Shown here: positions 1 through 64,000 of the stretch, piece after piece | How the letters are laid out: the number at the start of each line of letters is the position of its first letter | Position numbering within the stretch: the first letter of the stretch is position 1 | Assembly (NCBI GenBank): GCA_951799425.1 | Contig: OX637395.1 | Location: 5,044,451 to 5,108,450 of the forward strand | Origin: Ilex aquifolium | Lineage: Eukaryota > Streptophyta > Magnoliopsida > Aquifoliales > Aquifoliaceae | Direction: 5' to 3' | Length of the DNA stretch: 64,000 bases | Translations under genes and position numbers: made by a program | The notes under the pieces: generated by a model | What the model was told of the DNA's origin: nothing | Seen by the model: only the letters and a program-made list of their open reading frames with translations | The model's database searches: none

Positions 1-641
1 AAAAATAAATTGTTGGGTATTATGGTCATTTTATTGTAACTATTAATAGAGTTTAACGGTGTTTTAGTCCAATAACGATAAAGGAGTTATGTGCTATTTT
101 TTAGTAACAAGGAGGTAATGTGCAAATGAATTAAACCATAAGGGGGACTTAAGTTTCATGTGAAATTATCTTTCACAATTTATATTCCCTCCCCTGGCAA
201 CATATAGCCCATTGTCTATGCCACGCACTCATACACAGAGAAGAAGACTATTGGAAACTAAAAGTCTGATTTAATGGTGTAATTTCATTGTAACTATTCA
301 ATGAACATTAAGTTTCAATGTTTGATATGACTCACAATCAATCTAATAAATAAGATATTGGCATTGATAAAACAAGAATTTAAAGTACTCAAGCACACTG
401 CTTAGCAAGGGACTTGTTTTATTGTTCGACCATCCAATTGTTTCTTTATTCAAGACACTAAAACACAAACACCCCCCCCCCCCCCCCCCCCCCCCCCAAC
501 TCTCACCCCAAGTGAAAGAAAAGGTAAAAAAACACACATAGGTGCTGTGCAGGCGCACTCATACACAAAGAAGAAGACAGTGTGACTGAAATTATATTAG
601 CATATCCATGTTGTCTCTATGCCCTCCAAGGGTTTGTACTG
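1..641. other. 3' flank of the dioxygenase gene with a poly-C run
   Basis: No gene is seen here. The first 160 bases resemble one arm of the foldback repeats elsewhere in the window (phrases such as AACGATAAAGGAGTTATGTG recur near 7.93 kb). A pure run of 26 C lies at 472-497. The last part should hold the 3' UTR of the minus-strand dioxygenase, whose stop codon is at 642-644. Confidence 0.5.
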
Positions 642-2231
642 CTATATTTTGATTGAGCTGGTGGTGCGGAAGAGCTCAAGAGCTTCCCCAGTAAATGACC
701 TTGTGGAGAGCCGAACCATTCTATATTCTTCAACATCAAAAGGAACATAGACATGAGGGAGGTCAGATCCCACTAGTTCTAACGGTGCTTCCACTTTCGC
801 CTCCTTTGGTCCTACGAAGAATGTAACGACTGATACACGTGGTTTCCCTTCCTTGTTTTGTACTCGGTGCTTCACATTATAAAACCTTCCATTGCTCCAA
901 GCCTTCGACATATAAGAAGTACTTTTTCATAAGGAAGACAAGGAAGAATTATTGTAATATATATCCAAGAAAAAACAGGTTTCATACCTTAGCAATATCT
1001 CCAAGAACGACAAGAAGGGTACCTGGCGGGGAGGGTTCAACATCTATCATTTCACCAGACTTCTTGTCTACCAGTTCTAGACCACCAACACTTTCATCAT
1101 CCTGGAGTATAGTAAGATATGACAAGTCTGTGTGCATCGTGGCACCATTTGATCCTACAGTCTCGGGAGTGAAATTGTATTTGAGAATTCGAAATTGGCA
1201 GGGCCATCCTTTCATAAACTCAGGGATGTCCAACCCCAATGCTTCAACCAACTTGCCACCGATATCCATGGCCAACTCCTCTACTGCCTTGTTGTATCTC
1301 AGTATTGTCTCCCTGTAAGAAATTAGGTGCAAATTAAATCAAGTAAAAGGGAAGAAAATTGATCCAGCATGTATAGCAAAAAACTACATGGCATATCAAG
1401 ACCGTTGAAAATAATGCTAATCGGGCTCCAATCAGAACTAATTTTGGGCAACAATGTCAGAAAATTTTCAGAAAATCTCATTCTGGAAGGCTCTCAACGA
1501 TCTGAGCAAAATTGAAAATTTTCATCTCATTGTTTTTAAGCCAAAAAATGACGTTTAGGGCATTTTATCCCGCTGTTTGGGGTATTTTCGCAATATTACT
1601 TATTTACTTGATTTTTCAAATAATTTAGGACCATTAGGGTTTTGTATTTATATGGTGTTGAAAACTGATTCAGCAACTTTATTTGGTTTTGATTTGAATA
1701 AAAACTTAGAAACGAGTTCTCTTTTCTTTCCAATTATGCCTTGGTATTCTGTGAAATCAACAAGACTTTTGAAGACTCTAATATGATATTATTGTCATAA
1801 TCAACAAGTTATAGCTTTTTTTGTTCAATCTCGTTTCTTTATTCATGCTACCCTGCGTAAAAAATTGAACTAGTACCTCATATGAAACTCTAATAGTACC
1901 TTTGGTGAGCAGAGACATTTAGACGATCACAAAAGGAGTGGAAAACCTCAGGTAAAGCGATGTCATACACACCCAAGCTCTCAGAAAGAGGATTGATTTT
2001 CGAAGGTGGTGCATAACCTTTGCCAGGAACACCATCAATAGTCTGTCGTTTGATTTCCATGGGGAGGCTCATAAGACATTTGCACACTGCCTTCATTTTC
2101 GACATCAACGACAATGGGATTTTGTGGTTGATGATTCTGAAACATCCCCATTCCTCACATGCTGTTATCAGTTTTTCAGATTGTCCGGGAAAGTCTTGGA
2201 TGTCAATCACAGGGATACAAGAAGTCTTCAT
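642..2231 (-). CDS. DAO: 2-oxoglutarate/Fe(II) dioxygenase, DAO (auxin oxidation) clade
   Basis: Predicted cytosolic enzyme that uses 2-oxoglutarate, O2 and Fe(II); proven DAO members oxidise indole-3-acetic acid to 2-oxindole-3-acetic acid and so lower active auxin. Three exons were read on the minus strand: 2231-1900, 1312-988 and 902-642, with GT-AG introns of 587 and 85 bp, giving 305 residues, the usual family length. The N-terminal DIOX_N part covers about residues 5-105. The Fe ligands are His171 and Asp173 (MHTDLSYLTILQDDE) and His231 (NVKHRVQ); the 2-oxoglutarate site is Arg241-x-Ser243 (PRVS). The segments GWPCQFR, TPETVGS and WSNGRFYNVKHR match rice and Arabidopsis DAO as I remember them. 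The start at 2231 is the first ATG below a TATA box and gives the normal MxxxCIPVIDI start. All catalytic residues are present, so it looks functional. The exact substrate within the clade is inferred. Confidence 0.9.
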
Positions 2232-2320
2232 AGAGTTTTTTCTTCTTTTGTTTTTTTTTTTTGGAATTTAAGGCTGTGGAGTTGGAGAGTAGTGTTGTTG
2301 ATTCTGCATGGTATGCATTC

Positions 2321-2332
2321 ATATATATATAC
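2321..2332 (-). promoter_or_regulatory. Probable TATA box of the dioxygenase gene
   Basis: A TATATATATA stretch lies about 90 bp upstream of the dioxygenase ATG on its coding strand, a normal plant spacing for a 5' UTR of about 60 bp. Position and composition are the only evidence. Confidence 0.45.
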
Positions 2333-2385
2333 TAGTGTTGGAAGTTCTTTTGATCGAGAATAAAAGCTGAGAAAAGTTGACAAGT

Positions 2386-2386
<1 letters not shown>

Positions 2387-2449
<63 letters not shown>
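2387..2449. repeat. (AC)n-(AT)n compound microsatellite
   Basis: About 17 AC units run directly into about 14 AT units, 160-220 bp upstream of the dioxygenase start codon. Such a tract is likely to vary in length between individuals. The rest of 2450-2790 shows nothing further. Confidence 0.9.
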
Positions 2450-2792
2450 CTTGATTCATGCCCAGATAAGTGTTTAATTGTTTTCAATGTATACTTGATT
2501 TTTTTGGTAGTTTATGGGAACAAAAGTTTCTTGTTGCATTGCATTGTTGTTAAAGCTTCAAACTTCAAAGCTTTAATGGCGTGAAAAAGTAGCAGAGAGG
2601 ATCTATTGTAAATTTGATTTTTTTTTTTTTCAAAGTTGTCTGGCATGAGCAAAGATGGTGTCTTATTGTTATTGGTCAGTATTCCTCATGAGCGGAAGAG
2701 AGGGGCAGCTTTTAAATGAAGTGTTGCGCTTGTGAAAGTGAGGCACCAGCTGCGAAAAACACAACTTACTTGTACACAACCAACAAAGGCAG

Positions 2793-5115
2793 TGACGCAG
2801 CGGAAGAAAGAGACAGAAAAACTACGATTCTAAGTATATTAAACAAATATTCTAAATTTAAAGAGTGAATAAAAAAAAAATGTATTATTCAATCAACTAC
2901 GTAGAATTGTAATACATATGACAATTTATAAGAAAAACTAAAATCCTAAGTTTTTCAAAATAGAAACAAATTTTTAACTTGAAGAAAAATTACCTAAAAC
3001 AATAAAATACATGTCTAATAAATTAGGAAAATATACATGGTTTAATCAACTAAATATTCTAGTAAATTCCTAATTAAAGTCTCACCCAAACAAAAAAATA
3101 AAAATTAAAATAAAATAAAATAATTGTCAATTCTCGTTCTACATCAGACTCTCCCTCTTAAAAATACTCATCCACGAGTTTCTATTGATTGAAACAGAAT
3201 AGTACGTCTTCGCTTGTCTGCATCAGCTTTGAATTTCAAATTAACTGTTCCAAGCACACCTTCCCAAGAACAATTTTGCACATTGTGCTCGACTCCACGT
3301 ATTTTGTTAGAATATTTTAACTAAAAGAGTGTTTTGTCTTGTGTGGGAACTCAATCCCATATCGACTAAAAGACCAAAAATACTTGAGTATATATATAGA
3401 CTAGTGTTATCTAGCCTTTGAATCAAAGAGAGGTCTTGGGACTCTCACGTGCGCAGGGGGGAGACTAGCGGAGGAGATGACCCGGGTAGTGGTTACCCTG
3501 GCTCGCCAAAAATAAAATAAAATATTAATTGGTATTAAACCCACTTTTTATTATTATTTTATGTTATTATTTCAATATTAAAGTTTCAGTTTCTGAATAC
3601 CAAAAGCCTCCAACGGCTAGTATTTCAACAGTCATATTTTAATTTATTATCCAATTAAATATAGAAGTAATTACGGCCTATTAAACACATATATTATCAG
3701 TATATATATGTACATATATTCAGTATACAGATATATGATATCAGCTATATTTTCTTAGATAAGTTTCTGGGCAATATTCAAAGGTGTGTGTGAAGCTTCT
3801 GCTTCATTCGATTGTGCAGATTTGAGTGAAGCAACAATCAATAGGCTGGGCTGTTGTATCCTGGGGACGACGCGTCTATTCTTTCTGTGCTGTGATTATA
3901 TCATAAAGGGGCGCGAATCGTCTTAAGAGAGCGACCTAGTCCGCGCCTCACCCTGCCGTTCACTTTATTTGGATCCACTTTTCCAACATATTTCATTTAG
4001 AAATTCAAGTTCACTGTCCATGAGAACTATGTCACCCAAGGAAAAGTTGCCGAATAAAAAATGTTGTGCACCACAATATTCATGCTCAATTTTAACATCA
4101 AGATCAATACATGTCTAATTGTTTGCTGAAGTGTCAAGTTGATTGACATACTGTTTTATAACCTTCTCGCCCATGTGATGCTCATATAATTCCAATTGCT
4201 TTTTAGCATGTAGAAAAGTCATGGATCCTTTTAAGCCTTCAACAGTCTCACGAATTTTGGCATTTGTAATATCCAAGGAATTACTTGATTCATGATAAAC
4301 ATCTAAGACTTTGATGTTTTCCTTTTCCTCAATATCAATAATTTCACTATCACATTTTTTTTTCAATTTTTTCTTCTAGATAACCTCCAAGAGGTTCTCC
4401 TATATCACCGTATGTCAACTCACATTCACCAACCTCCTTAATATTTTCTCCCCGATAACAATCAATCTCTTTCTGATTTGAATCTGTTTGATTTCGAAAT
4501 ATGGGAATACTTAGATATTCGCTTTCTTTCTTAACTTTCTAATCCCTCGAGGTGCTTGAAAAATCCGCATTCATGAATTTCTAATAAGAAACTTGACGCA
4601 TTGAATAATCATATGATGAAAAAGATTGTAACTCAGTATTACCTCAAATAAATTGTCTCGATACAAACTCATTTTGTTGCCCCATAGATTGATATGTATC
4701 ATATTCTTAAAAATCATTATAATATGCAATAAGTGATATTCGGGTAGTTATACCACAAACACACCGTCTCATAGGATGAATAGGATTACAATCTCAAAAA
4801 GGTAGAACACGAGTCCTATCGTTGTTCAACACCTTATCTTGATTGAGATCCTAGTTTGGACCCAACATCAACTGGGCAATCGTGAACCTCAATTTTTGTA
4901 AAGACTGTTGTAACTACTGAAACTGCTGCTGTTGTTGTCATTGGGACTTCAAGAATTCGGCTCTCAAAAGATCCCCTTCCACATGATCACCCTCATTAGG
5001 AAGATTATTATCATTGCGTTGTTTAGCCATCACATTAGGTTAAGCAAGGCTCTGATACCAATTGACGCTGCGGAACAAAGAGACACAAAGAACGTCACTA
5101 CGATTTTCAAATAAT
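2793..5115 (-). mobile_element. LTR retrotransposon fossil, minus orientation, probably Ty3/Gypsy type
   Basis: The left (3') LTR spans 2793-3146, with TG...CA ends and a purine-rich tract just inside at about 3147-3165. At 5049-5060 there is a primer-binding site complementary to initiator Met-tRNA (read on the minus strand as TGGTATCAGAGC). It abuts the start of a second LTR copy at 5063, of which only about 50 bp remain. The short interior (about 1.9 kb) has a gag-like beginning on the minus strand but no recognisable pol. The element is incomplete, carries several breaks, and holds a nested solo LTR, so it is old. Family assignment rests on the gag-like start and is tentative. Confidence 0.7.
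3305..3988 (+). mobile_element. Solo LTR (684 bp) nested in the older LTR fossil
   Basis: The segment starts TGTTAGAA and ends TTCCAACA, i.e. TGTT...AACA inverted ends. It is flanked by a perfect 5-bp duplication TATTT (3300-3304 and 3989-3993). No internal region remains, which is the mark of LTR-LTR recombination. It lies inside the element at 2793-5115 and is therefore younger. Orientation is inferred from the TG-start reading. Confidence 0.8.
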
Positions 5116-5507
5116 CTTTTAAGGTGAAATTTGAGATTAACCCTTTTTTCATTTCTAACTTGCAAATTTTACCTTTTAGTTGGACTCCTTTGATAACAAT
5201 AATGATTGTATTTATTGCTAAATCATAAATTTGAGAAATGAAATGATTTAAAATTCAGTTGGTTCAATTGCAAATAGTTCATTGGCGAAATTAGACTTGT
5301 TGTGGTGGTAGAAACACAGATATAGACAAAAGTTGGATTCAGGTCAAGAAGAGATTGCACTAACTTACAATTAGGGAATGAAAGATTTCATGTGAATGTC
5401 AGCAATTCATGTCCATATTTGGATTAAAGTTCGAGAGCCAAACCGAAAAAAGAAACCCAAAGAAATCATCCAAAATAGCCCATTAATATAGCAGTTAGTT
5501 GCATTTG

Positions 5508-5738
5508 TTTTTTTTGTGCAACGGTTAGGAATGTACAATTCAGTTTACGCACAATTTGATTAATCTCTTCCGCGATCCGATCAAAGGTTGGCCACCTATG
5601 TCGGGATTAAGGTATTCATGATGGATAAATCCATAATGACATGACCTCAAGGGGTTGCTAAGATTAATTTGAACTCAAAACGTCTGAATTGACAACTCGT
5701 TCCTGTTTTCGCTTGAACTACTACTTGGAGCTTTAGTT
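5508..5738 (-). mobile_element. tRNA-derived SINE copy a
   Basis: Read on the minus strand it has a B-box-like segment, the shared body motif (CATGA, then GGATAAAT, then GACCGG-like) and a tail ending in A-runs after GTTGCAC. It belongs to the same SINE family as copies at 14.05, 15.62, 20.42, 34.23, 38.99 and 40.95 kb. The flanks 5116-5507 and 5739-6690 hold nothing recognisable except a few short unconvincing ORFs. Confidence 0.6.
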
Positions 5739-6689
5739 GTATTTGTTCTGCAACACAGCAAATTCAATCCAATTAAATGAGGTTAAAACTTATTCTTCCC
5801 CTTTAGCATCACTAACTACAAAATTGTTTTTATAAAAAGTTACTTGGACTTAAAATTCGGACTTGATCAATCACAATTATTGAATGGATGGTGGGTCCTA
5901 ATAATTACTGAAACTTATAGTTAAATTAATGACAATATTTAATGAAATCAACAAATGAAATCAATATTTTAAGTCTACATAACATTTGACCATTGCAGGT
6001 GCCTCACTTTCACACGCTCAACACTTTATTCTCAAGTCGTTCTACTCTTCTGCGCATGTTGAAGACTGACGAATAACAATGAGACACAATTTTTGCTCAT
6101 GCCAGACAACTTGGAATATATATTTTTTTTTTCGCAATTTGGTCCTCTACTCCTCCATCATGCCCTTGAAACTTTGAAGTTGAAGCTTTAACAACACTGC
6201 AATTCCAAACTTCAATCCCTATAAACAAAGATAATGAATTCTTTAGAGTTTGCTTGTAAACAATTATTCGTACGCAGCCAATCAAAATTTGAGAACTGTA
6301 CAAATAAATAAATTAATATTAACAATTTTTAATAAATTAATGTAATTCTCAAATTTTAATTGACTGCTTATAAATATTTAATTTATCAGCTTACTTTTAA
6401 AAAATTTATTCTCGTAAATAACCTACCAAGAATTTATAAAAAGATACATTGATCTGGGCATGAATGACGATGAATATCCGATAGTAAGAGGAAGAAAAAT
6501 AACTCATTCAAGAGAAGGTCAATGTCAATCACTTCAGCCATCACCCTCTCAATGTTGTCCTTTCAGTCTGAACTTGCTTGTTACTTTTGAAACTCTCTCT
6601 CCCTCATATTTCTTAAGGCCCAACATCTCTCTTCCTCCATTTCAACCTTTTTATGGCGGGGTTGACTACGATACCAAAAAATAAAAAAA

Positions 6690-7150
6690 TTTTGTACAAC
6701 AACTCTATTTATTATATTTGTAATTATTTTTATTATATTTATTGGATATTTTTATCATTATTATAGTACTTAAAAAAATAATAAAAATAATTATCATAAT
6801 AATGATAAAAATATCCATAAATGCTATAAAAATACTTGCAAATGTCATAAAATAATCACAAATATGGTAATTTTTTTTGTATAGAAAAGAATGATAAAAA
6901 TGATTACTACAAATGTTGAAAAAATACCTATAATAGTAGTAAAAACACCCACAAAAGTGATAAAATTTTTAGTTGTAAAATGACTCACAAAAATTATAAA
7001 AACACCTTAAACTAGTAAATTTTAGAGATATTTTACCGACTTTTTTTTGTAGGCATCGTTGTAAAATCCTTTTCTCTAAAAACCATATTTTTGGGCAAAA
7101 AAAATTTCACATATATTTTTCTCTCTAATATTTTTTATTATTGTTGCTGC
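6690..7150. repeat. AT-rich repeat with a long hairpin
   Basis: The segment GGATATTTTTATCATTATTA near 6744 is followed about 35 bp later by its reverse complement, so the region can fold into a hairpin. The block is related, in reverse orientation, to the AT-rich stretches at 25.69-25.94 and 28.66-28.91 kb. This marks a dispersed, non-coding repeat family. Confidence 0.55.
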
Positions 7151-7151
7151 C

Positions 7152-7488
7152 TGATGTAGAACGAGAATTAACAATTATTCTATTTTATTTTTATTTTTTT
7201 ATTTTTATTATTTTGTTTGGGTGAGACTTTAATTAGGAATTTACTAGAATATTTAGTTGTTTAAACTATATCTATTTTCATAATTAATTAGACATGTGTT
7301 TTATTATTTTAGGTAACTTTTTTAAAGTTAGAGATTTGTTTCTATTTTGGAAATTTAGAATTTTAGTTTTTCTTATAAATTGTCAAATGTATTACAATTC
7401 TACGCAGTTGATTGAATAATACACCTTTTCAGAAATATTTTCTTGTTACTCTCTCTGTGGATTCAGAGTATTTGTTCTATATACTTAA
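7152..7488 (+). mobile_element. Solo LTR-like copy of the 2.8-kb LTR family, plus orientation
   Basis: It starts TGATGTAGAACGAG and follows the LTR at 2793-3146 for most of its length, but in the opposite orientation. The far end is missing or changed where the foldback element at 7489 begins. It is a broken fossil of the same family as the element 4 kb to the left. Confidence 0.7.
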
Positions 7489-8205
7489 TCTCAATTTACA
7501 CTCTCAAAAATTAAAAATCTCAATTTGCACCTTTAAAGATAGATATTTGTATCAATGCGCACATCAAGCTAACAGCTGTCAGTTTGTCGTCTAAAACTAA
7601 ATAGATAAATTACACCTCGACCCCCTCATGCTTGTTACTTAATCACCTAGACTCATCATATTTGAAATATTACACCTACATCTCTTGACAATCCAAATAT
7701 GACAAAATGTTCTCCTAATTTGACATTCAAATAATTCTGTTTAAGTGATGTATTATATTGGATATAAAGAACATTATACAAATACATGCATTATAATTGA
7801 CATTCAAATGGTAAGCTTGATTTTGAACTTTAGAGTATAACGGGATCACAAAATAAAGAGTAGTATGAAATTATAATTTTTTATTAGGATGAAATCATAT
7901 TTTTAACGGTTATATTAACAGATATCAACGATAAGGGGGTTATGTGTTATACGTGCACAAACGTTTGGCAGTATAGGAGTAATATTCTAAATGTGAGGGG
8001 GTCTAAATAATTAAGTGACAAGTATGAGGGAATCTAGGTATAATTTATCCATTTAGTTTTAGTCGGCAAACTGACGGCTATTAGTTTCAGGTGCGTATTG
8101 ATAAAATTTTCTATCTTTGGGGGTACAAATTGAGATTTTTTATCTTTGAGGGTGTAAATTGAGATTCGAATAATCTATTACGGTACAATTTGTAATTAAC
8201 CCATG
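7489..8205. mobile_element. Foldback / long-inverted-repeat MITE
   Basis: About 200 bp at the left (CTCAATTTACACTCTC..., 7489-7690) is matched in reverse complement by the right arm (about 7970-8165). The arms share the phrases TAAATTACACCT and CGTCAGTTTG. The middle is AT-rich and codes for nothing. Its left arm is truncated where it abuts the LTR copy at 7152-7488. The stretch 8206-8899 shows no gene. Confidence 0.7.
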
Positions 8206-8899
8206 AAAAAATTCAATAATTAAAACGTTTTTTTTTCTTTTTGTTGGAAATCATGCATTTAGAATACTCTCAAGATACAAATTTTTTTACTAAAGACAAG
8301 GTGAAATGTCATACTTTGGCAATAAATTTAATTTTTTGCCACATAAAATTTTAATTCAGCCATGATTTTTTATTTATTTTTTTGGTCATTATAAGGGTCT
8401 TTAAGCAACGAAATATATTTAGTTGTTAAAAGTTTCTTTGACACCCCTTTTAGCCAACAAATATTACCGCTAAAAATGTCAGACTAAAATTTCACCAACG
8501 AAAATAGAGAAACATTGCCAAAAAATTAGATTTTTAGCAACGGGGAAAATGTAACTAGAAGCGGAGGGAGGTAAGGGCCAAGGTCCACCCTGAAAAAATA
8601 ATTTTTTTTTACTTATATATGTTATATATATTTTTTGGATAATTTCACTTGAATCCACCCTAATGAGTTAGATAAAATAAATTAATTAGGTCAAAGAAGT
8701 TAGGTACAGGATGCTGGAATTAATAAATTAAAAAAAACAAAGCCTATTTCCATAACAAATCTCTTCAATTCAATAAACCAAAAAAAATATATATGTTGAG
8801 TTACGAAAGATTGTGCCCCACTCCTTTCTCCTTTGTCTTTTGTCATCTTCGTTTCAAAGATAAGAAAGTTAAAAAGAAAGAAACGGAGCCTCTTGCACC

Positions 8900-9507
8900 T
8901 AAGGGTGCAACTTGGGTGGGGCCAACCCGAATTCAACCCAAAAAAATAAAATTTGGGTTAGAATTTTTAATATTTGGGTTGGGCCTCGGCTAAAAAACTC
9001 CAACACGAATTAAATTTGGACAAACCTTAGATTGAGGATTCTAGTTGTCGGGTTCAACCCGAATATTAAAATCGGGATGAACCCGAATATACATAAATAT
9101 ATTTAACTAAGATTAGTATTTATCTTCACACTTTAGAATCCTGACTTTCACTTTACTTCATCTCAAATACCTCTCTCAATCGTCACTCCTCCCTCTCTCA
9201 GCCTCCCTCTCTCACTCGTCATTCCTCCTTCTCTCACTCCTTCTCTCTTCATCTGCGTTTCGCCCTTCTTCTCAGATCACTTGAAAAAATCAAATCTACA
9301 CTTCAAAAAATCAACTCGAATTAAATAATCCAAGTCCAACCCAATTTTAACCCGAAATCAGCCCGAATTAAATAACTCGAATTCAACCCGAGCTCGCCTG
9401 AATTAAACTCGGGTAGTACTCGGATTGAGTATCTAGAGTTGAGGTAGGGTTAGGGTTAGACAAGGGTGACTTCTCAATCCATCCAACCCGCCCGAGTTGC
9501 ACTCCTA
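8900..9507. mobile_element. hAT-type MITE with 8-bp target-site duplication
   Basis: The ends TAAGGGTGCAAC and GTTGCACTCCTA are near-perfect inverted repeats. The element is flanked by CTTGCACC (8892-8899) and CTTCCACC (9508-9515), an 8-bp duplication with one mismatch, as expected for hAT elements. The interior is rich in AACCCGAA-type words and has no transposase, so it is non-autonomous. Confidence 0.85.
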
Positions 9508-9839
9508 CTTCCACCAGCAACATCATGTTGGAGACTTGAAGATCAAGAGAAAAAAGAATTATTTCATTTTCTCTCCTCGTTGCATCTTTTGACTATCAGA
9601 CTATTGCGACTCTCTGATTGTAAATCTTTGTTTTTGAAAAAAAAAAAAATTTAAATTCAGTGTTTGACATAAGGTACCATTGTAATTTTTTGGCTTGTTA
9701 AACTCTGAATTGGGTTGCAAATTTTTGGAATTTTATTGATTCTTTTTTATTGTTTCGGAAAATTGACCCTACGTGAGCACAATCTTTTTGAGTTATTAAC
9801 GACCCATGTAATGTACGTTTTTCTAGGTTCAATATTTTC

Positions 9840-10146
9840 GCTTTTTTTTTTTCTTTCTATTATGTCCATCAGTGTATCAGTCCCCTCTCTCACACACACA
9901 TAAAGCAGCTCCGGTAAATCCAGGCAGATCATCGATTTTTTCTCGGCAGCCCTAACATTCTCTCTCTCTTCCAATCGAAGCTGAATTCGCAGATCGGCCA
10001 TCCAGTCTTTGTTTTCTTTTTTATTCGATTTTCATTAGGAAACTGGACTCGCAGTGCGCCTTTGTTCATCTTGGTTCCCGTTGTCAACTTCAGCAAGTAG
10101 AAATCACCAAGCATCATTCAATCTGTGATCGTTAATCCAATTCAAG

Positions 10147-10149
<3 letters not shown>
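9840..10149 (+). other. Orphan 5'-UTR-like exon with splice donor
   Basis: The segment is less AT-rich than its surroundings, begins after a pyrimidine-rich stretch, and ends AATTCAAG followed by GTACTCTCTC, a plausible donor leading into a (CT)18 tract. It has no long ORF on the plus strand. It resembles a plant 5' UTR exon, but no coding exon follows in the next 4 kb. It could be a non-coding RNA exon or the relic of a displaced gene. Bases 9508-9839 are featureless. Confidence 0.3.

Positions 10150-10185
<36 letters not shown>
10150..10185. repeat. (CT)n microsatellite
   Basis: About 18 uninterrupted CT units lie directly after the putative splice donor at 10148. The following 10190-10843 is AT-rich and contains irregular ACTATCATTATC-type repeats, with no gene. 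Confidence 0.9.
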
Positions 10186-10187
<2 letters not shown>

Positions 10188-10843
10188 GCTAACTCGCATA
10201 GAAAGTATGGCGATTATAGCTCAGCTTCTTGAATCTAATTGTAGAAGTTGAAGCTTTTTGAATATGGTTGTGGTTTGGAGGTGAGCTAAGGAGAGTTACA
10301 TACAAAGAAAGAGATAGTTGGACCTTCAGGTTATATGTTATGCTAAAATGGTGTTCGATAAAATGCATGAACGAAAATTTGATCAATGTCACGTAGAATT
10401 TGAATAATAATAATGGATAGTAACAATGAAAATTCGTTGCCACTATTACTATCACTGTTTAGTTCCGTAGAATTTGGACAGTGACATTTGTCACTGTGTC
10501 ATTAGATTGTCACTATATTACTATCACTATATTACTATCATTATCATTATCATTGTCCATTATGTAATATCGCTAATCATGTCATTAAAGATAAAATAGT
10601 AATTATGACTGCAGTTGTCCTTGATTACCCAAAAGAATTGTGTCTAACAGTGACAATAAAAATTCACTATCATTGTAATTGTTACTGTCTAAATATAACT
10701 GTCATATGTTGTTATTACAGTCTCGTTGTTACTGTCCATTTTATAATATAGTTATTTATGTCATTAATAGTAAATTAGTCTTAAATTGTCCTTTAAGCCA
10801 CAAAAAATATGCGCATGGATTAATTGTCTTAAAAGTCCACAAA

Positions 10844-11419
10844 TAAGGGTGTCCATGACCTAGGTTGGGCTAAGCCCGTGTAAATTTTTTTGGGCTAAGC
10901 CTGGGTAAGATAGGCCAAAGCCCTTACCCAGGTGCGTTATTGAGTCGGGCTTTGGGTACGGGTAGGATACCTGTAACCCAACCCGTCACTCACTAGACAG
11001 GCTTTTTTTTTATATTTATACATCTTCATTTAAAAAGTTTTCAACTTATTAGTATTTTTATAAATTATATTTTTTAATTAAAAGTAGAGTTAAAATAGAC
11101 AAAAAATAAATAATGAATAATACCCTAGATTACTCAACTTAGTATTTAAGTAAATAAATTTTTTTTTAAGAGAAATATGTCACCTAACTTTCAATGATCA
11201 ATTTTTTTCTAAACAAAGTGGGTGGATGGGCGGACTCTTGAGTCAAGTTTTAACGGATTTTAAGGGTGGGCTAATAGGCCGAATAATGCCCCCTAGCCCT
11301 CTCTTGAAGGATATTGAACTCGGACTCAGACTAGTCAACTTTTGGACTTATTGGATTTCAAGCCTATTTTTAGGCCAATAACGAGTCATGTTGGCCAACC
11401 CAACCCATGAACACCTCTA
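10844..11419. mobile_element. hAT-type MITE (GGGTGTCCATG family), copy 1
   Basis: It begins TAAGGGTGTCCATGACC and ends with GAACACCTCTA, an imperfect inverted repeat. The flanks TCCACAAA (10836-10843) and TCCACAAC (11420-11427) form an 8-bp duplication with one mismatch. Internal words such as GGGCTAAGCC and TAGGCCGAA are shared with the copy at 61.09-61.78 kb. No transposase is present. Bases 11428-12090 hold no gene. Confidence 0.85.
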
Positions 11420-12089
11420 TCCACAACTATGGACCGACCTCCAATTAGCCCTTAAAAAAATGCAAAGAGCAACACTACTTAGGGTCGAATCCATGACCCG
11501 GTACTTGGACTCGATCTATGACACATGGGCCGGTGGTTTTTCTCCCTTCTTTTAAATTGCAAATAATCCCATGTGGTGGTTTTTCTCCATTTTTATAATA
11601 CTCACAATTCTTGGCCTTGACCATCCCCAACAATGATATAAACATTGTGTCACTTCATAAATTTTCAACAATTGTTTTATTATAAGGGTGTATTAATCTG
11701 TTTCTCACTTTCTAACCCATTTAAATCCGGGTTAATTTGAGTAGAACCCAAATTAGTGTATTAAAATGTTTTTGGGTCAATAAAAAATAAAAAAAAATCG
11801 ATACCCAAACTCAAGTATTATTCCAATTAAATCAGGTTGAGTTTTTTTTTTTTTTTTATCAAAATCCAATCTAAATACTACAAATATTCATCCTAATTGC
11901 ACTCCTAGTCATTACCTCATGCACCTAAAAAGGGACAAATTCCTTATAAAACAAAAAACATGGCGACTACAACTATGTAATAATTCGATTTGACCAAGTT
12001 TAATATAAAGAATGCGTAATAATTCAATTTAACAATACCAAAGTTTAATATAAACAAATTTGTTTATTTTCTCTTTTTTGACTTCTACT

Positions 12090-12980
12090 TAAATAAGAGG
12101 AGAGAGAGAGAGAAAGAGAGAGAGATGAAAGCTCTCTACTCCTTCCTCCTGTATTTAATCACGATGGAATCTTAATGTACGAAGATTTTCTTCAACAAAT
12201 ACAATCTCGTCTTCTTCTTTGTTATATTAATTAGTTTATGGCTAGCCGTGACACACATGGGGGACATATCATACGTGGGTCTGTCTGACCAGCCATATTG
12301 AATATATATATTTTATTAGAGGAATATTGAATTTTGTCAGAAGAATAATTTAGAATTATATAAAACTTTTGTAGGTTAATGCATGACAGTACAATCTCCT
12401 TTGCATGAGTAAGCACATTGTAAACTAGTGGTTTCGACATTTGATGCTAAACAACATGATTATAAGCATAATATTGTAATCATGAGTCTAAATAACATGT
12501 GGTTGAGATTAGGATTGTTGAATGATTCGTACAATTCGAGCTCGGCTCGATTGGATTGTTTAAGCTCTCGTTTAAATATTAAATGAATTGAATCTAATCA
12601 AATTTATAATTTCTTCTTATAAATGAACCGAATCTAAACAACATGAGGCTTGGATCAAATAGACTTGAATCGCTTGGAACAAGTTCCTATCCATGAATAA
12701 TTAATTTGGATTTTATTGCACAACACCTATTCAAAAGTTGATTAACCCCAACTCATACGAAATATGAACAACCTCTCAGATAGGGTTTAATTTTGTGGTT
12801 TATTGAATACTATTTTTTGAAAATTTTTATTAAGAAATCAATTATTTTAGGATTCATTATTGACTTCTAGGGTTTGATTTGAAAATATTTTGCTTGGAAA
12901 TTAGATTTTACACAAAAATTTCTACCGATCCACACTAAAACAACAATCTAAACTCGATAATGAACTCCAAATCGAGCTCA
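12090..12980 (+). repeat. Conserved ERF-upstream non-coding block, copy A
   Basis: A GA-rich tract is followed by CTACTCCTTCCTCCTGTATT, then GGAATCTTAATGTACG, GACACACATGGGGGACAT and CTGACCAGCCATA. The same order occurs at 20.63 kb (plus), 39.30-39.86 kb (minus) and 42.56-43.42 kb (minus). Each copy lies upstream of an ERF gene and in its orientation, here about 1.6-2.5 kb before the ERF at 14.56 kb. No conserved reading frame is seen, so it may be a promoter-proximal or transcribed non-coding segment, or an old transposon carried along by duplication. Confidence 0.6.
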
Positions 12981-13214
12981 AACTTGTCTTATAGCAACCG
13001 AATTGAGCGAAAGCATATTCAAGATCAGTAAACTTTTTCTGACTAATGCCCTTAGTCGGGATGATGGTTCATTAGTGAAGAAAAATAGCAAAGTTCAAAA
13101 TCTTCCAAAGACATGGAAAACTATGGTCCTACTATAGAGGAAAAGTGGCTACTAAATTGTCAAACATAGTTGCTCGAGGTGATTATTAACATAAACTAGG
13201 GATGCTAACGAGTT

Positions 13215-13964
13215 TTAATGGGTTTGTTTGAGCGAGAAGTCGATTTATCTAGAGTAAAAGACACAGGATATAAGTGGTTCACCTTAGTCGATGGACTAAG
13301 GCTACGTCCACTACAATGGAGTCTCTTACTCCTTGAGGTCGTGTATTGATTTCAGGTGAGTATTCGCTCCTTACAAGCACTGGACCTTCACAAATGTATA
13401 TGTCTTGTCCTCTTGAATATCTGGGAATAGACCAGACAATGGGGGAGGCGAAGACGGTGATTCTCAGAGGAAGTCTTTCATATCCCACCCAGCTACTTTG
13501 TACTGTTTTATTTATACGGGTCATTCGTCATAGGGTTCCTTGGTGGCTCCTCCTGTTTTTTTCCTGATCTTGTGGGGACCTTCAGTCCTTGTCCTACAAA
13601 AGCTTGCACTAGCCGGCGCCCCTGTGCCCACGATCTCTGGATTGTCACGCACCACTTTTTCCTGCCTTCGGAGAGGCGTAGTTGTCTTAGGTTTCAGAGA
13701 TGGTCCACTTGTCCCCTTAGACACGTGGTGCGACGGGATCCTTTCCAGGACAAGGGGGTGACTTCTTGTTCCCAGATTGTCCTTTGACCGCTACTGGATT
13801 GGACCGGGTCTGGGCTGCTGGTCTTCCGGAGCAGTTGGGCTTGATCTTTATCGTGGGCTAATTGGAGGCAATTCCTTTGGGCTAATAAGCCCATCTTCTG
13901 GGTTCTCGAGGTATATTGGGTTCCGATCCCATGACGGCCCATGCCCAGAATTCCACCCTTATCA
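13215..13964 (-). mobile_element. Probable LTR remnant, minus orientation
   Basis: On the minus strand the segment starts TGATAAGGGTGGAATTC. It is much richer in G+C than its surroundings and contains GACTAAGGTGAACCAC near its far end, a phrase familiar from plant Gypsy-type LTRs. Several short ORFs here overlap on both strands without protein similarity that I recognise. No clean target-site duplication was found, so the left boundary is approximate. Confidence 0.4.
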
Positions 13965-14049
13965 ATTAGTGTTGTGGAAGCTTGTTAGTGTGTGTAGTTA
14001 TAAGGTAAAATTAGTAAGAATTCTTTCTTTTTCTACATATTGAAAACCC

Positions 14050-14238
14050 ATTAAATAAATTTAGACGTCTTAATTTCAAATCTTGATAATTTCTTAGGGG
14101 AAAGACATAAGAGAGTTATCCCTAATGAATCTTTTAGTTCTGACATAAATGACATGTCTTTGATTGAACTATTAAAGAATTAGTCAAAATGTGCGTAAAT
14201 AACACAAAAATTGTCGCTGGTGAAAGAAAGAAAAAAAC
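14050..14238 (+). mobile_element. tRNA-derived SINE copy b
   Basis: The family body is recognisable: GACGTCTTAATTTC, AGTTATCCCTAATGAAT, GACATGTCTTTGATTGAAC, AGTCAAAATGTGCGTAAAT, then an A-rich tail. It sits about 300 bp upstream of the first ERF gene. Confidence 0.6.
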
Positions 14239-14316
14239 GCATAAAGTACGGTCAAATTTCTATCAAGCACGTCAAGTCTTACTTTTCTTCGTTATAATTT
14301 ATAATTACAACAGAAC

Positions 14317-14322
14317 CACGTG
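14317..14322 (+). promoter_or_regulatory. G-box of ERF gene 1
   Basis: CACGTG within ACCACGTGTTTT, about 240 bp upstream of the start codon. All four ERF genes here carry the same hexamer 180-275 bp upstream of their start codons. G-boxes are bound by bHLH (MYC2) and bZIP factors in plants. Confidence 0.6.
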
Positions 14323-14405
14323 TTTTATTTTTCTGATTATAATAACACCAAATGATTAAATTCCAAATCCGTTTCTTTTGGAGGATACAGATTAAAACAT
14401 ATAAA

Positions 14406-14502
14406 CCAATGACTACTGAAACTTCAAGGAAACTAATTCAAGAAGACCACCTGAGAAGTGAGCGCATGAAAGCTCATATATATATATACATATATATAGA
14501 AC
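14406..14502 (+). promoter_or_regulatory. Conserved ERF promoter block and TATA box, gene 1
   Basis: CCAATGAC, GAAACTTCAAGGAAA and AATTCAAGAAGA are repeated almost unchanged upstream of the other three ERF genes. They are followed by a TATATATATA tract at 14477-14501, which would place transcription start near 14530. Conservation across four diverged promoters suggests function or recent duplication. Confidence 0.6.
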
Positions 14503-14557
14503 CTCTCAAGTCTCACCTCATTAGGTTTCATCAGTACCCACAAACTCTGATTCAGAG

Positions 14558-15202
14558 ATGAACACAGAAACCATTTCTCAATCTGACTTCGCCGTTCTTG
14601 AATCCATAAGAGACCATCTTCTCAATGATTCTGAGTTTTCCGATGATTTTTCGACGTCAAGTTCAAGCAATACTGCACCGGTTGATGACCCAATTTCAAC
14701 ATTTAGCAGTGAACTTTTATCTGGGAGTTGGGTAGAAAAAGAAATGCAGTTTAATGTGAATCATTCCCCGGAAACGGTAGAAGAGTTGGAAGTGGCGAGT
14801 TCCAGTCACGCGCCACCACAATGGACGAGGTATAGAGGCGTGAGGCGGCGGCCTTGGGGAACGTTTGCAGCGGAGATAAGGAGTCCGGCGACGAAAGGGG
14901 CGAGAGTATGGCTTGGGACGTACGAGACGCCTGAGGATGCTGCATTGGCTTATGATCGAGCAGCTTTTAAACTGCGTGGCTCTCGGGCTTTGCTTAATTT
15001 TCCACATCTGATCGGAGGCAAGATGTCGGAGCCAGTGAAGGTGGCGCCACGGCGGCGGTCACCGGAGTCTCCGTCGTGTTTGCCATCGTCGGAAAGTGGA
15101 GCGAAGAGGAGGAAGAAGGTGGTTGATAGTTCAGTGGAGGTGTCACAAATGAGCACATTTACACCTGAGGGTCCATTTTTGCTAGATTGCTGGTGGAATT
15201 GA
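14558..15202 (+). CDS. AP2/ERF transcription factor, group IX-like (ERF gene 1)
   Basis: Predicted nuclear DNA-binding factor for GCC-box-type elements; group IX ERFs (ERF1/ERF2/ERF13, ORCA types) act in jasmonate, ethylene and defence responses. Intronless, 214 residues. The N-terminus has the group-type [12 protein letters not shown] helix (11-22) and an acidic/serine stretch (23-60). The single AP2 domain covers about 92-149 ([10 protein letters not shown]...RALLNFPHL), with the WLG and [11 protein letters not shown] elements intact. Thr102 replaces the usual Lys in [10 protein letters not shown] basic KRRKK near 183-187 may serve as nuclear signal. It ends CWWN, a tail shared with two of the three paralogues, but lacks about ten residues found before that tail in the others. 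The start at MNTETI is below the TATA box and is conserved in all four copies. Confidence 0.92.
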
Positions 15203-15619
15203 TGGATTTTCAGTTCTTAGATGGTGTTCTCCAACTTCGAAGGAAGGAGAAAGAAAACCCTAAAATTTATGTTGTGTCAGTGACTCTTTGAAACCTTAAA
15301 ATTTAAAATTTATGTTGTTTCTGGATATGCATTGAGGAATGTTAGTTAAACTTAATTTGTTAATTTGATTTATTTATTTAATTATTCTTTGTTATTGGAT
15401 GAACAGTGGACTCTATTAGACTCACAATCGATTCAATGGGTGCATTATATCAACAAATAAGATTAATAAATTATGTTTAAATAATATTTTTTTTATAATT
15501 TTTTCGTGAAAGAAAAATTAGAGAAAATAAACGGATCCCTAATAGTATTAAAATATATATGTATTTAAAAAAATGTTATGGTGCAGCAGTAGATGTTGAG
15601 AACTAGATAAGATTTCTGG

Positions 15620-15860
15620 TTTTTTGGTTCAACTGTCAAAGTTGTCTGGGTCAACTTATACGCACATTAACAAATTTTTCTCCCTGATTCGGTCAAATAC
15701 AGGTCAACCACGCCGGGATTAAGATATCTATAAGGGATAAATTCCTCATGGTATTGTCCCAAGGGGTTGTCAAAATTCAAACTTAAGATATTTAGGTTTA
15801 CTACTCATATTACCACTTGAGCTAACCTTTGGGATGAAGATTTCATCAAGTTGAATCCAA
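15620..15860 (-). mobile_element. tRNA-derived SINE copy c
   Basis: In reverse complement it shows the family order: B-box-like AAGTTTGAATTTTG, then TTATCCCTTATAGATAT and GACCTGTATTTGACCG, then the tail-side ACCCAGACAACTTTGACAGTTG. The stretch 15203-15619 is the 3' flank of ERF gene 1, with nothing else seen. Confidence 0.6.
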
Positions 15861-16520
15861 CCATTCTCAATGTGATCTTCAACCAAATGTCTAAGAGTAA
15901 TATATTTGTTAACTATGCTTACATAACTGAGGAATTTGCATGTTTTGTGCTATTCAACATGTTTTCTAATATTTTTGTGCATATGGTAAAAAATAATCAA
16001 GCAAAAAAAAAAAAAAATCAACCTATATAATAAAGAATGTACTAAACAATGTTCAAAGTATTAAAATATATATGTATTTAAAAAAAATATTAGATTCAAT
16101 GGTGCGACAGTAGATATTGAGAATTGGATAAGATTTCACGAATTTTTTTTTTTTTTAAATGTCTCACATAACAAAGGAATATGCATGTTTTGTGCTACTC
16201 AACATGTTTTCTAATAATTTTGTACATGATAAAAAAAAATAATCAAACAAAAAATTCAAGACCTATAAAAGAGCCTCAAATTTAATTTAATAAAAAGTCA
16301 CTACTTATAATAATAAATGGATATATAATTAACTAGTCAATGATTTTGATTGTAACATATCAGAAGGATTGTACTGAGAAATAGTATGTTTTTTATATGA
16401 TTTAAAATAAAATAGGTCAAAAAAATATAATTAAAATTGGGACCAATTTTTTTAAAACAACTTTAAAAAATACATTTTGCACCCTATATTTTTGTTACTC
16501 TTGCGGCACTAGGCAGCAAT
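15861..16520. other. AT-rich spacer
   Basis: No gene. Two related segments (about 15555-15990 and 16055-16250) share phrases such as ATATGTATTTAAAAAAA and GCATGTTTTGTGCTA, which shows a local diverged duplication. Confidence 0.5.
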
Positions 16521-17349
16521 CTTACTGGTCTATTCCTAGGGTCAGCCTTGATTAAATGCATCTAGAGTCGGGGTTGGCTTCAATACGGAAAAGGTGAAAA
16601 TTGGTACGATACCAAAAAGCTAAAATAATTGTAGGGTGGTCACCTGTACATTTTCAAATCTATCAAAACCTATAATCGATTTTACCGGTATATATTTTAA
16701 AAATAAATAAAACCCTATATACTTTAAAAATAAGTGATAATAGAAATTAAAATTAGTTTTAAAAAATAATAATTATTTATCTTATTTAAACCTAAATAAA
16801 AATATAAAAAAAAATTTACAATATTTGGGGTTATTAAGTTACATTAAATTTAAGTTAAAAATATTAGGATGTTAGATTAGGTTATCTAAGTTCACCACTA
16901 TTTTAAGTGATAATAAAATTTAAAATTTGTTTTAAAAAATCATAATTATTTATCATATTTAAACATGAAATAAAAATATAAGGAAAATTTTACAATATTT
17001 AGAGGTTAGGATTAGGTTAAAAATATTCGAGGTTAGGATTAAGTTATTAAGTTCACCAGGCTAAATTACAACTAAAGTTTAGCATATTTTTTTTGGCTAT
17101 TACTAAAATGTTAAAGAAGGTTATATTGCCACATTTTTTTGGGTAAAATTGTCATTTTTTGGGGTTATATTTTGGGTTAAGTTAAAATTATTACAACAAA
17201 TTTTTTCACTACTAAATAAATTATAACAAAGTTATCATATTTGAATACACCTTTGGTGTTAAATTAAAATAGGTAAAACAATTTGGGGTAATATGAAACT
17301 AATTACATAATTGAGGGTATAATATGAAAAATATGAGAAAAAAATTGAA

Positions 17350-17615
17350 AAAATGTAATTTTGATTGCTGCTGCGATGATCCCTTGATCCCACTCTTGAT
17401 CGCTACTAAACCAATCGGTCTCAATCTCTAGATCGCTACTCTTGATCGCAAACCTGCACTTGATCCCACTCTTGATCGCTACACGATCGGTCTCAATCTC
17501 TTGATCGCTACCCGATCGGTGTTCTTGATCGCTAACTTGCTCTTGATCGGTCGTGGTCCGATGCTAATCTTGATCGCTCCAAATCCGATCGCTATTCTTG
17601 ATCTAGCCACCAGCA
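17350..17615. repeat. GATC-rich irregular repeat (CTTGATCGCTA)
   Basis: CTTGATCGCTA and CCGATCGGT-like words recur at short, uneven spacing through about 250 bp, giving an unusually high density of GATC. There is no coding potential. It directly precedes the minisatellite. Confidence 0.75.
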
Positions 17616-17629
17616 CTAGATTGCTCTAA

Positions 17630-19410
17630 AAAAGTGGTAATATTAACCAAAAAAATAGTACTTACCTCTGTAATCTTAACCAAAAAAGTGGTAATGTTAA
17701 TCAAAAATTTGGTAATGTTAACCAAAAAAATAGTACTCTTAACCAAAAAAGTGTAATCTTAACCAAAAAAATGGTCTGAACCAAAAGATAGTAATGTTAA
17801 CCAAAAAAATGGTAATCTTAAACGAAAAAATTGTACTCTTAACCAACAAAATGGTACCCTGACCTCAATAGTGTAATATTAACCAAAAAAATAGTAATCT
17901 TAATCAAAATAATTGTAATGTTAACCAAAAAAATGGTATTTTTAGCCAAAAAAAGTGTAATCTTAACCAAAAAAATGGTAATGCTAACCTAATCAATGGT
18001 AATGTTAACCAAAAAAGTTGTAATGTTAACAAAAAAGAGTAATCTTAACTGAAAAAATTGTACTCTTAACCAATAAAATGGTACTCTTACCTCGACAGTG
18101 TAATTTTAACCAATAAAGTGGTAATCTTAATCAAAAGAATTGTAATGTTAACCAAAAAAATGGTACTCTTAACCAAAAAAATGTAATCTTAACCCAAAGA
18201 GTGGTAATGTTAACCTAATCAATGATAATGTTAACCAAACAAGATGTAATGCTAACCAAAAAAGTGGTACTATTAACCAAAAGAGTAGTAATATTAACCC
18301 AATCAATGGTAATGTTAATCAAAAAAATGGTAACAATAACCAAAAAAGTAGAACTCTTAATCAAAAAAGTTGTAATCTTAACCAAAAAAGTGGTAATGTT
18401 AACCAAAAAATTGGTAATCATAACTTAAACAGTGGTAATGTTAACCAAAAAAATGGTACTCTTAACCAAAAAAATGGTACTCTTAACCAAAAAAAGTTGT
18501 AATCTTAACTAAAAAAGTGGTAATCTTAACTTAAACAGTGGTAATGTTATCAAAAAAAAAAATGGTTCTCTACCAAAACAGTGGTAATGTTAACCAAAAA
18601 AATGGTATTTTTAACCAAAACAGTGGTACTCTTAACCAAAACAGTGGTAATGTTGACAAAAAAATAGTAATATTAACCAAAACAGTTGTAATGTTAACAA
18701 AAAAAGTGGTACTCTTAATAAAAAAAAAATGATAATGTTAACCAAAGCAGTGGTAATGTTAACAAAAAAAGTGGCACTCTTAACCAAAAAAATGGTAATT
18801 TTAACCAAAAAGTGATAATATTAAGCAAAACATTTTAATGTTAACAAAAAAAATGATACTCTTAACCGAAAAAATGGTAATGTTATCCAAAAAAATGGTA
18901 TTCTTAATCAAAACAGTGGTAATGTTAACCAAAAAAGTGGTACTGTTAACCAAAAAAGTTGTAATCTTAACCAAAAAAATGGTAATGTTAATCAAAAAGT
19001 GGTAATCTTAACTTAAACAGTGGTAATGTTATCCAAAAAAGTGGTACTCATAACCAAAATAATGGTAATATTAACCAAAAAAATGGTACTCTTAACCAAA
19101 ACAGTAGTAATGTTGATCAAAAAAAAAATGGTAATCTTAACCAAAACAGTGGTAATATTAACAAAAAAATGGTAATGTTAACCAAAATAATGGTACTCTT
19201 AACCAAAATAGTGGTAATGTTTACCTAAAAAGTGGTAATATTAAACAAAACAGTGGTAATGTTAACCAAAAAAGTGGTACTCTTAACCAAAAAAATGGTA
19301 ATGTTAACCAAAACATGGGTAATATTAACAAAAAAACTGGTACTCTTAACCAACAAAAGTGGTACTCTTAATCCAAAAAAGTGTAATCTTAACCAAAAAA
19401 GTGTATTTAT
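17630..19410. repeat. Minisatellite, about 20-21-bp unit with GTTAACCAAAAAA core
   Basis: Roughly 85 diverged units of about 20-21 bp alternate between GGTAATGTTAACC and GGTACTCTTAACC cores joined by A-runs. The unit length is close to a multiple of three. It therefore produces low-complexity open frames on both strands (for example 18222-18428 plus and 18215-18421 minus), which I treat as artefacts. Confidence 0.9.
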
Positions 19411-19429
19411 TTTTTTTTAAATATAAGTT

Positions 19430-19855
19430 TACTATAATCTCAACCTTAATTTTAATAAATGATGATGATTTTATAATCTCTTGAAGGGGTTCATAGGGAT
19501 AAAAATAATTCTGCAACTCTATCTTCTTTCTTCTCCTTCTTCTTCGTCGTCTGAGTTTTTTTTTTTATGAATTTACTATAATCTCAATCTTTGTTTTAAT
19601 AAATGATGATAATTTAATAATATCTTGAAGGGTTCATAGGGATAAAAAGAATTATGCAACTCCATGCTTTAATCTTTCTCCTTCTTCTTCCTTGTCTGAG
19701 TTTTTTTTTTTTTTTATGAAAAGACTACCACTCAATCTTAGTTTTAATAAATGATGATGATTTTATAATCTCTTGAAGCGTTCATAGGAATAAAAAAAAT
19801 TCTACAACTCCATCTTCTTCTTCTTCGTCTGAGTGTTTTTTTTTTTTTTAATGAA
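19430..19855. repeat. Three tandem copies of a unit of about 140 bp
   Basis: Each copy contains AATAAATGATGAT, ATCTCTTGAAG, TTCATAGGGATAAAAA, CAACTC, a CTTCTTCTTC stretch, GTCTGAG and then a poly-T run. Divergence between copies is modest. There is no ORF. Confidence 0.8.
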
Positions 19856-20419
19856 TTTGTAAGATTTAGTGGGTAGCCGGTAAAAAGTTTAGACTTGATC
19901 AACGGTAGGAGTTTTTCATTATATATCAACCGTGCATTTTATTTTTTCGATACCATACCGAAAAGTGGGTGTCGTTAGTGTAGTCGAACCCGAAAGAGTC
20001 GGGGTTGGATTAAAAATTATGTCAAGAATTTTTAACTTATAAAAGCATAACAACGGTCAAGATTAATCCAATCATAATCTACTTTACTCCAATGATACAA
20101 AATTTATTCCAAATTTTTTTTTCACCCAAAAATATCAATTTTTCTACACAACCCCCAATATCAGACAAACTCAATCAATACATTCTCTAATGTCAACTAA
20201 TCTCATCAAATTACATCTACCTCTTTCTTCATTTTAATTTTAAATTATATAATTAAAAAATAAATTATTATTTAAAATATAAATATTAAAGAATCTATAT
20301 TTGACTTTTGATATTGCATAGTTTCTTCAAGCAAGAAATTATTGCTTGTTAATTGTTATTCAATATTAGACTCAAAAGAGTCAAAACTGCACCTCATATA
20401 TGTGTGTGATAATTCAGAC

Positions 20420-20630
20420 AATTAAAAAGTTTATTGTACTGAGTTGTAAATCCAGACGTCTTGAGTTTGAATGTTAACAATTCTTTGGGGTCAGGCCATA
20501 AAGAATTTATCCCTCGTGAATATTTTAGTCCCTATATTAATGATCTGTCTTTAATTGAATTGAAGAAAAAATTAGTTAAAGTGCTCATAAATTGACGTGA
20601 ACACCTTGATCGTTAAAAAAAAAAGGGAAG
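20420..20630 (+). mobile_element. tRNA-derived SINE copy d
   Basis: B-box-like TTGAGTTTGAATG, body TTTATCCCTCGTGAATATTTTAG, then GTCTTTAATTGAATTGAAG, GAACACCTTGATCGTT and an A10 tail. This is one of the better preserved copies of the family in the window. Confidence 0.7.
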
Positions 20631-20850
20631 GCTCTCTACTCCTTCCTGTTGTTATTCTGGTTCCTGATCATCTCCGAGAAAGCACCATACCCTCTTTCTT
20701 CTGTGTTATCTTAGCTTCTGGGTAGCCGTGACACACCTGGGGTGGTGGGTTGGGGGGGAGGGGAGAGAGAGAACGACGACGACATGTAGACATGGGTCTG
20801 ACTAGTCATAACAGGTATTTTACTCGTGGAATAGTGAATTTTAGTCAAAA
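20630..20850 (+). repeat. Conserved ERF-upstream non-coding block, copy B
   Basis: GGCTCTCTACTCCTTCCTG, then GGGTAGCCGTGACACACC, then CATGGGTCTGACTAGTCATA, follow the order of copy A. It precedes the plus-strand ERF at 32.80 kb, now about 12 kb away because repeats have accumulated between them. Confidence 0.5.
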
Positions 20851-22580
20851 AAAAATAATTCCGAGTAAAAGAAGTCTGTCGTACCAAAAAAAAAAAAAAT
20901 CTATTCTTGTACAAACATTTATAAATGTTGTCGATTTGTTTTACAGGTTTTGGGAGTCATTTATAATTTTTAAGGATCATTTATAAATTTTACTTTATTT
21001 TGGTACCATCATTTATAAATTTTGAAGATTTTTTTCTTATTAATTTTAAGTCATTTACAATTGTTGGCAATTATATACAAATTTTGAGGATTATTTATAG
21101 TTTTTGTGATTGCTTGCAATCAATCCTGATTTCGATCGCAAGTAATCCCAAAAGTTATAAATGATTCCCAAAAAATTATAAACAGAACTATAAAAGTTGT
21201 ATATAAAACTCCAAAAATTACAAATTTTATTTGCCGTAAATAAACCTAAAAACTTGTATCCTAACTCACAAAATGTATAAATTTTGATATGAATAACTCA
21301 TGATTAAAACGTTTTTTTTTAGAACAAAAAAGTTTCTTGAGTGTTGTGCCCAATCCCCTCGGGTTGTGAGGATATGCCTTAGACCAGATCTGTATCATCT
21401 ATTTTGAATGCACAAATGTTATCCAATATTAAAGTTTGAAAATTAAAATTTTAACTTATAAAAGTATAATAATGGTCAAGATTAATTCAAATTATCATTT
21501 ACTTTAATCCAATGGTACAAAATTCATCTTTAAAAAAAAAATCGCTCAAAAACATCATATTCTCTTTACGACTTTCAATGTTAGATAACTCAACCAACAC
21601 ACACTTCAATATCAAACAATCTCGTTAATTCTCACATACATCTATCTGTCATATCTCTCTCTTATTTTTTCTATGTTTAAATATAAATATTATATGATCA
21701 ATGTTCAATTTTTAATGTTTTAAAATATATTCAAAAACAGAATTATTGCTAGTCTTTCAATATGTGAAAGATATAGTTACCCAATATCACAAGTTGTGAT
21801 CGTTTAGACAAGATAATTTTATTTCTTTAAGTATACATTTGAAGTATTTTGGCATGTCTTGAACTATATTGTATATCCAAATTTTTTTAAAGTAATATTT
21901 TTATTTATCTAAAAAAAATAAAGTTTTTTTTATGAACACAAATAAAAAAAAAATTCATGATTTACTGACTAATATTACATATTTAAAATTCACATTATAA
22001 CCACGAGTGCAAGTGATACGTATTGGTTGTGGTTTTAAAACAACAAAAAAATTATGTAAATATTTATTTTTGCAGGTAATTGCATACATTGAAAACTTTT
22101 ATTATAATCACGAGTTCAAAAAATGTCTAACTAAGGTAATTCTTAGAGCGACCAAATCTTGTGTATGCTATAGTTGAGGATTGTACATATCTAAAATTTA
22201 CCTTTCTTTTCACGAGTTTAAAAGATGTATAATTTAAAAGACACAAATTCAAATTAAGAGTGTTAATTTGTGTCAGAATGATTTATTTATCAATAACATC
22301 AATTTTAAAATTGTATCACGTCAAATTTGTATCGTTCACATCAAAATAATATACTATTCAAAATATGACAGACGCGATACGAATGACACCCATAAATTGA
22401 ACTTATTTATTCATGTGAGAATGACACTCCTAATATTCCAAATGATGCACTATTCGAGATGGGGTTGTAAGTACAACAAGTATAACGTGCATTCTTTAGT
22501 AGGTGAATGTACACATCCCAAACGCGAGAAATTTTTGGTTGGTTAGACCGAGAGGGAGAATTAGTAGTCCGAATAACACG
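20850..22580. other. AT-rich intergenic DNA
   Basis: No gene is seen. The stretch 20930-21300 has repeated TCATTTATAAATTTT words and can fold back weakly. Short ORFs (for example 22268-22546) show no family features. Confidence 0.5.
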
Positions 22581-22584
22581 TGTA

Positions 22585-22890
22585 TAGTAGGGTTAATAAT
22601 TGAATCGAACTATTCAAATTCTATTTGAATAGGACTTAACTCGAATTTGGCTCGTGTTCTAAACGAGCCGAGTTTGAAAAAAATTTTAGGCTTGTTTATA
22701 AAACGAGTCTAAAACACTCGGCTCCAGCTCGCAAAACTCGATTCGTTTATATGTAAAATAGTCGAGTTACTCGGACTCGACTCGTTTTGGACTCAACTCA
22801 GGGCTTGGCTCATTTCTAAATAAGTCAAGTTTAAATAATTTTTTAAGTTTATTTAAAAAAACGAGTTCAACAGAGTCGACTCAATTATTA
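22585..22890. mobile_element. Probable hAT-type MITE (CGAGCCGAG family)
   Basis: It starts AGGGTTAATAATTGAATCG and has CTCGAATTTGGCTCG, AACGAGCCGAG and TCGAGTTACTCG words typical of this non-coding family. Related copies are at 39.67 and 49.82 kb. The right boundary is approximate. Confidence 0.5.
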
Positions 22891-23885
22891 GGCATATTCA
22901 TCGGTGAAAAAAGCACAACAAAGTCTAAAATATATCTAATATTATAAAAGTAAAATAATGATTATTGGTCCAATTTTATCTACTAAGATTCAATAGTACA
23001 AAATTCAATTCCATTTTTTTTTTCCGCTTACCCCAATGTCAAACAATTAAACCAACACATTCTTCAAGTAAGTTCAATTTTCTCATTAAGTGTACATATC
23101 ACATGACACTGTTACGTAGAGTGTTAAATTTATTGAAAATTTTCTCCATTAATTTACACTTATCTCTCTTTTTTGTACTATTCAAAATACTAGTTAGTAC
23201 ATACGTGCGTTGCACGTGAACTATTTTGAGATAAAAAAATAAATAATACCAAATAACCAAAGGAAAATGAAATTCATGTTTTACATGAATTGGTTCTTTG
23301 GATAGATGAGGAAGGGTCAAGGGTTAGACCAACAACGCCAACTAGATACTAGGATCTACATACTAGGATCATCAAAAATCAATAGCACACAAAATTTGTG
23401 ATTTTCACTTATGGTAAGTTTATCACATACTCCAACAACATCCGTGTCCCCTCGTTGATACAAGTTTAAATAATGAAATAATAGATATTATTAGAGAAAA
23501 GAAAATCGATGCTTCGAATTAACCAGCAAAAACTAAGCATCACTATATTTTTTTGACACGGAGATGTATACAAGCTGAGTTTTGTAAATTTTTCACTATA
23601 TTTCTTATCCAGTGATCATTATCAGATTGTATTTTTCATAATTATGTTGAACATAAGAAAAGAGAAAGTTCAATTTTTTATTTTTTTTGTGAAAAGAAAA
23701 TTCCCTTACCTCACATAAGGAATAGGAACAAAGAAATGCAAATGATAAAAATGCGAGTTTTTTCACAATAAATATTCGTTTGCATTGCTTTTTTTTTTTT
23801 TTTCCAATTTTTTCCCTATAATGAAGGAGACAGCTTTGCTTGGTTAGGCCCAATAGGGCTTGCACAATTAACATGATGGAAAAAA
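22891..23885. other. AT-rich intergenic DNA, no gene seen
   Basis: Short ORFs on both strands (for example 23605-23874 minus) are low-complexity and without recognisable motifs. Confidence 0.5.
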
Positions 23886-23889
23886 ACTT

Positions 23890-24440
23890 GTGATAGTCTG
23901 ATAGATATAAAAGTGGAAATCGTGTCGTTTTGGATTCGTATTGAATATTAGTTAATTTAAATCTAACCCATTTAATTAAACGTGTTATGTCCTGTCGACT
24001 TATTTATTTTTGTATCGTATTTGTGTTGACTCATATAACCAGTGAATAAAAAAAAATTTAACACTCAATTTTATATCTAAAAATTTCTTATCACTTAATC
24101 GAATTTATATTCATACTTTTTCTATAAATTAAAAATTAACTTAATAAATATAATAATAATAATGAGTAAAAAATATCTTTTTTGTACAAGAATTAGGTCA
24201 CTACGTGCTAAAATATAATAAAACATTAGCATTTTATTTTTATAATACTACTTAAACTTGTTAATCATATCAATTTCGTATTGTTCGTATTTGACACTAA
24301 CCAAACTCATTTATTATTCGTGTTAACGGATCGTGTCATTTATGAATTCGAGTCGAGAAATGGTCAACCCTAACCCAATAATTTAATATCGATTTTGAGT
24401 AATATTTTCGTGTTGTGTTAGAAATTACCACCCCTAAATA
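23890..24440. mobile_element. Probable hAT-type MITE (CGTGTCG family)
   Basis: GGAAATCGTGTCGTTTTGG near the left end and GTAATTTCTAACAC near the right (in reverse complement), with GGATCGTGTCATTTATG between, match the style of plant TIR elements that end AGGGGTGGTAATTTC. There is no transposase and no clear duplication, so the limits are approximate. Confidence 0.4.
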
Positions 24441-24734
24441 GATACAATAATACACCACCAAAATTGAAAGTTTATCTTCGTAGCTTGATTTGGTATAGAG
24501 TACTCTAATGGGCAAACTCAAATATCTAGTCAATTTTTTTAAAAAATTCTCTTATTGTCCCCAAACTCTTTTTTTTTTTTTTGTCATTCAAATCATGATA
24601 TTTGATAAAATATCATAAACTTTCATATATCTCCACAAATGGGTAATTTAAAAAAAAATGAATATTTATAAAACACTACATGGGAATAAAGAAAACTACT
24701 CTAAAATTCTAAGATTGCTCTTATGGCTTATCAT

Positions 24735-26334
24735 TTTTTTATAAATTCAAATAAAAAAAAGAAAAAAAAATTAATTATTTTCATATGGACCTACTCTGAA
24801 TAATACAAAAATATACGTTTTTAAAATAGAATATTGAAAAAATAAAATGATGAATTTTTTAAATTTGTGGGTAGTAAAAGCTTAAAATTTCAAGAAGAAT
24901 CAGTGACTTGAAAATTGTACTACCGATAGTGTTTAACTCGAAAAAATCAAAAAAAAAATTAATGCGTAGGCTTAAGGTTTATATCGTATGAAAGATTAGT
25001 AAAATTAGAGTTTTAAAAAATAAAAGAAATCAAGAAGATGGGAGATGAAAAAGAAAAAACTTACCTACAGGTCTTCAAATGATTATGTAAAAGTTTTGGT
25101 GATAGTCGGCGATGGAAGCAATGTAGTAAAGAGAGGCAAGAAGAGGCGGAAAACAAATCATCAAAAAAAAATTTTAATTTTTGATAAAATAAAAAGTTAT
25201 TATTAGAAATTTTGATATAGAATTTGAGTTTTTTTTTTAATTTAGGTCCAGAATAAATTTTGTTTTAATTTGATATAGGTTTGAGTTTAAGGTTAGAGAA
25301 ATTTTTTGAATTATTTTAATTCAAATTTAAATTTAAATCTATATTTAAGTGGAGGTTAAAAATTCTCTGACATGCGAAAGTAATGTTGTAAATCTACATA
25401 AAAGAGTTGCCTCGGACACATTGATGTCTGACTAAAATCATGTGCCTCGCATGATTCAAACATTATTGAGGGCAGCAAGGGTAGGAAAATGGAAAACATA
25501 TCAATAAACAGTCGATGAATTCTAGAATTTCACCAATGTGAACAGAACATGACATGACAGTCTCCTGTCCCTTCCAAAAGGGGGTAAGTATCAAACTTTC
25601 TTGTCATTCGTAAAAAATAAAATGATAAATTTGAAATAAGAAATGACTGGATACCAAAGAAATAATTTTCGTACTGTATTTCTAATTTTAATTATTTTAA
25701 TGAATATTTTATAATTTTTGTGAATTATTTTATAATTAAAAATTTTATCACTTTTATGAATAATTTATTATTTTTGTAGGTGTTTTTACCACTGTTGTTG
25801 ATGTTTTTACTACATTTATGATAATTATTTTTATCAATTTTTTTATATAAAAAATTTATCATATTTATTGATGTTTTTATTACATTTATGAGGATTTTTA
25901 TTACAATATTTATGAGTGTTTTACCACCATTATTATCAAGAACAAAACCAGCTTAACTACTTTTTAAGTAGTTTTTCAAAAAATTCACACCCCCAAAGTT
26001 CTAAGGTCTACTTAAGGCCACATGAATCAGAATCATTCGCTTTGGTTCCCTTTTAGGTGGTTAGTTTAGTTTAGGTGCTTTTTTTTTTTTTGTTACAAGT
26101 TGTTCAAGTTTAAACGGACAACTCATGTAAATTTGTGGAGGCTGGATCACTACATAAATTCGTCGAGGACCACGTTTTACTGACCTTGTTATAGGCTTAA
26201 AAAGCAGTCAAACTTTTCAACTTTGAAAAAAAAAACATTTAATATATGGTCTTCTTTTTTTTGTAGGATTTATTTTGTTCATAATCAGACATTTTTTAAT
26301 CATATAAATCTAGTAATAAGGCCAAAAATTGGCG
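24735..26334. repeat. Long direct duplication, copy 1
   Basis: Shared landmarks with copy 2 (27.74-29.19 kb) run in the same order: ATTTGTGGGTAGTAAAA, TACCGATAGTGTTTAACTCG, AACTTACCTACAG, GAGAGGCAAGAAG, AGAGTTGCCTC, CATGACATGACAG, CCAAAAGGGGGTAAGTATC, GACCACGTTTTACTGACC and AAGGCCAAAAATTGG. Copy 1 carries extra sequence near 25.97-26.15 kb. No coding frame is conserved between the copies. Confidence 0.8.
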
Positions 26335-27736
26335 TAGGTGGAGAGTTAAAAGAGGTTGACACACGTGTCTATGTCAAGTGTAATCGAAGGGGTGAGTAGG
26401 ATAAGTGGATGGGATGGAAGGAACTCGAGCAACCTGTTAACAAATGGACGAACCAATTGGGCAAATGGTAGGTGAAAAATATTCTCACCAGCTAGAAAAA
26501 TCATCATCCTCGCAGTGGACAAGTAATATGAGTATTTATAGCACAGTACCCGGGTAGGTCGGGCTGCCCAAAGGGCTGCCCGCCGCTACCCCCGACTACC
26601 CGCGCGAACCAATAACCGCCTCAATCGCGAGTCATGCGTCCCAACATTAACTAGGCAGATGTAATGTTTCCCCAACGCAACCTGAACGTGGCCCTGAGGA
26701 AGGTGCAACAGCCAAGGTGAGAGCGGGCTCTCAAGGTCCATGACCGCGATTGGTCATCGTGGGACCATGACCTCGAGAGGACCATGTCCGCGATGCCCCC
26801 AGCGCACTCCTACCCGAGATCCTTTTTTCCCTCTCTAGACCCTTCCTCGAGACCTTTGTCGAGGTGCCTAATAGAAAAAACTCACAGTTTCAGTCATTCA
26901 GCCACCAATTCACATGTCCCATCATCCCATATGTTGACCCGACCAATAACCCCAGTTACCTCAGGATTCCCTCCGGATCCTTGCCAAGCGCATCTCAATA
27001 AGTAGTGAGCCATACATTGGGAGGCCTGCTCGAGCAGACTAAACCTTCGAGACCCTGCCCCAAGTCGAGGTTAACAATCGTGCTTGTCCACCCCCATTGC
27101 TCAGTTCTCCCTTGGGAAAAGTCATACTTCCATGTCCCTAGGTGGGGACATCTCTTCTTAGTCCAGTGGGCCAGTCGAGCAATGGTGTTCAATAGGTTGA
27201 GGATACCACTCCCGTAGTGGGGGAGACGAGTTTCGCCGAGGTTGCCCAATACTTCTGCGATTCCACTTCTGTCCACCCTTGGTGAAGGGTCCACTTTTCC
27301 ACTTCCAATGCGGTGGAGATGTATTTCGCCCTGATGCGGTATTGTGCTGGAGGGGCGTCGCACCTTAGGTGTCGCGCATGAGTGTCGTGTCTTGGGCGTC
27401 GTCCTGATGCGGTATTTGTGCTTGAGGGCGTCGCGGTTAGGGGGCATCGCGCCCAGGGGGTGTCGAGCCCCGGGGCGTCGCACCTTAGGCGTCGCGCATG
27501 AGTGTCGTGCCTTGGGCGACGCCCTGATGCGGTATTTGTGTTTGAGGGCATCGCGCCCCGAGACGTCGCACCTTAAGGGTCGCGCATGAGTGTCGTGCCT
27601 TGGGCATCACGTATGACATTATTATCTGCACCAGTCCAGTTGACGTTGTCAGACGACATTTTCACATCAACTGATAATTGTTGTCACTTGTCATGTTATG
27701 GTGAAGACACGTGTCTTGAAATTTTCGAGTACTACA
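26335..27736. mobile_element. GC-rich insert splitting the long duplication
   Basis: This block interrupts the point where duplication copies 1 and 2 meet; AATTGG is present on both sides (26329-26334 and 27737-27742), consistent with a 6-bp target-site duplication. It is far richer in G+C than its flanks and holds ACACGTGTCT near each end. It may be a solo LTR or non-autonomous element; no transposase, gag or pol is recognisable. Overlapping ORFs at 26995-27551 on both strands come from its GC-rich repeats. Confidence 0.45.
27330..27610. repeat. GC-rich tandem repeat (GCGTCGCACCTTAG)
   Basis: The block CCTGATGCGGTATT...GGGCGTCGCACCTTAGG...CGCGCATGAGTGTCGTG...CTTGGGCG is repeated about three times with differences in spacing. 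It has high CpG density inside an AT-rich region. Confidence 0.8.
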
Positions 27737-27742
27737 ATTGGT

Positions 27743-29190
27743 ATATAAAACAAATAAATGATAAAAAAAAGAAAAAAAAATATAACTACTTTGACATAAA
27801 CCTGGTTTGTCGAACACAAAAACATATGTTTTTAACAAAAATGGAAGATTGAAAAAAATAAAATGATAAATTTTCTAAATTTGTGGGTAGTAAAAACTCA
27901 AAATTTCAAGAAGAATCGGTGACCTGAAATTTTACTACCGATAGTGTTTAACTCGAAAAATCAAAGAAAAATTTGATGGGTAGACATATGATTTATATAA
28001 TATAAAAGATGGGTGAGATTAGGGTTTTAGAAAATACAAGAAATCAAGAAGATGGAAGATGAAAAAGAAAAAACTTACCTACAGACCTTCAAATAATTTG
28101 TGAAAGTTTTGGTGATGGTCGATGATAGAAGCAACGTAGTAAAGAGAGGCAAGAAGTCGAATAAATTTTTTAGTTTTGGATAAATTAAAAAATTACTATT
28201 AGAAATTTTGATATAAAAAATTGAGTTTTTTTTAATTTGAGTTAAGAATAAATTTTGTCTTCATTTGATATAGGTTTTAGTTGAAAGTTGGAGAAATTTT
28301 TTAGACTATTTTAACCCAAATTTAAATTTAAATCTACAATTAAGCCAATGTTAAAGATGATATAACATGCAAAAGTAGTGTTCTAAATCTCCATAAAAGA
28401 GTTGCCTCAGACACATTGATGTCTGACTAAAATCATGTGTCTCGCATGATTCAAACATTATTGAGGGCACCAAGGGTAGTAAAATGGAAATAATATCAAT
28501 AGACAGTCAATGAATTCTAGAATTCCACGAATGTGAACAGAACATGACATGACAGCTCGCTGTCCCTTCCAAAAGGGGGTAAGTATCAAACTTTCTTGTC
28601 ATTCGTCAAAAAAATGATAATTTGAATTAGGAATTGACTAGAGACCGAAGAAATAATTGTGAAACCGTATTTTTAATTTTAATTATTTTAATAAATATTT
28701 TTATAATTTTTGTGAGTTATTTTATAATTAATAAATTTATTATTTTTATGGGTATTTTTATTACTGTTGTTGATGTTTTTAACACATTTATGATAATTAT
28801 TTTTATCACTTTTTTTTATATAAAAAATTTATAACATTTATCGATATTTTATTACATTTATATGTATTTTTATTATAATATTTATGATTGTTTTTACCAC
28901 TATTGTGATCGAGGGCAAAACCACCTTAACTCTTTTTTCAGTAGTTTTTCAAAAATTTCACACCCCCAAAGTTCTAAGGCCACCACATGAATCAGAATCA
29001 TTCGTTTTGGTTCGTCGAGGACCACGTTTTACTGACCTTGTTATAGGCTTAAAAAGCAGTCAAAGTTTTCAACTTTGAAAAAAAAAAAAAAAGATTTAAT
29101 ATATGGTCTTCTTTTTTTGTAGGATTTATTTTGTTCATAATCAGACATTTTTGAATCATATAAATCTAGTAATAAGGCCAAAAATTGGTA
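27743..29190. repeat. Long direct duplication, copy 2
   Basis: It has the same landmark order as copy 1 and ends TTGGTATATAAAACAGATAA, the phrase that also opens this copy at 27740. This suggests a tandem arrangement before the GC-rich insert arrived. It contains one AT-rich repeat of the 6.7-kb family (28.66-28.91 kb). Confidence 0.8.
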
Positions 29191-29299
29191 TATAAAACAG
29201 ATAAATGATGAAAGAGTGTTTAGCCTTGGAGTAATGCTATCAAGACTTCGAAAACTTTTCAAATTTTCTGACTTAATGATGTGAGAAATAATTTTATAT

Positions 29300-29600
29300 G
29301 TAAGGATTGTTTATGATATAGGAATGTGTAGCAATGAGGTCGTGATTGGGGCTGATGCCGGTGCTGGAAAAGGTTTTCTATACGGCCAAAGGAATGCGAC
29401 TGGTGTAGCCACAGACTCCTCTTGGACTGCAGCAATTCCAAACTCACACCATTGTTCTCTCCATCATGGGTTTCCTGTTCATGTTTTTGCAAATCATCTT
29501 CATCCTAAGAAACCGTTACGTCCAAAGACTCTAAACCACTCTCGATCTTCCTTTTATCGAATTTACGGTTCACATATCTATATTATTCATCATTGATTCA
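29300..29600. other. Unassigned sequence island of higher GC
   Basis: Base composition differs from the flanks and there are open frames on both strands (plus 29324-29596; minus 29492-29259). Neither shows a domain or signal that I recognise. It could be a fragment of a gene or of a non-coding RNA. Confidence 0.25.
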
Positions 29601-29835
29601 AGTCACAAACAAAAAAATATGATTCATATATACAAGATCACACACGCACACAAACACGTTTATCTGAAATTAAAGGGTACCTAGATGTCTTCAAGTTGAG
29701 ACTGTAATGGTGCATTTGGGCAATTTCCCATCAGATCCATTACCTATGCAACCAGTGAGGTAACTTGTTGTATGTCTTCTATATGCAAATCTCCGAAATC
29801 CCCTCCATGGGGCATATTAACACTGGTCATTATTT

Positions 29836-29945
29836 TTTATTTTTTATTTTTTTGAGGGGAAGGGAAGGGGAAGGGATTTGAACCCTTAACCTCAAGAAGA
29901 CAAAGTCTTCATAAAGTAAACAGTACCATTAGACCAAAGGGCCGT
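29836..29945 (-). mobile_element. tRNA-like SINE flanked by a long target-site duplication
   Basis: On the minus strand it reads GGTCTAATGGTA (A box), then GGGTTCAAATCCC (B box), then an A-rich tail. It is bounded by a direct repeat of about 20 bp that includes ATTAACACTGGTCATTAT, at 29816-29835 and again at about 29950-29969. Both are hallmarks of a tRNA-derived SINE moved by LINE machinery. It belongs to a different family from the SINE copies a-g. Bases 29970-30308 are empty. Confidence 0.8.
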
Positions 29946-30308
29946 TAATATATTAACACTGGTCATTATGGTGGCGATTAAAGGATCAAAAATGAGGGAG
30001 TGAGATCCCCTCCAATATATTTCTCTTCAATTCCCTTCTTAACACTTCATTTATCATACATTCAAGTGAAACCATTATATTTAAGTGGGTCCTATTGGAA
30101 AAAATGATTTTAAATAAATTTATTTGATCAACTTAAGGTTTAAATAAAAATGGAACCCATACCTCGAAATTGGTGAGACCGATTTTAAACGCGCTCGCCT
30201 TCGCAAGAAGATGAACGTCGTATATTTATTTGTTTAAAACTATTAAGTATTGAATGAGAAATTATGTCTCAAAGTGATACATTTGAAGTGATGAAATAAA
30301 TTAAGATT

Positions 30309-31160
30309 GATGTAGTGGAATAAAGGTTGTCCCACATTGGAAGAAGACTAACACTTTGATGAGTTAATATACTCCTAGTTAGCTTCATGGGGTTGGACCC
30401 CAAGGGGTATCACACTTTTGTAAACAGAGCAAGCACATGCACTACCTTTGTTACCACATGCGTGCTTCCCGTCCCGACCGGACTTGGACTTGGGTCAAAA
30501 ATATATAATTTATTTGGAACGGGTTATGAATCCAACCAATCGGATCCGAATGCGGCTTGTAATTAAATTCTCAATCGAAATTTTAAATTTTTTGCCCATT
30601 ACTTTGAATTTGGCACCAAAATTAGGTCTGGTTCATTCTAGAGGGTTTGTTCACTCCAGAGGTATCTTTTGTCTGTTCAGATTAAAAAAGCGTGTCTATT
30701 CAATCCAAACATTGACATTCCATGCCTTGAGTCTATAAATAGACTGCCTTCAAGTCATTTTCATCTATCTCAATTCTGAATTAAGTATTCAGAGTTTCTT
30801 CTCTCTCTCTGCATATCTCTGTAGTCTTAAAGATTAAAGTGTTGCTTCTTCAAGAACGAAATCCGTTCTATTTTGGGGACAGTTGTTTATCAACCTTAAG
30901 CACCGAGAGGAAGCAAATCTGTCTTAAAGAAACTATGATTACACTGGGTTCAAATTATTATTATTTTTTGATTTTTTAAATTTTATTCGTGCAATTTTGC
31001 TCCACTATAAGTACATTACTGTTTCTATTTTAACATTTTATTTTTATTAAATTAGTTCACATATAACAGTATACTTAGTGATTTAGATTTTAATACAGTA
31101 ATTAGTGATTAAATCTAATTATATACATACTTTGAATAACAGGTCCGACACTCATCAATA
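30309..31160 (+). mobile_element. Possible solo LTR
   Basis: TGATG at the left and CATCA at the right could be LTR ends. Between them lie a TATA-type box (CTATAAATAGACTGCC, about 30736) and a downstream CT-rich leader like that of a retrotransposon R/U5 region. No matching 5-bp duplication was found, so this stays tentative. The ORF at 30448-30738 has no recognisable domain. The stretch 31161-32060 holds no gene. Confidence 0.35.
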
Positions 31161-32060
31161 ATGAGTGTCTCACTGAACAATAGTGGATGATATGCCAAAA
31201 AATGAATTGAACCACAAATGTATTAGAGAAGATCTAGATTAAAAAAAAAAGTAATTATCGACAAAATCTAGGGAAGGATTATGCATGAAAGTGACATAAT
31301 AGCTCTTCCCCGATCTTGTGGTAGTGTTTTATTTATTTTGCATGAAAGTGGCATAATAGCCCTTTCAATAGCAAAAAATTAAAAAAAAAAAGACATAATA
31401 GCCCTTTTAACTATTATCCTCGCCGGCTTAACCCCAGCTATGAGATAAAATTACCAGTAAGTCTTTTTTTTATTATTATTAAAAACCTTAAATTGCAAAC
31501 AATTTTTTATCGGGACAACTAAGCCTCACTTTTTATCAAATTTCACAAAATTACTAATTTTTATTAGCATTTTTTTCGACCTTTCGATTCTTAATAGGAA
31601 AGTACCATTGCTATCAATCAAATTGACTTTCTAAACAAATTATTAGAGAAAAATAAAGGTTGATTACCTCTCCCAGACTCTTTGGATGATCACTTAATTA
31701 CCTGTCTCAAATTCTTTCCAATAAGGGTAAAATTGTCAATTCACATACTTCTCCCAAATCCCAATATAAACAGGATTTGAGTTTGATCTATGAGAAATAT
31801 TATTTATACTTAAAAAATTGACATGATTTATTAATTTGATGAATCACAACCATTGAATAGGTCGTGAATCCCAATAATTGTTGAGACCCACATTTAAATC
31901 AATGACAGTGATTGATCAAGTCAGTTTTTCAAGTCTGTGTAGCATTACTCTTGATCTATTATTGTATGTACGAGTGAAATTTTTGCAATGCAATTGAAAT
32001 TGTAGTATAATTACATCAAATGAGAATCTCACTAAGCACTCTAAATGATTTAAATTTTTT

Positions 32061-32290
32061 TATTTTGTACCTTCAAAGATTAAATTTTTTATATTTCACC
32101 CTCAATATATTAAAAGTGTTATAATATAACCCTTTCATTAATTTCCGTTTCTTATTCCGTTAAAAATCACTCTTATTAACCTTGATAGAACGAATAATGA
32201 AAATGAACAGAAATGTCACATTGTAACTCTTTTAATGTATCGGGGTACAATATAAAAAATTTAATCTTTAATGATATAAAGTACAATACA
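32061..32290. mobile_element. Short foldback MITE
   Basis: The left arm TTGTACCTTCAAAGATTAAA is matched in reverse by the right arm (ATTTAATCTTTAATGATATAAAG). The central part has TTTCCGTT / AACAGAAAT-type symmetry. It has no coding capacity and lies about 500 bp upstream of ERF gene 2. Confidence 0.65.
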
Positions 32291-32526
32291 CCCTTAGTTC
32301 AAATACAAATTAATTTTGCCCTAATTCTACTTGTTAGGCGTGGAAGCCATACCATCAAACAAAACATGGTTGTTGATCATCAATAAATTGGCCGTTGTCA
32401 CCATCTTAATATAATATATTAACATGATCTATTTTAAATCACTATTGTATTCAAGAAACAGGAATATAAACTAATTATATTCAATTAAAAAAAATTTAAA
32501 AAAAAAAACTTTTGAAGTAATAGTAT

Positions 32527-32563
32527 CACGTGTTTTTGTTATTGCATGCAATAATACCACGTG
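32527..32563 (+). promoter_or_regulatory. Two G-boxes of ERF gene 2
   Basis: CACGTG occurs at 32527-32532 and 32558-32563, the second within ACCACGTGATTAAATT. The doubled motif lies 240-275 bp upstream of the chosen start. Confidence 0.6.
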
Positions 32564-32619
32564 ATTAAATTACATTTACATACCCTTTTCTTTTGCAGAA
32601 TACTGATTAAAAAATACAA

Positions 32620-32713
32620 GCACGAAACTTCATAGAAAGCCATTCAAGAAGATCAACCACCTGAAGAGTGCATGAAAGCTCAGATCCTCACAACACTATA
32701 TATATATATATAC
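32620..32713 (+). promoter_or_regulatory. Conserved ERF promoter block and TATA box, gene 2
   Basis: GAAACTTCATAGAAAG and ATTCAAGAAGAT match the promoter block of the other three genes. They are followed by CTATATATATATATATA at about 32696-32712. The TATA tract directly abuts the ATG at 32715, so that ATG would fall before the expected transcription start. Confidence 0.6.
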
Positions 32714-32801
32714 CATGAACTCTTGCTTTAATCTCTCACCAGTGACCCAAATCCTCAAGATCATAAGTTTTAAGAAGTACCCACAAAACCCTGATTCAGA
32801 A

Positions 32802-33476
32802 ATGAACACTGAAACCATTTCTGAATCTGACTTCGCCGTTCTTGAATCAATAAAGCAACATCTTCTCAATGATTACGAACTTTCCGATGATTTTTCGACG
32901 ACAAGTTCAAGCAATACTGCACCGGTTGATGACCCGATTTCAAGATTTAGCAGTGAACTTTTATCTGGGAGTTGGGTAGTAGAAGAAATGCAGCTTAATG
33001 TGGATCATTCCAAAGAAACGGTGAAAGAGTTGGTGGTAGCGCGTGGCGATCACGCGCCACCGCAATGGAGGAAGTATAGAGGCGTGAGGCGGCGACTATG
33101 GGGAAAGTTTGCTGCGGAGATAAGGAATCCGGCGAAGAAAGGAGCGAGAGTGTGGCTTGGGACGTACGAGACGCCTGAGGATGCTGCATTGGCTTATGAC
33201 CAAGCAGCTTTTAAGCTGCGCGGCTCTCGAGCTTTGCTTAATTTTCCACTTCTGATCGGAGAAAAGATGTCGGAGCCGGCGAGGGTGGCGCCACGGAGGC
33301 GGTTACCGAAGTCTCCGTCGGGTTTGTCGTCGTCGGAAAGTGGGAAGGAGAGGAGGAAGACGGTGGTTGGCTTGGCGGAGAAAGCGGAGTTGGAGAGAGA
33401 GAGTTCAGTGGAGGTGTCTCACATGGGCACATTGCCACCTGAGTATCCATTTTTACGTGACTGTTGGTGGAATTGA
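32802..33476 (+). CDS. AP2/ERF transcription factor, group IX-like (ERF gene 2)
   Basis: Paralogue of the 14.56-kb gene with the same expected role as a nuclear GCC-box-type regulator. Intronless, 224 residues from the conserved MNTETI start. The frame is open further up to an ATG at 32715, but that codon abuts the TATA box, so the internal Met is preferred. [12 protein letters not shown] occupies 11-22 and the AP2 domain about 92-149. Leu99 replaces the nearly invariant Pro of RRPWG between base-contacting Arg and Trp residues, which might alter binding. The AP2 domain otherwise has normal [16 protein letters not shown] and AYDQAA elements. The tail keeps GLAEKAELE and ends CWWN. It is convergent with ERF gene 3. 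Confidence 0.92.
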
Positions 33477-34224
33477 AGGTCTTTGAGTTCATTTATGGAG
33501 TTCTTCAACTTCAAAAAAGAAAAAAAAAAAAAAAACTGTAAAATTTATGCAGTTTCTAACCAACGACCCCATTGAACCTGTATCTATATAGGGTTAATAG
33601 ATTTTTTTTTTGTCAGATCATTCGGTATTCGAAAGTTATATTAGACTCCGACTAATTTGGATTCAAGCCGAGTGGAACTACAAAGGCGGCAAAACTCTCT
33701 TACCGAAAGGGTTAATAGATTTGAATAGGATAGAATATCAATTTATATACAGCGCCAACCCTTGGATAGGTTCTCATACTTTGTTTGGCTGTCAACTTAA
33801 TTCATTGGTAGGACTCAAGCATATATTTGTGTGTTGAAAAATATTATTTATATATATTTTTACCATTATACCTCCCAAACCTATTCACTCTTACCCCTGC
33901 TCTCTGGTATTTTCTCAATTAATTCATAAATCTTTCTTGATGGATAAAAAGGGCATGTAACATTCATTAACAAGGGAATCAAAATTAAAGAACGAATGAA
34001 AAACTACAATTTCATTCCTCTTGGAGAGGTAATAAACCTTTATTTTTCTCTAATAATTTGTTTAGAAAGTCAATTTGGTTGATATCATTGGTACTTTCCT
34101 ATTAAGAATTGAAACGGGGAAAAAAATAATGCTAATAAAAATTAGTAATTTTGTGAAATTTGATCAAAAGTTAATTGTCCAAATAAAAAATTCTTTGCAA
34201 TTAAGGTTTTTAATAATAATAATA
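33477..34224. other. 3' flank of ERF gene 2, possible SINE fragment
   Basis: After the stop there is an A-rich tract (33515-33535). Then 33600-33735 holds TTTGGATTCAAGCCGAG, a B-box-like phrase known from plant tRNA-type repeats. The ORF at 33610-33837 is probably a by-product. Nothing else is seen. Confidence 0.35.
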
Positions 34225-34415
34225 ATAATAATAAAAGACTTACTAGTTCAAGTCTTGAGTTTAAATTTTGGCAATCTTTTGAGATCAGATCATGAGGGAT
34301 AAATCTCTTAGTCTTGATATGGATGATCTACTTTTAATCGGATCAAGGAAAGAATTAGTCAAGGTATGCGTAAACTGACCCGAACACTCCTGATCATTGA
34401 ACAAAAAAAAAAAAA
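34225..34415 (+). mobile_element. tRNA-derived SINE copy e
   Basis: AAGTCTTGAGTTTAAATTTT (B-box-like), CATGAGGGATAAATCTC, GGATGATCTAC, CGGATCAAGGAAAGAATTAG, AACACTCCTGATCATTGAAC and an A12 tail. The order is that of the family. Confidence 0.75.
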
Positions 34416-35208
34416 CTAGCCGCATCGCCAGACTCCAGTCACCGGAAAGCAAAACGCCAGGATTTTATTTATTTTGTTGTTACCACTTGTATTTTATTTT
34501 GTTTCTGGGCAATAACCATACACCGGGTGCACTACAGTCGATGAACCAAACAGCTTGAGTTTATTGAACAGACGATATGATCGATTCGTGCGTGGGCTAT
34601 TCTCACTTCCACAAATTTCCGTCTTATCTTATTAAACTATAAATCATAAAATTATTAAGTTTACTTCATCAATATCCACCTCACTAGTAACTAAGTTCAT
34701 CCTATTGTTTATACACTCCATTAATAATAAACTTATCTTAATCTTTATTTTTAAAATTTCTTTCTATATCTCATCTCACATAGTCTATTCAAAATATATT
34801 CAACTGGATTATCTATTCAAACTGAACAAAAAATTATGTATTCAAGTGTGTAATTCGAGGAGAGAGACTTAATGATCTTTTTCAAGATACTTAGCTTCAG
34901 ATGTGATCTCCAACGAAAACTCCAAGAGATTTCTTTTTTTATATTGAGAAATTGCATGTGAAGAAAACTTTTTTCTCTACGAATTCCTTCAATTGGTGAC
35001 TAAGAAAGCAAGAAAAAAAAAGCGCATAGTAGAATCGTAGTACTATTCCGATGATTAGATTGGAGAAGATACAGATCGGACAGTAATAGTTTAAGCAATT
35101 TGCATGAAAGAAACCCAGAATGGAATCCAGTTGAGTATATTTTGTGTATAGACTCTGTAAGATTATTATAGAAAGAAACCTTAAAAGTGAAGATTGAGGT
35201 AAGGTTTT
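34416..35208. other. AT-rich spacer, no gene seen
   Basis: The minus-strand ORF at 34939-35268 lacks recognisable motifs and runs into the inverted repeat at 35209, so I do not treat it as a gene. Confidence 0.5.
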
Positions 35209-35439
35209 AGGGTAAATTATACTCACACCCCCTGACATTTGACTAAATGGCACGGAGATCCCTGACATTTCTAAAATTACACGGGGACCCCTTATCGGCG
35301 TTAATAGATGACCGGCGTTAACATAAGTGATAAATGACTATTTTAACCCTTTAATTTAATTTAAAATAAAAACATAATAAATAAAATATATTACAACAAA
35401 TTAAATTAATAAGTCAAAAAAAAAACCTCTCTTCTCTTA

Positions 35440-36345
35440 CCTCACCCGACCGTCGCCACCACTCCTCCTCCTCTCCCCCCTCTCTCTCTCAACCCAGCTG
35501 CCACCACCACTCCCAACCCCTATTTCTCTCTCTCCAACCCCTCTCTCTCTATCACAGATCCCTCAGCCCCTTGCCTTTCCCAACAACAAACAACTTCGTA
35601 GCTGCCACCACCACTCCCAACCCCTCTCTCTCTTTCTCAGATCCCCTACGCCCCCCGCCCCCTCCCTGCAACAAACCCCAACTGCCACCTCCACCACTCC
35701 ACTCCCACCACTCCCAATCCCCATTTCTCTCTCTACCTCTTTCTTCTCTCTCCTTCTCAGATCCCCCCTGCCCCCACCCTTTAACATTTGCAAATAATGA
35801 AACTGATGTCTGTCATGAATGGATTCACCCTATTTTTTAGAGATTTTGTATCTTATATGTATTAGCCCACTTCTTTACAGTCAATTCAACGAATGCGATT
35901 CAAGTGACCAAAGGCTTGGGATTCACCTTTGGTGCAGGCTTTGCTACTTCAGGAGTCCCAAAAACATTCCAGAATCTGAGAGTTTCATCCCCTGCTGCAG
36001 ATGCAACTGTACATCCATCTGGGCTCTGATTAACAGAACAAAACAAGAACAAAATCGCCTTGCAACAAACCCCAGCTGCCACCACCACCACCACTTCAAA
36101 CCCACCACTCCCAACCCCCTTCTTTCTCTCTCTACCTCTCTTTTCTCTCTTCCTCTCAGATCCCCTCGCCCCCTCCTTGCAACAAACCCCAACTGCACCC
36201 AACCACCCAGCTGTCATCACCACCACAACTCCAAACTCTCTCTCTCTCTCTCATTCTCATTCTCAGGCCCCCCGCCCCTTCCTCCCACTGTACCCAACCC
36301 CAACTGCCACTGCATTCACCATTCCAAACCCACCACTCCCTGTTA
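35440..36345. repeat. Pyrimidine-rich tandem repeats inside the TIR element
   Basis: Blocks with CAACAAACCCCA, CTGCCACCACCAC, ACTCCCAACCCC, TTTCTCTCTC and TCAGATCCCC recur about five times on either side of the CDC20 fragment. They create proline/serine-rich and glycine-rich ORFs on both strands that are not genes. Confidence 0.75.
35897..36035 (-). pseudogene. CDC20: Captured 3' end of a CDC20 gene
   Basis: The minus strand encodes [20 protein letters not shown] and then [13 protein letters not shown], the last WD40 blade and tail of plant CDC20, the activator of the anaphase-promoting complex. Close to the end, a shift of one frame is needed to read HLNRIR-stop, the C-terminal Ile-Arg tail by which CDC20 docks on the complex. 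The copy has therefore lost one or two bases after NPKP. Only this fragment is present, without the N-terminal part, so it cannot work as CDC20. Sequence continuing past the stop may be CDC20 3' UTR. Confidence 0.8.
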
Positions 36346-36974
36346 AACTAATTATCCTAGTTGATGGTAATTTTTGATTAATTTTTAATTATCCTAGTTG
36401 ATGGTAATTATCTCAGTTGATTAATTTTAATATAATGTAATGGTTTAATGTTAATCTTTGATTAATTTTTATAATTATATAATTAATATTGTTAAGATAG
36501 TAAATTATTGATAATTAGTGGACAAGATTGTCTTAGAAAATGTTGAGCATGTTATAGAGGGATAATTTTGGAATTAGATAAATTTTGTTCCCTGACATCA
36601 CTATTTTATGTTAGTCAGACTAACGGTAGAAAGACGGAAGGGGTGTTCGTGTTATGATTTTTAAATGTCAGGGGGTCGTCGTGCTATTTTAGAAATGTCA
36701 GGGGGTCGCCGTGTCATTTAGTCAAATGACAGGGGGTGTAAGTGTAATTTACCCTAAGTTTTATTATTAATGGAGTGAGTATAGAATATGAGTAACTTAA
36801 TTGGGTACAAAATAGATAAACTTCATAATTTTATTATTTATAATTTAATGGGGTTTGAAACATAAATTTTTGGGGTGGAAGGAGCACCACCCTTCGTACA
36901 AATCATAGGTACAACTTAATCTAACAACGTTGTTAGTAGAACTGAAAGACATTCAATTCCACCATGAAAGACAT

Positions 36975-37649
36975 TCAATTCCACCAACAGTCTATCAAAG
37001 ATGGATCTTCAGGTGTAAATACACCCATTTCTGACACCTCCATTGAACTATCACTCTCCAACTCCACTTTCTCCGCCAACCCAACTACCTTTTTCCTCCT
37101 CTTTTCTCCACTTTCCGGCGACGATAAACAGGACGGAGACTCCGTTGACCGCCGCCGTGGTGTCACCTTCACTGGCTCCGACATCTTGACTCCGATCAGA
37201 TGTGGAAAATTAATCAAAGCCCGCGAGCCACGCAGTTTAAAAGCTGCTCGGTCATAAGCCAATGCAGCATCCTCAGGCGTCGCATACGTCCCAAGCCACA
37301 CTCTCGCACCTTTCTTCACCGGACTCCTTATCTCCGCCGAAAACGTTCCCCAAGGTCGCCGCCTCACGCCTCTATACCTCGTCCATTGCGGTGGCGCGTG
37401 AGAGTGACGCGCCACCACCAATTCTTCTACCGTTTCTGGGGAATGATTCACATTAAACTGCATTTCTTTTTCTACCCAACTCCCAGATAAAAGTTCACTG
37501 CTAAATCTTGGAATCGGATCATCAACCGGTGCAGTATTGGATGAACTTGTCGTCGAAAAATCATCGGAAAACTCAGAATCATTGAGAAGATGGTCTCTTA
37601 TGGATTCAAGAACGGCGAAGTCAGATTGAGCAATGGTTTCTGTATTCAT
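36975..37649 (-). CDS. AP2/ERF transcription factor, group IX-like (ERF gene 3)
   Basis: Third paralogue, minus strand, intronless, 224 residues from the conserved MNTETI start at 37649. An ATG at 37727 is in frame but lies upstream of the TATA region, so it is not used here. The [12 protein letters not shown] helix is at 11-22 and the AP2 domain at about 92-149. It reads WGTFSAEIR where the family norm is WGKFAAEIR, sharing the Thr with ERF gene 1. The tail has [16 protein letters not shown] and ends CWWN. The N-terminal half is closest to ERF gene 1. Expected function: nuclear regulator of GCC-box-type promoters in stress or hormone responses, inferred from family. Confidence 0.92.
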
Positions 37650-37698
37650 CTCTGAATCAGAGTTTTGTGGGTACTGATGAAACCTAATGAGGTGAGAG

Positions 37699-37791
37699 GT
37701 TCTATAAATAACATATATATGATGCACTCACTTCTCAGGTGATCGGATCTTCTTGAATTACTTTCCATGAAGCTTCAGTGGTCATTGGTTA
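37699..37791 (-). promoter_or_regulatory. Conserved ERF promoter block and TATA box, gene 3
   Basis: On the minus strand CCAATGACCACTGAAGCTTC, ATGGAAAGTAATTCAAGAAG and CACCTGAGAAGTGAG match the ERF gene 1 promoter. They are followed by ATATATGTTATTTATAGAAC, which should serve as TATA box. Confidence 0.6.
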
Positions 37792-37829
37792 TGGAATTTA
37801 ATCATGTTATTAAAATCAGAAAAAGAAAA

Positions 37830-37835
37830 CACGTG
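37830..37835 (-). promoter_or_regulatory. G-box of ERF gene 3
   Basis: CACGTG within ACCACGTGTTTTC on the minus strand, about 180 bp upstream of the start. The context is the same as in ERF gene 1. Confidence 0.6.
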
Positions 37836-37859
37836 GTACTGCTGATTAATATTCAAATC

Positions 37860-38985
37860 CTATTCGAGAGGTTGTTCATCTTCCCTATGAGTTGGGGTTG
37901 TTCATATTTTTTTTTTATATTTCAGTTGTCCCGGTAAATTATCGCAGTATTTTTTTACTCACGCACCATATTAATGTTGAATCTTGTGTAAAGTCGCCTC
38001 TCCATACAAAGGGTAAACTCATGGATGGTCGGCCCAAAGAACTACACTTTGTGAGATATTTGAACTCCTAACCGATCCGTTATGATTATCAAGGACTGAG
38101 CTACAAATAGATTAACCCAAAGTTAAGCTACCAATAGACTAACCTTAAGGTTGGGTTGTTCATATTTTGAATAAGGGTTGTGGAGCAATAAAATCCAACA
38201 TATTTATGGATAGGAACCTAAACAAAATATGTAAACATGACTTGATTGAGCCTATTAATTCAATTGGTAAAATTAAAAAGTCCTAAAATTTAATTTTTTG
38301 AAAAAAAAAAAAAAAAAAGTTAATAGTAAAACTAAAGTTACTAAAAATTAAGTTTGAACCCTCAAAAAAGTCAAATTCAAATTTAGCATTATAATTTTTC
38401 AATCTCTCTCTCTCCCATCAAGTTCAACTATGATAATAAAAGCTTGAATATAAAATTTTAATTAATATTTTTACATTTCAAAAAATAAAAAATAAATTTA
38501 TAATTCATATTGAAAAAATCTCATTTATTATTTCAGCTTTAGGCCCCAAAATGTCTAGAACTGCCCCTGCAACTATGCTGACCTCAAACTATACAAATCC
38601 TTTTACAACCCTAATCTTGACCATGTATTATTTGGACTAGTGTTTTTGTTTAATTTGTAAATATATACATTTCTCGTCACACCATGCACAAAACTCTTAT
38701 TATTCTAAAAACCATTTCAACTATGAGAAAATATTGAATGTAACGGTGACATCATATTATCAATGTCACGTGGTGTCACCAACTAGTTATGGAATATTAA
38801 GTGGATTTAGTAGGCTCTGTTGTTTTAGTAACTACCAATAATTACCTTATTTAATGACTGTCATGTTGAAATAATAGAGTTCACTAATCATATTTTGTTG
38901 TTTTATAATTAGTTGGTGATATCACGTAGAATTGATGATGTGATGTCACTATTGCACCCAATATTTACTCACCAACCATGTGTTA
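37860..38985. other. Duplicated ERF-upstream spacer
   Basis: No gene. Phrases such as GAGTTGGGGTTGTTCATATT (37890-37915) and AATAAAATCCAACATATTTA (38190) match, in reverse complement, the spacer after copy A (12.69-12.77 kb). The whole upstream unit was therefore duplicated with the gene. Confidence 0.5.
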
Positions 38986-38989
38986 TTTG

Positions 38990-39212
38990 TACTCTTGGAT
39001 GCAATAATATACAGAGACGATCTATAAATTCAAACGTCCTGAATTTAAATTTTGGCAATTCCTTAATGTCAGTCATGAGTGATTTATCCCTCATGAATAT
39101 CCTAATCTTAGTGTGGATGACCTGCCTTTGATCGGATCAAAAAAATGACTAGTCAACGTGCGTATAAATTTAAATTGTCTTGTACACTGTTCACTGTTGA
39201 ACAAAAAAAAAT
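38990..39212 (+). mobile_element. tRNA-derived SINE copy f
   Basis: AACGTCCTGAATTTAAATTT, CATGAGTGATTTATCCCTC, ATGACCTGCCTTTGATCGG, ACTAGTCAACGTGCGTATAA and GTTGAAC with an A9 tail. A clear member of the family. Confidence 0.75.
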
Positions 39213-39299
39213 TAGATGACTACAATCACCTCTGCACCCATGTGAATTTTATTTTTTTTTTTATAGTTGGGAGGGAAGAAAAGATGTTGGAATTCACAA

Positions 39300-39860
39300 T
39301 CACATGTGGGTGAGAGTGATTCCTTATCATTCTCTGATCAGCTCTGAGGCCATGCTCATAATCTTCTTGTTTAGTATCAAATGTGGACAAGCACAAGTGT
39401 ACAAAGTGCTTACTAATGCAAAGGAGATTTATATTGTCATGTATATTCAACCAAAGTTTTATATAGTTCTAAATTATTATTCTTCTGACAAAATTCAATA
39501 TCCCTCTAGTAAAATATTTCATATGGCTGGTCAGACCCATGTATGCTATGTCCCCCACCCCATGTGTGGTACAACTAACCAGAAATTAATTAATATAACA
39601 AAGAAGATCAAGACGAGATTGTATTTGCCGAAGAACATCTTATATTAAGATTCCAACGTGATTAAATATAAGTAGGGGTGATAATTGAGTTGAATTCAAG
39701 TCGAATTCAAGTCTAATTCAAGTCTAATTTACACATAAACGAGCTGACTCATTTGACTATTTACACATAAACGAGCCTAAAAAATATTTAAGTTTGGCTT
39801 GTTTAATAACCCTAAATACAAGTTGGAGTAGAGAGAGGCCTTCTCTCTCTAAAAATCCTT
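39300..39860 (-). repeat. Conserved ERF-upstream non-coding block, copy C
   Basis: On the minus strand it follows copy A for about 350 bp (ATCACGTTGGAATCTTAATA, ACAAATAC-type, CATGGGTCTGACCAGCCATA, TTGAATTTTGTCAGAAGAAT). It lies about 1.6 kb upstream of ERF gene 3 and in its orientation. A MITE (39673-39814) interrupts it. Confidence 0.65.
39673..39814. mobile_element. Short hAT-type MITE with 8-bp duplication
   Basis: It starts TAGGGGTGATAATTGAG and ends TAATAACCCTA. AATATAAG (39665-39672) and AATACAAG follow the 8-bp rule with one mismatch. It interrupts conserved block copy C, so it arrived after the block was duplicated. Confidence 0.75.
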
Positions 39861-39917
39861 TATATTAAACTTTGATATTGTCAAATTCGAATTATTATAC
39901 ATTTTTTATAGTAAACT

Positions 39918-40583
39918 TTAGTATTGTAAAAATGTATGCTCAGGTGGCAATGTGCCAATTTGAGACACCTCCGGTGAACTCTCTCTCTCCAACTCCGCTT
40001 TCTCCGCCAAGCCAACCACCGTCTTCCTCCTCTTCTTCCCACTTTCCGACGAGGACAAACCTGACGGAGACTCCGGTGACCGCCTCCGTGGCGTCACCCT
40101 CACCGGCTCCGACATCTTGGCTCCGATCAGATGTGGAAAATTAAGCAAAGCCCGGGACCCACGCAGTTTAAAAGCTGCTCGGTCATAAGCCAATGCAGCA
40201 TCCTCAGGCGTCTCGTACGTCCCAAGCCACACTCTCGCACCTTTCTTCGCCGGACTCCTTATCTCCGCCGCAAACTTCCCCCATGGTCGCCGCCTCACTC
40301 CTCTATACCTAGTCCATTGCGGTGGCGCGTGATTGCCACGCTCCACCACCAACTCTTCTACCGTTTCTTGGGAATGATGATTCACATTAAGCTGTATTTC
40401 TTCAAATACCCAACTCCCAGTTAAAAGTTCACTGCTAAATCTTGAAATTGGGTCATCAAATGGTGCAGTATTGCATGAACTTGCCGTCGGAAAATTATCG
40501 GAAAACTCAGAATCGTTGAGAAGATGGTCTCTTATGGATTCAAGAACGGCGAAGTCAGATTGAGAAATGGTTTCTGTGTTCAT
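39918..40583 (-). CDS. AP2/ERF transcription factor, group IX-like (ERF gene 4)
   Basis: Fourth paralogue, minus strand, intronless, 221 residues from the conserved MNTETI start at 40583. The upstream in-frame ATG at 40676 is only a few bases below the TATA tract and is not preferred. [12 protein letters not shown] lies at 11-22. The AP2 domain (about 93-150) is the most canonical of the four, with [12 protein letters not shown]. The tail has [17 protein letters not shown] but ends FLQY, so the CWWN tail kept by the three others is lost; sequence after the stop is unrelated to their 3' ends. Expected role as for the other copies. Confidence 0.92.
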
Positions 40584-40679
40584 CTCTGAATCAGAGTTTT
40601 GCGGGTACTGATGAAACCTGATGATCTTGAGGTTTTGAGTCACAGTCACTGATGAGAGATTAAAGGAAGAGTTCATGTG

Positions 40680-40748
40680 ATTCTATATATATAGTGATTA
40701 GTCTTCTTGAATTACTTTCCATGAAGTTTCATTGGTCATTGGTCATGG
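40680..40748 (-). promoter_or_regulatory. Conserved ERF promoter block and TATA box, gene 4
   Basis: CCAATGAAACTTCATGGAAA and GTAATTCAAGAAGAC on the minus strand, then CTATATATATAG at 40684-40695. Same order and spacing as in the other ERF promoters. Confidence 0.6.
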
Positions 40749-40810
40749 AGATGCTGTAATTTTTTAATGAGTATCCCCCAAAAGAAAATAGTATATATAT
40801 GGAATTTAAT

Positions 40811-40816
40811 CACGTG
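40811..40816 (-). promoter_or_regulatory. G-box of ERF gene 4
   Basis: CACGTG within ACCACGTGATTAAATTCC on the minus strand, matching the second G-box of ERF gene 2. A further ACGTT-type site lies about 40 bp upstream. Confidence 0.6.
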
Positions 40817-41008
40817 GTGGTATTACAATCAGAATTACAAAAGAGAAAAAAACGTGGTACTATTGCTTCAATAATTTTATAAAATTATTTGTTTATTAAT
40901 TAAACATAATTAGTTAATGTTCTTGATACTTGAAACGAATATTCATTTAATCTCAAAGGTAATTCAAGTGATAACCTGTAAACTTAGTCGTCCTGAATTT
41001 TAATCTTA

Positions 41009-41503
41009 CCAATTAGGGATGGCAGTCGACCGAGAAAAAATGGATATTCGTCCAAATTCATCACATTTGAATCGAGAGTGGACCATACGTATTGAACGGT
41101 GGGTTTATACAGGGATATCCGTATAAATCCGTATGAGGATGGAGACGAGAAAAGACTGAAACTCATCCCCGCCCCCGCCCCCTCCCCCGCCCCTCCTCGC
41201 TAAAACTATAATATATATAACAAAATAATTAAGTGAAACACACATTTATTATACATATTATTTTTGTAAGTTTTTATGCTTGATCAATTTGTTATATAAT
41301 GAGTTTTCATCCTTCTTGTAAATTCATTTGTAAGGTTTTATGAATTTTTTTATTTTTTTCTTAAAATTATAGAAATTAATTATTATGAGCGGGAACGGGG
41401 ATTAAAATTTCTCCCGCTAACTAGGGTGGACGAATATTTGTGAAACAGGCACGAGGATGGAGACTATTCCCCGCGCTGCCACCCCGATCCACCGCCATCT
41501 CTA
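41009..41503. mobile_element. TIR MITE of the AGGGATGGC family
   Basis: Ends AGGGATGGCAG and CCGCCATCTCT are inverted. The interior has the CCCCGCCCCCGCC and GAGCGGGAACGGGG words typical of this hAT-like plant family. The bases outside (TTACCAATT / ATTGGTAA) are themselves inverted, so the exact border is uncertain. No transposase. Confidence 0.65.
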
Positions 41504-41526
41504 TTGGTAATCTCTTGGGACGAGGC

Positions 41527-42037
41527 TGACGGGCCCGGCCCAGACCAGGCCCAGACTAGGCTCAGAATTACAAACTAGGCCCAGCTCAGAAATACAAGCC
41601 AACAAGAACCAAGCTCATCGCCTTGAAAAATCCAGTCTACTAGTGACGCACGTAAGATCTCCATCTTAAGAAGAGAATTAGGATTCGCATCGCAAACCTC
41701 AACTACCTTGTCCGTTACGCTAACATCACGGAGCCACCCACTCCCATCACAAAGGTGGCACCTTAATCAGGGCTCCCCGCGATGGAGCCTCTATCAAAGC
41801 CCGCTCTGGGACGCCATGAAGACTGTACTCCCTTATAAATTGTAAGTTCCACATATACATGAAAGGCATCACACACATCTCAACACACTATACCTCTCAA
41901 GTAAATAAGATTCTCTGACTACCGTCGTCATTCCCAGTGGAGCAGGTCATCCAGACCGAACCACCTAATCTTTGTGTTAAGCCCTCTTTATTTCATTCTT
42001 GATTAATTTTGCATAAACTCACTTTTGCGCACCATCA
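41527..42037 (+). mobile_element. Solo LTR (511 bp) with 5-bp duplication
   Basis: It begins TGACGGGCCCGG and ends GCGCACCATCA, with perfect flanks GAGGC (41522-41526 and 42038-42042). A TATA-like CTTATAAATTG lies at about 41832. No internal region remains. Confidence 0.8.
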
Positions 42038-42559
42038 GAGGCCATGAGTTATTTATCACTCATGAATACTCTAATTTCGACGTGAATGAACTGCTTTTAA
42101 CCAGACCGAATAGAGGATTAGCCAAATAGTGTAAGGTGGCCTGGCCTGGTCCGACCGTTGAACCCAAAAAAAAAAAAAAAGAATAGTGATTTGATATAGA
42201 CGATGTTTACATTTAAAAATGGTAACAAAGGCCCCAGGTATTGATGATCAATAGACTTATGGTTTGATAGTATGGTTTCCAATGCTTAAAAGTAAAATTA
42301 TAGCAAAATTAAATTGGGTTTGAATTAATTTGACTCTAATTTATTTAATACTACATGTAAAAAGTTGAATTCTTAATTTATAAAAGTACAACTACGGTCC
42401 AGATTGATCTAATATCTATTTTGTCCAATAGTATAAAATTCATTCTAAAATTATTTTTTCCGTTAAAACATATTATCTTTTTTCTGCACGGCCTGCGGTG
42501 TCAAACAACTCAACGAGCACACTATTCAATGTCAAATAACTCTATTAATCGACGTGTAT

Positions 42560-43308
42560 CTTTCTTTTTTCTCTCCCTTACCTCTCTCAATTGTGACAGG
42601 TTAATTTCGAGTTTAATCTAAACTTAATTATCGAACTTAGATTCTTGTTCAAGTTTGACTTGATTGAAACTTGCAAGCTAGGGAGCCAAAATCGAATTTA
42701 ATTTCCTAGGAAAAATATTATTAAATTAAACTATACTAGAAATTAATAATCAATACGAAAATAATTGATTTCTGAATAAAAATTCTCAAAATGTATAATC
42801 AACCATAAATTTAAACCCTATTCTAGAAGTAAGTCCTAGGTCATCCATCTTTCAAATAGGGGTAGTTAAGCAATAAAATTAGAATTATTTATAGATAGAA
42901 ACCTATTCGATCTAAGCCAAGCCTACTTAAGCACAGCCACACATTGACTAAGATTCAGCTCATTTACGAAAATAGCTTAGAAATTTGATCAAATTCAATT
43001 CATTCCTAATTTGAGCGGACTATAAACAATTCAATTGGACTGCACTCGAACCATACGAATCATTTATCCGTCCTAGTCTCGGCCACGCATTATTTAGACT
43101 CGTGATTACACTGTAAACCATGCATATAACTTTTTTTGTTCATGTATCAAATGTGGTCAACCACTGGTTTTCAAAATTATTCTTATAACCAAAATTTCAA
43201 TATTCCTCTACTAAAATATTTGTTATGGCTGGCCATACCCACGTCTGATATAACACAGAAGAAGACATTAAGATTCCAACGTGATAAAATACAGGAAGGA
43301 GGAGAGTG

Positions 43309-43367
<59 letters not shown>

Positions 43368-43440
43368 GTCAAAATAGAGAAAATAAAAAATATTCTTTAT
43401 ATTAAACTTTGATATTGTCAAATTTAATTATTACATAGTT
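42560..43440 (-). repeat. Conserved ERF-upstream non-coding block, copy D
   Basis: On the minus strand: a TATATATATA tract, a (GA)20 tract, CTCCTTCCTGTATTTTATCA, GTTGGAATCTTAATGTCTTC, GGCCAGCCATAAC and AGTAGAGGAATATTGAA. It keeps matching copy A beyond this (GAGTCTAAATAA, AATGATTCGTA), for about 0.9 kb in all. It lies 2-2.9 kb upstream of ERF gene 4 and in its orientation. The CT/AT microsatellite is at 43312-43367. Confidence 0.65.
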
Positions 43441-43740
43441 GTGATGGCCATGTTTTTTTTTTTTTATAAGGATCTTTTAAGGTGAAATGAGGTTTACGGA
43501 AACCAAGGCAAATCCAACCCGGAATTATCAAATGCTTGGATAGAGATTTTTAGTATTTAGATTGGGTTTTGACAAAAAAAAAATTCCCCAACCTAATTTA
43601 AATTTAAAGAGTACTCAAGTTTAGTTCTTGAATTTCGGGGCACAATTCAAACACGTCTTAAATTGACTAATCTAGGTTGTACTCGAGTTGAACACGAATT
43701 TTAATATGATTTAAAAATTAAAAAATATAGTAATACACGA

Positions 43741-44413
43741 GGGGCATGTTTGTTTCAAGTATATTATACAAGTCTGGTATTGGAAATATATACCAATGGA
43801 TATTAGTACCGGTAATAAAAATTATTTCAATCCCCTCCCATGTTTGTTTATTCAATAAGTACTATGGTAGGTTCTACAAACAACCATCTATTATATCACA
43901 TCTTATATAACAAATATACCATTTTATCCTTAACATCATCTATTCCTTAACATCATCCATTTCATTCAAAATAATTTTTTTTTTAAAAATTTAAAAAAAA
44001 AACCGGTGACACTGTACGCTTAAACATAATATAAGGAAAAAATTCAAAATAATTTTAAAAAGAAAAATTAAAAAAAACCGGTGACATCGTACGCTTAAAC
44101 ATAATATAATGAAAAATTCAAAATAATTTTTTTATATGTGAACTCTTCACATAGGAGGGCATTTGTGTCTTTTTGCTCTATTATACCGCACATTCATTTG
44201 TACCGGGAATATAATATCACCGGGTAGGTGGTATTGTTTAGTACCATATAGAAGGCATTTAAGTCATTGTTCACACCGGGTCGGTACTACGACCCGGAAA
44301 ATAATATTGATTGAAAAATATCAAACAAACAAGATATAAGGTGGGCCCCATGTACTATTTCCTTAATCCCACCCTCTTATACCACTCTTATCCCCAAAAC
44401 AAACTAGCCCCAG
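43741..44413. mobile_element. TIR element (GGGGCATGTTTGTTT)
   Basis: The left end GGGGCATGTTTGTTTC and the right end AAACAAACTAGCCCC are inverted. The interior holds a duplicated block of about 70 bp (ACCGGTGACA...ACGCTTAAACATAATATA at 44000 and 44080). No transposase is present. TSD not determined. Confidence 0.65.
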
Positions 44414-46359
44414 TGTAATAAGGTAATTGAAACTTATTTTTAAATAGAATTCAAAAGATAAATGTGTTTTTTTATCGGGATACCATTTTTCATGAACATC
44501 GTTTTTGAAGTACCGCTTTTCAATGTATAAGTATGTTTTAGAGACACGCTTTTAATATTTTGGTTAAAATGTTGTAAAAAGACAGTAGAATAACTGATTC
44601 TTATAAAAATATTTTTTGGATTTGGAAGTTTCGAGAAGAGGAAAGAAAATCCAGAAATGGTAATCTGTTCCCTATTGGAATATATCCACAAATGGTAATT
44701 TGTTTTCCGATTAAATGAATTTTCATTTTGTTAATCAGTGAAATTATCTCAAGTTTTTATAAAGGATAAGAATTTAAACACTTGTTTGTTTATTGGGTTT
44801 TGGGGGTTTAACCAAAATAGTCCAATGGACCAGTCATACCCATATTTATTTACAGATTTAAGGTCCGAGATTCAAATCCTGACCCGTAATAAACAGTGCT
44901 AACCAGACCCATATACATGGGTATCACCAAACCCATGGGGGTGGGTTTTATATCTATAAACCAATGATAAATAGGTGAATTGACTATTGTATCCCTAATA
45001 AATCATTTTATTGACTCAAATCACATCTCAACCCCCAACCACTCTCCTCTTTGAACATAAACAAAAATGAGTATGAATTGAATTGACCAATGGACAATTT
45101 AGTTAATTACATGATAATTTTTTGTTATAATTATTATTAATCTGTGAGACCCACGTATGTTTATGCTATTTACCAAATAAGATATGGTTAGGATTTGTGC
45201 ACTACTCGTGTACAAAAGAAGGAGTTGAGTTTGAGAAGGGTTTGCTAAGACCATTCCAATCCCCCTCTTGAAAAACCATCCAAACATGTCCAAAGGGTCA
45301 TGATCCATATACCAAAATTTTACCAAATTCCGTTTATCCAATAAACATAGGTAGTTGAATTAGTGGATCCAAAAGTTATAAGATTCATTGATTCAATAAT
45401 CCATATTGATTTGATAAACAAAATTTGGTAAGGATCACATTGTTCAACACCTAATCACATTTGAGTGTATGGAAAATGTTGTTGGGAAAGATAAGTAAAA
45501 AGGAAAAAAATATACTTGAGGTGATCCGATTCCCTATTATTGATAGGGTAAAAAGAAAAAGACCAATTGTAGATGAAGGTGCTGATAATCCTTTTCCCCT
45601 TCCCTTCTCTATCCATTTTGGTGGATTGAAGGTATTTGTTCCAATCCCCTTTCCTTTTCCTTTCCCTTTCCCTTTCCCTTTCCCACCCCTTTCCACCAAA
45701 GAAGAGAAACTCCCCCCATCCCCCTTCATTTCCCACTGCACTTCATTTATCCTTTGTCTTTTTTTTTTCCCATAAAGCAAAAGGAGAAAGTAAATACTTG
45801 ATGACCCCTTTTTCCGATAGCATCTAGAGTTTCTGGAACAATGTGATATGCCAGATGGGGTAAAACCTTAATCCTTCCTCGTCTTACTAAGACTACAATA
45901 GCTTAGCATATACAACATATGCTCTTGGGTGTGGGTGTGGGTGTGGAATATAAACATTAATTTCAACTAAGATACAATAGAGCCAATCAAGTTTTTGAGG
46001 TATAAGCATTCAAAAAGAGCATAGCTGCCACATCTATAGCCAAAGGCTGGAGGAGCAGCTATTTCCATAACTGAACCACATTTAAGATAAATAAACAGTG
46101 GTGTAACAGCTCTGTAAAAAGACTTTTAGCTGCATCACCAAATCTGATCTTGTTCTTGCCAACTCAAAAGCAATAAGAATGAGGTTCAATAAAAGCTTAC
46201 ACTGTCAAATATTTGAATCCAAAGTTGACTGACTACTTCAATTTCAACGATGCGACACTCTCGAGAACCAGCAATCATGTGTCGTTGGAATTGCTGTGAA
46301 CAAAAAACTGGCCGATTGGCTGACAACCCATCGTATGATCTCCCTCTTGATGTAGCTTT
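44414..46359. other. Intergenic DNA and CSN7 3' flank
   Basis: No gene. A (TTTCCC)n tract at 45648-45684 produces shadow ORFs. The last few hundred bases should include the CSN7 3' UTR. Confidence 0.5.
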
Positions 46360-49300
46360 TCAACCCATTGGATGCCGTCTCCTGCAAATTTTTGAAGTAC
46401 TTTATCAAACATCAAACACAATGGGTCCAAAATGCAGGTAGTTGTAATTCTATTCGTCCTCAATATACATAATGGTTTTCATTTCAGTCCGTTCTAACAC
46501 TACTATGTTTAGATTATTTTGGGGAAAAACCTAAAAATCCGGGCAGTTGATGGTATATTTATGTGTCAAGTCAGGATTTAGGAATATATATATTGCTAAT
46601 GTTGCTATATAGCATTGTTTTACCAGTGGGAAAGTCCCTCCCTATCTATCACAAAGGATCACTTAATAAGCGGCTTATAAAGGACTGTAAAATGCAGAAT
46701 CATAGCTTATAAAGGACTGTAAATACAGAATCATATAACGATATTGACCAGACATTTGCGGAGGTATACTACAAGTGTGTGACCTTATGAATTACCTCTT
46801 CGGTCTGCTTCGATCTTCCTCGTAGTCCATCACTCCACCATGTTCAGAGTAGACCTCCTCATGACCTCGGAAGTCGACATCGGCCTGCTTACAGGGTGTA
46901 ACTTCTGCCACAACGTAAGTAAGACACGTCGACCAACATATCCAAACACTTCAATAGACACTTGTTTTTGCAATTTTTTTGTCATAAAACGAAAGCGACT
47001 AAAGATTCCAACTGAACAGTTCATGAAACACTACTTGATAATGACAACTGATAAGCCAAACTCACTAATTCCATTTTCCCATAGCACATCAACAGTATCG
47101 TAATTGAAAGCTATTTAAGACTCTAATTTTTTGTAGTTAACACTCAGAGCATAGATGCAACTCAGTCTGCCTAACAACACATAATAGTAGTACAATAATA
47201 TCCCCACGAGATGCCTAATCACTAATCAAAAAATGTACACCTTACAAGTTGACTTTTTTTCACCTTACAAGTTGACTTAAAGATATTAATCTGTGGCCAA
47301 ATGAGTAAAAACAGTAATGAAGAAGATAAAAACTTCACTCAAACTGACCTTGAGGGTAAGGGACTTCTTCACTTCTTCCACCCTTTCTTCAACTTCCTTC
47401 TGATGCTTCTTGTCCATTTCACTCATAGTATCTGCCCACTTTATCTTCTCTTGAATTGATATAAGAAGATTGTCTGAAGTAGCCAACCTGTATTTTTCAC
47501 TCAAGAGGAATAAACAATAAAAGACAAACATACAACAAAAAGAATATCCTCAAAGGAGACTGCAGAGAAGAAACAATATCCTATTTCTCTCTTCTTAGTT
47601 AAGTTCATATATAGATCTCAAGATGTTTAAAATGTCCATTTTTTATACAGCGTACAACCTTCAGATAAATCAAGGCTAACATACAAGAGAATTGTTCACA
47701 AACATTAATTGATTCTCATCAATGCCACCGTTAGAACAAAACTTTTTACTTCTGATTGAAGACACTCTCTAGAAAACCTACATAAAAATTAAGCAAATGG
47801 GCCCACCACTTAAGACCCAGTAAATAGACTTCAAAAAGACATGCATTGACCTATTCACCCAAAGCTCTTCTCATTTGCCCCAAAGTAGGCATTCTAGACC
47901 CATTTCCCGCACTACCCACTTCCTCCTCTCCATCCAACCACTTAGCTAAAAAGTACGATGTATTTATGTCTGACCCCGACATAATCTGCGAGACCAAAAG
48001 AAGAAAACAAAAATCACAATTTCATACCTCATCCTATGCAATACAACTACTAACCCATCTCCTCTGCACACCTGCACGTTAGCGGCAATAAGATCTAAAA
48101 CAATACAACAATGCATGCATTCAAAAGTATTGGTTACAACTAATCTTTTATTTGTCCTCTTTCTTCCATCCGCTACTCAGCACCAACTATTGTCAATATT
48201 TCTGAAGAGAGTGGACAACACAAATAAAGCCACGTTGAAAGAAGCCTACACTCACCAAACACCAGCCAAGGAGGATGAGAAGAGATGCTCAATCAGCTCC
48301 CACAGAAGAATGGTACCTCATATATACCACTTTTTATGGCCTCCAGCATTGAACACCCTAGCTCTCATCTCCAATGCTAGCCCCATATAGCATATATAAC
48401 TGCGTGAGATGCCTCTGATACTGAATCCTGCACTCCCCTTCTGCAACAAGGTTCCCAAACTAAACCACCATACAGACCCCAACATAATTGGCCACGATAG
48501 TTTTCTCCTCCATAGCAACAACAAAGAAGGCACAGGGAAACAGTCCTTGGACACTCAGGCCCAACACCAAAAATTCAGACAGAACCTGTCCATCTGGCCA
48601 GTCCTTCCACAAAACTAGTGTGCTTTCACACATCCCCTCCCCTATCCTAAATACACTCTGCAAGCAAAGCTAGATGACCTTCTCCTCATAACACTACTTC
48701 TGCACCACAAGCTACCTCTCATGAACTTTACCATAATAAACTACTGAATTCACACAGTTAATGAAGCTAAGTTGAGAGACCAAAAGAGAGTTTTTTTTTC
48801 CCCAATAAAAGAAAGCTCCTTAGATATTGTCTCTTCTCTTCCATCTAGCCAGTTTTTATCAAATCTTTAGATAGCTAAGAAATAACCGCATGTTATCAAA
48901 TATGGGGCTGCCATGAAAAATTTCTCTTACTCCTTGTCACGGCCCTTTGGCTTGGCTTATACACCTTCAACATCATCTTGTCTTTCTTTCTACCTAGTTT
49001 TTTTAGGTGTGATGTTCTCAAGATATCATCAGATCAACAATTGAGATCCACGCAGGGAAGCTTTTTAGTTGTTCGGCCACATTCTACTCTTTCTTCTTGG
49101 AACAAGAACAATCATAAGATATGACCATCCGAATCCAGGTGCATAAAGTGCAAAACAATAGATAAAGCCAACACAATTTCTTTGATGATAAAACCCTCAG
49201 TTTGGCACAACATTAGCCCAAGACATATACCGACGCGGACCCTGACGTAGCCCAGGTGTGTTGTACATCCTCCTGCAAGCTACTTAACCAAAAGCAGTGT

Positions 49301-52300
49301 TGTGCAATGGGAGAAACAGGTTTGGGCCTGATTATGTCTTGCTTTGTAGCTACAAAGTTAGTGAAAGTAACGTATCAAAAACAAGAAAAAAAAATGGGGT
49401 TTAGGGTTTCTAAGGATATAACAAAGGGCAAGGGTTTGTAGCTAGAGTTGGACATGAAAAGTGGAAGGCTAAGGGGTTTGGATGCCATGAACAGGACCCT
49501 TGAACAGAATTCAAGGCTTATATTCAGTTTTTCTTAACTAGATTTTTTTTTTTTTTTTTGGAAAGGGTAGGTGAGTTTTGTTAAACAACCATCTACTCCA
49601 AAAACTTAAATTGTTGGAGAGGATGTAACTTAAGCATTTATTCTTCAACACGCCCCCTCACGTTCAAGCTAGAGTTTAGACACAACCCGCTAGAATCTTT
49701 TAACAATTAGGGTGGCAGTGAAATTCAAACACAGGACCTCCTACTCTGCTACTATGTTAAACAACCACCTACTTCAAATATTTAAGTTGTTGATGAGGGT
49801 GTAACTTAAGTATAAGGCTGATAATCGAGCCGAGCCTATCGAACTTGTTTTTTTAAACAAGTTTAAAAATTTGTTCAAGTTCGACTCGTTTTCTAAACAA
49901 GCCAAGCCCGAGCCGAACCGTGTCGAACTCGAGCCAAAGTAGTTTGACTATTTTACATATAAACGAGTTGAACTCGAGTAACTCAGTTCGATTATCAACC
50001 CTACATAAGTATTCATACTTCAACAAGTTTTTTATATAGATTTTATGAAATCCAAGCTCTAATATATCTATGACTCCCTATTTGGAAACTACAGATTTAT
50101 TTTTATATAAATAAAAATAAAGATTTGACTCACAAAAACCTATATAAATTAGCTAAGTCCCTGTAGTCAAACCGAAGGGCCTGTCTACTAGCAATAAAAT
50201 CACCACGTCCAACATATCGAAGCGTACTATGAAGCAATAAAATCACCACGTCGAACATATCGAAGCGTACTATGAAAAACCCTTGATTCTCAAAGAAGTA
50301 CAAAAAATATATAAAAAATTAAAAAGTGACACCAACATACTACCCTCGAACTAAACATAAAATAGGACTCTAATAAACTCAAAGTTGGACTTTGAAGGTT
50401 TCCAATATGTCCTAAATGAAAAGAAAATTCCAAACTTCTCTTATTATGGACGGGATCAACAACCAACTATCCCAAAAGAATACATGCATTAAAACCCCAA
50501 GTATTTCAAGCATCAAGAAATGATCTACATAAGGCAATGGCTTTCTGGAGGTCCAAAAGCATGAAGATGTGTTGTCACCAAAACCCTAATCCCTCTCTTT
50601 TCCTCATCTCCAACAACATAATAAATCCACCAATAGTTTGGCATCACCAACTCAATCCAAACAATGTAAAAAAAAACTCAACCGTGAATGAAAAAATAAT
50701 TCTCTCCCTTGCCCCTTTACACATACTACACCAACTTCGAATATAATTTCCCTACGCCTCAAATGGAAAATAATCCAGTTAAAAACTAACTATATTAAAA
50801 ATCCAATTAAAAACTAAGTATGCTAATATATTAGAGTTTTACTTTTCTATTCTTCTACTTTTCTATTATGTTACTTTCCTATTATGTGGTTTTCATATCA
50901 TGTTCTTGATAGGGTGTTGCCAACATGTACCCTACACACCACATTCTTTCATACTATCTTCTTCTCTTTCTTGTCCCTAACCCCAACATACAATTATTCA
51001 AGTTTCAACTTAATATAAGACTTTTTTCTCTGAGTTGTGAGAATGCTTATTTTGGTATTCCGTAATTCATAATTGGACAATTTCGAAAATTCGAAGAAAG
51101 TACAAAAATAATTTTCATTAAAAAATACTATCAAGGAAAGTTGATAACACTTCCTGAAGGTGATATTCCATGGGCTTCCGGAAATTCGGAGACTGTTTCA
51201 TGCAGCTTGGCAAGGAAATTTAGTCGACTGCTAAAATATTCTCTAGAGCCACTGTCCACAACCATGCACTTTGAAGGTAGTTGGCTTTCCCAAATTAGAT
51301 GATCACCATCTAAAATTATTCAAAGTTTTCATAGCATCAACAAAAGTTACATCAGAAAAACCCAAAGACTCCAGACAATTATCACCAAGAAACCAACCTG
51401 CTTCTCCCCTGCAAGCAACTCTACGAATAATAACAACAGAGCTTCCAGGACCTTGCATCCATTTTCAAGCTGTCTGGAGTATGGCCTTGAGGATACAAAC
51501 ATCACAAGCAAAATGCTGCTCAAATTATTCAAGCTCCAAACCTTGAAGCCCTTTAGGAAACTCAACTTCAAACTAGCTAAGAGGAAAACGAAGGAGCCCC
51601 AAATACAGTGATACAGTTCCCAAAAGAAAAAATTGACCCTATCAAACTGACATTTCACCTATAATTCGTCAGTTTTTCCATTGCCCACATCATATGTTCC
51701 CCATAAGCACCATATATTGGTGACCCAAGTCCAAACACAACCAAGTAACTTAAAAAAATAAGTCAGCAATCATAAGATAGAAATAAAAGAAATGGGAAAA
51801 AAATAAATATAGACATAATGTAATTTAAACAGATGCAGTTTTGCATGGATTTCCAGATTTTTACAAGCTTAAATCAACAATTATAAACTGCTCAGAGAAG
51901 CACCAATCCTGATTACTCAAGTTACCAAATCACATGCATCTAAAACAACAGCATATCAAGTATCAAGCGAAAACTTTTTGTCCAGTTTACAGATTGGCTA
52001 ATGAATCTGAAAATGATGAGAGTGTACTGTATAAGGCTCCAAAATACAATCGCAACTCACTATCATATGAACACAAAATATATTTGACTACTGTTTAAAT
52101 CAAAGACGTTACCAATTTGATAGTGTATGTATCATGCTCCCAAGTTGTCCTGGTCTGAGATCCCTCCCCGCAGCAAATTGCACCTACAACCCAACAAAGA
52201 CAATCAAATTGAGTAACAACTACAGGGTTCATACTCACACCCTAACATGTCATAAAAATTAAAAAACAAAAATAAAGGGCGGAATTGAAGCAAACTCAAA

Positions 52301-55300
52301 AACAGCAAGTTCAAACCTCAAAGCATCTTCGCAACTGATCCAGCTTCCCTCTAACAATGCCCTACCCAAAAAATACAATAACATCGAAATCGGAGCATTT
52401 TTGTCAATAGAAGGCCCACCAAGTTTATACTTTCAATATTCACTGTTCCTTGACAAAGAACTTGTTCAAAAACATAAAAACTTGAACAAGGAGCAACATA
52501 AACTTATCTTACAGAAAACAAAAATGAAGTGGATCATGTGCAACGTTAAACAAATTAAGCAGTATCTCTTATGTGTGGTGACTAAAAAAAAAAACTTGGA
52601 TGAGTAAAAGAAAATCATAAAAAGAGGAATTTCAATGATGTTTACTGCTCCCAAGGTAAGTAATATTAGTTTTCTCAAAAGTGCATATCAAAATTTCATG
52701 TGGTTGTTGTGACTTACGAGTATGAAGTCAGAATACCTACCACATACATGCACTCATTGATGAGAAAATCTTCAAGCTCACGCACATTTGTAACATCCAA
52801 CTCCTGCTTCAGTACATCATAGGGAAGTACCTGGATAAGAAACCATAAAGTAGAGCTCAGAAATTCAAAGAAGTGTCTCAAGGACAAATCTATTTTAAAA
52901 TAGGGGAAAAGACTGATAACATCAAAATTGGCCATTCCCAGACAATCAAATCATGTGTCAATATTGACTTTAGTACCACAATATTATGAGTCCTGATTCT
53001 TGAGTTTAAAATCAGTAAATGAACAGAACTACGGTATGCCAGGTCACCCAGACAAAATTTCTGCAGTCCCAAAACATTTCAGGTTCCGAACTATTAACAA
53101 TTCCACCCAATAACTCCACCCCACCCACCCACCCACCCCAAAAAAAAAAAATTTAGAGTCAAATCTATGGCCATGTTTCTATGCTTTAAGCATAACCAGA
53201 GCAGTGCACCAAGTTTGACCAATCACATTAAGATTGCCTGGCTACACCAACATTTAAGTTGTTCACCTCGTCTCTTCGAAGTTCAAGCAAATTTACTACT
53301 TACAATGCAACCATCAAACTCAACTCCCCGATAGAAGTGCCATGAAGCTCCAAAGCAGACAAATGTTGGTATGGTTTTATATTGCTTACAAAAAATAGAA
53401 ACTGCCGACCACACTTAACCAAGCCAGTAAACAAATCGCTTAAAAAAATCACCATCATTCCTGTCAATGAACAAGTTGGAAAGGTAGGTAAATTACCTTG
53501 TTTGCCTCAAGGCTTAAGGTCAAGGTGGGCGATGGAAATAGGGTTCGTTTTTAGGAGAATATTTGGGTTGGTGAGTGTACCTTTATAAGCCTTATGTCAT
53601 GGGGGATTGCTGATTTTCACATGAGTCTTAATGATAGGGAATATATGGAGATTGTGGAGCCTCTTTCTTTGCTTAATAATGTTTCCTTGACTCAAGGTTG
53701 TTTGGACAAAAGATGTTGGACTATTGACTCTACCACCATTTTCTCATTTAAATCTTTATTTTTTTTAGTCTTTAATTGATGATTCATCTATTCCTTTGTT
53801 CCCCCATCGATGATGATTTGAGAAGTTAAAGTGCCTTTAAAGGTGCAAAGTTGTATATAGATTATTGCTCATGGTAAGATTAACACTTATGATGTGCTTC
53901 AAAGAATCATACCTATGGTTTGTCTTCAACCATAAGTTATGTGCAAAGATGATTGTATGGGCGTGGATCATTTGTTTTTATATTGCCCTATAGCACTCTC
54001 ACTTTGAAACAAGTTGTTTAACTACGTGGGAATCTATTGGATGGAATCGAGAACTATGTTTTCTATGATATGCTTAGATGTTATGGGTGGTAGGGTTTAA
54101 ATACAAGATGGAAGACTCTTTGGAGTTGTGCTTCTTGTGCTATTGCCTGGGTTATTATAAGGTTGGAAAGGAATGCGAGAAATTTTGATAAATGTGAGGA
54201 GGTTGAAGACTTATGAGACCGGATATGTTTTTTGACATCTTTTTGGGTCTCGGTGTCTAAACAAGTCAAGAATATTCATCTTTTATGCATTACTATCAAA
54301 TTGGATAGCTACGTGAAGGATGTAGTTTTGGTTTTGTTCAAGGTGTATTTTTTTAGTTTTATTTTGATGTTGTCTCTAGTTTGCACAACTTGTCTACCAT
54401 AGACTAATCTTTTGTACTTTTTCTTATGTTTTATGTTTAACAAAATAATCGTTTCTTATCGAGGGGGGTAAATTACCTTGTTTGTCTCGGCCAGAGTCAG
54501 GACAGTAAGTTGCTTTAACTTGAGGAGTTGATCGGGAACCAATTGTGGAAGATGACCAGCATTACCTACAAATCATAATCATCAACATTTCAACACTGAA
54601 ATTCCATCTAAATGAGATTATTCATCAATAGAGTCAATACACTTCCACCAAATTCACTAAACCAAGGCATTCGAGTAGGTCGTGGGCTATACTTTAAAAC
54701 ATTGTTTGGTCGACAAGCCCCAAGAATTTCTAAAACCATGTCTGGCGGCATTTCAACGCTCAACAATGGGATAGTGTAGAATCTCAATTCAATCAAGAAT
54801 CTAAATTACATAGATCCTATAATGACACTATAGGGGTCTGACTCCATGGATTTCTTATACGATCCAAAACAAGTCTATAGTCATAGAAATATTCTCTGAA
54901 GAATTTCCAGATCATAGTGTTGTACAGTCCTATAATTGGAATCAAGATTTAATAACCATCCACAATCAACTGACAAAATGGTCAGGGCAACACTAATAAA
55001 TTAAATCAAGGCAACAATAGTTGTTTGCAACAATAGTTGTTTGCAACAACATGACAAAATCATTAGCATCTTATCCAATTCCATAAAATCAACATGAGAG
55101 TCATGGATGAAGTAAAAGGCACAAACCCCAAGCAACCCCTAGAAGAATACCTCAAACCAAAATCCTTTGCATGAACTAATACAATCACTTTCACAACCTC
55201 ACTACTCGCACAACTCACAATATCATCAGATACTATGGCTGTGGAACAGACACCAAACAAAAACATTGCTTAAACTAGAAGATCTATGATCAAGAGATAA

Positions 55301-57657
55301 CATCCCGCGCTAAAAGAGCATCAAACCTATGTCTTAACAAGGACAAAAGCAGCAGTAAAATATTCCTAAATTCGACAAATAGAAATTGATCCAAAATTAA
55401 AACAACCATTAATATCCTTAACAAGCATCAATATCGACAAGTTCCCAACTCCCAATTTGAGCTTTAGCTCACATCAAACAATATGACAATATGCAACATA
55501 AAAAAAATAAAAAGAAGTTTTGGGGAGTGTGTCAAATAAATATAATGAATACGTTGTTTTCACGATATTGAACATGAAAGTGTGCCAAATTTGTCGTTTT
55601 AAACTTACCCTCTACCAACAAAGTTCCAAATCTTTCGTGAAATCATCAAGATTGTATTCACTCAAAACCCAATAGATCATGTTATCATTATATACAGACG
55701 ATGATGGAAAATCTACAACTATGATTACAGTACATCTTTTTCGGCTACATAAATTACTGAACATTGAAAAGATGTCATGCTAATTCTAAGTCTAATTCTA
55801 AAATAAATCACATGATGATTTAAACCTCATCAACTCCAACTCTCTCAATTAAATGTCCCAAAAAATAGAATCTGAATTTGTCAAAACCTATTGTATGACA
55901 GGGCAAGTAGATTCAATATTCAACATGTTATCCTACAAAACATAAGAGCACTTAGCAAGTTAGCAGTCACTATGCAGAACCAACATATGGGCGATAAATT
56001 TCGTATACTCAAAAAAAATTGAGCAAAATATCATATTGACAAGAAAAGACTTGTGAAAAATAATTTAAACCCGTTGTGCACTGTTAAAAATTATAATGCT
56101 GCATATTGTTTCAATTTTACTTCTCTTTTGACAAAAAGCATTGCTAGTACAAAGACAGAAAAATTTTCTATCAGAAAGAATATGGCAGTATACAGGCATA
56201 AAATGAACACCATAGAAAAATATAATTATTATGTCAAATACCAAAATATAATAAACGCCAACTACAATGATTGTGAAATTCTACAACTTACTCTTGAATT
56301 CACTCCATGTTCCATAGGCAAACATACGAAGTAGGTCAAGGTACACAGACATCTCAGTTCCTTGAAGCTGCATATAGGTCCATTAATTAGTACATGAACT
56401 AGCAAGTGAAGTCAAAGTATGATTGCACATGAAGGTACTCCTAATGCGTTGAAGACAATATTAGTGAGTCTTCCCTCGAACAAGTAAGGTATATCTTTGT
56501 TTAGGCAAAAAAACAACTATATGAGGACACATTATAAAAGCAAGGCATAAAAAAGGCATCAAGCAGAGTACCGCAAGAAAGATACAATCTTCAAGGTCTA
56601 CCATAAAAGCTATTCCAATCTAGAACATAATGACGAGAAAGAGTTTGTTTAACAGGCCCAAAGCAGTTGCTATTTTCCAATGCTGACCAAAGCATAGTTA
56701 AGTGTGACCTATATAAACACTTAACTCCTTACAAACACGCCAAGGTACACAACCAACTGTTCTTATCCTATAAGGCTTGGCATGGAATGATGGCAAATTG
56801 GCATGCCAGAACCGTTAATTCGTTTTCACTGACCTACACTAACTCCTATAATTAAGAATATTTGTTGCATTACTTTGTAAGAACAATTACTTTGATGGGC
56901 TACCTGTAGCTGGTACTGCTAAACTTCAAGGAAATAAGTATTTCTATATATTCGCTTCATAAAAGAGGCAAAAGTCACTTATCCCATTAAAAAAAAAAAA
57001 CTTGGGGTGTTTTGTTTGCTTCTCACGCTCACATCATTTTCCTCTAAAAATTATTACAAGTACCACATCAAGAACAAAAAAAGACGATTGAATACTGATT
57101 ATCTAGTCTATCAACCCCAACAATGGTGGCAAAAATATCTAATTCATCACGAGTGCTATCAATATCCAATACAATGTCAAACACATTGTAACATAAAGAC
57201 AGGCTTTAGGCATTACAAGACAAAAGCCCACAAAGGAGCAAAGAAATCAACAAAATATAGAGAAAACATTATACTACAAAAACACAGAATCCATCAGGAC
57301 AAACACTAAAAACCCACAATATTTCAAACAAACTACTAAAACTTACCAATAGAACTTGCAGATATTGAAAACCGTTCAAACTCACCCAACCCATTATCAA
57401 AAATATCAATCATATCCTATTTAATTCCAAACAAAATGTAGAAAACATTATAACCAATACCAATCACTGTGTTTATGAATAATGTAGAATTTCCAGACCT
57501 CAAGAACATTGGGAACGGCGAGAATCTCGGAGAAGGCAAAGAGAGAGGGATGTGAAGTGGCTTCGACGATGATATTCGCGAGCGACGAACCCTTATGTGC
57601 CGAGGCTTGCTTGACGAAGTACTCGATGTGCTCTGCTTGCTTTTGTTCAATATCCAT
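46360..57657 (-). CDS. CSN7: COP9 signalosome complex subunit 7 (CSN7)
   Basis: Subunit of the COP9 signalosome, which removes NEDD8/RUB from cullins and so controls SCF-type ubiquitin ligases in light and hormone signalling. Nine coding exons on the minus strand were read by hand: 57657-57499, 56367-56292, 54565-54477, 52830-52741, 52361-52317, 52183-52113, 47487-47349, 46884-46796 and 46381-46360. All have GT-AG borders and agreeing phases, giving 259 residues; Arabidopsis CSN7 is about the same length. Family blocks in order: MDIEQKQAEHIEYFVKQ (1-17), EATSHPSLFAFSEILAVPNV (32-51), YLDLLRMFAYGTW (61-73), LTVLTLAETNKVLPYD (97-112), NVRELEDFLINECMY (123-137), AAGRDLRPGQLG (157-168), the helical ISIQEKIKWADTMSEMDKK (187-205) and the tail RPKRRRHPMG. 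The PCI domain covers roughly 1-160. The longest intron (47488-52112) is 4.6 kb. Confidence 0.93.
46792..46796 (-). promoter_or_regulatory. Last CSN7 splice donor with overlapping stop codon
   Basis: At the exon 8 end AG|GTAATT, read-through gives ...RPKR-stop at once, because AGG TAA is in frame. Splicing to 46381 gives ...RPKRRRHPMG-stop. So intron retention would make a protein six residues shorter without adding foreign residues. Confidence 0.7.
49818..50004. mobile_element. hAT-type MITE (CGAGCCGAG family) in CSN7 intron 6
   Basis: The left end GGCTGATAATCGAGCCGAG and the right end AACTCAGTTCGATTATCAACC are inverted, and the interior has the CTCGAGCC-type words of the family. About 190 bp, non-coding. 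Confidence 0.7.
51270..51660 (-). pseudogene. Unassigned decayed coding-like island
   Basis: The minus strand shows a frame with CRGEAGWFLGDNCLESLGFS and further regular protein-like sequence, broken by several stops. I do not recognise the family. It lies inside CSN7 intron 6 on the same strand and could be a retroposed or transposon-borne gene fragment. Confidence 0.25.
53487..53508. repeat. Left copy of the LINE target-site duplication (splice-donor copy)
   Basis: These 22 bases match 54467-54488 with one mismatch. The right copy spans the CSN7 exon 3 end and its GT donor; the left copy is thus a duplicated exon-end plus donor, now stranded inside intron 3. Confidence 0.8.
53509..54466 (+). 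mobile_element. 5'-truncated LINE fragment in CSN7 intron 3
   Basis: Between the 22-bp repeats the plus strand shows broken traces of the reverse-transcriptase C-terminal zinc-binding region: VGDGNRVRF near 53528, a frame starting MSWGIADFHMSLNDREYMEI at 53594, and DHLFLYCPIA near 53975, the typical xxDHLFxxC motif of plant LINE-type ORF2 proteins. It has several stops and frame changes, and little of the poly-A tail is left (AACAAAATAATCG near 54440). Length about 960 bp, antisense to CSN7. Typical of an old, 5'-truncated L1-type insertion. Confidence 0.75.
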
Positions 57658-58894
57658 CTTTAAATTTACCAAATATGTGTTTGAAACAATTGAATGGAGA
57701 GAGAAACTAGGGTTTTGCAATTTGATTTCCAAAGAAGAGGGAGAGAGGGAGAGATTGATAAAGAAGAGGGTTTTCGGAATTCAGGGTGTAGGAATGGAAT
57801 TTGAGAAGACTCACCAAAAAGAGTCCTGAGAGAGTTTTAGGAAAGAGAGAGGAAGCCCTTCGCATATATAGGTGGCTTCTGTTGTGTACTAACTTAGGCC
57901 GGAGGTTTCTTGAGAGTTGAGACTGAGACCGTCCTAAATATAGTTTGAGTATGTAACACTTTGCTCCCTTGTAGTTTAAATATAACCACAAAAATCCCAT
58001 GTATTTTTTATTTTTGAATTGTGGACCCGTTAATGATTTGGTTTGTGATTTGGTGCTTATGATGATTGGCAGCGGTGGATTTTGAACTTTTGGCACTTAG
58101 ATCTTCTAAGGTGGTGAATTTTAGGCTTCTACAACGATGGATGTTGGTAGACAACGTGGATGGTATGTGATGTCTCTGGTGGGCAGGGAAGGAGCAAGAG
58201 AAGGAGGAGATTACAAGTGATTAGTAGTTGTGGGCGATGGATAGTGGTGGTGGTTATGGACGGTGACATATAAGAGTTGTAAGATATAAAGAGAGTGGGA
58301 GAATGAGAAGAGGAACGATCATCAAGAATAAGGGCATATTTGTACTTTTGCAATGAAGTTTGACGTTGACTAATAAACCACACAGACCATCAACTATGAA
58401 AAATTATAGAACCACCTCCATAGATTTGGTTTTGCATAACACAGTCTCTAACAATGGAAATTCATTCACAACCTTGTCGAAGTTAATTCCAAAATTACTC
58501 ATGTGATACCCATAATCTTTTACACAATACATGTCTCTCTCTAATCACACACAAAAATGTACACCACCGCGACATGAATCCACTAACACTTAACCTTATT
58601 CTTTATCATTCTCTCCACTCCACGCCTTCTCTTCCTCCACACACAACCAACAACACCCTTATAATTACACTATTGCCACAATCACACCCCGCGGTTAATC
58701 ACCCATATATACACACACTTGATTCTGAACATCATTGTCGTCATTAGACATTAACCAAAACACTCAAAAACCCACCATTTTTTATTTTTTTTTTGAAAAC
58801 CATGTCAAAATGCCCACCAAATTATACCAATTCAGTTGAGGACTAGTTTTGACTCACTACCCATGGAACACTTGAACATAAGATTGCTGCTAAA
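57658..58894. other. CSN7 upstream region
   Basis: Holds the CSN7 promoter and 5' UTR (57658 to about 57860, GA-rich on the plus strand) and then plain intergenic DNA. The minus ORF at 57707-58096 overlaps the promoter and has no recognisable domain, so I do not call it a gene. Confidence 0.45.
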
Positions 58895-59465
58895 TTAAGC
58901 TAGATAAGTATATAAAGGATTATGGTCCAAAAAAAAAATGTCTAGGTCAAAATGTTTAGCTGTTAACAACAGGAATGCAAATGTGAGATTCAACAATGGT
59001 TCTAATGATGTATGAAAATTCAATATGAAATACATTTTGCCTTGAGGAGCAAGAGGAAAGACTGGATAGACCAGTTTTATTTCCACCAAAAATGTTATTT
59101 TCGATAATGGGGTGAACTTGGAAGCTTTATAGATTGTTGGTAACATGCAAATTTTAGTCCAATCGATCAAATTACCACCACTTCCACCATAAACTAGTTG
59201 TTCCTTATACTCTGATGACCAATTATTGACGGTGCACAACCATAGATGATTTTCTCTTTCATACTCTTTTATATTCTCTTAATCTTGTAAACATGTATCC
59301 ACTCTCTCGGAATCTAATTTCATAATTGGGTATGTCGAATAATAAATTCATATTTATTCCCTTGTTAACCATTGCCATAAAACAAAGATAACCATCATTG
59401 TCAAGTTCTATTAAGGGTCGAAATTGTCGTGGAATGATTTGGGTCAACTTGGTGGGACTAAACAT
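58895..59465 (-). pseudogene. Two neighbouring minus-strand ORFs, unrecognised
   Basis: ORFs 59465-59259 (68 residues) and 59239-58895 (114 residues) lie one after the other on the minus strand. They have protein-like composition (RPLIELDNDGYLCFMAM; GGSGGNLIDW) and are separated by a stop. They may be pieces of one decayed gene, perhaps of an F-box-associated type, but I recognise no diagnostic motif. Confidence 0.25.
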
Positions 59466-60296
59466 ATTCTTCAGCGCCTAAAATACGTGGTGATACCTTA
59501 ATTTTGGAGGCGACGTAAATGTAGTGAAATCTCTCACAAATAGTTGTATGGTGCTAATGGAGGATTAATGTTCCCTAACGGGTATCTGAAGTGATCAATA
59601 TGTATATTCATTTCATACACACAAAAAAAAAAAAAGAATGAAGAAGAAGAAAGGAGTTTGTGTCATATTTTCAAATTTGGGGCATTTATTTTATTTATTT
59701 TTGTTTAATCCATACTTATTTTGAGATTATTGAAGGCAAATATGGTTTTTTTTTTCGTGAACATAGGTGAAAATCGGATACTAACTCTAACTATTCAATA
59801 ATAAATGAAATTAATCTAAAAAAAATAAATAAATAACAATGAAATTAAAACTAGACACTTTTTGAGTTTGATTCAATGTACTTATTCTGTCTTTATATGG
59901 CGGTAAGGAGAATAGTATTTCAAACACCAAGCCGATTTATACACTAAAATAATGTTATTAGGACATAATTTAAGGACTTAATACATCGTGATCATTAGAT
60001 CGATAATGTTGGACCTATTGATAATTTAATGTTGGAGCCCATCAACAATCTAACAACCACAATTATAAAGTCTCCAAATTATGTCATAATTGTATTATTT
60101 TAATTTATGAGCAATACTATAAAGATCTTATTTGGGACCTTATTTAATGACTTAATGATGTACAACCATTGGATTGGTTGTGGGTTACATCTAACATTGA
60201 AACTCACAACTAATCTAATAGTTACATTTAAGTCACATCATTAGATTTTTAAATAAGGTCTCAAAATAAGATCTAAATAGCATTTTCCTTAATTTA
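59466..60296. other. AT-rich intergenic DNA, no gene seen
   Basis: The stretch 59935-60290 contains a weak inverted arrangement (AAGATCTTATTTGGGACC at 60120 and GGTCTCAAAATAAGATCT at 60257), possibly a small foldback element. Confidence 0.45.
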
Positions 60297-60299
60297 TAT

Positions 60300-61870
60300 G
60301 CGTTCAATTTTAACCACAACCCTTCTATTTTCCTACTGACACAACCTTTATTATTAAAAATATAATTGACACCCCTTCTAATTTATATTTAAACATCACT
60401 ATACACCCTGTCATTAAATAATCATTTCTAACAAAAAAAAATATAAAATATAAAAATGCCCCTATATAAACTCTAAACAATCTTTCTAAAAAATATTCGA
60501 TTAAAATTTATTTTTTACATAAATTCGGGTTGATTAACATTTATTTTTTACATAAATTCGAGTTGATTAACATTTATTTTTCTACCTATTAAAATTTGAG
60601 CCAATTAAAATTTGATTCAAGTTAATTAAATTTTATTTTTTTTACGTATTAAAATTTGAGCATATTAAAATTCTTTTTTTACGTATTAAAATTTGAGTGG
60701 ACTTGAGCTCTATCTGAACTGCTAGCGTCGATTAAAATTTATATTTTTTTATGTATTAAAATTAGAGTTGATTAAAATTAAATGCGAGTTGATTAAAAAT
60801 TGATTTGAGCAGATTAAAAGTAATTTTTAATCCGCTTAAATAGAATTTTAATCGGCTCAAATTTTAATATATATAAAATATAATTTTTGATCGACTCAAA
60901 ATTTAATACGTGAAAAATTAATATTAATTAGCTCGAATCGAATTTTAGTCAGTTTGAATTTTAATACGCTAAAAAATTTAGAAATAAAAGGATTCTCATT
61001 GAAGATATGTCTATTTAGAAGGGGTGTGAAAGAAAATTTTTCCTCAGGACAATTTAGTAAAATTGTATTTTAGTTAACATTTTTAATCGGATATAGTGTC
61101 CATGGGTCGGGCTGGGCTAGGCCCGCAAATTTTTTTTCGGGGCAGACCTGGGTAATGTAGGGCCAAGCCCTTACTCAAGTGAGTTATCGGGCCTACCCGC
61201 AGCCCAACCCGTGAGCCTATTGGGCGGGCTTGCTGGGCGGGCCTGCTTGCGGATTTTTTTTTATAAATATTTATTTAAAAATAATGAATATTTTTGTAAC
61301 TTAATATTTGTGTAAATTATATTTTTGAATCAAAAGTAAAGTCAAAATGGATAAAAATAAAATAATGAACTATATCAAATAGAATGAATAAATTACAACT
61401 AGGTTGATACCTACTAACTTATCTGTCATTTGTATTACTCTACCATTTAAAACTTATATACTTAATACATGAAAAAGAAAATAATACATTATTTATAATA
61501 TCTAAATTTTTAAAATTTCAAATTTCGATATTGGGAGACTTATTTTAAAGTTTCAAATTTAATAGTCTAAAAGTATAAATTTTTTTCAAAAGAAAAGTGG
61601 GTGGGCTGGGCTTGACGGGTGGGCTCTTGGGTCGAGTAATGGGTTTAGGGGCAAACTCAAGCCCTCTTTTTAAGGATATTGGGCTCGGGCGGGCCAACTA
61701 TCGGGCCTATCGGGATTCGGGCCTATTTTTTCGGGCCAAGTAATGGGGCCCGTGGTAACCCTCCCCTTGGACACCCCTAAGTGTCAATAAAGATTTAGAA
61801 AATATAAGAGATGTTTTTGAAGATATAATAAATTAGAAGGAGTGTGACTAAAATTTTCTCATTTTAAAAA
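60300..61870. mobile_element. TIR-type element split by a nested MITE
   Basis: ACCCCTTCTAATTTAT at 60391 and its reverse complement-type ATAAATTAGAAGGAGTG at 61830, with a related phrase TTTAGAAGGGGTGTG at 61015, suggest an inverted-end element. AT-rich repeats of GATTAAAATTTGAG-type fill 60490-60960. The hAT MITE at 61.09-61.78 kb is inserted in it. Boundaries approximate. Confidence 0.4.
61094..61779. mobile_element. hAT-type MITE (GGGTGTCCATG family), copy 2
   Basis: It starts TAGTGTCCATGGGTCGGGC, ends CTTGGACACCCCTA, and shares words such as GGGCCAAGCCC and GATATTGGGCTCGG with copy 1 at 10.84 kb. No clear 8-bp duplication remains. Non-coding. Confidence 0.7.
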
Positions 61871-62055
61871 CATTAGACACGGGAGAATCCCATGCAATGT
61901 CTTGAAACTACGAGGGTGTCAGTGTAATTTTCATTTTTCAAAAAGTTCCGTTCACGGATCTCAACCAGTCTTTTTGGGTAGCTCGCGCTCTTTCTTTCTT
62001 TCTGTCTGTCTCTGTCTCTCTCTCTCACATACACACACACACAAATTGCAGAGAG

Positions 62056-62105
62056 ATGGCGAAGCCTTTGCCAGATTTCCGTAGCAACCAACGACGATGG
62101 CTTCG
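62056..62105 (+). CDS. Possible first coding exon of a gene running out of the window
   Basis: A CT-rich leader with CACACACA, then GAGAG-ATG at 62056, encodes MAKPLPDFRSNQRRWL and reaches CG|GTGAGT, a strong plant splice donor at 62106. A second ATG at 62097 opens a frame (MASVSKLYVLFILLC...) of 31 residues that looks like a signal peptide and ends at a stop if the donor is not used. No second exon is recognised before the Copia element at 62.95 kb, which would then lie in intron 1. I do not recognise the gene. Confidence 0.3.
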
Positions 62106-62946
62106 GTGAGTAAACTGTACGTACTCTTCATCTTACTCTGCACTTCCATTTTCAGCTTTATATTTACTCCTACATTAATCTTGAATGCATAGATACCCCC
62201 ACACACATGTCCACCTTCAATTGCAGACCTAGGTTTCTCTAAGAAAAACAATACCCGGTCTCTTTACAATATATTGTCTGTTTGGTTGACGAGAAACGAG
62301 AGGAAAAGAAAAGAAAAGAAAAAGGAAATTCGAATAGTTAATTTGTATCGGGCTATGCGGCGAGGTGCCTGAGATAGTGGCGAATGAATGTCTGAAGAAC
62401 CTCTGAACCTGGTATTTTCCTAGATCTTCAAAGCTAACAGAGAACTGTCTTGCTGTAACCCTTGGGACTTTAATTTGTTTTGATTTTATGGTGGTTGGTT
62501 GCTGAGTACCAACAGCCTTGATTTATTGTTAAGCTAACTTGGTTGGATAAGTAAACATTTGAACATAAGGTGCCTGAAATTTTGAATTACGTTGTCTGAA
62601 ATACCCAAACTAATTATCTAGGTTTGGCAAGTTCCTTACCACAAGTAGAGTCAAAAACACCTCCTTAAAATTTTGGCATTCTTTTTCTATCAAGCCCAAG
62701 ACATAAAGTTCGATATCAACAATGTCCATTTGCTAAACCTGCTTCTCTTGCCATTGTGAGAGTCCAATTTGTCCACTACAATCCTACTATAGACGGAAGT
62801 CAACACATTGACAAGGAACAATCCCAAATTTTTACGTAGGTTTTGAGATCTCTGCATCACATTAGGGGATATCATATTTGGATGGTCTCAGTATTTTTTC
62901 ATTCGTTGAAAATTTAGAAAATGGGTTGGGTATTGTATGAAGGGTT
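62106..62946. other. Possible intron sequence, no gene seen
   Basis: T-rich, intron-like sequence (for example CTTGGGACTTTAATTTG near 62461). The minus ORFs at 62690-62875 and 62862-63095 have no recognisable features. Confidence 0.4.
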
Positions 62947-64000
62947 TGTTGGGCCATTTGTGGAGTCAAGTTTCTGAGGCGTACTGGAAGGCGCGTCCGG
63001 ACGGCAGAAGATCGCGCGTCCGGACGCAAGTGGCAGAACGTTGAAGGAGCAAAACTGAACTCACTGGAAGTCGCGTCCGGACGCGGTATAGTCATGCGTC
63101 CGGACGCGTGTCTGTTTCGTGGCTTAGTGCACAGAATGTATAAAAACCCTTTGTCTTGGTGATTAGGGTGATGAGAGTGGTGTGAGATATTACATAGCCT
63201 CCTTCTTTGTATTTTTTGTCTCTCCTAATAGTGAAATCCCTGCAGCGTCGTGGATGTAGGCAAATTGCCGAACCACGTAAATATTGTGTGTCTTGTTCTT
63301 CCTTGCTTGTTATTGTTTTCTGTTCTTGATTTGCTCTTGGATTGTGTGTGTGTTTCTGTGGGTTTTAATAACGGTTAAATCCACAACAACTGGTATCAGA
63401 GCTCCGGGTTAGGAGGTCAAGGGTTTGCACAATGACCGAAGACAAAGTCAAGATCGAGAAATTCAATGGTTCGAACTACGCGTTCTGGAAGATGCAGATG
63501 GAGGATATTCTGTATCAGAAGGATCTTTATCTGCCTATCGATGGCGAAAAGCCAGCGGATATGGAGCAAGCAAAGTGGGATGTTCTGGATCGCAAAGCCC
63601 TAGGGACTGTGCGACTGTGTCTCGCGCCGTCAGTTGCGTCGAACATCGCCAAAGAAAAGACTACATCAGGTTTATTCAAAACCCTAGAAAAGATGTATGA
63701 AAAGCCTTCAGCGGTGAATAAGGTATATCTCATGAAGAAGTTATTTAATTTAAAGATGTCTGAAAACTCTATTGTTGCTGAACATATCAATGAATTCAAT
63801 ACGGTCACGAATCAGTTAGAATCTGTGAGTATTGTCTTTGATGATGAAATTAGAGCTCTTGTACTTTTATCAAGTTTGCCAGAAAGTTGGAATGGACTTG
63901 TCGTGGCAGTGAGCAATTCTTCCGGATCTGTAAAGATAAAACTGGAGGATGTCGTGTCATTGATATTAGGAGAAGAGGCTCGGAGAAAAGCATCGGGTGA
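62947..64000 (+). mobile_element. Copia-type LTR retrotransposon (Tork/Tnt1-like), 5' part
   Basis: The 5' LTR spans about 62947-63388 (TGTTG...CAACA, 442 bp) with a TATA box at about 63138 (GTATAAAAACCC). The primer-binding site TGGTATCAGAGC follows at 63391-63402. A gag-type frame starts at 63432 and stays open to the window edge. It begins MTEDKVKIEKFNGSNYAFWK and continues in the pattern of Tnt1-94 polyproteins. The visible part looks whole and so is probably young; the rest and the 3' LTR lie outside the window. Confidence 0.88.
62993..63110. repeat. Four GCGTCCGGACG palindromes in the Copia LTR
   Basis: The palindromic core GCGTCCGGACGC (some copies lack the last base) occurs four times within about 115 bp of the U3 part, upstream of the TATA box. 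They are arranged as two pairs. Such repeats in U3 may be binding sites or CpG-methylation targets. Confidence 0.85.

Follow-up and report, generated by a model that had tools for sequence, protein, structure and literature searches.

Four clustered group IXa-like ERF genes in Ilex aquifolium, three of them probably copied together with short upstream blocks

Does the presence of four similar ERF genes at one place in the holly genome, with related non-coding sequences ahead of them, reflect the joint duplication of genes and upstream DNA, and what might such genes do? We analyzed a 64,000-nucleotide window of holly chromosome 5 (C5), for which a preliminary description had placed ERF genes at 14.56 kb (+), 32.80 kb (+), 37.65 kb (-) and 40.58 kb (-). 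All four positions hold open frames, which share the start MNTETI and possess one AP2 stretch each, scoring above the cut-off of Pfam PF00847, so that they belong to the ERF subfamily of AP2/ERF. The genes, here called E1–E4, stand as two pairs that point towards each other, with repeats inserted among them. A search of the holly genome with E3 returned E1–E4 as the best four matches, the other three at 85, 82 and 77%, followed by a match of 56% across 125 residues (150 of the 209 candidates scored), and the four form a single clade in the tree (98/99). Thus, several homologues stand together through local duplication, as in clusters of the ORCA/JRE type.

Table 1 Features of the ERF locus, with positions counted within the window
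Feature	Position	Strand	Remarks
E1, ERF gene, 214 aa	14558..15202	+	MNTETI start at 14558; AP2 domain is residues 90-142
E2, ERF gene, 224 aa from MNTETI	32802..33476	+	start at 32802; further in-frame ATG at 32715
E3, ERF gene, 224 aa from MNTETI	36975..37649	-	start at 37649
E4, ERF gene, 221 aa from MNTETI	39918..40583	-	start at 40583; further in-frame ATG at 40676
E1 proximal promoter	14309..14557	+	CACGTG at 14317
E2 proximal promoter	32434..32801	+	CACGTG at 32527 and 32558; without CCAATGA
E3 proximal promoter	37650..37844	-	CACGTG at 37830
E4 proximal promoter	40584..40950	-	CACGTG at 40811, the second position, common to E2
Block A, locus-specific part	11980..12570	+	includes GA-rich stretch matching elsewhere
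Block A, dispersed-repeat part	12574..12980	+	limits approximate
Core in block A	12195..12337	+	143 bases; three further copies outside the window
Block B, weak remnant	20627..20842	+	~220 bases
DNA from block B to E2 promoter side	20843..32251		partly high-copy repeats
Block C	39352..39917	-	more collinear pieces at 38645-38577, 38217-38148 and 37910-37859
Unit junction, E4 into block C	39918..39926	-	read by eye; block C-A homology reaches 39918-39930
Block D, dispersed-repeat part	42623..43020	-
Block D, locus-specific part	43020..43434	-

The genes had been called group-IX-like, which is borne out and can be narrowed towards subgroup IXa. In a tree of 20 rows, E1–E4 fork with AtERF1 (IXa) and three holly genes with moderate support (85/84; the AtERF1 row covers 25% of the columns), and six rows like the EDLL-type IXc, AtERF096 among them, make up a separate clade; PDB matches also favour the AtERF1-like subgroup IXa. 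The stretch LNFPHLIG...EPVRV.PRRRSPE of E1–E4 presumably resembles AtERF13, which is placed with ORCA, ERF189 and JRE4 in clade II of IXa. The nearest holly paralogues lie at 57.73 Mb of C1, 2.48 Mb of C2 and 29.08 Mb of C13 (56, 53 and 53% identity; 150 of the 209 candidates scored), with further ERF matches within ~20 kb of them. An N-terminal SD.A.L.SI...LL stretch in the C2 and C13 proteins resembles that of E1–E4. In none of the three paralogues is there a DCWWN tail, and their domains retain P-W-G-K and D.

According to the preliminary description, each gene is preceded by a matching block in its own orientation, amounting to kilobases of co-duplicated DNA. We judged block pairs against 20 dinucleotide shuffles, whose top score was 32.6–38.3 bits per pair. 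Upstream homology links A with C (best 129 bits; 11996–12061, 12152–12298 and 12363–12469 at 81–85%), A with D (best 169 bits; pieces 12016–12095, 12127–12178 and 12418–12747) and C with D (best 68 bits). In the units of E1, E3 and E4 the pieces are collinear with the gene and share its orientation, which supports the view that these three genes were probably duplicated together with upstream DNA. E2 departs from this pattern: block B matches A weakly (20627–20742, 48.3 bits; shuffle maximum 35.4), as it does C (20781–20842, 52.5 bits; maximum 36.8) and D (20788–20842, 46.8 bits; maximum 38.3), and a genome search with block B found no match besides itself. Homology of E2 to D restarts at 32252, 11.4 kb from block B, and the DNA between includes high-copy repeats at 23.92–24.44 and 27.74–28.37 kb, the latter with a local duplicate from 24.75 kb. 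We infer that block B belongs to the unit of E2, for which joint duplication with upstream DNA is plausible.

The length first proposed has to be reduced, as the locus-specific distal part comprises only ~0.6 kb, and 12574–12980 in A and 43020–42623 in D are dispersed repeat. Most of the genome matches of block D (37 of 45 rows, with 40 of the 68 candidates scored) are unlinked copies of this repeat part at 69–83%, compared with 70% identity between A and D across it, and two unlinked sites (C20, 75%; C1, 90% over 49 bases) match the piece 43635–43538 / 11794–11893 as well. It is nevertheless most improbable that the blocks are mere dispersed repeats that landed beside each gene, given that 11980–12570 and the core of block C match this locus alone in the genome, besides five short GA-rich matches, and that block pieces are collinear with the ERF gene in three units. 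Run genome-wide, the comparison by which the blocks were to be told from dispersed repeats thus divides them: a repeat origin is accepted for ~12574–12980 and ruled out, within the sensitivity of the search, for 11980–12570, the GA-rich stretch aside. Known structured RNAs were also rejected for 10–46 kb, where four Rfam matches have E values of 0.11–0.46, all far under their gathering scores.

The limit of one unit is visible at the end of E4. By-eye reading assigns the final two residues and the TAA stop of E4 to block C sequence, with a 2-base AC overlap, and the C-terminal DCWWN is lost. E4 is therefore joined head-to-tail to the next unit and has taken its stop codon from the non-coding block of the neighbouring copy, a clear case of such an acquisition from adjacent DNA.

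Synonymous divergence was compared with divergence of the blocks. The A–C block, with a K2P distance of 0.13–0.15 compared with 0.11 for the proximal promoter, falls inside the dS interval of 0.11–0.27, whereas several distal pieces compared between sub-types reach 0.26–0.43, above dS. The excess counts against the duplication history favoured below and points to gene conversion within the coding sequence, unequal rates of change or faulty alignment. Roughly, block and core drift as neutral DNA does.

The core within the blocks raises a separate possibility. Three more copies of this 60–140-base sequence lie left of the window, adjoining DAO-like dioxygenase genes, and no ERF match was found near them among the genome ERF matches (150 of the 209 candidates scored). 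With seven copies in ~75 kb, all oriented with the neighbouring gene, and with all five matches of a genome search on C5 and none elsewhere (very common words being skipped by the search), the core might be a conserved enhancer, common to the dioxygenase genes and carried into each unit. The adjoining segment 12016–12178 differs by only 14% between A and D. Block pieces next to it differ by 28% (Fisher p 0.0015) and 32.5% (p 0.00006), although they overlap repeat parts. We nonetheless regard an enhancer as very unlikely. The core lies 5' of the ERFs but 3' of the dioxygenases, and the K2P distance of the A–C block is near the promoter value and within the dS interval. The core itself differs by 22% between A and D, and in the dioxygenase copies it is no better conserved than its own flanks (G–H, 5.6% vs 6.7 and 10.7%; H–F, 21% vs 12 and 24%; G–F, 18% vs 25 and 18%), on which ground selection on the core was rejected. 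As for a single ancestral dioxygenase-core-ERF unit, the orientations agree, yet the sequence flanking the 143-base core differs between the gene families. By-eye reading of the listed frames, extended 70 kb to the left and 50 kb to the right, recognized an array of DAO-type dioxygenases and no pathway cluster.

Pairwise NG86 dS among E1–E4 is 0.165–0.256, with upper bounds of 0.24–0.37, compared with 0.527–0.561 for four additional pairs of group IX genes in holly, assumed to stem from genome duplication; in Ilex latifolia the Ks peak lies at ~0.3 (PMC9441949). The duplications are likely younger than the holly whole-genome duplication, a date that stays short of certain because the dS upper bounds partly overlap the 0.3 peak. 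The split E1E3|E2E4 is favoured 18:2:1 by coding sites and 10:1:1 by promoter sites, and such sister pairs are not what a single inverted duplication of a segment with two genes would leave. The first 85 coding bases of E4 differ from E1 at 1, from E3 at 3 and from E2 at 12 positions, with p values, uncorrected for number, of 0.0015 (maximum chi-square) and 0.010 (longest run). A gene conversion event in early E4 coding sequence is thereby suggested but not proven, since p also fell below 0.01 in two of the three remaining comparisons (0.079 in the third).

The claim that all four promoters kept one order of motifs stands in part. At least one CACGTG is found in each, ~180–280 bases ahead of the start, and every motif is exact in E1 and E4. 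E2 and E3 deviate: the E2 promoter carries CATTCAAGAAGA, and that of E3 has GAAGCTTC in place of GAAACTTC. The start-proximal CACGTG is shared by presence, and selection is demonstrated for the proteins alone.

The E1–E4 proteins are under purifying selection, and their DNA-binding domains differ from one another. E1 and E3 carry a K-to-T change in the AP2 domain, and E2 has L and N where most compared holly ERFs show P and D. In ORCA3 of Catharanthus roseus, the paralogue-specific domain residues K101, P107, K110 and D117 have been studied (PMC8186833); by spacing, we mapped them to R147, P153, K156 and D163 of AtERF1. Three of the four (P153, K156 and D163) are altered in holly, including P-to-L, K-to-T and D-to-N, and at two of them a pattern search of the genome turned up no other case of the changes seen here. 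The chance of such an overlap is ~0.015 by position alone, the positions having been compared after the paper was seen. That the holly cluster independently evolved ORCA-like domain tuning, splitting a holly-specific defence pathway among paralogues, is a tentative idea that we think rather unlikely. D163 is S in three of the four holly copies, unlike in the ORCA cluster, and the effects of K110T and D117N in ORCA3 were judged less specific (PMC8186833). If true, such independent tuning would mean that tandem IXa clusters repeatedly diversify via the same few residues, and holly offers a further, possibly independent case for testing this.

The same changes could mark decay, with redundant, degenerating copies of which one or none is important. 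The tail of E4 was lost through truncation at the unit junction, E1 and E3 are without a basic residue near DNA, and dN/dS (0.35–0.58) is, in our judgement, rather high for a transcription factor; moreover, P107L lowered or abolished target activation by ORCA3 (PMC8186833). We consider decay possible but doubtful. All four frames are open across 214–224 codons at a dS of ~0.2, and the omega bootstrap intervals of the six pairs (0.20–0.95) all lie below 1, though with upper bounds of 0.85–0.95 in the three E4 pairs. In addition, L is native at the P-to-L position in ORCA4, overexpression of which raises alkaloids (PMC8186833, PMC6528166).

We therefore favour, as the probable history, local duplication of one IXa ERF unit into four copies with a passenger block. 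One ancient group IXa gene on chromosome 5 would have been duplicated in tandem and with at least one inversion, and the whole-genome duplication of holly most likely came first. The unit that was copied would have reached from ~2.3–3 kb upstream to ~70 bases beyond the stop codon. The upstream block, unique sequence plus an old dispersed repeat, would be a passenger now drifting. Most likely the four proteins work as ERFs of the GCC-box type that respond to stress or jasmonate, with divergence under way in their DNA-binding domains, comparable to the periwinkle ORCA cluster. Whereas ERF189-type factors have K at position 6 of the AP2 domain (PMC6528166), the corresponding residue, by inferred numbering, is R in each of the four holly proteins, which thus are without the residue that goes with the P-box instead of the GCC-box.

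In several asterids, alkaloids and further defence compounds are under the control of clustered group IXa ERFs (PMC10619512, PMC6528166), and Ilex is sister to all other campanulids (PMC9441949). The holly cluster resembles ORCA/JRE-type group IXa clusters, and E1–E4 are candidate regulators of holly defence chemistry; they may, as first proposed, control specialized metabolism. Among the papers listed on Ilex with ERF transcription factors and jasmonate, and on Ilex genomes, titles and abstract openings revealed none on this cluster. No word starting with ERF occurs in the body of the genome papers on Ilex latifolia and yerba mate, and none of the titles listed for upstream blocks of ERF clusters concerns such clusters. 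The periwinkle genes ORCA2–6 (IXa) likewise form an ERF cluster, of ~70 kb in two sub-clusters (PMC8186833); the holly genes differ in their two facing pairs with repeat insertions. Homologous ERFs in tandem, with non-equivalent members, also make up the tobacco NIC2/ERF189 cluster and JRE4/GAME9 of tomato and potato (PMC7295393, PMC10619512). Apart from the E4 junction and the cluster itself, the locus shows ordinary local duplication. The expanded, nearly consecutive group IX genes of the grapevine VviERF6L clade are comparable to those of holly, but they carry CMIX-2 (PMC7350745), a IXb motif, CMIX-3 being the one named for IXa (PMC7593309), with which the holly cluster groups; their 3-kb upstream regions are 48.7% alike, compared with 81% for the genes (PMC7350745).

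The four ERF genes of the window (E1–E4), all of which begin with MNTETI, each encode a protein with a single AP2 domain and lie where the preliminary description had placed them. A genome search with E3 returned E1–E4 as the top matches among those listed (E1, 85%; E4, 82%; E2, 77% identity), the next best being 56% identical over 125 residues. In a tree of 20 proteins, E1–E4 form a single clade (98/99) that groups with AtERF1, a group IXa member (PMC7593309), and three holly genes (85/84), with the EDLL-type group IXc proteins outside, which supports the group IX-like identity first proposed. The cluster appears isolated on its chromosome (C5), since the other listed AP2 matches there are at 2.24, 4.72, 7.28, 12.72 and 40.23 Mb (best 150 of 213 candidates) and at 16.57 Mb (E3 search). 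E1–E4 form a real, locally duplicated group IXa ERF cluster that resembles the known ORCA, NIC2 and JRE clusters in type and whose function is putative; the local duplication is probably young. A far larger ERF-type cluster is found at G000:C8:12106490-12712759, with at least 15 AP2 matches over the cut-off in 0.61 Mb and one additional match containing an in-frame stop.

Features of the ERF cluster and the neighboring dioxygenase array (window coordinates; negative values lie outside the window)
Feature	Position	Strand	Basis or location
E1 ERF gene	14558-15202	+	open frame from MNTETI
E2 ERF gene	32802-33476	+	open frame from MNTETI
E3 ERF gene	36975-37649	-	open frame from MNTETI
E4 ERF gene	39918-40583	-	open frame from MNTETI
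CACGTG	14317		E1 promoter
CACGTG	32527 and 32558		E2 promoter
CACGTG	37830		E3 promoter
CACGTG	40811		E4 promoter
Core copy	-30924..-30796	+	genome search
Core copy	-23039..-22894	-	genome search
Core copy	-713..-564	-	genome search
Dioxygenase gene	645-2267	-	Pfam dioxygenase domains

The NG86 dS values, estimated without the last three codons of E4, were 0.19 (0.11–0.27) for E1–E3, 0.165 (0.10–0.24) for E2–E4, and 0.17, 0.20, 0.23 and 0.26 for the E1–E4, E3–E4, E1–E2 and E2–E3 pairs, respectively; omega intervals were below 1 for all pairs. Four other holly group IX pairs, taken for genome-duplication pairs by assumption rather than from synteny, have NG86 dS of 0.527–0.561 (YN00 0.37–0.57), and a Ks peak of about 0.3 is reported for Ilex latifolia (PMC9441949). 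Because dS between E3 and a C2 IXa gene is 1.56, near saturation, the founder gene looks old and, judging from the sequences, the amplification young.

Each gene had been described as carrying its own upstream non-coding block in matching orientation (A–D for E1–E4). Using a sensitive pairwise search, in which every pair was judged against the top score of its 20 shuffles, we found this to hold for A, C and D, which share collinear pieces in gene orientation scoring well over the best shuffle. Block B exceeds the shuffle level only at 20627-20742 and 20781-20842, by 8 to 16 bits; an additional A–B match (14056-14200/20447-20592, 91 bits) breaks the order and has more copies in the flanks. The upstream homology of E2 to D resumes at 32252, 11.4 kb from B, across a gap with high-copy repeats at 23.92-24.44 kb and 27.74-28.37 kb (5,794 and 2,339 first-look candidates, best 40 scored for each). 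Given these weak matches and this gap, B can be assigned to E2 only tentatively. The 27.74-28.37 kb repeat has a local duplicate within the gap, the two copies (24751-26332 and 27761-29188) being 83–95% alike and flanking a GC-rich insert. A tandem array of short diverged units, with self-matches at many offsets, occupies 17626-19405 between E1 and block B, and imperfect palindromes matching their own reverse complement occur at 60113-60284 and 60576-60977.

Were the blocks a dispersed repeat, they would not be part of the duplicated unit. The block A query (951 bases) gave 22 genome matches; those to its first 770 bases all fall in a stretch of roughly 75 kb of C5, apart from five short ones to a GA-rich stretch (query 113-157), whereas query positions 802-928 have eight matches on other chromosomes (74–79%). 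The block D query (1161 bases) gave at least 45 matches (best 40 of 68 candidates); among the matches listed, 37 are unlinked ones to 43020-42623, and two further unlinked ones fall at the extreme left of D. The search with B found no match beyond B itself. A dispersed repeat is therefore rejected, within the sensitivity of the search, for about 0.6 kb of the block, confined to the locus save for the GA-rich stretch, and upheld for the 43020-42623 part, as unlinked copies (69–83%) are as close as A is to D there (70%).

Block divergence (K2P) is 0.13–0.15 for A–C, 0.15–0.18 for C–D, and, for A–D, 0.13–0.17 in 12016-12178 and 0.36–0.43 in 12418-12747 and 11688-12013; with B it is 0.23 (B–C), 0.39 (A–B) and 0.26–0.33 (B–D). 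Proximal promoters differ by 0.11 (E1–E3), 0.17 (E3–E4), 0.21 (E2–E4) and 0.24–0.30 (remaining pairs). For A–C, C–D and part of A–D, K2P is slightly under dS but within its interval. The blocks thus diverge at about the synonymous rate or faster, and are therefore passengers rather than clearly constrained elements.

The promoter motif order, described as kept in all four genes, is retained only in part. CACGTG is present in every promoter (5 of 13 copies in the window) at two positions, the first kept in E1 and E3, the second in E4 and both in E2; the E2 promoter lacks CCAATGA and has a changed AATTCAAGAAGA, and that of E3 lacks GAAACTTC.

The split E1E3|E2E4 is favored by sites in the coding sequence (18:2:1) and promoter (10:1:1), and a 5' segment common to E2 and E4 and a K-to-T change in E1 and E3 are in line with it. 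E2 and E4 may be true sisters, but this is unsure because the rooted protein tree places E4 with E1/E3, at just 81/62. A single inverted duplication of E1–E2 would not yield the chromosomal order, E1, E2, then inverted E3 and E4. E4 and E3 are arranged head to tail. Read by eye, the E4 coding sequence tracks E2 until about 39925 and then becomes the start of block C, so that its final two codons and TAA (39920-39918) are non-coding block sequence, replacing the DCWWN end of E1, E2 and E3. The first 85 coding bases of E4 (40583-40499, minus strand) are near-identical to E1 (14558-14642, plus strand) and E3, unlike E2, and are possibly a gene-conversion tract.

Among E1–E4, 11 of 63 domain positions vary. 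In ORCA3, K101, P107, K110 and D117 are reported as paralogue-specific, and K101R, P107L, K110R/T and D117N were assayed (PMC8186833); by our own mapping (spacing 6-3-7), these residues would fit AtERF1 R147, P153, K156 and D163. On this mapping, L153 and N163 of E2 match P107L and D117N, and T156 of E1 and E3 matches K110T; S163 is found in three of the four proteins and R147 in all. The YRGVRxR-P-WG-K pattern has 35 matches in the genome, E4 included, P-WG-T has two (E1 and E3) and L/F-WG-K one (E2); N163 also occurs in one further holly ERF (L045). P107L reduced or abolished target activation by ORCA3, and the effects of K110T and D117N were less specific and did not account for the low activity of ORCA6 (PMC8186833). 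Basic residues at domain position 12, which would be K156 by our numbering, raise non-specific DNA affinity (PMC6528166). On these grounds, DNA binding by E2 and by E1/E3 is predicted to differ from that of E4. We regard the ORCA-like changes as a likeness, not proof of convergence.

The three core copies outside the window, which correspond to a 60–140-base part of the blocks (12195..12337 in A), all lie downstream of a 2-oxoglutarate dioxygenase gene in the gene's orientation, at about 1 kb in two cases and 4–5 kb in the third. Core conservation there is no higher than that of its flanks. The two longest exons of the dioxygenase gene within the window match structures 6kwa (E 6e-31 and 5e-25) and 6kun, both named DAO; the remaining copies were identified by DNA likeness. 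Together they form an array of genes and one fragment, with further members at -56.0, -37.1 (plus strand), -20.6 and -3.0 (minus strand) kb relative to the window; three members carry downstream the short core common to the ERF upstream blocks. By the name of the nearest solved structure, the array is of the auxin-oxidizing DAO type.
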